Below, one piece after another: positions 1 through 41,023 of a DNA stretch of 41,023 bases. The stretch covers positions 1-41,023 of the forward strand of contig CAUJEL010000178.1 in NCBI GenBank assembly GCA_963169875.1, written 5' to 3'. The DNA comes from Candidatus Zhuqueibacterota bacterium. GTDB taxonomy: Bacteria > Zhuqueibacterota > Zhuqueibacteria > Residuimicrobiales > Residuimicrobiaceae. The position numbers were made by a program, and so were the translations under genes. The notes under the pieces are model-generated. The model searched no databases and was not told where the DNA came from. It saw only the letters and a program-made list of their open reading frames with translations. Each line of letters begins with the position of its first letter. Positions within the stretch are counted from its first letter, which is position 1.

Positions 1-1
1 G

Positions 2-1387
2 GATTATGTCCTCTCCCAATTCGGTCCGGGCAAACGGCAGTGCTATCCCGGTCATCCGGAGATCGAGATGGCACTGATGGAACTCTACCGCACCACGGGC
101 GATCGCAAATATCTCGATTTCGTCAACTATCTTTATACGGCGATTGATTTGGACAGGATGAATGAGAAAGTCGATAAACGCCATCTCTTGTACACGTTTT
201 CAGGGCTCCCCTTCACCAACCGGGTTGAATTGCGCAGTCACGCCGTGCGCGCCATGTACGCCTGCTGTGGCGCCACGGATTATTACATGGAGACGGGCGA
301 TGCGGCTTTCCGGAATACCTTAAAGTTGCTGTGGAATGATTACACGCGTTACAAATGCTATGTGACGGGCGGCGTGGGCTCGCGCTACGACGGCGAGGCC
401 TTCGGCCACCCCTATGAGCTGCCCAACGAACGTGCTTATACCGAAACCTGCGCCGCCATCGGCAGCATGATGTGGAACTGGCGGCTGCTGCTGGCCAGCG
501 GCGAGGCGGTCTATGCGGATTATCTCGAACGGGCGCTCTACAACGGATTCCTCAGCGGTGTGTCGCTGGACGGCTTGACCTATTTTTACCGCAATCCGCT
601 GACTTCGCTGGGCGACAATGAGCGCAAACCATGGTACAACTGCACCTGCTGTCCGCCCAATGTACAGCGTACCATCGCGTCGATTCCGGCGCTGCTGTAC
701 AGCACCAGCGCCGAGGGGGTGTGGCTGCATTTTTATCATGCCAGCACGCTGAACTGGCACCTGGAGGATGGCACGCCGTTACTGATCCGGCAAAAAAGCG
801 CGTATCCCTGGAAGGGGCAGGTCGAGCTGGCGCTCGAACCGGGGAAAGAAACCTCATTTGCGCTGATGTTGCGGATCCCGGATTGGGCGGACGGCGCGAA
901 GGTGACTGTCAATGGGGCGGGTATCCCGGAGAAACCTCAGCCGGGGCAGTATCTGGAATTAAAAAGAGTGTGGCACCAAGGGGATCGCGTGCAGCTGGAG
1001 CTGCCGATGGGGGCGCAATGGGTGACGTCGAATCCGCGGGCGCGCGAGAACCAGTCCAGCATCGCGATGCAGCGCGGACCGCTGGTCTATGCGCTGGAGG
1101 GCGTGGATCATCCTGCTTTTCATGTTTTTGATGTGTTTGTCCCCAAACCGGAAAAGATGATTTTCCGTGAATCGGTGAACGCTGCATTGGGCGATGCGGT
1201 CGTGCTGACCACACAGGCGGGACTTTACGAGCCGCCGCTTCTGGATACGCCGTTGTACCTTTATGGGTCGTGGCCGCGGAAGGAGCGAAAGGGGAAAGCA
1301 GTGGAGATTACCCTGATTCCCTATTACGCCTGGGCGAATCGGGGCGCCGCGGAGATGCAGGTGTGGCTGCCGGTGGATGGGCGGTGA
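2..1387 (+). CDS. Glycoside hydrolase family 127 beta-L-arabinofuranosidase (5'-truncated by window edge)
   Basis: The reading frame is open from base 2, so the gene starts outside the window; about 461 residues are visible of a family that usually has 600-700. GH127 (formerly DUF1680) enzymes release L-arabinofuranose from plant-type glycans using a zinc-bound cysteine nucleophile. All parts of that site are visible: the GEAF segment (391-402, general acid region), the ETC segment (Glu codon 443-445, Cys codon 449-451) and the CTCCPPN cluster (Cys codons at 641, 647 and 650). The entry CYPGHPEIEMAL near base 40 is also typical of the family. The C-terminal part (from about 760) is the usual beta-sandwich. 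The site looks intact, so the enzyme is probably active. Whether it is secreted cannot be judged because the N-terminus is missing. The stop is TGA at 1385-1387, and the gene converges on the polysaccharide operon. Confidence 0.9.
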   Translation, partial: DYVLSQFGPGKRQCYPGHPEIEMALMELYRTTGDRKYLDFVNYLYTAIDLDRMNEKVDKRHLLYTFSGLPFTNRVELRSHAVRAMYACCGATDYYMETGDAAFRNTLKLLWNDYTRYKCYVTGGVGSRYDGEAFGHPYELPNERAYTETCAAIGSMMWNWRLLLASGEAVYADYLERALYNGFLSGVSLDGLTYFYRNPLTSLGDNERKPWYNCTCCPPNVQRTIASIPALLYSTSAEGVWLHFYHASTLNWHLEDGTPLLIRQKSAYPWKGQVELALEPGKETSFALMLRIPDWADGAKVTVNGAGIPEKPQPGQYLELKRVWHQGDRVQLELPMGAQWVTSNPRARENQSSIAMQRGPLVYALEGVDHPAFHVFDVFVPKPEKMIFRESVNAALGDAVVLTTQAGLYEPPLLDTPLYLYGSWPRKERKGKAVEITLIPYYAWANRGAAEMQVWLPVDGR

Positions 1388-1457
1388 CAGAAGAAAAAGG
1401 AATAATGGTGCGCTGTTCGCAACTCCAGTGCTGAGGCGGAGTCAGCTGATCCCCCCC

Positions 1458-1532
1458 TGTCATGGTGTAACCATCTTTTAGCATCTGCGGCAGATTTCGG
1501 CGAAGACGCTAAAAGGTCCTTGCAGGAGGACA
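1458..1532 (+). repeat. Dispersed palindromic repeat, family 1 (short copy)
   Basis: This 75-base stretch opens with TGTCATGGTGTAACCATC and closes with AAGGTCCTTGCAGGAGGACA, which are the two ends of the 93-base elements at 33824 and 34076. Inside it CTTTTAGC pairs perfectly with GCTAAAAG. It sits between two convergent genes (the GH127 stop at 1387 and the SLBB stop at 1566), so the folded RNA could also act as a terminator or mRNA end. Confidence 0.7.
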
Positions 1533-1565
1533 GGCGGGGCGAACAACCCCGATCGCCTGCGGACC

Positions 1566-3281
1566 TTATTCGCTCGCGCTCTGGATGACCAGATAAATGG
1601 TCGCCAGCTGCGCCACCACCTGGATCATCTCCTTGGTCATGGCCCACCAGTCGCGCTCGGGTTTTTCCGGCACAAAGATCGTATCGCCGACTTCGACAAT
1701 CGTATCATCATTGGGCTTGGCCCATTCGCCGGTTTTGGAGCGGATCAGACGCACCCGGCCTTTGCGCGCGTTCCAGTTGTATCCACCCGCTTCGCTCAAG
1801 TAATATTTCATCGTCATCCCGGGCGCGTAGGGATAGAGTCCGGGATTAATGATCTGCCCGGAAATTTTCACCGTCTGTTCCTGGGTGGGAATATAAATCA
1901 AATCGCGGTCGCGCAGCAAAATATCCTGGGATTTATCGCCCTGCTCAAAAAGCGCGACAAAATCCACGCCCATGATGCCGACGCGTTCGCGCGATTTGAT
2001 CTTGAAGTAGGCGCGCTCGCTCTCGGTCATGTCGGTGACCAGCATCTTTTTCAAGCGTTCAAATTCCGGATCGAGAATATCCTCCTGGGCACGGCGCTGC
2101 ACGATGGCGTTTTTCAACGACGCCTCCGGCGTCAATCCGCCCGCCAACTGAATGATCTCACTTAATCGCGTTTCGCCTTCACGTAGCGCATAGCTGCCGG
2201 GGTACATGACTTCCCCGGAAATAGAGATGTTGTGACTCTCGTGGAATTTTGGAAATGAGCGCACATAAATCCGGTCATCCGTTTGCAGCGCAAAGCGCAA
2301 CACATCCGCACGCCGGCTCGAATCCGACGGACTCAACGACAGCGTAATGCGCTGAGTCTTGCTGGTGGCATCGACAAATCGCACCACATCGATCTCCGAG
2401 GTGTCCGCATCCGTGGCGAAACCCTGTGCCATCTGCAGCAAATCGCCAATAGTATCGCCCACCCTATATTCGAACGTGCCGGGATTTTTCACCGCGCCGT
2501 GGATCTCCAGCTTGCCGGTTTCTTTTTCCGCATTGGGCACCTGGACCACGTCGCCATCGAGGAGATAGGGATTGGACGCGAGGTCTCCGGCCTGCTCGTA
2601 CTTGAGCAGATCAGCGTGCAGTATGTCGCCATTTACGCGGCGAATCATGATGTTTCTCTTGGACGCAGCCGGGACGTTGAGCAGCGCCTCGGGTTTGACC
2701 TTTGAAGTCTGCAGCGTGGACTCTTCGCGCAAGGGACTCGTGATCACGACCTGCTCCGATTTGCTCTCGACTTTAATCGGCTGAAAAAGTCCGCCCGCGG
2801 CTACAATGGCCTCGGAAGCGCGGCTCATGGCGGTCATTTCAAACATGCCGGGATTCATGACCGCGCCCGTAACCGAAACCCGGAACGTACGCACGCGTAA
2901 AAGATGCACGCTCATGTTGCGGCCGATATAATTGGTTGAACATCGCTCGATGATCTTCGCTTTCGCCTGGGTCAAAGTGAGTCCCGCCACATGAATGGCG
3001 CCCACTTCCGGGATCAGCAGCTGCCCCTCGGGTCCAACCGTCGCTTCTATGGTCCTGGTCGAGGCTTCGCCCGGGATGATTTGCAGGACGTCCCCGGGCC
3101 CCATGATATATTCGTCCGGATGCACCGCTTTTTCAATCGAAATACTGGTCAAAGGCGTGGTCACGCCGCGCTGTTGTTCGGCCAGTTTCTGCTGCAATCC
3201 CTGCTCCAGCTGCGCCGGCAGCATGGTCTGCGCCAGGGTAACAGAGCTGATGAGCGAGATGTACAGGATCAGCTTTTTCAT
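1566..3281 (-). CDS. SLBB-domain polysaccharide export protein (Wza-like)
   Basis: This 571-residue protein belongs to the outer-membrane polysaccharide export family. After a signal peptide comes a Poly_export domain (motif YIMGPGDVLQI, about residue 60), then several SLBB beta-grasp repeats recognisable by V(S/K)ISG.(V/I).(N/Y)PG(.)Y motifs. Near the C-terminus are VGDTIFVPEKPERDWW and a hydrophobic helix that would span the outer membrane. The ATG at 3281 is preferred over the upstream frame start at 3410 because it has GGAG five bases upstream and begins a clean signal peptide (MKKLILYISL). Predicted cleavage is after Ala17, leaving Gln18 at +1; there is no lipobox cysteine, unlike E. coli Wza. 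It is last in the minus-strand operon with wecB and rfbB, separated from wecB by about 196 bases, and likely exports the capsule or exopolysaccharide whose sugars those genes make. Confidence 0.88.
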   Translation of the reverse strand: MKKLILYISLISSVTLAQTMLPAQLEQGLQQKLAEQQRGVTTPLTSISIEKAVHPDEYIMGPGDVLQIIPGEASTRTIEATVGPEGQLLIPEVGAIHVAGLTLTQAKAKIIERCSTNYIGRNMSVHLLRVRTFRVSVTGAVMNPGMFEMTAMSRASEAIVAAGGLFQPIKVESKSEQVVITSPLREESTLQTSKVKPEALLNVPAASKRNIMIRRVNGDILHADLLKYEQAGDLASNPYLLDGDVVQVPNAEKETGKLEIHGAVKNPGTFEYRVGDTIGDLLQMAQGFATDADTSEIDVVRFVDATSKTQRITLSLSPSDSSRRADVLRFALQTDDRIYVRSFPKFHESHNISISGEVMYPGSYALREGETRLSEIIQLAGGLTPEASLKNAIVQRRAQEDILDPEFERLKKMLVTDMTESERAYFKIKSRERVGIMGVDFVALFEQGDKSQDILLRDRDLIYIPTQEQTVKISGQIINPGLYPYAPGMTMKYYLSEAGGYNWNARKGRVRLIRSKTGEWAKPNDDTIVEVGDTIFVPEKPERDWWAMTKEMIQVVAQLATIYLVIQSASE

Positions 3282-3319
3282 GCATACTCCAAAAAAGATG
3301 GGATTCTTTTTGATATTCT

Positions 3320-3380
3320 CTAACCTGATTTTATCACCGCCAAAAACGCGGAGATACGCAATAAATAGAAAACATAAAAA
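3320..3380 (+). repeat. Dispersed repeat, family 2
   Basis: CTAACCTGATTTTATCACCGCC followed by an A-rich stretch with spaced ACGCGGAGA/ACGCA blocks. It aligns with copies at 7734, 9798 and 34412 (minus). It lies in the wecB-SLBB exporter gap, on the strand opposite to transcription. Confidence 0.65.
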
Positions 3381-3477
3381 TTGCATCGCTTCACGCACCC
3401 AGGTCCGCAAATCGAGCTACCGCCTGATTTTCATCTTTTTCGCTCAGGGTGCGGCAACCGGTGGCAGCGGTTTCCGG

Positions 3478-4572
3478 TCAGCGCCGCAAAACCTCGACAA
3501 TTCTTTCGCTGGCATGACCATCCCAGAGCGGGGGGATGCTCTTGCGTTTGAATCCGCCATTGAGCGCCAGCCGCGCCTGCTCGATAATTGCCTGCGTCTG
3601 CAGCGGCACCAGCCGGTTGCTGCCCAGGGTGATGGTGATGGGCCGCTCGGTGCTTTCGCGCAGGGTCAGACAGGGGATGTCGAGATATGTCGTCTCCTCC
3701 TGAATGCCGCCGGAATCGGTGATCACGCAGGCCGCCTCACTCAGCAGTCTTAAAAACGGCAGATAAGCCAGCGGCGGCACCGTGATCAGATTCTTCCAGC
3801 TCTTCAGCCTTTCCTCCATGCCAAAGGCGGCGATCATCTTGCCGGTGCGCGGATGCATGGGAAAGAGGACCGGCAGATCGCGCTGCAGCACTTCGATGGC
3901 GGAGAAAATCGTATCGAGCATCTCGGCATTATCGACATTGGAAGGCCGGTGCAGGGTCATCAGAGCGTAATCACGAGGCTTTACGCCCATCTCCACAAGG
4001 ATGGGATTTTCCCGGGCTTTTTGCAGATGCTCCACCAGCGAGTCGATCATGACATTGCCGGTGAAAAATATTTTATCCGGCGAAACGCCTTCATGGGCGA
4101 GGTGGTCGAGTCCGCTCTGCTCGGTGACAAAGAGCTGGTCGGAGATGGCATCGGTGCAGATGCGGTTGATCTCCTCGGGCATGGTGCGGTCAAAGCTGCG
4201 CAACCCGGCCTCGACGTGGGCGATGGGGATGTGCATCTTGGCGGCGACCAGCGCGGCCGCCAGGGTCGAGTTGACGTCGCCCACAACCACGACCTGATCC
4301 GGTTTGATCTCCGCAAAGAGCCGCTCGAGCGCGATCATGACGGCGCCGGTCTGTTCTCCGTGCGTGCCCGAGCCGACGCCCAGGTACTGATCCGGCTCCG
4401 GCATGTGCAAATCTTCAAAAAAGGCTTGCGACATCTTTTGATCATAGTGCTGTCCGGTGTGGATGAGCACCGGCCGCAGCTCCGGGCATTTCAACATCTG
4501 CCGGTGGATGGGGGCGATTTTGACAAAATTCGGTCTGGCGCCGACCACATTGACGATGGTGCGTAGGGACAT
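3478..4572 (-). CDS. wecB: UDP-N-acetylglucosamine 2-epimerase (non-hydrolysing)
   Basis: A 364-residue cytoplasmic enzyme that interconverts UDP-GlcNAc and UDP-ManNAc, supplying ManNAc-type sugars for surface polysaccharide. Family landmarks are all present: VVGARPNFVKIAPI at residues 9-22, TGQHYD at 39-44, GDVNST with Asp99, HVEAGLRS with Glu121, MPEEINR with Glu133/134, LHRPSNVDN with His209, and the UDP-binding DSGGIQEE at 286-293. These correspond to the Asp/Glu/Glu/His active-site residues of E. coli WecB. The ATG at 4572 has GGAG upstream (GGAGACAAGGA-ATG) and lies 13 bases after the rfbB stop, so the two genes are cotranscribed. Length is normal and nothing is missing. Confidence 0.95.
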   Translation of the reverse strand: MSLRTIVNVVGARPNFVKIAPIHRQMLKCPELRPVLIHTGQHYDQKMSQAFFEDLHMPEPDQYLGVGSGTHGEQTGAVMIALERLFAEIKPDQVVVVGDVNSTLAAALVAAKMHIPIAHVEAGLRSFDRTMPEEINRICTDAISDQLFVTEQSGLDHLAHEGVSPDKIFFTGNVMIDSLVEHLQKARENPILVEMGVKPRDYALMTLHRPSNVDNAEMLDTIFSAIEVLQRDLPVLFPMHPRTGKMIAAFGMEERLKSWKNLITVPPLAYLPFLRLLSEAACVITDSGGIQEETTYLDIPCLTLRESTERPITITLGSNRLVPLQTQAIIEQARLALNGGFKRKSIPPLWDGHASERIVEVLRR

Positions 4573-4585
4573 TCCTTGTCTCCGG

Positions 4586-5593
4586 CTATAGATCGCGTTT
4601 GTAGTTTTGCTTGTAAAAGGCCAGATATTCGCCTGTTTTCAGCTTTTCCCACCACCAGGGATTGTCTTTGTACCACTGAATGGTGTGGATCATGGCTTGT
4701 TCGAAAGAGTGCTTGGGCTTCCATCCCAGACTGCGAATTTTGCCGGTGTCCACCGAATAGCGCCGGTCATGGCCGAGACGGTCGGCCACGTAGGTCATCA
4801 GACTCCTGGGTTTGTTCAATTCGCGCAGGATGATATCGGTGATTTCAAGGTTGGTCAGTTCATTGCCCGCGCCGATGTTGTAAACCTGGCCGTCCGTGCC
4901 GTGCTGCTCGATGAAATCGATGGCGTCGCAGTGGTCCATGACGAACAACCAGTCGCGCACATTCTTGCCATCGCCGTAAATGGGCAGGTTCTTATCCACC
5001 AGGGCATTGGTGACGAAAAGGGGGATCAATTTTTCCGGGTACTGATAGGGGCCATAGTTATTGGAGCAGCGCGTGATGATCACCGGCAGGCCATAGGTGA
5101 CGAAATAGGAGAAAGCAAGACGGTCGGCGCCGGCTTTGGAGGCGGAATAGGGGCTGGAAGGTTCCAGACGGTCATTTTCCGTGAAAGAACCGGAGAGGAT
5201 GCTGCCATAGACTTCGTCGGTGCTGATCTGGATGAATTTTTTCACGCCATGTTTTTTGGCGGCTTCGAGAAGCACAAAGGCGCCGTAGATGTCGGTTTTG
5301 ATGAAATCATCGGGCGCACCGATGGAGCGGTCCACGTGACTCTCCGCGGCAAAGTTGACCACCACGTCGACGCCGGCCATGTGCTGATCCACCAGAGCGG
5401 CATCGCAGATGTCGCCGTGGACAAAGCGATGATGGGCGGACGCGGGCACATCCCTGAGATTGTCGAGATTGCCGGCATAGGTGAGTTTATCAATGTTGAT
5501 GATTTCAATGTCCTGACCATATTTGTCGAGGAGATAGTGGACGAAATTGCTGCCGATGAATCCGGCGCCGCCGGTGACGAGGTATCGTTTCAT
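4586..5593 (-). CDS. rfbB: dTDP-glucose 4,6-dehydratase
   Basis: A 335-residue short-chain dehydrogenase/reductase that converts dTDP-D-glucose to dTDP-4-keto-6-deoxy-D-glucose, the entry to rhamnose and other deoxysugars. The N-terminal NAD site GGAGFIGS is at residues 8-15, the catalytic TDE triplet at Thr125-Asp126-Glu127, and the YSASK motif gives Tyr149 and Lys153. Regions such as RCSNNYGPYQYPEKLIPLF are diagnostic for RmlB/RfbB. The ATG at 5593 is preferred to the GTG six bases upstream because AGGTG then has five-base spacing. It is first in the operon rfbB-wecB-SLBB exporter, behind a promoter-like sequence at 5657-5685. The other rhamnose-pathway genes (rfbA, C, D) are not in the window. 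Confidence 0.95.
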   Translation of the reverse strand: MKRYLVTGGAGFIGSNFVHYLLDKYGQDIEIINIDKLTYAGNLDNLRDVPASAHHRFVHGDICDAALVDQHMAGVDVVVNFAAESHVDRSIGAPDDFIKTDIYGAFVLLEAAKKHGVKKFIQISTDEVYGSILSGSFTENDRLEPSSPYSASKAGADRLAFSYFVTYGLPVIITRCSNNYGPYQYPEKLIPLFVTNALVDKNLPIYGDGKNVRDWLFVMDHCDAIDFIEQHGTDGQVYNIGAGNELTNLEITDIILRELNKPRSLMTYVADRLGHDRRYSVDTGKIRSLGWKPKHSFEQAMIHTIQWYKDNPWWWEKLKTGEYLAFYKQNYKRDL

Positions 5594-5656
5594 GCTCACA
5601 CCTGAAAATGATTGAAGAATCGTGGTTGCTGATTAGATAAAATTTTATTAATTTAA

Positions 5657-5685
5657 AATGTACAAAGCAACCTGTTAAAAGTCAA
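5657..5685 (-). promoter_or_regulatory. Putative sigma70-type promoter of the rfbB operon
   Basis: Read on the minus strand: TTGACT (5685-5680), a 17-base spacer, and TACATT (5662-5657). The start codon of rfbB is 64 bases further on. The same TACATT -10 with N17 spacing appears before sprA. This is from sequence match only; the surrounding DNA is AT-rich, which raises the chance of a coincidental fit. Confidence 0.45.
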
Positions 5686-5793
5686 TTTGTATTTTATGGC
5701 GATCTTGCGGCTGCGAGACGTTGCCCTTTAATATACGGCTACACACCGCGTTTTGCGGGCGGATACAGCCATGAAGGTGAGCAAAGGAATCGT

Positions 5794-7536
5794 ATGAAAC
5801 AGACTGTTTTTCGCATGGCTCTGGCTCAGATCAACCCGACGGTCGGCGATCTGAGCGGCAACCAGCAGAAAATTATTGATTATATCACCCGGGCCCGTGA
5901 GCAGCGCTGCGATCTGGTGGCTTTTCCGGAGCTGTGCATCACCGGCTATCCGCCGGAAGACCTGCTGCTGCGCCGGCAGTTCATCCACGACCAGGGCGAC
6001 GCCGTACGCCAGATTGCGGATCAAACCGGGGATCTCTTTTGTGTCCTGGGCTGCATCGAAGAGGTTCAAGGCAGCCTCTATAACACCGCCACCGTCCTGT
6101 ATCAGGGCGCGCGCATCGCCTCCTATCGCAAGGTGCATCTGCCCAATTACAGCGTGTTCGATGAAGAGCGTTACTTTATAGCGGGTGACCAGCCCCTGGT
6201 GCTCGATCTGGGAGCGTTGCGCATCGGCCTGAGCATCTGCGAAGACATCTGGATTCCCGGCAGCGTGGTCGATGCCGAAGCGCTCAACGGCAACGCGGAC
6301 GTTTTGCTCAATATTTCCGCTTCACCTTACCATACCGGCAAAAGCGATGGCCGGCTGCAGCTCATGCAGGAGCGCGCACGGCGCACCCACAGCGCCGTGG
6401 CCTATGTCAATCTCATCGGCGGCCAGGATGAACTGGTGTTCGATGGTCAGAGCCTGGTCATTTCCGCCGACGGCCGCCTGCTGGCGGCCGGCGATGCCTT
6501 TGCCGAAGACATGATCCTGGTCGATTGGCCGCTGGCGGAGATCGCCGGGGTGCGGCCGCAACGCGCGGCGTTGGGCGCCATGGCTGCGGCGCCTCTGCAG
6601 TCCGTTTTGCAGGTTCCGGTTCAGTATACTTTTACAGACAAAGAAGAAAGCGCCTTCAATACCCGCACCACCGCGCCGATTCTGCACAACAGCGCAGAGA
6701 TCTATCAGGCCCTGCTGTTGGGGCTCAAGGATTATGTGGCGAAAAACGGGTTCGAAAAGGTCGTCCTGGGCTTGAGCGGCGGCATCGATTCCGCGCTGGT
6801 GGCGGTGCTGGCGGTGGATGCCCTGGGCGCTGATCAGGTGAAAAGCGTGGCCATGCCCTCGCCCTTTTCATCCGTCGGCAGTGTCAGCGATGCGCGGCTG
6901 CTGGCGCAGAACCTCGGCATCGAACTCTATGAATATCCGATTCACGCAGCGCTTGACGCCTACGAAAAGACTCTGGCGCAAACCTTTCACGGGTTGGCGC
7001 GCGACATCACCGAGGAAAACCTCCAGGCGCGCATCCGCGGCAACCTGCTCATGGCCCTGTCCAACAAGTTCGGCTGGATGGTGCTGGTCACCGGCAACAA
7101 GAGCGAAGTGAGCGTGGGCTACTGCACCATTTACGGCGACATGGCCGGCGGCTTCGCCCCGCTCAAGGATGTCTTCAAGACCACGGTGTATGATTTGTGT
7201 GAATACCGCAATAAAAAAGCGGGATATGATCTGATCCCGCGAACCATCATCGAGAAAGCGCCCTCGGCGGAACTGCGGCCCAATCAGACCGACCAGGACA
7301 GCCTGCCGCCGTATGACGTGCTGGATGCCATTCTCGAGTTATATGTCGAAAACGAGATGGGCGTCGCTGAAATCGCCGCGCACGGTTTTGATGCCGAGTT
7401 GGTGCGCAAGGTGGCGCGGCTGGTGGATTTGTCAGAATACAAGCGCCGTCAGGCCGCGCCCGGCATCAAGATCACGCCGCGGGCGTTCGGCAAGGACCGG
7501 CGCATGCCCATCACCAACCAGTACCGTGCGCGCTAA
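5794..7536 (+). CDS. nadE: Glutamine-dependent NAD+ synthetase
   Basis: A 580-residue cytoplasmic two-domain enzyme making the last step of NAD biosynthesis: nicotinic acid adenine dinucleotide plus ATP and glutamine gives NAD+. The N-terminal nitrilase-type glutaminase has its triad at Glu46 (AFPELCITGY), Lys113 (YRKVHLPNY) and Cys149 (SICEDIW). The synthetase domain starts near residue 300 with the PP-loop GLSGGIDSALV near residue 325, followed by TGNKSEVSVGYCT. Length and order match the bacterial glutaminase-fused NadE. The ATG at 5794 begins MKQTVFRMALAQINP, the normal start of the nitrilase fold. It is divergent from rfbB and ends at a hairpin terminator shared with tRNA-Lys. Confidence 0.96.
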   Translation: MKQTVFRMALAQINPTVGDLSGNQQKIIDYITRAREQRCDLVAFPELCITGYPPEDLLLRRQFIHDQGDAVRQIADQTGDLFCVLGCIEEVQGSLYNTATVLYQGARIASYRKVHLPNYSVFDEERYFIAGDQPLVLDLGALRIGLSICEDIWIPGSVVDAEALNGNADVLLNISASPYHTGKSDGRLQLMQERARRTHSAVAYVNLIGGQDELVFDGQSLVISADGRLLAAGDAFAEDMILVDWPLAEIAGVRPQRAALGAMAAAPLQSVLQVPVQYTFTDKEESAFNTRTTAPILHNSAEIYQALLLGLKDYVAKNGFEKVVLGLSGGIDSALVAVLAVDALGADQVKSVAMPSPFSSVGSVSDARLLAQNLGIELYEYPIHAALDAYEKTLAQTFHGLARDITEENLQARIRGNLLMALSNKFGWMVLVTGNKSEVSVGYCTIYGDMAGGFAPLKDVFKTTVYDLCEYRNKKAGYDLIPRTIIEKAPSAELRPNQTDQDSLPPYDVLDAILELYVENEMGVAEIAAHGFDAELVRKVARLVDLSEYKRRQAAPGIKITPRAFGKDRRMPITNQYRAR

Positions 7537-7550
7537 TGGCCTGACCACAT

Positions 7551-7582
7551 AAAAAAAGGGTACTCGCGAGAATACCCTTTTC
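7551..7582. terminator. Bidirectional intrinsic terminator between nadE and tRNA-Lys
   Basis: AAAGGGTA (7555-7562) pairs with TACCCTTT (7573-7580), and the loop contains the self-complementary CTCGCGAG. On the minus strand the stem is followed by a run of seven T, a strong terminator for the tRNA-Lys transcript. On the plus strand the tail is TTTTCT, adequate for nadE. Confidence 0.85.
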
Positions 7583-7586
7583 TGAG

Positions 7587-7659
<73 letters not shown>

Positions 7660-7679
7660 ATATATCAAATACAGGTGAT

Positions 7680-7708
7680 AATTTATCATTTCTTACGCTT
7701 ATTTACAA
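7680..7708 (-). promoter_or_regulatory. Putative promoter of tRNA-Lys
   Basis: On the minus strand TTGTAA (7708-7703), a 17-base spacer, and TAAATT (7685-7680). The end of the -10 box lies 21 bases before the mature tRNA 5' end, leaving a short leader for RNase P. Each hexamer matches four of six consensus positions. Confidence 0.4.
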
Positions 7709-7733
7709 GAAAAAAATATCTGCACTGGCTGAT

Positions 7734-7795
7734 TTAGCCTGAATTATTCACTGCTGAGAACGCAGAGAAACGCCAGGAACAGAAAAACACAAAAT
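7734..7795 (+). repeat. Dispersed repeat, family 2
   Basis: TTAGCCTGAATTATTCAC followed by TGCTGAGAACGCAGAGAAACGCC and an A-rich tail. It is nearly identical in its first 18 bases to the minus-strand copy at 34412-34474 and related to those at 3320 and 9798. It lies between tRNA-Lys and the nitroreductase gene. The rest of the 7660-7938 gap holds only the tRNA promoter and a weak 7-bp stem (7871-7877 with 7917-7923) just before the next ribosome site. Confidence 0.7.
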
Positions 7796-7938
7796 GGCAT
7801 CGATAGTCACTTTTTGCATTACGAGGCAATTGAAATAAAAACTTGTTCTGTTACCCTCACAAAAACAAGCAAGCGGGACCATGTGCGCCCGGCGGTTTAT
7901 GAATTGCACAAGCCGGCCCGCTTTCAGGAGAATTTCTC

Positions 7939-8508
7939 ATGGATGATGTCAGAACTTTAGAGTCCGTGTTCATAAAATTGGTGAAAAATCGGCGCAGCGT
8001 GCGCAGGTTCCGGCCCGATGCCATCCCCAGAGAAGCGCTGGAAGCCTGTGTGGAAGCGGCGCGGCTGGCGCCTTCGGCGGAGAATGTGCAGCCGTGGCGT
8101 TTTCTCATCGTCGATGATCCGGCGTTGAAAGACAAGTTATGCGCCTCCGCTTTTTCCGGCGTCTACCGTTTCACGCAGTGGGCGGCCAGGGCGCCCGTAC
8201 TCGTCGTCCTTTTTGCAGAGTTGGATGTGCTGGCCAACCGGCTGGGCAAGCGCGTCACCGGCATCGATTATTATCTCATCGACACCGGCATTGCCGGCGA
8301 GCATTTCTGTCTGCAGGCGGCGGAGTTGGGGCTGGGCACCTGCTGGATTGGCTGGTTCAGTCCCCGCGGCGTGCGCAAGGCCCTCGGTTCGCCGCGGCGG
8401 TTGCGGCCTGTGGCGCTGTTCGCCGTTGGTTATGCGGACGGCGATCGCGTCCCTGAGAAAAAGAGACGGCCGTTGCCGGAGGTTATGTGGTACAATCAGA
8501 TTCCCTGA
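7939..8508 (+). CDS. Nitroreductase-family FMN protein
   Basis: A 189-residue protein of the NADH/NADPH-dependent FMN nitroreductase fold. The N-terminal NRRSVRRF (residues 17-24) is the flavin-phosphate binding motif, followed by AARLAPSAENVQPWRF (40-55) and a C-terminal GLGTCWIGWF segment, all in family order. Such enzymes reduce nitro compounds, quinones or flavins; the physiological substrate cannot be read from sequence. The start has CAGGAG nine bases upstream. It is the short single-domain type with no ferredoxin fusion. There is no obvious functional link to the neighbouring mutY. A related heme- or siroheme-type role is not indicated. Confidence 0.85.
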   Translation: MDDVRTLESVFIKLVKNRRSVRRFRPDAIPREALEACVEAARLAPSAENVQPWRFLIVDDPALKDKLCASAFSGVYRFTQWAARAPVLVVLFAELDVLANRLGKRVTGIDYYLIDTGIAGEHFCLQAAELGLGTCWIGWFSPRGVRKALGSPRRLRPVALFAVGYADGDRVPEKKRRPLPEVMWYNQIP

Positions 8509-8522
8509 GGCGCCGGTGATTT

Positions 8523-8591
8523 TGCCGCGGGACAATCCGCCGGTGTCGCAGACTCTTGTCGCGGGACCTACAAGATGCTTGCAGCATGACG
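8523..8591 (-). repeat. Dispersed palindromic repeat, family 1 (decayed copy)
   Basis: Read on the minus strand, the stretch begins (C)GTCATGCTGCAAGCATCTTG, continues TAGGTCC, and ends ATTGTCCCGCGGC. All three pieces occur in the same order in the 93-base elements at 33824 and 34076. The middle and the far end have diverged. It directly abuts the 14-base tandem array before mutY. Confidence 0.6.
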
Positions 8592-8680
8592 TGGGAGGCA
8601 CGACAAGGAAGGCATGACAAGGGCGGCACGACAAGGGCGGCATCACAAGGGAGGCACGACACAGAAGCCATGACAGAAGC
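8583..8680 (+). repeat. 14-base tandem repeat overlapping the mutY start
   Basis: Seven consecutive 14-base units of the form GGCAYGACAAGGGV: units begin at 8583, 8597, 8611, 8625, 8639, 8653 and 8667, with units 2 to 5 the best conserved. The first unit overlaps the inner tip of the family 1 repeat (GCATGAC). The last unit, GCCATGACAGAAGC, contains the likely mutY ATG at 8670. The 14-base period is not a multiple of three, arguing against an upstream coding start. Confidence 0.8.
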
Positions 8681-9860
8681 GGTGAACATCGAAAATGGGC
8701 ATGACGCAAAAACAGTGATACGCTGCCGTAGGCTGCTGCTGCGCTGGTTCGCAGCGAATGCCCGCGATCTGCCATGGCGGCGCGACCGCGAGGTCTATGC
8801 GGTGTGGATTTCCGAGATCATGCTGCAGCAGACCCAGGTGCAGCAGGCCTTGCCCTATTATCAGCGCTTCATGAAGCGCTTTCCCACAGTGGCGGCCCTT
8901 GCCGCGGCGCCTCTGGATGCGGTGCTCAAAGCCTGGGAGGGCATGGGCTACTATGCCCGCGCCCGCAATCTCCACCGCGCGGCGGGACAGATTATGGAGC
9001 GCCATGGCGGTCACTTTCCCGCGGATCCCGAATCGGTGAGAGCCCTGGCGGGCATCGGGCCCTATACCGCGGCCGCCATTCTCAGCATCGCCTTCAACCA
9101 GCCCCTCGCCGTGGTCGACGGCAATGTCATCCGCGTCCTCAGCCGGCTCCATGCCTGGCCCGGCGATGCCAAAACCACCTCCGGCAAAAAGGAGATTCAG
9201 GAACGGGCGCAGTCGCTGCTGGACCCGGCGGCGCCCGGCGTATTCAACGAGGCGATGATGGAACTGGGAGCGCTCATCTGCACGCCGCAAAATCCACTCT
9301 GTCGTGCGTGTCCGCTGGCCGCGTGCTGCCAGGCGCTGGCGCAGGGCATGCCGGAAAAATTCCCGGTTAAATCCGCCAAAAAATTCAGACCCCATTATCA
9401 AATCGCCGCCGGGCTCATCTGGAAAAAAGAGAAGTTGCTCATCGTGCGCCGCCCGGAGTCGGGTTTGCTTGGCGGTCTGTGGGAGCTCCCCGGTGGCAAG
9501 CAGGAAGCGGGAGAGGGGCTCGATGAGACTGTGGCGCGCGAAGCCGCTGAAAAACTGGGCATCAAAATTGAGGTAGGTTCCTTCTTCGGCCACGTCGATC
9601 ATGCCTACACCCATTTTTCCATCACCCTGCATGTTTACCAGTGCCGGCATCTCCAGGGGACGCCGCATCTGATCGAGCACAGCGATTGGCGTTGGGTTTC
9701 CATCGATGAACTCGATGACTATGCCTTTTCCCGCTCAAACCGCCTTATTATCGATCAATTGCCGATGGAGGTAAATTATCCTCCCGGCCATTATTCGATA
9801 TTATCCACCGCCGAGCGCGCAGAAAAGCGCAAAGAGAAGAAAAGCAAAAAACAGAATTGA
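8670..9860 (+). CDS. mutY: A/G-specific adenine DNA glycosylase
   Basis: A 396-residue base-excision repair enzyme that removes adenine mispaired with 8-oxoguanine. The HhH-GPD domain carries the catalytic Glu49 (WISEIMLQQTQV), the hairpin LAGIGPYTAAAI (126-137) and Asp150 (VVDGNVIRV). The [4Fe-4S] cluster ligands are Cys204, 211, 214 and 220 (C-X6-C-X2-C-X5-C). From about residue 235 there is a NUDIX-like 8-oxoG recognition domain (LWELPGGKQEAGEG). The ATG at 8670 is chosen because the in-frame extension to 8556 is made of tandem and dispersed repeats. Its only strong purine block (GGGAGG, 8649-8654) is 15 bases away, so initiation may be weak. The last roughly 20 residues are highly charged (AERAEKRKEKKSKK) and come from a family 2 repeat. 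Confidence 0.93.
   Translation: MTEAVNIENGHDAKTVIRCRRLLLRWFAANARDLPWRRDREVYAVWISEIMLQQTQVQQALPYYQRFMKRFPTVAALAAAPLDAVLKAWEGMGYYARARNLHRAAGQIMERHGGHFPADPESVRALAGIGPYTAAAILSIAFNQPLAVVDGNVIRVLSRLHAWPGDAKTTSGKKEIQERAQSLLDPAAPGVFNEAMMELGALICTPQNPLCRACPLAACCQALAQGMPEKFPVKSAKKFRPHYQIAAGLIWKKEKLLIVRRPESGLLGGLWELPGGKQEAGEGLDETVAREAAEKLGIKIEVGSFFGHVDHAYTHFSITLHVYQCRHLQGTPHLIEHSDWRWVSIDELDDYAFSRSNRLIIDQLPMEVNYPPGHYSILSTAERAEKRKEKKSKKQN
9798..9857 (+). repeat. Dispersed repeat, family 2, inside the mutY 3' end
   Basis: ATTATCCACCGCCGAGCGCGCAG followed by AAAAGCGCAAAGAGAAGAAAAGC and an A-rich tail. It aligns with TTATCACCGCC at 3331, TTATTCACTGCTGAG at 7744 and the minus copy at 34412. Here the repeat is read as protein and reaches up to the mutY stop codon at 9858-9860. 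Confidence 0.65.
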
Positions 9861-9987
9861 TGGTATTTTTACGACGGTGCTGAAATTCAAGTTATGATTT
9901 ATATGATGATCCCCCCAAAAATCAGCTCGGCGGTTCATGAATGAAACGGGTTGGACATTGATCGTCGCACGTGTCTGTGAAAAAAAG

Positions 9988-10034
9988 TTGCCCCCGGCCA
10001 AAAAACATTGTATATTTAATGGACTGGGCCGGGG
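9988..10034 (+). promoter_or_regulatory. Putative promoter of the DprA-like gene with flanking inverted repeat
   Basis: TTGCCC (9988-9993), a 17-base spacer, and TATATT (10011-10016). A perfect 8-base inverted repeat, CCCCGGCC (9992-9999) and GGCCGGGG (10027-10034), brackets the -10 box and the expected start point near 10022. The arms could be a repressor site or could fold in the transcript start. The rest of the gap 9861-10082 shows nothing further. Confidence 0.45.
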
Positions 10035-10082
10035 CGCTCATATTACGATCACTTGATCATGGATCGAAATAAGGAGTGCTCG

Positions 10083-10733
10083 ATGCAACCTATCTCACAA
10101 ATAACGCTGGACGATGCAGCGTATCCCGCCGCTTTGCGGACGCTTATGGGCCATATGGCGCCCGCTCATCTGCAATGGTCCGGACATGAAGCGCTTTTTC
10201 ACGTCCCCAAACTGGCTTTGTTCTGTTCGGTGCACTGTCCGGGTTCCGCCCTCAGCAAAGCTTTTGATCTGGCCAATGTTCTGCGGCAAAACCTGATCGC
10301 GGTCATGAGCGGATTCCATTCTCCGGTGGAAAAAGAGTGGTTCACCCTGCTGCAGCGCAGCGCCACGCCCTTGATCAGCTGTCCGGCGCGCAGTCTGGAC
10401 AAGAGGCGCCTCTCGTCCGAGGAGCGTTCCCTGCTGGGGCAAAGACGTCTGCTGCTGCTAAATTTTGGCTTCGCGGGCCGCCGTCCCACGCGGGAGGACG
10501 CCCTGGTGCGCAATCTTTGCATGGCAGCACTTGCGGAAATTGTCGTGGTGGCTTATGCCGCGCCGGGGAGCATGTCGGCCTATCTCTGTCAGATGGCGTT
10601 AAAGTGGCAAAAACGGGTTTACACCTTCGCCGATCCGGAGCATGACCAGGAGGCGCCCGCCGGCGTGGCGTTTCTGGATGTGAAGGAGGTGCCGGAGTGG
10701 TTTACGGGGAAGGGTATTATTTCTGCGCCTTGA
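10083..10733 (+). CDS. Short DprA/Smf-like Rossmann-fold protein
   Basis: A 216-residue protein resembling the Rossmann core of DNA-processing protein DprA, which loads RecA on single-stranded DNA in full-length members. Visible features in order are DDAAYPAALRTL (10-21), PKLALFCSVHCPGS (42-55) where DprA has its GSR strand, VMSGFHSPVEKEWF (74-87), CPARSLDKRRL (100-110), VRN at 142-144 and VVVAYAAPGSMSAYL (154-168). It lacks the N-terminal SAM and the C-terminal winged-helix domains of classical DprA. The GSR and SG-GID motifs are replaced by CSV and SGFHSPVEKE, placing it in a separate short subfamily. The ATG at 10083 has AAGGAG six bases upstream. Its last 17 bases overlap the convergent lptG stop. 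Its role may be nucleic-acid related, but that is inference. Confidence 0.7.
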   Translation: MQPISQITLDDAAYPAALRTLMGHMAPAHLQWSGHEALFHVPKLALFCSVHCPGSALSKAFDLANVLRQNLIAVMSGFHSPVEKEWFTLLQRSATPLISCPARSLDKRRLSSEERSLLGQRRLLLLNFGFAGRRPTREDALVRNLCMAALAEIVVVAYAAPGSMSAYLCQMALKWQKRVYTFADPEHDQEAPAGVAFLDVKEVPEWFTGKGIISAP

Positions 10734-11793
10734 GCAGAACCCAGATGCCGCCGAGAAAAAAGAGCACATTGGCGGACCAGGCGGCGAACAGGGGGGGGAG
10801 CAGGCCGTTTTGTCCCATGGATTGGGCTGTTTTGACGATGCCAAAGTAGAAAAAGGCGATGGCCAGACTGATGCCAAATCCCGTGGCTGTGCCGCTGCGC
10901 CGTTTGGGCGAGGAGAGCGGCGCGCCGAAGAGGACGATGATAAAATTGGCAAACGGTATGGCGATTTTCAGATAGAGATCCACCAGCCAGTGATTTGGAT
11001 CGCCGCCGTTGCGTTCGACTTCGGCGATGAAGGTTTTCAGCTCCCCATAGGACATTTCTTCCGGTTTTTTCAACACTTTGGCAAATTCATCGGGTTTGAG
11101 GTTTTCGTCCAGCAGTTCGAGCCGGCTGAATGTATTGACGATTTCCACCCCCTCCATGAAAGAGCGTTCGACCCCGTCGTAGAGAATCCAGGTGCTGTCC
11201 TCCCAGGACATGCGCGCGGCGTAGATGTGTATCTGGGTTTCCAGGCCTTTGAATTTGCGGATATTGACGCGGTGGCCGGTGTTTTGCACGGTGTCGAACC
11301 AGCGCATGCTGATGCGGCGATCCTGATCATCGCGCGCATAGACATTGTTCACCCGTTTGCGCCAGGCCTGCCGCTGTTTTTCCAGATATTCATCGACGAG
11401 GTGGGCGCGCGCGGCGCTGGCGCGCGGCACCACGGTCTCGCCAAACCACAGCGCCCCCAGGCTGATGAGAAAGGCGACGATGAAGACGGGCGCGAGAATG
11501 CGGTAGAGCGAGCGGCCGGATGAGATCATGGCGATCAACTCATTTTGCTTGGCCATGTTGCCGATGCTGAACAAGCTGGCGAGCAGAAGCGCGATCGGCA
11601 AGGTCAGGGTGATGATGTAGGGCATGTAATAGAGATAGAGCTGGGCGATGATCAGCTTGGGCGTTTTTTGGCTGATGTAAATGTCCAGCTTTTCGACACC
11701 GTCGACAATGACAAAGATGCAGATGAAGGCGAACAGGGAAAAGAACAGTACGCCGAGGAATTTTCTCAATAGATAGGTGTCAAGAATTTTCAA
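10717..11793 (-). CDS. lptG: Lipopolysaccharide export permease LptG (YjgQ family)
   Basis: A 358-residue inner-membrane subunit of the LptB2FG ABC transporter that extracts lipopolysaccharide from the inner membrane and feeds it to the periplasmic bridge. It has the YjgP/YjgQ layout: three transmembrane helices in the first 125 residues, a periplasmic jelly-roll domain (about 130-265), and three more helices to the C-terminus. The opening MKILDTYLLRKFLGVL is typical of LptG. The start codon is TTG at 11793, with AGGA eight to eleven bases upstream inside the end of lptF. The coding regions overlap by 14 bases, which suggests translational coupling. The 3' end overlaps the convergent DprA-like gene by 17 bases. 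LptF and LptG are told apart here by order and N-terminal likeness only. Confidence 0.88.
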   Translation of the reverse strand: MKILDTYLLRKFLGVLFFSLFAFICIFVIVDGVEKLDIYISQKTPKLIIAQLYLYYMPYIITLTLPIALLLASLFSIGNMAKQNELIAMISSGRSLYRILAPVFIVAFLISLGALWFGETVVPRASAARAHLVDEYLEKQRQAWRKRVNNVYARDDQDRRISMRWFDTVQNTGHRVNIRKFKGLETQIHIYAARMSWEDSTWILYDGVERSFMEGVEIVNTFSRLELLDENLKPDEFAKVLKKPEEMSYGELKTFIAEVERNGGDPNHWLVDLYLKIAIPFANFIIVLFGAPLSSPKRRSGTATGFGISLAIAFFYFGIVKTAQSMGQNGLLPPLFAAWSANVLFFLGGIWVLLKAQK

Positions 11794-13201
11794 TGTCTTT
11801 CCTGTCGCTAGGTCCTGCCCCTGAATCGGAATCAGCCGGGCGATGCCAAAGTCTGTTCCAGAGCACCTTGAAGTTCAGATTATTCAATAGGGCGCCTTCA
11901 TGAATGGCGTGGAAAACCAGGTAGATGCCGCCGATGCCGACGATCAGATTGGCGAGCCACATGGCCATGAAGGGAGAGATGAGGCGATTGTCGGCCAATT
12001 CTTCACCCCCGATGAGCGTGGCCCAGTAGAGCAGGAAAAATCCGAAACTGATGCCGGCGGCCATGGCCATGGACCCTTTGCGCGCCATCATGCCCAGCGG
12101 CGCGCCGATGAGCACAAAAATGAGACAGGCGAAGGGGATGGAATATTTTTTGTGCACTTCCACCAGGAGTTCGTAATTTTTGCGCTCCATGCCTTCCATA
12201 AAATTTATTTCGGATGACAGCTCCTGCTTGAGCTGCTGCAATTCGTTCAACGTGGACGAAAGTCGTATGGGCAGGGATTTGACCGCCTTGATTTTTTGCG
12301 GGTCTCCGGGCGACGGTGGCAGATAGCGCGCAAAGGCCTGTGCGATCTTGTCGGTCATGCGGCCATGGGCCGTGGCGATCTCTTTTCTGTTGTCCCTGAT
12401 CTCGCCGCGCATCATCTGGGAACTCTTTTCCCGGTCGCCGCGATATTCCGAATTGCTGCGCTCCATCACCATGTCGGGCACCAGGATGGAAATGATCTGC
12501 TTGGGAAAGCGCAACTGACGGTAGTGCTCTTTTTTTTCCAGATCCAGTTCGTTCATCCAGCCGTCATAGAGGATCAGGGTGAGCTGGCCATTGCGTTTGT
12601 TGAGGTAAATCTTGCCGTAATCCGCGGTGATGAATTTGCTGGCGTTGGGATCGGAATTGTCATCGATGTAAACCGAATCCACATACGCGGTGTCGGGCGT
12701 CTCCACGATGCGCTGCACCAGCAGCGTGTAATTGGGCAAATCCCGGTAAAGGACGCCCGCTTCCAGGGCGAGAGTCGGGCGCTTGCGGGCGATATCCGAA
12801 GCCAGCAAGCGGGCACGATGATTGAATTCCGGCAGGACCTGGTTGTTGAACCAGATGAGAAAGACGCAGAGAACGGCGGCCATGGCCAAAACCGGCGTCA
12901 TGATGCGCAGGATGCTGATGCCGCTGGCTTTCATGGCCACTATTTCATTATCGCCGGACAGCCGTCCAAACGCCATCAAGGTTGCCACCAGCACAGCCAT
13001 GGGCACAGCCAGGGCGACGATCCAGGCCAGGTTGAGAAAAAAGAATTCAAGCACCAGACCGAACTCGAGCCCCCGGCTGAGAATACGCGGCAGTTCCCGG
13101 AAGACCAGATTGAGGATGAACACCAGGGTGATGACGCAGTTGGCGAAGATAAAAGGGCCGATATGTTCTTTCAGGATGTAACGCCAAAGAACCCACATCA
13201 T
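11780..13201 (-). CDS. lptF: Lipopolysaccharide export permease LptF (YjgP family)
   Basis: A 473-residue partner of LptG in the LPS-extracting ABC transporter. Transmembrane helices lie at about 13-33, 55-80 and 98-120. A long periplasmic region follows, then three C-terminal helices (from about 345: FACLIFVLIGAPLGMMARKGS, a signature loop of the family). It is longer than E. coli LptF (366 residues) because the periplasmic part carries an extra helical, charged stretch at about 255-335, with a coiled-coil-like TLNELQQLKQELSSEI. The tail after the last helix is short and hydrophilic. ATG codons at 13201 and 13198 are both possible; no strong ribosome site is seen. It is first in a two-gene operon with lptG, divergent from sprA. 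Confidence 0.88.
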   Translation of the reverse strand: MMWVLWRYILKEHIGPFIFANCVITLVFILNLVFRELPRILSRGLEFGLVLEFFFLNLAWIVALAVPMAVLVATLMAFGRLSGDNEIVAMKASGISILRIMTPVLAMAAVLCVFLIWFNNQVLPEFNHRARLLASDIARKRPTLALEAGVLYRDLPNYTLLVQRIVETPDTAYVDSVYIDDNSDPNASKFITADYGKIYLNKRNGQLTLILYDGWMNELDLEKKEHYRQLRFPKQIISILVPDMVMERSNSEYRGDREKSSQMMRGEIRDNRKEIATAHGRMTDKIAQAFARYLPPSPGDPQKIKAVKSLPIRLSSTLNELQQLKQELSSEINFMEGMERKNYELLVEVHKKYSIPFACLIFVLIGAPLGMMARKGSMAMAAGISFGFFLLYWATLIGGEELADNRLISPFMAMWLANLIVGIGGIYLVFHAIHEGALLNNLNFKVLWNRLWHRPADSDSGAGPSDRKDIENS

Positions 13202-13343
13202 TACAAACCGTTTTGAAAAGAATGGTATATAATTTGCATTGTTTTTATGGATGAGGCCAGAGCTTCATGATATAAAGTATTAAAAAAAAATAACGAAAGC
13301 TACAATTTTCCGGAACTTTTTGCGATTCAACTGGTATTTTTTA

Positions 13344-13372
13344 TTGATATTCATGATCAATATTTGTACATT
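13344..13372 (+). promoter_or_regulatory. Putative promoter of the sprA operon
   Basis: TTGATA (13344-13349, five of six consensus), a 17-base spacer, and TACATT (13367-13372, four of six). Transcription would begin near 13379 and give a leader of about 145 bases. Sequence match only. Confidence 0.45.
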
Positions 13373-13394
13373 TAATTTCGCAAACACCGCAGGC

Positions 13395-13417
13395 ACATCT
13401 CTGTCAGCCAGAGATGT
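13395..13417 (+). promoter_or_regulatory. Stem-loop in the 5' leader of sprA
   Basis: ACATCTCTG, loop TCAGC, CAGAGATGT: a perfect 9-base-pair stem followed by ATTTT. It would lie about 16 bases from the predicted transcript start. It may protect the 5' end of the long sprA mRNA or act as an attenuator; no known riboswitch consensus was recognised. Confidence 0.5.
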
Positions 13418-13523
13418 ATTTTAAAAACAATCACTTATGGAGATCCTCTATAGCCCCTTCGCTACTGATCTAGCTCACATGAACGGCCGATAACGGTAAC
13501 GACTACTTTTTTCTTGCACTTGC

Positions 13524-16500
13524 ATGGCCAAAATTCGCTTGCAGAGATCGATGGTCACCCTGCCGCCTGCGGTGGTGCTTTCGATGGTCATTTTACTTTG
13601 CCTGATGGGACAAGTTTGGGCGGATGAGACTGCGCCCAAATCCTATATCGGCGTACGTCCGCCTGTGCTGGCGACGCCGTTGGTGCCCATCGTTGAGGAA
13701 CAGACGTTCAAAGGTCTGCACCTCCAGGGCGCACTATCTCCTCTGCTGAAACGCAGTGTCACCGATATCCGCCGCGAAGTCAAGGTCGACAGCAGCGGAG
13801 AGAATATCAATTTTTCCGAGAATATCGGCAAAATTCCTGTCAATCTGCCCACCTACCTGCCTCTGGATGAATATTCGCGGCGGCGTCAATCCTACAGTAT
13901 GCAGACCATGTGGCAGCGCAATACGCTGGCCAAATTGGGTGAACGTTCCGCCTATGGAGCGGGCGGCGGCGCCCTGCGTATCGATATACCGGTTGAAATC
14001 AAGAGCAAAACCTTTCAAAAGATCTTTGGCAGCGGTACGGTCGGACTCGACGTCACCGGCGACATTAACATCAAGGGCGGGCTGCGCCATGAAAAACGCA
14101 GCGAAGTCAAGTCCACCATGAACCAGGGGAACGACACCAATTTCAAGATGGAGCAGACGCAGCGCTTTCGCGTCTCGGGGCACATCGGCGACAAGGTCAC
14201 CATTGGTGTTGATCAGGACTCGGAGCGCATGTTCGATTTCGAGAACAATCTGCAGCTCAAATACAAGGGCTACGAGGATGAGATCATCGAATCCATCGAA
14301 GCCGGCAACATTGCCCTGGACCTGCCCAGGACCAACTATGTGACCTATGGCGGCAAGAGTTCCGGCCTCTTTGGCATCAAGAGCGTCATGCGTTTGGGCG
14401 ATCTCTCCCTGACCACCATCGCCAGCCAGGAAAAAGGCCAGAAGAAAAAACTGGATTTCAAGGGCGGCGCCGTCGATGACATCAACGAGATCAAAGATTA
14501 CAGCTATGTGAAAAACACCTACTTTTTTCTCGATGAAGTTTACCGCCGCCAGTTTCCCTATCGAGATGCAAATGGCGCATTTCTCTATAATGAGGATAGG
14601 GTCGTTTCGCGCATCGAATTATATAAATCCAAGCCGCAATATGTCAACCGCAATGCCGAATCCTACGTGCATGGGTGGGCCTGGGTGCCGGCCGACGCCG
14701 ATTCCAATAAACTGGTCATCGTCGAGGGTGACACCACGGTTCAGGATCAGATCAACACCTATCGCGGTCCTTTCCTGCGCATGGAAAAAACCAGCTACTA
14801 TGTGGATCCCGTGTTGGGGTATATTCGTTTGAACGAAATGCTGCAACCCGATGAAGTGCTGGCCGTCGCCTTTCAGGATACCAGCGGCCGCATTCGTGGA
14901 AACATCAACTTTGACCCCACCAGGGACAGGGTTCTGCAACTGAAGCTGATCCGTCCCGCCAATCCGCGGCCGACCAACAAGACCTGGAAACTGGCGTGGC
15001 GCAACGTCTATAACATCGGCTCCGCTTCCGAAGCCAATTTTGAATTAAAGATCCTCTATAAACCCTCGGCGGGTATTCCGGAAGAGACCATCAAGATCGA
15101 CGGCAAAACCATCAGTTATTTGCAGGTTTTTGGCCTGGACCGCGTCGGCCGCACCGCCGGAAGTCCGCCGGATAACATCATCGACCGCAATGATAACATC
15201 CTGCGTTTGAAGCAGGGCGAGTTGTGGCTTCCTTCACTGCGCCCGTTCGATCCGGATGAAGCCGAATTCAAGGCGCTGCTGCCCGAGGACAAAAGGGTGT
15301 CCGCCATCTATGATACCACGACCGAGACCTTGTGGGCGAAGGAATCCAAGTTCGTCATTCAGGTCAATTCAAAAATCCGCAAGTCCGAAATTTCTTTGGG
15401 CGTGATGAACGTCATCGAAGGATCGGAAGAGGTGACGCTGAACGGCCGCAAGCTGCAGCGCGGCACGGATTACATGATCGAGTACTTCTCCGGCAACATC
15501 AGCATAAAAAATCAGGAAGCGTTGCAGCCCTCAGCCAATCTGGAAATCACCTATGAAGCCAATCAGGCGTTTCAGATCGACAAAAAAACCATCATGGGTA
15601 TGCGCGCTGATTATGCGCTCTGGGATGAAAGTTTCATCGGCGCCACCTTCATCTATTTGAACGAGAGCACGCTGGATCAGAAGGTGCGCGTCGGCAAGGG
15701 GCCGATGCGGAATCTGATCTGGGATGTCAACTCGGCCATGGCGTTCAAGCCCTTTTTCCTGACCCGTTTTGCCAATCTGCTGCCATTTGTCGATTCCCGC
15801 GATGAGACCACTTTGCGTTTTGAGGGCGAGGTGGCGCAGATCATTCCCAATCCCAATACGCGTAACAACGAGGCCACGGGCGACAATGATGGTGTCGCCT
15901 ATATCGATGATTTTGAAGCTGCCAAACGGACAACCCCGCTCGGCGTGCAGCGTAAAAGCTGGCGCCCGGCTGCGCAGCCGCTCAGCGTGACCGACACGAG
16001 CGCGGTCGGCGAACCGGTCGCCGCCAAACGCGGCAAGATGGTATACTATCAGCCCTATACCCAGGTTTCCATCAAGGAGATCTGGCCCAATCGCGATACC
16101 CAGGGCACCATGGGCACGCAGAATTCAGTTGATGTGCTGGATATCGAATTCACGCCGGTCGATACGCTTGCCAATCAGGCGGACAGTGCACAGGCCATCA
16201 TAGAATCCTGGGGTGGCTTGCAAAAATATCTCTCCTCCGGATACCAGGATCAGTCCGAATCCAAGTTTCTGGAAATTTGGGTTAATACGGCAAATATCAA
16301 CGAAGGCACCATGCACATTGACCTCGGTCAGATCACGGAGGACTATATACCCAATGGCCGGTTCGACACCGAGGATCTTTTCAGCAATGGTCTGCGCAAT
16401 AATTTGCTCGACGAGGGCGAGGATGTCGGTGTCGATGGCATGGCCAACAACGATCCGCGGGCCACGGCGGCGGCGGGCGATTTTTGGGATCTCAACGAGA

Positions 16501-19500
16501 ATAAAATCAGAGACTGGGGTGAACCCTACAGCAATGATGACTGGTCGTATAGTTCGGGGAGCGCCAATCACGAGCGCATCAACGGAACCGAAGGCAATGA
16601 AAACGACATGGGTGGCCGTGTTCCCGATTCAGAGGACATGAACGGCAACAACCTGCTGGATGAAGCGAATGCGTATTTTTCCTATTCTTTCTCGCTCTCG
16701 CGCAATCATCCGGATACGGTCCTGATTGCCGGAAAATCCATTGATGTGAACGATGATTACAAAGATTACGGCTGGCGGCTTTATCGCATCCCCTTGAACG
16801 CGGAGGCGCCGCGGCGCATAAAATACGGGGATGCCGACATTACCAACGTTCAGTACGTCCGCCTGTGGATAGACGGCTTTACCCAGCCGGGTTTGAAATA
16901 TATCCGCATCGCTGAAATCAACCTGGTGGGCAGCGAATGGAAGGAAATGGGCGTCGCCACACCCGAGGCGCCGGAAACCTATACCGCGGGCAAGGATTCC
17001 GTCATTTCCATCTCGGTGATGAACACCCATGATAACCCGGATTACATCCCACCCCCGGGCGTATCAGGTGAAGTCGATCGCGTCACGCAGGTCACCGCAC
17101 GCGAACAGTCCCTGGTCATGAACGTGACGGACATGAATCCGCAGAATAACTGTGCGATTCAAAAGTCGTTATTTGAAGCCCAGGATTATCTCCACTACAA
17201 CACGTTAAAAATGTATATTTACGGCCGTGATCCCAGGGGGTTGCATATTTCTCATGATTCATCCCGCGTCGAGTTTTTTATCCGTTTCGGTGCCAGTGAA
17301 AATGATTATTATGAGATTCGTGAACCGGTATACGAAGGCTGGGACTTGCGCAACAACATCGAGATTGATCTGCAGGAGCTTGCCGCCATCAAGTTGATCC
17401 CGGCCAATTATGACAGCAGCGGATACCGCAAAGGGTACACCAAGGTGTTGTCCAGCGGTAAAACCTGCTTCATCAAGGGGAATCCCTCTCTGACCAACGT
17501 GCGTTTGTTGATCGCCGGTGTGGCCAATCTGGATTCGACACACAGCTTCACCGGTGAAGTGTGGATGAATGATTTGCGTCTTTCGAATGTGAAAAAAGAC
17601 AAAGGCATGGCGTTCCGTGCCCGTGCGGAGTTCAACTGGGCGGGGTTGTTTTCCGCCAATGCCCAAATAGAAAAAATGGATTCGGATTTTCATAATGTCA
17701 CGGAACGATATGGCTCGCAGAATAATTCCACCAATTATTCCGCGTCAGGCACCTTGCAGCTGCACAAATTTCTCCCTTCAAAATGGGGCTTGAGCATTCC
17801 GGTGTCCATGAATTATCGCAGTGCTCAATCCTTGCCCAAGTACAAGCCCAACACCGATGTGGAGGTCACCGAGGACTTGCCCGAAGAGGTGCTGGAGACC
17901 GTTCGCACCAAGAGCGAGCAAAAGGGCTTTACCTTCAGTCTGGGGATGAATTCGCGATCGCAGAATTTTTTCATCAAGAACGTCCTCAACCGTTTGAGTT
18001 TCAATTACGGGGAGAGCCGCGAAAGCGGCTCCAATCCCACTTATAGCCAGACCAAATCGCGGGCGCAGAACAGCGAGGCGCGCTGGGATGTGCAGTTCAG
18101 TCCCAACAACTATTTCCGGCCGTTCAAATGGCTGGGGGAATCGCGGTGGTTGACCAAACTCACGGATATGCGGCTCTATTATTCGCCGACCAGTTTCAAT
18201 GCCAACGTCCGTGGCAGCCGCGCGCGCAGCGTCAGCGTCAGCCGCACGGATCTGGTGCAGCGCAATGAGGTGTTCAGCATAACATCCAGTGTCGGTGGTG
18301 CGGCCAAGATATTCGAATCGTTGCAGTTTGATATAAGCCGTAATTTCACCAATGATCTGCAGGATATTGCCCGTGACACTTTGCGCATGATGCTCAGCAA
18401 CGGCCAATTGGGCTATCTGACGGACATGACGCAAAATTTCAAGATTTCCTATAATCCGAAAATATTCAACTGGTTGACGCATAGTTTCAGTTACAGCACA
18501 ACCTTTGGCTACCGCTTCAATCGCCAGCAGAAGGATCAGGCGCGCAGCGCCCAGTTGGGCAAGACATTCGGCATCAACGGCTCTCTGGACCTCGCCAATT
18601 TCTGGAACTCGATTTACCGCAGCGGCAGTGGCGGCGGCAGCCGTCCCGGCCAACGGCCGGCGCAAGCCCCGCCCAAACGGCCGCCGGTCAGCAAGCCCGA
18701 GGATGAAAAGGCGGAACCTGAGAAGAAAAAAGAGGGATCCGGATTCTCGGTGATGACGGTTTTTGGCAAATTTTTCGGCTTTTTTGAGCCCTTCTCCATC
18801 ACCTTCAACCAACGCAACAACAATACGGTTTATGGCGTCACGGGCATGCCCACCATGAAGTATATGCTCGGCCTGAGCGATACCGTCGGCGTGCCCATGG
18901 AGAGCGCGACAACGGGCTCCGGGACCAGCGGCACTCTCAACCGGCCGACGAGCACCGAGGGCAACACGGTCCATGTTTCTTCCGGGTTCAGCATCAGCCG
19001 CAACATCAAAGTCAGTCTGAATTATGACTATTCCTACTCCAGAAACGCGAGTACGACCGTGACCGGTCAGATGTCGCACAGCCGGCTGGTTTATGGGGAT
19101 ATCGATATGCCGTTCCCGCAGTGGACCTTCCGCGTCTCGGGCCTGGAGAGACTGCCGCTCATCAAAAATTATCTGCAGTCCTTGAGTCTGGATCACGGTT
19201 ATTCCGGCACGTTCGATCAAACTTTTGACGAAAAGAATCGTTTAAAAAGCATCACCAAGGATGACCGTACCTCCAAATTCAGCCCGCTTTTGGGCATGAG
19301 TCTCAATTTTAAAAACGGGATGACCATGTCGGTGCGCTATACCAAGGGCGAAACCACCTCTTACGCCAAAAGCTCCGGATTGGGCGGCACGAAAACCGCC
19401 AACTCGGATCTGCAGGTGTCGGGGCAATACCGCAAGCAGAGCGATTTCCGCATACCCATACCGGTGTGGCCCTTTAAAAACATGCGCCTGAAAAATACGG

Positions 19501-19745
19501 TCAATTTGCAGGTTACGCTCAGTTCACGCAGCAATACGACCTGGAAGAGCCGCGGGGGTGACAAGTGGGAACCGACCGCGGAAACCACCAACTGGTCCTT
19601 CAAACCGGATTTGCAGTACAGCTTCAGCGATCGCGTCAACGGCGGCGCTTTTTTGGAAGTCGGGAAAAACACCAACCGTATCATCGGCAATTCGTCCTAT
19701 TATGAGTTCGGGCTGAATGCCAACATCTCCATCCGCGGCAGATAA
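13524..19745 (+). CDS. sprA: T9SS outer-membrane translocon SprA
   Basis: A 2073-residue outer-membrane protein of the SprA/Sov family, which forms the very large beta-barrel pore through which type IX cargo leaves the periplasm. After a signal peptide (hydrophobic stretch about 13-33, likely cut after VWA34) comes the SprA N-terminal module, with IKSKTFQKIFGSGTVGLDVTG-like sequence near 155-180 and QDSERMFDFENN near 230. An acidic, Asn/Asp-rich plug or loop follows (about 942-1040, with FDTEDLFSNG and SEDMNGNNLLDE), then amphipathic strands to the C-terminus. It is shorter than Flavobacterium SprA (about 2400) and P. gingivalis Sov (about 2500). A Pro/Lys/Glu-rich insert at about 1705-1745 is probably a barrel loop. 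The ATG at 13524 lacks a clear ribosome site; an in-frame ATG at 13551 would shorten the signal peptide. It heads an operon with the glutaminyl-cyclase gene. Confidence 0.93.
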   Translation: MAKIRLQRSMVTLPPAVVLSMVILLCLMGQVWADETAPKSYIGVRPPVLATPLVPIVEEQTFKGLHLQGALSPLLKRSVTDIRREVKVDSSGENINFSENIGKIPVNLPTYLPLDEYSRRRQSYSMQTMWQRNTLAKLGERSAYGAGGGALRIDIPVEIKSKTFQKIFGSGTVGLDVTGDINIKGGLRHEKRSEVKSTMNQGNDTNFKMEQTQRFRVSGHIGDKVTIGVDQDSERMFDFENNLQLKYKGYEDEIIESIEAGNIALDLPRTNYVTYGGKSSGLFGIKSVMRLGDLSLTTIASQEKGQKKKLDFKGGAVDDINEIKDYSYVKNTYFFLDEVYRRQFPYRDANGAFLYNEDRVVSRIELYKSKPQYVNRNAESYVHGWAWVPADADSNKLVIVEGDTTVQDQINTYRGPFLRMEKTSYYVDPVLGYIRLNEMLQPDEVLAVAFQDTSGRIRGNINFDPTRDRVLQLKLIRPANPRPTNKTWKLAWRNVYNIGSASEANFELKILYKPSAGIPEETIKIDGKTISYLQVFGLDRVGRTAGSPPDNIIDRNDNILRLKQGELWLPSLRPFDPDEAEFKALLPEDKRVSAIYDTTTETLWAKESKFVIQVNSKIRKSEISLGVMNVIEGSEEVTLNGRKLQRGTDYMIEYFSGNISIKNQEALQPSANLEITYEANQAFQIDKKTIMGMRADYALWDESFIGATFIYLNESTLDQKVRVGKGPMRNLIWDVNSAMAFKPFFLTRFANLLPFVDSRDETTLRFEGEVAQIIPNPNTRNNEATGDNDGVAYIDDFEAAKRTTPLGVQRKSWRPAAQPLSVTDTSAVGEPVAAKRGKMVYYQPYTQVSIKEIWPNRDTQGTMGTQNSVDVLDIEFTPVDTLANQADSAQAIIESWGGLQKYLSSGYQDQSESKFLEIWVNTANINEGTMHIDLGQITEDYIPNGRFDTEDLFSNGLRNNLLDEGEDVGVDGMANNDPRATAAAGDFWDLNENKIRDWGEPYSNDDWSYSSGSANHERINGTEGNENDMGGRVPDSEDMNGNNLLDEANAYFSYSFSLSRNHPDTVLIAGKSIDVNDDYKDYGWRLYRIPLNAEAPRRIKYGDADITNVQYVRLWIDGFTQPGLKYIRIAEINLVGSEWKEMGVATPEAPETYTAGKDSVISISVMNTHDNPDYIPPPGVSGEVDRVTQVTAREQSLVMNVTDMNPQNNCAIQKSLFEAQDYLHYNTLKMYIYGRDPRGLHISHDSSRVEFFIRFGASENDYYEIREPVYEGWDLRNNIEIDLQELAAIKLIPANYDSSGYRKGYTKVLSSGKTCFIKGNPSLTNVRLLIAGVANLDSTHSFTGEVWMNDLRLSNVKKDKGMAFRARAEFNWAGLFSANAQIEKMDSDFHNVTERYGSQNNSTNYSASGTLQLHKFLPSKWGLSIPVSMNYRSAQSLPKYKPNTDVEVTEDLPEEVLETVRTKSEQKGFTFSLGMNSRSQNFFIKNVLNRLSFNYGESRESGSNPTYSQTKSRAQNSEARWDVQFSPNNYFRPFKWLGESRWLTKLTDMRLYYSPTSFNANVRGSRARSVSVSRTDLVQRNEVFSITSSVGGAAKIFESLQFDISRNFTNDLQDIARDTLRMMLSNGQLGYLTDMTQNFKISYNPKIFNWLTHSFSYSTTFGYRFNRQQKDQARSAQLGKTFGINGSLDLANFWNSIYRSGSGGGSRPGQRPAQAPPKRPPVSKPEDEKAEPEKKKEGSGFSVMTVFGKFFGFFEPFSITFNQRNNNTVYGVTGMPTMKYMLGLSDTVGVPMESATTGSGTSGTLNRPTSTEGNTVHVSSGFSISRNIKVSLNYDYSYSRNASTTVTGQMSHSRLVYGDIDMPFPQWTFRVSGLERLPLIKNYLQSLSLDHGYSGTFDQTFDEKNRLKSITKDDRTSKFSPLLGMSLNFKNGMTMSVRYTKGETTSYAKSSGLGGTKTANSDLQVSGQYRKQSDFRIPIPVWPFKNMRLKNTVNLQVTLSSRSNTTWKSRGGDKWEPTAETTNWSFKPDLQYSFSDRVNGGAFLEVGKNTNRIIGNSSYYEFGLNANISIRGR

Positions 19746-19799
19746 GCGGGGTGAGAGGTCAGATGCCAACTGCGCATTCTTTGGGGGGGGAGGGAGCCT

Positions 19800-20702
19800 A
19801 TGAAAATATTAATGATCATCAGTGCGGCTGTTTTTATGGCACTGGCCGGGAGCGGCTGCGCCCAGGATCCGCCGCTGTTCGATGGCGAAAAAGCCTATGC
19901 CATCCTGAAAAAGCAGTGCGATTTCGGGCCGCGCGTGCCCGGCACGCTTGCGCATCAGAAATGCCGGGATTACCTGGTCACCGCTCTGCGCGGCTATGCG
20001 GATCAAGTCTCCACCCAGGATTTTCTACACACATTTGGCACGCCGGTTCAATCCGCCAGGGCCAGCAACATCATCGCCAATTTCCAGTCCGCCAAGGGCG
20101 ACCGCGTTTTGCTGTGCGCCCATTGGGATTGCCGCCATATTGCGGATGAGGATCCGGATGTCAACAACCGCAACAAGCCTGTGCTCGGCGCCAACGATGG
20201 CGCCTCCGGGGTGGCGGTACTGCTGGAAATCGCCCGGCTGCTCAAGGCGCAGCCGCCGCGCCAGGGCGTCGATATCGTCTTGTTCGATGCGGAGGATCAG
20301 GGCAATCACCAGGATAATCGCAGCTTTGCCAAAGGATCGCAGTTTTTCGCGCGCCATGTGGTGCCGACTTTTAATCCCCGCTACGGGATATTGCTGGATC
20401 TGGTCGGAGATAAAGACCTGGCCATTTACCAGGAGGCCTATTCGCTGCAGATGGCGCGACCTGTCGTTGATAAAGTATGGGCGGCCGCGCAAAAATTGGG
20501 CATCAGCGAATTCATCCCGCAACAGGGATATGCGGTTTTTGATGATCACATCCCGCTTCTCGAACGCGGCATCCCCTGCATCGATATCATAGATTTCGAT
20601 TATAAATACTGGCACACCGTATCCGACACGCCCGACAAATGCAGCGCTGCCAGCCTGGAAAAAGTGGGCCGCACCGTGCTGGAAGTGCTCTACCGCCCGT
20701 AA
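19800..20702 (+). CDS. Glutaminyl-peptide cyclotransferase-like M28 protein
   Basis: A 300-residue zinc protein of the M28 fold that most resembles glutaminyl cyclases, which turn N-terminal Gln into pyroglutamate. Metal ligands expected from human QC are visible: Asp133 (GANDGASG), Glu165 (FDAEDQG) and His272 (KYWHTVSDTPD). The QC hallmarks LLDLVGDKD (198-206) and FDDHIPLLERGIPC (247-260) are also present. The second histidine and extra acidic ligand of true di-zinc aminopeptidases are less clear, which favours a cyclase. The signal peptide ends ALAGSGCAQD: Cys20 may be lipidated, or signal peptidase I may cut before Gln22. It follows sprA by 54 bases with a very strong GGGGGAGGGAG ribosome site. 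An aminopeptidase role cannot be excluded. Confidence 0.8.
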   Translation: MKILMIISAAVFMALAGSGCAQDPPLFDGEKAYAILKKQCDFGPRVPGTLAHQKCRDYLVTALRGYADQVSTQDFLHTFGTPVQSARASNIIANFQSAKGDRVLLCAHWDCRHIADEDPDVNNRNKPVLGANDGASGVAVLLEIARLLKAQPPRQGVDIVLFDAEDQGNHQDNRSFAKGSQFFARHVVPTFNPRYGILLDLVGDKDLAIYQEAYSLQMARPVVDKVWAAAQKLGISEFIPQQGYAVFDDHIPLLERGIPCIDIIDFDYKYWHTVSDTPDKCSAASLEKVGRTVLEVLYRP

Positions 20703-20763
20703 ATCTGGCTCTTCCCTTGCCCGAATCATAATTTCTAACCTGCTCACGAAAGGATACCAACCG

Positions 20764-21627
20764 ATGCGATCCCTTGGCGTCTATCTCAAGATCACCATTC
20801 CCTGCTCGGGAGATATTCAGGAAGCGGTGAGCAGTTTTCTCTTTGACCGCGGGGCCGCCGGCGTCATTGAACTGCCGTCCGGGCTCGAGGCTTTTTTTGA
20901 CGGGGAACCGCTTCAGGTGGTGCAGGAAGTTAAAAAATACCTCGAGGCTTTGCAGGAGCTGGGCCATGATACCACGCCGGACAGGGTGAGTTACGAAGTG
21001 GCGCCCAACCGCGACTGGAATGCGGAATGGAAAAAAAGTTACACGGGGTTTGCCATCAGCGACCGCATTTTCATCAAGCCGAGCTGGGAGGCTCAGCCGC
21101 AGCGGGCCTATGCGTGCCTGATTGAAATCGATCCCGAGATGGCATTCGGCACCGGCACTCATGCAACGACCCGTCTGTGCCTGGAATTCATGGACACTTA
21201 TCTCAAACCCGGCGCCAACGTGCTGGACATCGGTACGGGCACCGGCATTCTCGCCATGGCCGCGGTCAAGCTGGGCGCCGCTTCTGTCATCGCTTTTGAT
21301 GTGGATCCGGTTGCCGCGGAGACCGCACAACGCAACGCGGCCATCAATGGCGTTGGTGATAAAATAGATATCTTTGCCGGAACCCTGGACACCTTGCTCC
21401 CGGCCAGGGATAAGTTTGATTGGGTCCTTGCCAACGTCAACCGCAGCGAAATTTTAAAAATGTTGCCTTTGTTGGAAAAGTTGCTAGATTATCCTGTACA
21501 AATCATCCTTTCGGGCATCCTGAGAGAGGAAGAGTCCATCATTCGCTCCGCACTCGAGGAATGCCATTTCCAGGCCTGCGAGTTCAGATACGGCGATGAA
21601 TGGCTGGCATGCCGGGTGACCCGGTAG
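20764..21627 (+). CDS. prmA: Ribosomal protein L11 methyltransferase
   Basis: A 287-residue cytoplasmic class I methyltransferase that trimethylates ribosomal protein L11. The N-terminal substrate-recognition domain (1-90) is followed by the family signature AFGTGTHATTRLCLE (127-141), the SAM loop DIGTGTGILAMAA (155-167), FDVDPVAAETAQRNA, and VLANVN, which is the active-site N-x-N-type motif. The start has AAAGGA about nine bases upstream. It lies 61 bases after the glutaminyl-cyclase gene on the same strand and is probably read through from sprA, although its job is unrelated to secretion. Size and motifs are normal. Confidence 0.93.
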   Translation: MRSLGVYLKITIPCSGDIQEAVSSFLFDRGAAGVIELPSGLEAFFDGEPLQVVQEVKKYLEALQELGHDTTPDRVSYEVAPNRDWNAEWKKSYTGFAISDRIFIKPSWEAQPQRAYACLIEIDPEMAFGTGTHATTRLCLEFMDTYLKPGANVLDIGTGTGILAMAAVKLGAASVIAFDVDPVAAETAQRNAAINGVGDKIDIFAGTLDTLLPARDKFDWVLANVNRSEILKMLPLLEKLLDYPVQIILSGILREEESIIRSALEECHFQACEFRYGDEWLACRVTR

Positions 21628-21691
21628 ATGTTACGATCACCCTGGTTGCCCTGCTCTTTCATGGACCGGCGACCCATAAAAAAAGCCACAA

Positions 21692-22405
21692 GTGATAATC
21701 TTGCCACAGTATAAGATTCACAATCTCACCGCTCGCGGCGCTTCACGACACGGCATTGGTTTTGCCGCGCCGCTCCGCTTCCTCCTGCTTTGGACGATCG
21801 TGCTGTGCATGCCCGCCGTGGCAGCGAAACGGCAAATTATACTGGATTCTCTGTGGGTTCAGGGGGGTGAACTGCGGCTCAGTTTCCATGTCGACGATTT
21901 GCTGGATGACAAGGCCATACAGGGTCTGCAGCGGGGATTCACCTCGGAAATCAGCCATTTGGTGCAACTTTGGCAGGTTAAAGGCGTTATAAGTCAGGTG
22001 GCGGGACAACGTCCGTTCATATTCCGGGTATATCACGATAACTGGAGTCAGAAATTTGCCATCATCAGCGAAGAGGAGAGCCGTTTAACGAGCCAAATCG
22101 AGACGCTGCGCCGCATTTGCACCTCTGTGCAAGCAGCCGCCGTTGTCCATGCGGACCAGCTCGCTCCGGATGCCAGGCTGTTCCTCACCATAACCACGAC
22201 GTTTCAGCCCATCTCAGATGAGACCTATGGAGAATTGCGCGCCTGGGTGTCGGGCCGTACCAGCGACAACAGCAAGGCCGGTCTCAAGCGCGGCCGCTTC
22301 TTTGGTTTTCTGGCCGATCTGCTGGGATTTGGTGATCGCGCCCTGCAACTCAAGACGGATTCTTTTGTGATCACCGCTGGGGGCACTCTGCAATACGTGA
22401 AGTGA
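21692..22405 (+). CDS. Exported DUF4390-like protein
   Basis: About 237 residues if the GTG at 21692 is the start; no good ribosome site is visible, and no in-frame ATG lies before the hydrophobic segment. A signal-type helix (FLLLWTIVLCMPAVAA, about 30-45) precedes a body of beta-type sequence with LWVQGGELRLSFHVDDLLDDKAIQGLQRGF, which fits the pattern of DUF4390 (a small periplasmic domain of unknown function). A second hydrophobic GRFFGFLADLLGFGDRAL stretch lies close to the C-terminus. The DUF4390 assignment rests on pattern memory of the opening segment only. It follows prmA by 64 bases and ends the sprA gene run; nothing further is known of its job. Confidence 0.6.
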   Translation: MIILPQYKIHNLTARGASRHGIGFAAPLRFLLLWTIVLCMPAVAAKRQIILDSLWVQGGELRLSFHVDDLLDDKAIQGLQRGFTSEISHLVQLWQVKGVISQVAGQRPFIFRVYHDNWSQKFAIISEEESRLTSQIETLRRICTSVQAAAVVHADQLAPDARLFLTITTTFQPISDETYGELRAWVSGRTSDNSKAGLKRGRFFGFLADLLGFGDRALQLKTDSFVITAGGTLQYVK

Positions 22406-22543
22406 AAATGTGATGCAGAACATGGCTGATCTGTGCAGTTAAAGCGTATATTATTTGAAATGCTGTAACTTGTTTTAATGTTATAGTGAAAGTCACATGT
22501 GTTGGTATTCATTGTTCCGTTGTACTAACAAAAGGGAAACAAG

Positions 22544-25500
22544 ATGAAGAAGATCGTTCGCTACCATTTTTTTGCGGTGCTCATGCTGCTGCTGGCCCTT
22601 TTCGCCACGGTTGCCATAAGTGCCGAAAAACCCATGCTGTATCGTGGTGAAACCATGACCACCCCGCAAACGCTGCAGCGCGCCGGGGATCTCATGGCTT
22701 CCAGGGGAGCTCAATTTGATGAAGCGCTGACCGAAGCGGTTGACGCAGCGGTTTTGCAGCGTCGCATGCAGGCGCAAATGCAAACCGTTGCCCGGCCGGA
22801 AAACATGATTCCTTCTTTCATGAAATATTTCCGCCAGAATCCGCAGGCGCTCAGCGGTTCATCTCTGCAAAAAAGCCTTTCCACGAGTTCCCTGCCCACG
22901 GGCAATATCTCCGGCACGGTGACCATCGACGGCTCGGCACCGGATCCCAGTTATGAAATCCTGGTCATCGCCTTTGACCAGCACGGCTATTATATGGGTC
23001 ACGACGAGAATGTGGCCTCGCACGAGGGTTTTTATCAGATCAGAGAACTGCCCGTGGGCGTATATTACGTTCTCACGCTGAGCAACCGCTACGTGGATGA
23101 AATCTATAACAACCTGATATCACCGGTGGACTCCCCCCAGACCTGGCGGCAGGCCGAGAAGGTCCAGGTTGCAGAAAATACCACCACGACAGATATTCAT
23201 TTCGATCTGCAACGCGGTGCTGTGATCACCGGTTTCATCACCGGCGAAGATGGTTATACGCCGTTGCAAGACATGGATATCACTTTTATCGTGACCGGCG
23301 CCGATGCCGGGAAAGAACTATACAGCACCATTTACTATACCATTGATGGTTTTTATGACCTGGTCGTGCCCCTGATGGGCAACGTCAAAGTGGCGGCTGT
23401 GGTGGAAGGATATCTGCCGCAGTGGTACAACGCACAAATGGAGTGGGCCGCGGCCACACCGCTGACCATCACGAAATTTGATACGGTGATTTCAGGGATC
23501 GATTATTTCCTGCAGACCGATCCCAGTACAGCCTTTTTGGGCGGAATTTCCGGCAGCTACCGCTATAGCGATCAGTTCGTGCCCCCCATTGCCAGTTTTG
23601 CCACGGTTTTCTTCTTCCATGCGTCGGATACGACGCTGGCGAACTGGACTTTGGGCATAGGCGGCAGTTACACCCTCGAGCAGGAGCTGGAACCGGGAGA
23701 ATACTACGTCTATCTCGATGATCAATTGGGTAATCTGCTGGGCTTGTCCAATTATATGGGGCAGTACTGGGAAAATGCCAACACGCCGGATGGCGCCAAA
23801 ACGGTGACTGTGAATGCCGGCGAGGTAACCTATGGCATTGATTTTGTGCTCGAAAAGGGCGGCGTCCTCAGCGGAGATATCCTGGCGGAGGATGGCAAGA
23901 AACTGGACGGCGTATGGGTGCTGGCGGTCGATGCAAGCCTGGTGAGCGGCGAACTGCAGCCGTTCTTCGAGAATTTGCACGTATTCATCGGATCTTCGGA
24001 TTCGCTGGGCCACTATCGCATCGAAGGCATGCCCAGCGGCCACTATTTGATCCGCACCATCTCCGACTCGCTCATCAACAGCGATCTGGGCATGATGAAA
24101 TTGACTTCCGGAAAATATTCGGGCAAAGTGGTGGATCGATGGTACGGCGGCGATGCCAACCTTTTCAGCATTGACACGGCCACCCCCGTTTTGGTCACTG
24201 CACCGCAGGAGAGCCCTGATGTCGACATCGTCCTGGAAAAAGCCAAATATATCAGCGGCAGGATTTTTGACAGCATCACGAGCCAGGGTACGTCCTTTTA
24301 CCGGCTCTTTGCGCTCAACGACACCTCCGCCATGCCCTTCCTCTCCTTCAGCATGTTCACCAGCAAGAAGGATCAGATCGATCCATTGGGTTTCTTCAAC
24401 GTCGGACCGCTGCCTTCCGGCAGCTATAAATTATTGGCGGTTGCGCCCTTGAGCGGCCCCAACAATTATCTCAGCGAATTCTACGACGGCGCCTACACCT
24501 TCGATGCCGCCCAAACGGTGACCGTCAATGATGTCAATGTAACCGACCTCAACATCTCCGTCGAAAAAGCGGCCATGATTCAGGGGTATATCGATCTGCC
24601 CATGCCGGGCGGTTCCATGCGCGCCGGCACAGACGTCCTGGATAATTTCCCCATTCTGGTCTATGAAGTTACCACGGGAAAGCTGGCCAGCATGGACTAT
24701 GTCCAGTTCAACGGCGGCTATCGCGTCGATCATCTCCTGCCCGGTCAGTACAAGGTGCTGGCCCTGCCCTGTGTGCCGCAGGTGGCAGCCACCTATTTTG
24801 GCGGCGGCAATACCTGGGATGATCCGGCATCGCAAGTCATTTCCGTTGGATACGGAGAGGTGGCTGATTGCGATATTCTTCTTGATCCCGCCCTCAACAC
24901 CATTTCCGGTATGGTCGTCGATGATGAGTCCGGTGCAGGACTCACCCAGGTCATGGTGATCGCCTATGAGCCATCCGGTCACCCGGTTGGTCTGGCGATG
25001 TCCAATTATGATATGGTTTCAGGCACCGTGGTGGATATGGGCGGCGGCTTTACGATTCCGGGACTGCGGCCGGGCTCCTACTATCTGCGCACCTTTGCCC
25101 TGAGTTCGGTTTTTGGATTATCGGATCAACTTCTCTCCGTTGTGGACATGGTCGGAGGCGGTGGATCTGATGTGCTGGGCGGGCTTTTGGGTGGAGAATT
25201 GGGCGGTTTTACCGCGCTGTTTGATCTCGAGATCGGGCTGTATGCGGATCAGTGGCACCACCAGATTGCGGCACCCCTGGCCCTCGATTTCCAGGCTTTT
25301 CTGGTGAATCTGTTGGCCTATGGTCTGCCGAGCAGCTATGATAATTCGATTCTGCCCATTTTCCTGCCCCTGCCGATGGGAGAAGTCATTCCCGAGGGCG
25401 TCAGCTTGGTGAATGTGACGGAAGGAAGTGCGGTGACCGGGGTTGAATTCCGTCTTCACAAAATGTCTCTGGATGACGTGACCGGTGTGGAGGTGAACCA

Positions 25501-25792
25501 GAGCCAGATGCCGGATCAGTTCACGGTGTTTGCGAATTATCCCAATCCGTTCAATCCGGCGACGACACTGACTTTTGCCGCGCCTGATGCGGGTCAGGTG
25601 CGCGTGGTGATTTACGATGCCCTGGGCCGGCAGGTCCGGGAGATCATGAATGGGTTCATGCCCGCCGGTACCCATGCACTGCAATGGGACGGCCGCTCGG
25701 ATGGCGGCGAAATGGCGGCCTCCGGCGTTTACCTGGCGCGATTCAGCACCGCTGGCTTGCAAAAAACTATCAAAATGGTTTTAATGAAATAA
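22544..25792 (+). CDS. T9SS cargo protein with seven carboxypeptidase-regulatory-like domains
   Basis: A 1082-residue secreted protein. The signal peptide (hydrophobic about 6-26, cut near ISA/EKP) is followed from about residue 120 by seven similar beta-sandwich units, each opening with a GxVxGxI-type strand (GNISGTVTI, GAVITGFIT, GGISGSYR, GVLSGDILA, YISGRIFD, MIQGYIDL, NTISGMVVD). These resemble carboxypeptidase-regulatory/Cna-B folds. The last 85 residues form a T9SS type A sorting domain (YPNPFNPATTLTF, then VVIYDALGRQV and ASGVYLARF). No catalytic motif is seen, so it is probably a structural or binding surface protein. The start has AAAGGG about eight bases upstream. The gene stands alone between a 138-base gap and a strong terminator, and is placed between the sprA and porU operons. 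Confidence 0.88.
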   Translation: MKKIVRYHFFAVLMLLLALFATVAISAEKPMLYRGETMTTPQTLQRAGDLMASRGAQFDEALTEAVDAAVLQRRMQAQMQTVARPENMIPSFMKYFRQNPQALSGSSLQKSLSTSSLPTGNISGTVTIDGSAPDPSYEILVIAFDQHGYYMGHDENVASHEGFYQIRELPVGVYYVLTLSNRYVDEIYNNLISPVDSPQTWRQAEKVQVAENTTTTDIHFDLQRGAVITGFITGEDGYTPLQDMDITFIVTGADAGKELYSTIYYTIDGFYDLVVPLMGNVKVAAVVEGYLPQWYNAQMEWAAATPLTITKFDTVISGIDYFLQTDPSTAFLGGISGSYRYSDQFVPPIASFATVFFFHASDTTLANWTLGIGGSYTLEQELEPGEYYVYLDDQLGNLLGLSNYMGQYWENANTPDGAKTVTVNAGEVTYGIDFVLEKGGVLSGDILAEDGKKLDGVWVLAVDASLVSGELQPFFENLHVFIGSSDSLGHYRIEGMPSGHYLIRTISDSLINSDLGMMKLTSGKYSGKVVDRWYGGDANLFSIDTATPVLVTAPQESPDVDIVLEKAKYISGRIFDSITSQGTSFYRLFALNDTSAMPFLSFSMFTSKKDQIDPLGFFNVGPLPSGSYKLLAVAPLSGPNNYLSEFYDGAYTFDAAQTVTVNDVNVTDLNISVEKAAMIQGYIDLPMPGGSMRAGTDVLDNFPILVYEVTTGKLASMDYVQFNGGYRVDHLLPGQYKVLALPCVPQVAATYFGGGNTWDDPASQVISVGYGEVADCDILLDPALNTISGMVVDDESGAGLTQVMVIAYEPSGHPVGLAMSNYDMVSGTVVDMGGGFTIPGLRPGSYYLRTFALSSVFGLSDQLLSVVDMVGGGGSDVLGGLLGGELGGFTALFDLEIGLYADQWHHQIAAPLALDFQAFLVNLLAYGLPSSYDNSILPIFLPLPMGEVIPEGVSLVNVTEGSAVTGVEFRLHKMSLDDVTGVEVNQSQMPDQFTVFANYPNPFNPATTLTFAAPDAGQVRVVIYDALGRQVREIMNGFMPAGTHALQWDGRSDGGEMAASGVYLARFSTAGLQKTIKMVLMK

Positions 25793-25813
25793 ATATCACT
25801 TGACCCAATCATC

Positions 25814-25852
25814 AAGCTGCGGTGTGGTTTGTCACATGCCGCAGCTTTTTTT
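25814..25852 (+). terminator. Intrinsic terminator after the cargo gene
   Basis: AAGCTGCGG (25814-25822) pairs perfectly with CCGCAGCTT (25839-25847). An inner TGTG/CACA pair sits in the loop region, and the stem is followed by a T run to 25852. It separates the cargo gene from the porU operon. Confidence 0.92.
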
Positions 25853-25879
25853 ACACAGTGAACCTGTTCTTAAATAGAT

Positions 25880-25908
25880 TTGCAATTCTTCTGCAATTTG
25901 AATATATT
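25880..25908 (+). promoter_or_regulatory. Putative promoter of the porU operon
   Basis: TTGCAA (25880-25885), a 17-base spacer, and TATATT (25903-25908, five of six consensus). It lies just after the terminator and 74 bases before the porU ATG. The same N17/TATATT design is seen before the DprA-like gene. Confidence 0.5.
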
Positions 25909-25981
25909 GCCATTACAATTGATAAAACGCTCTTCTGAGCAATGGCATCCGCATCCCGGTAAGGCAGCTTTATTGAGGTTT

Positions 25982-28900
25982 ATGATTGTTCTCAAACCAC
26001 ATCGATTGGGCCGCTGGCGTTTCCTCTTGCCTGTCGTTTTATTTTTTTCCGGTTCGGTCATACACGGTCAGACCTGGTATCGTATTGTAGAAAAAAGCCA
26101 GGAACGGCTCTTGATTGAAGTGACTGCACCGGAACCCGCGTGGGATTCGCTCTCCAGCAATCAATCCATGTACAGCAGATTCAACATGCCGGATTGGCCC
26201 ATTCTGCAGGATGCCAGCCTGCCCGCTCTGCCCTTTCAGATGGTGCTGCTGGACTGGCCGTTCGCAGACGCTCAAATAGCGGTTCTTTCCTCTGCTTCTC
26301 CGCGTCGCATTCCCATGCCGCCGCCTTATAGTGCGGAAGATGTACCCTCTTTGCCCGAGTACAGCGACCATCCCGCCAAAGTGCACCCACCGCGCTCGGG
26401 GCCGGATGTGCTGGCCGATCTCGTTCCGCTGGGCCGGGCTGGCGGGGAAACGCTGTGGGGATTACGCCTCTATCCTTATCAGTACGATGCCCAAAAACAG
26501 GAACTGAGCTACTTTTCGCCCTTTCGTCTGCAGATCTCTTCTCAGACTCCCCTTGCAGGTTTGGGACGCCGTCGCATATCCGCACTCGCCGGCATCGCCC
26601 TGCCCGCGCATGCGGCATCCATCGCGGCCGGCAAGGCGTCGACGCGTTTCAAGGCGGACGGCCGTTGCAAGATCCATGTCAATACGGACGGCCTTTATCG
26701 CATCACGGGCGCGGATCTGCGCGCCGCCGGCATACCCTTAATCGATATCGACATCAAAAAACTGAAATTGAGCCGGGTTGGGCAAACCGTGCCGCTGTTC
26801 GTCTCCGGCTGGCGCGACGGACAATTCCATGATCAGGATTACTTTGAATTCTGGGGCGAAGCCCTGCGTCAGACCTTTCAGAACAAATCCGCGGATCTCT
26901 ACCAGGATCCCTTCAGCAATGTTGCGGTGTACTGGCTCTCCTGGGATGCCCCCCTGACGCAATGGATGAACCAGGAGACCAGTGAAAGCCTGGCCAATGT
27001 CAACGATCCGGTGCAGCGTCCCTTCTCCTTTTATGAAACCGTTCATATCGAGCAGGACGCCAGTTTTCAACATTACTATGATATCAGCCAGATCGATTCG
27101 CTCCGCGATTATTGGCTCTATGATGCCGGCATCCCCTCCGGCAGCAAACGATCCTATCCGTTCAAATTGTACCATCCCGATGTGCGCTCCGCGCTGCCCT
27201 TGCAAGTGCATGCCATGCTGACCGGTTTGACACCGGATAATTTTGATGCGCACCAGGCCGCCCTTTTTCTCAACGACCGTTTCGTCATGCGCGGCAACTC
27301 TTTCCGCCAGGACCTGCTCGAACTGTCCAGCCGGTCCGACATGAACCTCACGGCCAGCTATTTGACCTCCGGCAGCAATACCATGACCATTGTCAATGAA
27401 TATGCCGCCTCCGAGACCGATTATATCTCCCTGAACTGGTTTGAGATCACCTATCCGCGCCTTTATCGCGCCCAGGACAATATCCTGAAATTTTCAGTGC
27501 CGCCGGATTATGACCTGGGCGTGTACCAGTTCACGGTGGATGGTTTTTCCTCCGCGGATGTGGAAATTTTCAAACTGGGCTCGAGCAAAATAGAGGGCGC
27601 GTTGATCGAACGCGTCACGGATGTGGAGGGCTTTACATCTTATCGGGTGCAATTTAACGATACCGTGCCTTCGCGGCAGACAACCTATGTGGCTGTGACT
27701 GGATCTGCCAGGCAAAAGCCGCTGCGCATTGAAGCGGTTAATAACGAATGGATACCCTCTGCCGATGGCAATGTTGATTATGTCGCCATCGTGCCGCGGA
27801 AATGGCAAAGAAACGCGTCCTTGACCGCTTTAATGCAATATCGGCAGAGTCATGGACACCACATCGCCGTGATCACCCTGGAAGACATCCTGGATCATTT
27901 CAATCATGGCATTCGCAGCCCCTATGCGATCAAATCTTTTTTGAGCTGGGCTTATCAGAATTGGCCTTTGCGGCATGTGCTTCTGATCGGGGATGGCAGC
28001 TATCGCCGCCAGGATGTCAATGGGGATACCCTGGATATCATGCCCGTGTTTTTGCGGCAGACGCTTAAATATGGCGCTGCTTCGTGCGATTACTGGTACA
28101 CCTTGCTGGATGGCGGTGATGAACTCGCCGACGTCTGGTTGGGCCGTTTACCGGTCACCAATGAAGATGAACTGGAAATCATCGTCGACAAGATCTTGGC
28201 CCATGAAAACGGCATATCCATGGGAAGTTGGCGGAACCGGCTTTTATTTATCGGAGGCAATGGCTGGGTGTTTCGCGATAAAGGCATGGCTCTGGCAAAA
28301 AATGCACCGCCTGCCTATGATATCTCCCTGCTTTTCACGACCCGTGACGCGGCCATGCCCAATGATCCCTATTATGGCAACACGCCGGAGCTGCTCGACC
28401 ACCTCGACCAGGGATGCGCTGTTGTCAACTTTCACGGCCATGGCGGCGGCGCCATTTGGTCCGATAATGGTCTGCTGCGGCTCGAAGATGTGGAACAGAT
28501 GTCCAATCGCAACCGCTATCCGGTCGTGTTCAGCATGACCTGCTACACCGGGGCTTTCGAGCAGCCCACCGCGTCCACGCTGGCCGAAAAGATGCTTTCC
28601 ACTCCGGAACGGGGCAGCATGGCGTTTCTGGGCGCCAGTGGCTTTGGTTGGCGCGATAATGATGACTATCTGCAAACCGCCATCATGGAATATCTCTACG
28701 AGCATGTGGATGCAACCCTGGGGGAGATTGTTTTTGCCGGGAAAATTAAATATTTTGTGCAATCGTTCGGCAATAACATCGCACTTGCCGAAGTGAATCA
28801 ATATAACCTCTTTGGCGATCCAGCCATGCGCCTCCGCCTTGCCTCGCAAGAGGCAAAAGTGGTTCTCAATCAGAGGTTGTTCAATCGTGGGGATACGGTC

Positions 28901-30757
28901 ATTTGCCAGGCTGAATGGCCCTTCTCTGAAGGCGCCGGTGAGATAAAAGTGGCCGAATCAGAAGGTCTTGAAAGGTATGCAGCCACGTTTGAGGTCGTCA
29001 ATGGACGCAGCACCCACCAATTCATCTTGCCCGCTTCCTTCTCCGGAGAAGAAGGGGCGGTCCGGCTCTATGCGGAAGATGCTCTGGGGGTTGCACAATG
29101 CCACGGCGCCAGCTGGTTTTCCCTTGGCACGCTCTTCTTCGATTCCACCCGGGTTGTTTACGCCGGCACGGACACGCTTTTTTTAAAATTGCATCTGGCA
29201 AACCGGGAGGCGGTGAAGCAGGTGTGGTGCTTGTTCGGGCTGGACACCCTGGTCATGCAACCGACTTTCCAAGGCTGGTATCAATCGCCTCCTCTCGCCT
29301 CCGCGGCCAACGGCGTCTATGCGTTTATGGCCGAAACCATGGATGGGACGCGAAAATCGTCAGCTTATATGCGCTACAAGAGACCGGGGCAGATCAATCT
29401 GGAAATCCAGTCCAGCGATTTGGCATGGGCGGGCGTTACCATCCCGGCGCTGCAAGTGCCGATCCGCAACTGGGGGGACGGTACCGGACCGGTCACGCTG
29501 CGGGTTTTTTATTGGAATCCTGATGTGAATGACTGGCAGCAGGATGTCGCCTCGGACACGGTCACGATACCCCCCTTGGGGATGGCACTCGCTGAGCTGC
29601 CGCTCATCCTGCCGCCAGGGCCGGCCAGGCTGACGCTCATCGCGGAAACACCCGGCTCAGATCGGGTTGGCACGGTTGTCACAGTGACTGTCAATGCCTT
29701 CGCCTTGCGGCGGCAGGGGGGCTTCCTGTGCCCTTCCGGCGTCTGCGATTCCGTGAAAATTGACGCGCACACCTGGCTGGTGGCGCCACCGGGTATGGAA
29801 AATGCAGATATGGTCGTGTTCAGCAATGTCCTGCCTGCGGCTGCCCCGGTCGAGCAGCCCGGCTTTTTGTCATCCGCCCGGTGTGCCGCCTATGAAATCC
29901 GCTTCTCACAGGCGGACGGCTTGCACAACGGCGTCTTTTTGGTGCAAGACCTGAGCGCCTTTTCGGACATGCCGGGCGCTGCGGCCGCGGCTGCTGTTTT
30001 TCGCCGCAGCCCCATAACCGGCAAATGGGGCCGTTTGAACAGCGTACATCTCGAACAAAAACTGCAGTCGCCCCTTTCTCAGGACGGCCGCTATACGGTG
30101 CTCTGGCCGCAGGATACGGTTGCACCGCAAATTCAGGTGCTGCTGGACGGTAAACCCTACACACCCTCCATGTATGTCAGCAGAGAACCACACATCACCG
30201 TGCGTTTACAGGATGACAATGGCATCGACGTTTCGGAAGGTTCGCTCGTGGTGCTGCTGGACGGCGGCGAACTGGACCGGGATGTCTGGACATTGCCGGA
30301 TTCCATTAGCGATGGCAATCAAGTGGTGGTCGATTTCAGAACCCAGCTGCAGGCGGGACAGCATCGCCTCCAGGTCGCCGCGACGGATTGCAATGGCAAC
30401 AGCAGCGACCCCCTGGATCTGGCTTTTCAGGTGGCCGGAGAATTTGCGATCAATTGGCTGGGAAATTATCCCAATCCATTTGCAAAAAATACCGTCTTTG
30501 CTTATGTGCTGACGCAACCGGCGGACATGATCAGCCTGAAAATTTACACCGCCGCCGGACGAAAGATTCTCGAAACAGATGGACGACTCATGGGGGACGA
30601 TCCCAATCCGCTCAGCAGCGATTATCATGAAATACTCTGGGATGGCACTGATGCAGAAGGCCAGGCGGTTGCCAATGGCGTTTATTTTTACCGGTTTGTG
30701 GCACGCGCAAATGGCATAACGCGCGAAGTGACCGGAAAAATTGTACGGTTGAGATAG
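25982..30757 (+). CDS. porU: T9SS sortase PorU (peptidase C25, gingipain fold)
   Basis: A 1591-residue cell-surface cysteine peptidase that cuts off the C-terminal sorting domain of type IX cargo and joins the cargo to a surface glycolipid. The signal peptide (about 14-29) ends SVIHG with Gln30 at +1. A beta-rich prodomain runs to about 600. The C25 domain follows, with YVAIVPRKW, HVLLIGDGSY, the catalytic His820 in NFHGHGGG and Cys854 in SMTCYTGAF, 34 residues apart as in gingipains, and NLFGDPAMRL at its end. Ig-like domains fill the region to 1500. The last 85 residues form a sorting domain (NYPNPFAKNT, ANGVYFYRF). It is longer than P. gingivalis PorU (1158). The ATG at 25982 starts the signal peptide and has GAGG upstream. 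It is first in a four-gene operon. Confidence 0.92.
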   Translation: MIVLKPHRLGRWRFLLPVVLFFSGSVIHGQTWYRIVEKSQERLLIEVTAPEPAWDSLSSNQSMYSRFNMPDWPILQDASLPALPFQMVLLDWPFADAQIAVLSSASPRRIPMPPPYSAEDVPSLPEYSDHPAKVHPPRSGPDVLADLVPLGRAGGETLWGLRLYPYQYDAQKQELSYFSPFRLQISSQTPLAGLGRRRISALAGIALPAHAASIAAGKASTRFKADGRCKIHVNTDGLYRITGADLRAAGIPLIDIDIKKLKLSRVGQTVPLFVSGWRDGQFHDQDYFEFWGEALRQTFQNKSADLYQDPFSNVAVYWLSWDAPLTQWMNQETSESLANVNDPVQRPFSFYETVHIEQDASFQHYYDISQIDSLRDYWLYDAGIPSGSKRSYPFKLYHPDVRSALPLQVHAMLTGLTPDNFDAHQAALFLNDRFVMRGNSFRQDLLELSSRSDMNLTASYLTSGSNTMTIVNEYAASETDYISLNWFEITYPRLYRAQDNILKFSVPPDYDLGVYQFTVDGFSSADVEIFKLGSSKIEGALIERVTDVEGFTSYRVQFNDTVPSRQTTYVAVTGSARQKPLRIEAVNNEWIPSADGNVDYVAIVPRKWQRNASLTALMQYRQSHGHHIAVITLEDILDHFNHGIRSPYAIKSFLSWAYQNWPLRHVLLIGDGSYRRQDVNGDTLDIMPVFLRQTLKYGAASCDYWYTLLDGGDELADVWLGRLPVTNEDELEIIVDKILAHENGISMGSWRNRLLFIGGNGWVFRDKGMALAKNAPPAYDISLLFTTRDAAMPNDPYYGNTPELLDHLDQGCAVVNFHGHGGGAIWSDNGLLRLEDVEQMSNRNRYPVVFSMTCYTGAFEQPTASTLAEKMLSTPERGSMAFLGASGFGWRDNDDYLQTAIMEYLYEHVDATLGEIVFAGKIKYFVQSFGNNIALAEVNQYNLFGDPAMRLRLASQEAKVVLNQRLFNRGDTVICQAEWPFSEGAGEIKVAESEGLERYAATFEVVNGRSTHQFILPASFSGEEGAVRLYAEDALGVAQCHGASWFSLGTLFFDSTRVVYAGTDTLFLKLHLANREAVKQVWCLFGLDTLVMQPTFQGWYQSPPLASAANGVYAFMAETMDGTRKSSAYMRYKRPGQINLEIQSSDLAWAGVTIPALQVPIRNWGDGTGPVTLRVFYWNPDVNDWQQDVASDTVTIPPLGMALAELPLILPPGPARLTLIAETPGSDRVGTVVTVTVNAFALRRQGGFLCPSGVCDSVKIDAHTWLVAPPGMENADMVVFSNVLPAAAPVEQPGFLSSARCAAYEIRFSQADGLHNGVFLVQDLSAFSDMPGAAAAAAVFRRSPITGKWGRLNSVHLEQKLQSPLSQDGRYTVLWPQDTVAPQIQVLLDGKPYTPSMYVSREPHITVRLQDDNGIDVSEGSLVVLLDGGELDRDVWTLPDSISDGNQVVVDFRTQLQAGQHRLQVAATDCNGNSSDPLDLAFQVAGEFAINWLGNYPNPFAKNTVFAYVLTQPADMISLKIYTAAGRKILETDGRLMGDDPNPLSSDYHEILWDGTDAEGQAVANGVYFYRFVARANGITREVTGKIVRLR

Positions 30758-30759
30758 CC

Positions 30760-31794
30760 ATGATGAGGATACCATTACACAGGCGTCAGTGCATCCTTGC
30801 ACTGGTCATCATGCTCCAGGTGTTGCAGCCGCGCGACGTAAAAGCCGATGGCCGCTATGCCGCTGCCACGCTCGATCTGGGCGTGGGCGCGCGTTCCCTG
30901 GCCCTGGGCGGCGCCGTGGCGGCTCTATATGGACATGAGAGTTTCCGCTACAATCCTGCCGGGCTCGCTTTTTCCCAGCGGCCGGAGCTGGCCATGATGT
31001 ACGCGCCCACATTCGGCAGCATCGCCACGCCCATGGCCAATTTTTACTATCTGGGCGGCAGCATGCCCATGCCCGCCGGGGGGACGGTCAGCGTCCACTG
31101 GACGCGATTCAATGTCGATGATATACCCGTCTACCCCAAATTGCGCGGAAATGCGTTCATCGACCGTCTCAGTGATCCTTCCCTGCGACCCGATGGACAA
31201 CCGCAGGGCGCCATCCGCGACGTTGAAAACGCCATTTATCTGTCATTCGCCCGGCCGGTCAAGATGACGCTGCCGCTGGGCTGGCTCTACACGGATCTGC
31301 CCGTGGAAATGCCGGTGGGTTTGAATGTCAAAGTGTTGCGCCAATCGCTGGGACCAAGCTCGGCCTCCGGTCTTGGCATTGATTTTGGCGTCATGTTGAA
31401 ATTCAGTCTTGGCCACCTGCTGGATATTCGCAAGATGGGTGAGGTGTGCCTGGGTTTTTCTGCACTGGATTTCGCCCGCACCACCCTGGTCTGGAACAAT
31501 CAGAAAGAGGAGCGGGTGGCCAGAACCACCATGGCCGGGGTTTCCTATCGTCAGGCGCTCGGTTTTCATGACAGCCATTTGACCCTGTTGTGGACGTTTC
31601 ACGACAAATATGAAAAGAGCCATCTTTTCGGTCTGGAATTCGAACTTGGCCGTTTTGCTTTGCGCTGCGGCTATAATCAGGCTGGATTTTCGACCGGTGC
31701 GGGCTTGAATTGGCGCCGATTTCGCGTTGATTATGCCTTCACCGCAGTGGATTACGAGTATGTGCACCGCATTGGCTGTGCATTCATTTTTTAA
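30760..31794 (+). CDS. porV: T9SS outer-membrane shuttle protein PorV
   Basis: A 344-residue outer-membrane beta-barrel of the PorV/PorQ (FadL-like) family. PorV binds the sorting domain of cargo emerging from SprA and hands it to PorU. After a signal peptide (about 1-30) the family opening is clear: LDLGVGARSLALGGAVAALYG followed by YNPAGLAF (about 36-68). Amphipathic strands run to the last residues (RIGCAFIF, ending in Phe as barrel proteins do). It starts two bases after the porU stop, so translation is probably coupled; ATG codons at 30760 and 30763 are both possible. PorQ is the alternative name within this family, but adjacency to porU and presence of only one copy favour PorV. Confidence 0.82.
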   Translation: MMRIPLHRRQCILALVIMLQVLQPRDVKADGRYAAATLDLGVGARSLALGGAVAALYGHESFRYNPAGLAFSQRPELAMMYAPTFGSIATPMANFYYLGGSMPMPAGGTVSVHWTRFNVDDIPVYPKLRGNAFIDRLSDPSLRPDGQPQGAIRDVENAIYLSFARPVKMTLPLGWLYTDLPVEMPVGLNVKVLRQSLGPSSASGLGIDFGVMLKFSLGHLLDIRKMGEVCLGFSALDFARTTLVWNNQKEERVARTTMAGVSYRQALGFHDSHLTLLWTFHDKYEKSHLFGLEFELGRFALRCGYNQAGFSTGAGLNWRRFRVDYAFTAVDYEYVHRIGCAFIF

Positions 31795-31805
31795 CGGGAG
31801 TTCAC

Positions 31806-32504
31806 ATGGTTCGAATAGGCAAAGTCCTGCTGCTGGCGCTCTTTTTCACCCTGGGCGGCTGCAAGGAACGCGTGAATAATCCTGAACCTTTGCCGCCGCG
31901 GCCCATCTTTGTGGCGGCCTCGGCGGATACCACGGCTTGGGAACATGGCATCGATGCCATTCCTGAGGAAAATGCCATTTTTCTGGAATGGCGTACCAAT
32001 GCAGCCTATGAGGCTCTGCGGCTGTATCGAAAAAAAGGCAATGCCGCCGCTTTCGCGCTGCTGGCTGCGCCGGGGCTCAACGACACCACATTCGTCGATC
32101 GCGTCGATGTCGGGGTGCGTTATTATTACTATATGGTCGCTGAAGACGCATCCGGCATTTCCAGCGCACCGTCCGATACCATCGATTACCAACTGCTTCC
32201 TAAAGCCATCAATCTCGGTGTCTCCCGGATTGATACGATGAGATTTAGCTGGCAAATTCAGGGTATCCGGCCCGTGTCGTTCATCCTGCGGCTGTATGAC
32301 GAATCCACCCAAGAGATCGTGTGGTTGAGCGTGATACCACCCAGCTACCAGGGTGATAAAGAAGAAACAGCCTTTGATTGGGACGGCAAGGCCCGGCGTA
32401 AACAACTGCTCCAGGGCGCGCAGTACCGCTGGCGCATCGATTGCGTCGGATCGGCCGCCTTTTCGGGGAGCGAATCCGGGTGGCATCGCTTTGTGATGCT
32501 GTAA
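31806..32504 (+). CDS. Uncharacterised lipoprotein with fibronectin-III-like domain
   Basis: A 232-residue protein I do not recognise as a named family. The signal peptide ends in a perfect lipobox (LGGC, Cys19), so it is probably membrane-anchored. Residues about 55-120 look like a fibronectin type III unit (AIFLEWRTNAAYEALRLYRK, then TTFVDRVDVGVRYYYYMVAED). A second beta-type half (about 130-230) has ISW-like RFSWQIQG and ends GWHRFVML. The start has GGGAG seven bases upstream and lies 11 bases after porV. Its place inside the porU-porV operon suggests a role in the secretion or attachment machinery, but there is no direct evidence. Confidence 0.85.
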   Translation: MVRIGKVLLLALFFTLGGCKERVNNPEPLPPRPIFVAASADTTAWEHGIDAIPEENAIFLEWRTNAAYEALRLYRKKGNAAAFALLAAPGLNDTTFVDRVDVGVRYYYYMVAEDASGISSAPSDTIDYQLLPKAINLGVSRIDTMRFSWQIQGIRPVSFILRLYDESTQEIVWLSVIPPSYQGDKEETAFDWDGKARRKQLLQGAQYRWRIDCVGSAAFSGSESGWHRFVML

Positions 32505-32537
32505 TGGGGTCATCGGGTTTTCAGTGAGGATGTAAAC

Positions 32538-33731
32538 ATGCGTTTTAAAGAGTCAAGAGTTGCGAGCTGGACAATTTTAATTGTCCTGGTGGTTTTTGTC
32601 AACGGCGTGCAAGCGGCCTCAGTGGCCAATGGGGGTTTTGGATTGCCGCATGTGCGGGCGGCCTGGGTTCTGGACAAAGGGCATCTCACCGCCAACGCCT
32701 ATACGCGATTCTGGGGCAGAACCGCGCCGCAGTCCTATGCACCTTTCGGCACACCCGGAGATCGCGCTGTGTGGGATCTGCACACCGCCTTCATGCTCAA
32801 CCTCGGCGTGGGCGCACAGATTGAGCTTGAACTATCGCCGGTGCTGTACCAATCGGATCAGAGTGAAAAAGGTCAATCGCTCCATGATATCCAGGCCGGA
32901 GCGACGGTGGCGCTGCCATCCTGGCCAACACCCGCTGTGCAGTGGGGCGCCCGCTTCACCTTTACCATACCCCAGGGCAAACGTCATAATCTGTTATTTG
33001 AGGAATACTCGGCCTCCGCTTATGCGTTCAGTTGCGCCGGATTGTTGAGTTATGCCTTTGACCCGGTGTTTCCGCAAGAGGCGCCCAGCCTGCATTTCAA
33101 TGCCGGTTACCATCTCTACAATGACATCGGCGAAGTCCTGACCGGCGATTATTTCGATCCCAACAGCCAGGTGATACGGCGAAGCCAGTGGCTGGGTTAT
33201 TCGCTGGGTCTGTTGCTGCCCGGAGAGCGCTTTGATTGGGGCGCTGAATGCTATGGCATGCATTGGCTGCAACAACCGCCCAAGGCGGCGGAAGGCCGGG
33301 AAGATCATCTGTATGGCGGTTTGTTCCTCACCTACAAACCGTTGCACTGGCTGCGGTTCCGCTTGGGCGGCGAGATAAGGCTGAGTGAAGACAGTGATGA
33401 GACCGTTCCATCGCTCGCCGACCGTGGTTTGGGTGAATTTCCAAATTACAACGATTGGCGGCTACAGCTGGGTGTGCAAATGAACGTCCTGCCGCTGCAT
33501 CTGCTGCGGACCACGACGCGGGAGTTGTTCATCCGCCGCGCCGATGAGCGCCGGGAATTATTCGAACAGATCATCGATGACGGCAGCCGCTCACCAGCAA
33601 CGGCCAGCGAATTGGAGCGCATTCGCGCGGAGAGAACCAGGGCGGAGAAAGAGCTGGAACGATTGCAGAAAATTCTCGATCGCCGCAAAGAGGCGGAAAA
33701 ACGGGCGCAGCAGGACACGAACAACGAGTAA
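32538..33731 (+). CDS. Uncharacterised outer-membrane beta-barrel with charged helical C-terminal tail
   Basis: A 397-residue protein. The signal peptide is at about 10-26 (cut after VQA). Residues about 30-330 alternate in the manner of a transmembrane beta-barrel (NLGVGAQIELELSPVLY, LRFRLGGEIRLSE, WRLQLGVQMNVLPLHLL). About 65 residues of highly charged helix follow (RRADERRELFEQ, ERIRAERTRAEKELERLQKI, ending QDTNNE). A barrel ending in a soluble coiled-coil tail is unusual; the tail would lie in the periplasm. It follows the lipoprotein gene by 33 bases (GAGG upstream of ATG), last in the porU operon. It could be a PorP/SprF-like accessory barrel, but no PorP signature was recognised. Confidence 0.82.
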   Translation: MRFKESRVASWTILIVLVVFVNGVQAASVANGGFGLPHVRAAWVLDKGHLTANAYTRFWGRTAPQSYAPFGTPGDRAVWDLHTAFMLNLGVGAQIELELSPVLYQSDQSEKGQSLHDIQAGATVALPSWPTPAVQWGARFTFTIPQGKRHNLLFEEYSASAYAFSCAGLLSYAFDPVFPQEAPSLHFNAGYHLYNDIGEVLTGDYFDPNSQVIRRSQWLGYSLGLLLPGERFDWGAECYGMHWLQQPPKAAEGREDHLYGGLFLTYKPLHWLRFRLGGEIRLSEDSDETVPSLADRGLGEFPNYNDWRLQLGVQMNVLPLHLLRTTTRELFIRRADERRELFEQIIDDGSRSPATASELERIRAERTRAEKELERLQKILDRRKEAEKRAQQDTNNE

Positions 33732-33823
33732 CAGTGCGTCACTTAAAAACTGTAGTATTACATCAGGTGATTCAGGAGATCCCTCGTCGCTTCGCGCCTC
33801 GGGATGACGTTTTTTTCCCTTCA

Positions 33824-33916
33824 TGTCATGCTGCAGCCAGCTTGCAGGTCCTGCGGCAGCGGCTGTAAACAAAGAAAATTGCCCCGCGGACGGCACAAGG
33901 TCCTTACAGGATGACA
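33824..33916 (+). repeat. Dispersed palindromic repeat, family 1 (full 93-base copy A)
   Basis: Begins TGTCATGCTG and ends CTTACAGGATGACA; the two ends are imperfect inverted repeats of about 20 bases. Between them are CTGCGGCAG, CTGTAAACAAAGAAAATTG and CCCGCGGACGG. It has the same length as copy B at 34076 with about a dozen differences, mostly near the left end. Confidence 0.85.
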
Positions 33917-33938
33917 TTTTTTTGATTTTTCCCCTTCG

Positions 33939-33959
33939 TGTCATGCTTTCTGCATGACA
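33939..33959 (+). repeat. Minimal family 1 palindrome
   Basis: TGTCATGC (33939-33946), a five-base loop, GCATGACA (33952-33959). It is a perfect 8-base-pair stem made of only the outer ends of the family 1 element. It may serve as a terminator for the porU operon. Confidence 0.65.
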
Positions 33960-33984
33960 GTATTGCTTTATTATTCCCCCCGCC

Positions 33985-34050
33985 TGTCATCCAGTAGGGA
34001 CCTTTTAGCAAATGCCAGATGAATCCGATCCTGCTCTGGTCTTGCTAACA
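33985..34050 (-). repeat. Dispersed palindromic repeat, family 1 (partial, inverted copy)
   Basis: TGTCATCCAGTAGGGACCTTTTAGCAA at the left matches the right end of the full element in reverse, and TTAGCAA/TTGCTAA pair across the copy. The centre has no clear match to copies A and B. Confidence 0.5.
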
Positions 34051-34075
34051 GCGCGCCATACTTTTCCTTCTTTCA

Positions 34076-34168
34076 TGTCATGCTGTAAGCATCTTTTAGG
34101 CCCTGCGGCAGGGGCTGTAAATAAAGAAAATTGTCCCGCGGACGGTACAAGGTCCTTACAGGATGACA
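34076..34168 (+). repeat. Dispersed palindromic repeat, family 1 (full 93-base copy B)
   Basis: Begins TGTCATGCTGTAAGCATCTT and ends AAGGTCCTTACAGGATGACA. The reverse complement of the end matches the beginning at 17 of 20 bases. It shares length, order and nearly all inner bases with copy A. Confidence 0.85.
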
Positions 34169-34190
34169 TTTTTGAAATTAATTTCCTTCA

Positions 34191-34211
34191 TGTCGTGGTT
34201 ACACCATGACA
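34191..34211 (+). repeat. Minimal family 1 palindrome
   Basis: TGTCGTGG, loop TTACA, CCATGACA: an eight-base stem with one G-T or mismatch position, again made of the outer ends of family 1 only. Confidence 0.55.
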
Positions 34212-34260
34212 AGGGTGGAACCGGTTCAAACCGAACGATCCGGGCGATCGCGTCAGGTTC

Positions 34261-34345
34261 GACCTCTGTGACTCTGCACCTCAGTGGTGATTTAGCCTGT
34301 GATATACTCATACCGCCGAGCGCGCCGATGCTGCCGAGCTCTTTT
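34261..34345. repeat. Two family 2 repeat copies, head to head
   Basis: On the minus strand 34297-34261 reads AGGCTAAATCACCACTGAGG then TGCAGAGTCACAGAGG. From 34290 on the plus strand TTTAGCCTG continues to ACCGCCGAGCGCGCC. The two share the central TTAGCCT/AGGCTAA block in opposite directions. Both are weaker matches than the copies at 7734 and 34412. Confidence 0.45.
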
Positions 34346-34411
34346 TATAATGATTATCGAGATATTTTTGAATCGAATTTCATCTCAGTCATTTAAGTTG
34401 TTATCGATGCC

Positions 34412-34474
34412 GTTTTTATGTTTTTCTTGTCTTTGCGTACCTCTGCGTCCTCGATGGTGAATAATTCAGGTTAG
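34412..34474 (-). repeat. Dispersed repeat, family 2
   Basis: Read on the minus strand: CTAACCTGAATTATTCACC, then ATCGAGGACGCAGAGG, TACGCAAAGACAAG and an A-rich end. The first 18 bases are almost identical to the copy at 7734, and the A-rich end resembles the copies at 3320 and 9798. Confidence 0.72.
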
Positions 34475-34509
34475 CATACTTCTGAGACCTGTTGTTTTTC
34501 TCTCAGATC

Positions 34510-37500
34510 TCAGCGAATCAGCGCCATTTTGCGCGACCACCGTTCCGTCCCCGCCTGAATCCGGAAATAGTAGACGCCGCTGGCCACCGCAACACCCTCC
34601 TCGTCTTCACCGTTCCAGGTGAATTCATAATACCCCGGTTTCAATTCGCCGCGATGGATCTCTTTCAGCGAACGTCCCAGCACATCGGTTACCACAATCT
34701 GCACCGCGACGCTCCTGGGCAGGCAAACGCGCATCTGCGTCCTGGCGTTAAAGGGATTTGGATAGGCAGTGGAGAGATAAAAATCTGCCGGTGGCGCTTG
34801 CATCGCCGAGATGGCCTCATGATGGGAGAGATCCCCGTTGGCGCTTAAATCCTGCAGGCGATAGTAATACTGCAACCCCGTTTCGATTTTTGCGTCGCTG
34901 TATTGATACCGGCCCGAGGCAGAGGGCGAGATGAGTCCGCTGATGGCGATGAATGGTCCATCCCGGTGCAGCGACCGCTGCACGTAAAACCCCAGATTAT
35001 CGGTTTCCAGCCGCGTCCGCCAGGTCAAAACGATGCCTTTCGCGGGGTCAGGACTGGCTGTGAATTCAGCCAGCCAGATCGCCGAAACAACTTTCAGCGT
35101 CCAGCTGTGATCCACCGTCGATTGCTGATCGCTGACCTGCACCTTGATGGTGATATCGCCAGGTGGCAGGGTCTCGGAAAAGAGCCGGTACTGCGGCTTG
35201 CCGATCGCGTAAATGGCGCCGTTGACGTACCAGATAAAAGAGAGGGCATCGCCATCCGCGTCGGAAACCGCGACCGAAAAATCAAGATACCCCGGCTTTT
35301 CGATCTTGATATTATCCTGTTCTCTGGGCTGACACGCCAATACATCGATTTGTGGACTGCGATTGCTGTTGCGGACGACAATCAGCAAATTCCTGATCTG
35401 TTGGGCACCATAGACGTCACGAGCGCTAATACGTATGGTATAGCGGCCGGCCTGGTCGTATCCCGGTCTCCAGCTCAAACGAAAAGAATCATCCATCATG
35501 GCGCCGGCGGGCAAATCGATGGCTTCGATGAGCAGTGAGTCTCCTTCCATATCGCTGGCCCCCACCTTTAACGACCAGTTTTCGTTTTCAGCGATAAGGA
35601 CGCTGTCCGGCAGCGTCAGCTCGGGCGCATGGTTGGCCAGTGCTGTGGCTGTGAACTGAATGGGCGAATTTATCAATCCGGCTTTTGCGGCTTGCGCTTG
35701 CTGGATGCCGATTTCTGCGCCCAGGTACCAGAACACCGCCGCGGTGCCGGAAGAGTCGGTGGAAACCAGAGCGGCGGGTGTGAAGAAACCCTGCGGCTGG
35801 CTTGAGGAAAAGGCCACCTCCACGCCCGGCACGCCATTGCCATATTGATCACGGACCTGGACGCGCAGCGGCTGCGACAGCCGATGCGACGTTGTTCCCG
35901 TCTGGCCGCTGCCATGGACGGCATTCAATTCAGCCGCGGCTGCGGGCAGCGATTTGCAGCGAAAATTGATTTTTTTATCGGGATAGGCCACCAGCATGGA
36001 TTGGATTTCGATGTCGCCGCTCTGCGTTCCCAATCTGACCTGAACGCCGGCGAATCCTTCGCCATCGGTCAGAACGGTGGCGGCGGCGAGACTGAGTTTG
36101 ACGCCGGATTCTTTTTCGACAGCAAGGCTGGCGGGCAGCAACAGATCAGCGGTTCCGTGCACAACAGTGAATTGTACTTCTGCGCCGCTCAGTCCGCGTC
36201 CAAATTCGTCCTTGACGCGGATGGTCAAGGGATGCGGCAACAGGGTGGTGACGGGCGCTGATTGTCCTGCGCCGGTGACGAGTTCGACAACCGAGGCTGC
36301 AGGCACGATGAACTCGATCGTTTGTGCTGCGCTCAAGTATTCACTGGAATGCGCTTCCTGCACCTGAAGCGTCAGTGCTCCCGGCTGTGCCGAAAAGGCG
36401 CTTGCCTGAAATGAACCTTGCTGATCAGTCATGCCCTGCAGCGGTGACACGTTGGCCGAGAGCCCGCTGGTTACCAGACGGACCGCATAATTGGGGACCG
36501 GATTGTCGTATACATCTCGAAGCACCACGGTCACCCGGGAAACGCTGGAGCCATCGGCGGGAACCGGCGAATCACAGGAAAAAAGAGTGTGACTGGCATC
36601 CGGCGCCATGGGCGAGGCGGTGGCGTAAACGAGGTGCGGCGAACCGTCGGCGTGCACTTTGCCTTCCTGCCAGCACTGGATGATCACCGCCTGGGCGCTG
36701 TCTCCAGCAGCCGTTCCCAACCGCCATCTCAGCTCGGCCTCTCCGTCGCTGTTACTGGTCAAGGTGACGACGGTGTCCTGGGCATCGCCCAGGCGTCCGC
36801 CGCCCTTGTAGATACGAAACTGAACCAGATGTCCCTGGACCGGCTCATTCATCGCATCGCTGAGGCGGACGCGGAGCGGCGCGGTCAAAAATTCATTTAC
36901 GGGGCCGGTTTGACCGCCCCCTGACAGCAGTTCCATGCGCTGGACAATGGCCGTCAGCGCCAGTGCATTGTAGACAACTGGGGAATTACCCAGCGCGGTG
37001 CCATTATAGGAGGCTGCAACCGTCAATTGTTGTGGCGTGGTGGTTGAACCCAGCAACCAGCGGACGCCGGCTTCGCCGAGGCTGTCGCTCAGCACGGTCT
37101 TGGATGTGATTTTTTCGGGCGCCAGTTGTCCGGAACCCACTGCCAGTGAAAATTGCACGGGGATACCGGGAACGCCGCGGCCCCCATCATCCAGTACCCG
37201 CACCACAACGGGTTCAGCCAGTTCTTTCCCGGCAGTTCCCACCAGTGTTTCATAGGGAGAGGTCACCGGCCACAAGCGCGCGGGGTCAGAAGTCAATCCA
37301 TTGGCATAAAACAATATGGGACTCTGATTCAGTGGCAGAGAATTGTTTTTTTTGGCGCTGACGCGCACCACATTGACGGAATCTCCAACTTGTGCTCCGA
37401 GGATGAGAAAGCCGCGTGCGCGTCCGTCGGCTTCGGTGGTCAGGCTCGTGGTCGATGATTTTCCGAATACCCCGCCTCCTTTGATCACTTCATAGAGAAC

Positions 37501-40500
37501 GGGATGACCGGCGATGGGATTGGCAAAACGATCATTCACCTGGACCATCAGTGGCATGGGTAACTGTCCAAAGGGCTGGCCGCTCTGATGGTTGCCGGAA
37601 ACGTAGACCAGTTCAGCAGGCACATCGGCTGTGGCAGAGGCCGAGAACAGCACGGTTTCCGAGGATAGCCCAGCAGCCTGTACTGCCACCTGATGCCATT
37701 CATTTCCTGCGCGCGTTCCCAATTTGAACTGCACTCCAGCGATGCCCTGGGGATCTGTGATGATGGTCGCCTGGCTTTGATCGTTTACCCTGCCGTCTCC
37801 CTGGACCACGGAAAATTGCACCGCATGTCCCGTGACACTGTTCTGATAAAAATCTTTTACCGCCACAGCCAGGGCCAGCGGCAGGGTTGTGCCAACGACG
37901 CCTGTTTGATGCTCACCGGAAACGGCAAAAATGAACGCCGGCGGGCCGGCCGTTGCACTGGCCCAAAAGGAGACCGGAGAACCGGTCAACGGTGTATCAT
38001 TGAAAGAAGCACTCGCCTGGACCTCATACGCATTGATGCCCGCAAGTGTACCCAGGGTGAATGCGGCTTTTGCAATCCCCGCGGTATCGCTGATTGTACT
38101 GAATTGCATCTGATTGGCCCCATTGAGGCTGCCATTGCCAGAGGTGACCTTGAAAACGATATCCTGACCCGTTACGGCATTTCCGTATCTGTCGATGATT
38201 CTGACTGCAAATGATTTCGCCAGTTTGCTGCCAATGATGCCGGTCTGATTATCGCCTTCGAGCGCCAGGATGCGATAGGCGGAGGCGGGATTGGCAACGG
38301 CCCTGAGCACGACCGGTGATTCCTTCAATCCGGATGCGTCCAGGCGCAGGAATTGCTCCCCAGCCCTGGTGCCGAGCCGCCAGTAGAATCGAACCATGCC
38401 ATCGCCGGCGCTGGGAATGTTCAACACGGAATCGGCGCCGACCGCGGTCGCGGTCGATATTCTGCCTCCATTCATCGCTGTCACCGTCACCGTGTATCCC
38501 GCGACGGCCTGGCCATCCTGTTGTTCGATTTTGCAAATGACCGGCAAATCCAGGACAGCGTTCACCGAATCGGTTTGTCCGCCGCCCTGGATATAGACAA
38601 TTTTATCGGCGACGCCGGACACGGTCGTTTCAAAGACGATGGGCGAACCACTGGCATGATCCGCTTCCGCATAAACTTGCTGTCTGGCCGCGTCGCGGCC
38701 TGGCGTCAGCGTGGCTTGGGCTTTGCCCTGGTCATCCGTAATGACAACACCATTTGCCGGACTCAATGTGCCGCCGCCGGCTTTGACCGTGAAGGTCACT
38801 CTTTGTCCGGGGGTTGGATTGTTTAACGCATCCGACAGTCGCACGATAAAGGGCAATGACAGCGGGACGCCGGATTGAGCGCCGGGCTGATTATTGCCGC
38901 TGATTTCCTCGATTTTGGCTACAGGGCCGGGTTTGGCTTGTAGCGGGAACTGTGCGGTCTTTATTTGGCCATTCACCGCAAGCCGCGCCTGAACAGTAAT
39001 GGATCCAGCCCGCGCACCCAGTTTGACGCGCCGTTGCGCCATGCCCTGCGAATCTGTGAGATAGGGATCCTCACTATCCTGTTCTCCCAGTCCGCTGGGC
39101 AGGTAGGAGGGATCTGAGGTCAGCAGCAGCCGGTCGATATGCAGGTCCGCAGATGCCCAGTTCAGCGTCAGGCGATGGTTCCCGGGACCGAAGGCCCAGA
39201 CGCCGGCAGTGCCGATCCGTTGCCATTGCCAGGAAGCCGATTGCGAGAGGTTGAAATTCTGTTTGCTGTTATAATCCATTTGTACGGAAATGGGCGTGGA
39301 TGCGCCGCGATTGCTGACGCGCGCCCATACAGAAAATTGATTTCCTGCGGCCAGGGTGAACTGTAACGTATCCGCGCCGCCCTCTTTTGCCTGCGGCGGC
39401 CGCAAGACCATGCCGCCTCCTGAGCAGCTGAGATCATAACACCAACGCAGGCCGCCGGACAAGCCGCCCGTCTCCATCTCCAGCCACAGATGACGGTCGT
39501 CGCCGTTACTGCCGGACAGCAGCAGGGTGGCATCGCCCTGAATCACGCTGAAATCGACGCGCGCTCCCGCCACCGGCAGATTCTGCGCATCAACAACGCG
39601 GGCGACGACGGCTTCGGGAAGGATTTGCCCGACCGTGTCGGTCTGATTATGGCCGCTGTAAGCAAGGACATTGGCGGCTTCACCCGCTTGTGCGGCGGTT
39701 ATTTGCGGTTGAATGGTGACAAGTTGATCGGCATTGACCCCGCGGTGCGCCACCAGGGTGCCGTTCATAAACTGCACCAACAGATCGCAGGACGTACGGT
39801 TGCCCATGCCAAAATGCTGCGTCATGGGGGATTGCGAGGTATGGCCATTGGCGGCCATGACTTCGCGAAATCCGACCAGGGCGGTTGCATCGCCGAGGCG
39901 ATTGGTTTCATAGCACCAGATTTTGCTGCCGTAGACGACGCTCATGCCAGGCGGTTCCTGCAATTGCACGCTGAGAAAATGATTGCCGTTGGCGAGTGTA
40001 TTCTTTTTAAAGACATTGAAAATATCGGAACGAACGGCATAAAAATCCAGATCGCCGTCGCCTTCGTAATCAAAGGCGGAGGCACCGCGGAGATCGCCCG
40101 CGTATATTTCCGCGCCTGTGTTCGCGGCCGTGGAGAATTGCCAGTTGCCGTTATTACGATACAGCGCACCGCGACCGGCCTCTGAAGTGGTGATGATGTC
40201 GACATCGCCATCGTTATCAAAATCGCCCACCAGGGGAGAGTAACCGATCATGGGGATATTCAGGTTGGCGCTCACGTCCTGGAAAGTGCCATCGCCCAGA
40301 TTTTTGTAAACCCGGAGAACGGGTTTGGGATCGGCTGGCGTATCAGAGACCGAGACGAGGAGATCGAGATCTGCATCATTATCCAGATCATGCCAAACAG
40401 CGCTGTTGCTGCGGTGGTTGAGATCAATGCCGGCGGCCTGGGCGCCACTGGTGAAATAACCGTTGCTGTTGTTGACGAACAGGACATTGGCCGCATCGCG

Positions 40501-41022
40501 CTTGGCAATATAAATGTCGATATCGCCATCCTGATCATAGTCCGCGGCGGCAGCCGACATGGAGGCGATTTTTGATTCAACGACGTCATTGGCGCCGTGG
40601 TTTACGCGGGAAAAGTGTCCGTGACCGTCATTGATGTACAATTCATTGATGTCGCGCGAGTTGACGGCGTAGAGGTCAAGATCTTCATCTCCTTCAATAT
40701 CAAAAGCGAGCAGGGCCGTGGTGGTGGCGGCGACATTCTCGAGTCCGCTGGAAGTTGTGATATCCCGAAACGTGCCATTGCCCGGATTTTCGTAGAGGCG
40801 ATTGCGTCCCGGGGAGTTGCCATTAATGAGATCAAGATCCCCATCGCGATCGATGTCTATGAACAAGGCGCCGCGGCTGGCGCCTGCATCGTGAATTCCG
40901 ATGGTTTGAGATTTTTCATCATAGACCTGGGTGTTGCTGCTCTGGTAAAAGAAATCCCGCTGATTGAACGCACTGCTGGTTGCGCGCGTGGTGTAGATAT
41001 CGATCTTGCCATCGTTGTTGAT
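34510..41022 (-). CDS. Giant T9SS cargo protein with FG-GAP/VCBS and Big_1-like repeats (5'-truncated by window edge)
   Basis: The frame stays open to the right edge, so the N-terminus lies outside; about 2170 residues are visible. An apparent start at 40866 is only a TTG inside the continuing FG-GAP region (IDIDRDGDLDL), so I treat it as internal. Reading from the edge: FG-GAP/VCBS repeats with D-x-D-x-D-G-D calcium loops (41022 to about 39700), then eleven Big_1/invasin-type Ig repeats (about 39690 to 35635) marked by SGxxQTG starts and V.VxDxxxxxVxG motifs. A carbohydrate-binding-like unit (about 39470-39085) interrupts the first and second. Two Ig/cadherin-like domains and an FN3-like domain follow (35635-34800). 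A T9SS sorting domain ends the protein (YPNPFNARTQM, VASGVYYFRI). No enzyme motif is seen; it is probably a surface adhesin or matrix protein. Confidence 0.88.
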   Translation of the reverse strand: MNNDGKIDIYTTRATSSAFNQRDFFYQSSNTQVYDEKSQTIGIHDAGASRGALFIDIDRDGDLDLINGNSPGRNRLYENPGNGTFRDITTSSGLENVAATTTALLAFDIEGDEDLDLYAVNSRDINELYINDGHGHFSRVNHGANDVVESKIASMSAAAADYDQDGDIDIYIAKRDAANVLFVNNSNGYFTSGAQAAGIDLNHRSNSAVWHDLDNDADLDLLVSVSDTPADPKPVLRVYKNLGDGTFQDVSANLNIPMIGYSPLVGDFDNDGDVDIITTSEAGRGALYRNNGNWQFSTAANTGAEIYAGDLRGASAFDYEGDGDLDFYAVRSDIFNVFKKNTLANGNHFLSVQLQEPPGMSVVYGSKIWCYETNRLGDATALVGFREVMAANGHTSQSPMTQHFGMGNRTSCDLLVQFMNGTLVAHRGVNADQLVTIQPQITAAQAGEAANVLAYSGHNQTDTVGQILPEAVVARVVDAQNLPVAGARVDFSVIQGDATLLLSGSNGDDRHLWLEMETGGLSGGLRWCYDLSCSGGGMVLRPPQAKEGGADTLQFTLAAGNQFSVWARVSNRGASTPISVQMDYNSKQNFNLSQSASWQWQRIGTAGVWAFGPGNHRLTLNWASADLHIDRLLLTSDPSYLPSGLGEQDSEDPYLTDSQGMAQRRVKLGARAGSITVQARLAVNGQIKTAQFPLQAKPGPVAKIEEISGNNQPGAQSGVPLSLPFIVRLSDALNNPTPGQRVTFTVKAGGGTLSPANGVVITDDQGKAQATLTPGRDAARQQVYAEADHASGSPIVFETTVSGVADKIVYIQGGGQTDSVNAVLDLPVICKIEQQDGQAVAGYTVTVTAMNGGRISTATAVGADSVLNIPSAGDGMVRFYWRLGTRAGEQFLRLDASGLKESPVVLRAVANPASAYRILALEGDNQTGIIGSKLAKSFAVRIIDRYGNAVTGQDIVFKVTSGNGSLNGANQMQFSTISDTAGIAKAAFTLGTLAGINAYEVQASASFNDTPLTGSPVSFWASATAGPPAFIFAVSGEHQTGVVGTTLPLALAVAVKDFYQNSVTGHAVQFSVVQGDGRVNDQSQATIITDPQGIAGVQFKLGTRAGNEWHQVAVQAAGLSSETVLFSASATADVPAELVYVSGNHQSGQPFGQLPMPLMVQVNDRFANPIAGHPVLYEVIKGGGVFGKSSTTSLTTEADGRARGFLILGAQVGDSVNVVRVSAKKNNSLPLNQSPILFYANGLTSDPARLWPVTSPYETLVGTAGKELAEPVVVRVLDDGGRGVPGIPVQFSLAVGSGQLAPEKITSKTVLSDSLGEAGVRWLLGSTTTPQQLTVAASYNGTALGNSPVVYNALALTAIVQRMELLSGGGQTGPVNEFLTAPLRVRLSDAMNEPVQGHLVQFRIYKGGGRLGDAQDTVVTLTSNSDGEAELRWRLGTAAGDSAQAVIIQCWQEGKVHADGSPHLVYATASPMAPDASHTLFSCDSPVPADGSSVSRVTVVLRDVYDNPVPNYAVRLVTSGLSANVSPLQGMTDQQGSFQASAFSAQPGALTLQVQEAHSSEYLSAAQTIEFIVPAASVVELVTGAGQSAPVTTLLPHPLTIRVKDEFGRGLSGAEVQFTVVHGTADLLLPASLAVEKESGVKLSLAAATVLTDGEGFAGVQVRLGTQSGDIEIQSMLVAYPDKKINFRCKSLPAAAAELNAVHGSGQTGTTSHRLSQPLRVQVRDQYGNGVPGVEVAFSSSQPQGFFTPAALVSTDSSGTAAVFWYLGAEIGIQQAQAAKAGLINSPIQFTATALANHAPELTLPDSVLIAENENWSLKVGASDMEGDSLLIEAIDLPAGAMMDDSFRLSWRPGYDQAGRYTIRISARDVYGAQQIRNLLIVVRNSNRSPQIDVLACQPREQDNIKIEKPGYLDFSVAVSDADGDALSFIWYVNGAIYAIGKPQYRLFSETLPPGDITIKVQVSDQQSTVDHSWTLKVVSAIWLAEFTASPDPAKGIVLTWRTRLETDNLGFYVQRSLHRDGPFIAISGLISPSASGRYQYSDAKIETGLQYYYRLQDLSANGDLSHHEAISAMQAPPADFYLSTAYPNPFNARTQMRVCLPRSVAVQIVVTDVLGRSLKEIHRGELKPGYYEFTWNGEDEEGVAVASGVYYFRIQAGTERWSRKMALIR

Positions 41023-41023
41023 A

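Follow-up and report, generated by a model that had tools for sequence, protein, structure and literature searches.

A T9SS translocon locus in Zhuqueibacterota (KSB1) with an adjoining, paralogous PorU/PorV-like pair

In a member of the uncultured phylum Candidatus Zhuqueibacterota (KSB1), a type IX secretion system (T9SS) outside Bacteroidota has a paralogous PorU/PorV-like unit beside its translocon gene, and this neighbourhood is real and well conserved. T9SSs are usually described from Bacteroidota, in which the proton-driven GldLM motor is the power source. The window, that is the whole stretch of DNA analysed (41,023 nucleotides), is the entire contig C178 of a 5.0-Mb genome in 215 contigs. 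Nine of its genes, all on the plus strand, appear to form two adjacent modules, a reading to which we assign a probability of roughly 0.6. The first module, from sprA to the gene for a CTD (C-terminal sorting domain) protein, would supply the T9SS translocon and an enzyme that converts the N-terminal glutamine of exported proteins to pyroglutamate. The second, consisting of a C25 protease, a PorV-like barrel, a lipoprotein and a FapF-like barrel, would be a paralogous finishing unit. Gene identities and order, paralogy, conserved catalytic residues and the abundance of CTDs are shown by the sequences, whereas the shuttle and sortase roles, the anchor, the division of substrates and the two transcription units are inferred. 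The features of the locus, and the CTD protein gene that faces it, are as follows.

13524-19745, plus strand: sprA, for SprA/Sov, the T9SS outer-membrane translocon, 2073 aa (TIGR04189, PDB 6h3i)
19800-20702, plus strand: M28-family glutaminyl cyclase (QC)-like lipoprotein, 300 aa (profile against structures, conserved positions)
20764-21627, plus strand: PrmA, ribosomal protein L11 methyltransferase (PF06325, 216.8 bits; TIGR00406, 186.2 bits, cut-off 183.2)
21692-22405, plus strand: DUF4390-like exported protein, 237 aa (PF14334, 19.9 bits, under the cut-off of 27)
22544-25792, plus strand: CTD protein with carboxypeptidase-regulatory-like repeats, 1082 aa (TIGR04183, CTD model A5)
25814-25847, plus strand: terminator-like hairpin, 13 pairs then TTTTT (consensus match only)
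25982-30757, plus strand: PorU-like C25 cysteine peptidase with CTD, 1591 aa from the ATG (PF01364, NF033707)
30760-31794, plus strand: PorV-family outer-membrane barrel, 344 aa (NF033709, predicted fold)
31806-32504, plus strand: lipoprotein, 232 aa (LGGC lipobox read from the sequence)
32538-33731, plus strand: outer-membrane barrel with a C-terminal helical/coiled-coil tail, 397 aa (FapF/COG4313-like predicted fold)
34510-40866, minus strand: large adhesin-like CTD protein, 2118 aa (FG-GAP, Big_1, Invasin_D3 and FlgD_ig profile matches)

The translocon gene and its operon

The 2073-residue protein is, judging by its sequence, certainly SprA, as initially proposed. It matches TIGR04189 over its full length with 896.8 bits (cut-off 200) in the profile search, and the solved SprA of Flavobacterium johnsoniae (PDB 6h3i) with an E-value of 3.6e-74. 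A single-protein scan of named genomes gave 83% identity to the SprA of bacterium UBA2214; UBA2214 is a class name for the candidate phylum KSB1 (PMC9386943). This phylum is now proposed as Zhuqueibacterota, inside the FCB superphylum (PMC11683472), and a 2025 study treated SprA as an FCB-specific channel (PMC12611786). By profile search SprA is present in 82 of the 82 KSB1/Zhuqueibacterota genomes examined, and the lineage lies outside Bacteroidota. The tree of KSB1 and Bacteroidota-like SprA sequences that had been called for has a branch with a support of 0.93 that sets all the KSB1 sequences apart on one side, although the tree is unrooted and cannot be rooted. Our literature search found no publication linking KSB1 with T9SS, and no mention of secretion or T9SS in the Zhuqueibacterota paper (PMC11683472).

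The genes of the nine-gene locus are separated by 2 to 138 bases if the ORF starts are used as listed. The C25 ORF opens at TTG 25880 (1625 residues), and the start at ATG 25982, which yields 1591 residues, leaves 189 bases ahead of the gene. Upstream, an lptG-lptF pair (10717-13201) is divergent from sprA, and the 322-base spacer between lptF and sprA presumably holds promoters of both directions.

As for the gene that follows sprA, the M28 protein profile gives 242-311 bits for structures of bacterial QCs and of proteins closely related to them, and 23 bits for a leucyl aminopeptidase. The candidate zinc and active-site positions (D133, E165/D166 and W271-H272) are conserved across 18 orthologues. 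Nearest relatives and conserved positions thus point to the type II glutaminyl cyclase family and a predicted QC activity. The suggested glutaminyl cyclase beside sprA therefore holds at the family level, bacterial QCs being among its nearest solved relatives. The prmA gene is a housekeeping passenger within the operon. The DUF4390-like protein, which has aligned orthologues in 12 of the KSB1 loci compared, is kept in the operon. The 1082-residue CTD protein (TIGR04183, 35 bits, cut-off 23; A5 model, 106 bits) has orthologues in six other genomes, with 34-38% identity.

The hairpin lies between the sprA operon and the C25-barrel module, ahead of ATG 25982. Judging by this consensus hairpin, the locus may be transcribed as two units, split at that point; hairpins of the same kind often arise by chance, 22 having been found against 16.5 expected in shuffles.

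A paralogue of the PorU/PorV pair beside sprA

The 1591-residue protein belongs to the C25 family (PF01364, 287 bits). Its His and Cys align with the catalytic residues of PorU (6za2) and gingipain R and are kept in ten orthologues, and its residues 263-994 align to positions 8-741 of the PorU equivalog model NF033707, so that the long PorU N-terminal region is retained. To that extent the 'C25 sortase with catalytic His/Cys' of the initial annotation stands, but its assignment as the core PorU does not. The protein scores 324.8 bits on NF033707, below the cut-off of 420, whereas a 1352-residue protein encoded on contig C172 of the same genome reaches 886.7 bits and is the PorU equivalog. C25 proteins number at least four in this genome. 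When 40 C25 domains are placed in a tree, the class of the window protein (21 rows; support 100/97), the PorU class (13 rows; 99/94) and a glycan-locus class (5 rows; 100/100) each occupy one side of a branch. The window class occurs phylum-wide, apart from the PorU class.

The 344-residue barrel yields a similar picture. Its score on the PorV/PorQ family model NF033709 is 75.7 bits, below the cut-off of 90, and it has no match to the PorV model NF033710 at an E-value of 0.001. Its predicted structure (pLDDT 82) has a PorV-type fold: PorV 8gl6_F comes first in the fold search (Z 31.3, rmsd 5.3, 286 residues aligned), PorV 6h3i_F scores Z 30.3 (rmsd 4.1, 276 aligned), and the FadL family is next with Z 29.6. 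The 'PorV-type barrel' is thus confirmed in family and predicted fold but not as the core PorV, the best PorV of the genome being encoded on contig C116 (302.9 bits on NF033709; 243 of 250 on NF033710). The proposed check for further porV copies revealed 36 PorV-family barrels in this genome, and there are 15-41 in ten other KSB1 genomes. This expansion is far above a secretion shuttle's own need.

Because both scores are below the cut-offs, better PorU and PorV candidates are found elsewhere in the genome and the C25 protein branches apart from the PorU class, the window pair is paralogous to the core pair, as far as sequences can tell. We thus rejected these genes as the core PorU/PorV pair; two of the five genes on which the initial annotation was centred, porU and porV, were misnamed. 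The barrel is a divergent PorV paralogue, the partner of the C25 protein. The NCBIfam families PorU2 and PorV2 represent a similar concept of a second, paralogous sortase/barrel pair, but the window proteins are partial profile matches only. The C25 protein scores 228 bits on NF052324 (cut-off 450) and the barrel 61 bits on NF052325 (cut-off 325), both far below threshold, and we have not given them these names. Our literature search found no publication naming PorU2.

Other arrangements of these families were observed in KSB1. The PorV gene of contig C116 is part of a cluster (1133-11418) conserved in 7 of 7 KSB1 genomes (L133-L138 being the other loci). Next to PorV, this cluster encodes an M6-like CTD protein (NF052323, 534 of 600 bits), a protein with a TolB propeller (about 1005 residues) and a further two exported proteins of small size. 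PorU-class C25 proteins occur as tandem duplicates in several genomes (L112, L114, L107; G062:C232). On contig C10 (7972-13886), a 1618-residue C25 protein with a PorU score of 417 precedes a PorV-family protein (93.6 bits), with UDP-sugar dehydrogenase-like and glycosyltransferase-like genes nearby. This pair recurs in several KSB1 genomes (L111, L115, L116), and may represent a sortase dedicated to one particular glycan anchor.

The conserved His and Cys, the predicted barrel fold and the recurrent pairing make it plausible that the pair beside sprA acts as a finishing unit. Cargo would exit through SprA and pass to the PorV-like barrel, which would act as its shuttle; the C25 enzyme would then cleave the cargo CTD and, by analogy with PorU, join the cargo to a surface anchor. 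As the genome also encodes a canonical PorU and a canonical PorV on other contigs, and one more C25/PorV-like pair in a glycan cluster, each such pair probably serves its own cargo set or its own anchor.

The two proteins could also be ordinary surface proteins of the cargo type, namely a protease resembling the gingipains and a transporter of the FadL type, both serving nutrition, whose adjacency to sprA in one taxonomic order is a matter of chance and of little meaning. The C25 family includes secreted gingipains, and catalytic residues do not separate a sortase from such a protease. The barrel model scores FadL/TodX transporters almost as high as PorV, and 15-41 PorV-family copies per genome suggest uses beyond secretion. 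However, the pairing of C25 and PorV-like proteins is kept throughout the phylum, in many cases together with the lipoprotein and the FapF-like barrel, and the C25 protein has kept the N-terminal region that aligns to PorU. We regard the nutritional explanation as unlikely and favour the finishing unit.

Conservation of the gene order

The QC gene follows sprA in 24 of the 34 KSB1 sprA loci compared. The linkage from sprA through the C25 gene is found in 10 of the 11 testable genomes of the window's taxonomic order, the window included, but in only 1 of the 20 KSB1 genomes from outside that order whose sequence extends for some 12 kb or more downstream. The comparison of related genomes thus supports the gene order within this taxonomic order and not in the rest of the phylum. 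The C25-barrel module occurs without sprA elsewhere in KSB1. Where the C25 gene is away from sprA, a PorV-like gene follows in nearly all cases, and genes for the lipoprotein and/or the 397-residue barrel usually come after the pair. Orthologues of the lipoprotein lie beside the module in 4 loci in one locus comparison and 6 in another. Those of the 397-residue barrel adjoin it in 9 loci; this protein is predicted to have 12 strands and a C-terminal helical tail (pLDDT 74), FapF and COG4313 channels being nearest.

For comparison, we used 30 SprA neighbourhoods of a phylum (that of genome G142) called Bacteroidota-like by inference from its SprA and Gld proteins. No C25 or PrmA gene was found in any of the 30, which is in line with the statement that this gene order is not common in Bacteroidota. 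PorV-profile matches there were weak (30-32 bits), and the sole QC-profile match was a weak one, at 36 bits, to a 422-residue ORF.

These data bear on the idea that the locus is a minimal, compact T9SS core, in which the C25 protein would be PorU and the barrel PorV. The families and their order are as stated, and both proteins belong to the PorU/PorV superfamilies by profile and fold; the genes do lie on one strand in about 20 kb. Nevertheless, those taken for porU and porV are paralogues rather than core genes, and the PorU equivalog and the best PorV are encoded on contigs C172 and C116 of a genome with 36 barrels and at least four C25 proteins, so this is not a minimal module for secretion and attachment. 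As the linkage is limited to one taxonomic order and one other genome, the locus does not define the essential parts of T9SS either, and the full cluster was rejected as a phylum-wide essential set. With the C25 protein also in a clade of its own, the minimal-core reading is largely refuted and highly improbable.

Cargo, motor and the place of KSB1 among T9SSs

The presence of three sorting-domain proteins in the window was borne out. The CTDs of the 1082-residue protein, the C25 protein and the 2118-residue protein are all matched in frame by model A5, which was built with these three among its own rows, and two of them are also matched by TIGR04183. The gene of the 2118-residue protein (TIGR04183, 24.7 bits, cut-off 23) is convergent with the locus; its product, whose N-terminus is probably cut by the contig end, is a probable cargo outside the operon. 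The CTD profile built in this analysis has at least 150 matches in the genome of the window. Seven other KSB1 genomes gave from 46 to at least 150 each, and four genomes that lack SprA gave none. Such numbers of predicted CTDs in the genome point to an active secretion system.

As for the QC, a crude home-made signal-peptide predictor and small numbers gave Gln at position +1 in 23 of 98 KSB1 signal-peptide-like ORFs (23%), compared with a background of 6.7% and with 53% in a small Bacteroidota-like control. This excess suggests that the QC may have substrates in KSB1. The Q-rule has been reported as specific to Bacteroidetes (PMC5837995). The KSB1 protein shares the M28 fold of the Bacteroidetes Q-rule QC (PG2157) and, like it, would act on exported proteins; the KSB1 gene differs in being next to sprA.

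No gldKLMN motor genes are present in the window, as had been noted. The search was extended to full genomes with GldL, GldM and GldN models, and none was found in KSB1: the GldL model and two GldM models had no match over cut-off, and no KSB1 match was listed for GldN. The GldM result comes with poor sensitivity in the control, since SprA is present in 46 of 60 genomes from the phylum of G142 and the GldM models match in 14-15 of them. All GldM-positive control genomes with SprA in the tree fall in one SprA clade. Sub-threshold matches to GldL in one KSB1 genome (G009, 24 bits) and to GldM_1st in four others (17-22 bits) were rejected as evidence. G142 itself, a complete single-contig genome, shows the reverse of the KSB1 situation, with GldM and GldN above cut-off and no SprA match.

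A T9SS that works without the GldKLMN motor, in which folding or the sortase step would release the cargo, would be compatible with the two-module view. The lack of GldL, GldM and GldN matches over cut-off, while SprA is present throughout and CTDs abound, argues for it. So do Ignavibacterium and Melioribacter, which are reported to have PorV, SprA and Plug and no other T9SS protein (PMC11705866). However, as the GldM models miss most SprA-bearing Bacteroidota-like genomes, divergent motors may escape them and a motorless KSB1 system is unproven; we consider it doubtful. The alternatives are that this motor is missing from many bacteria with SprA, or that it goes unrecognised by the models.

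SprA without a motor has thus already been reported for Ignavibacterium, and KSB1 similarly has SprA without recognised motor genes outside the classical Bacteroidota. KSB1 goes beyond the PorV-SprA-Plug set in that it also encodes a PorU equivalog and additional C25/PorV-like pairs, and its repertoire of CTDs is very large. With the T9SS of Bacteroidota such as F. johnsoniae and Porphyromonas gingivalis it shares SprA, CTDs, C25 proteins with the same His/Cys and PorV-type barrels. It differs in that GldL, GldM and GldN are not recognised, that the C25/PorV-like pair by sprA is a paralogue and that QC and prmA follow sprA, an arrangement seen in 0 of the 30 Bacteroidota-like loci. It is tempting to speculate, at rather long odds, that a whole FCB phylum makes heavy use of a T9SS without GldKLMN (at least 150 cargo proteins per genome in most of those counted), with finishing split among several dedicated PorU/PorV-like pairs, one by sprA and one in glycan clusters.

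The finding does not serve to define a minimal core locus. It shows that T9SS is widespread outside the group in which it is usually studied, yet is not confined to one minimal locus. If the motor is truly absent from KSB1, the question arises of what drives export, and it can be tested; if the motor has merely diverged, this phylum would provide distant sequences for finding the fixed residues of the motor. Finally, the existence of several paralogous pairs suggests that cargo or anchors could be divided among them.
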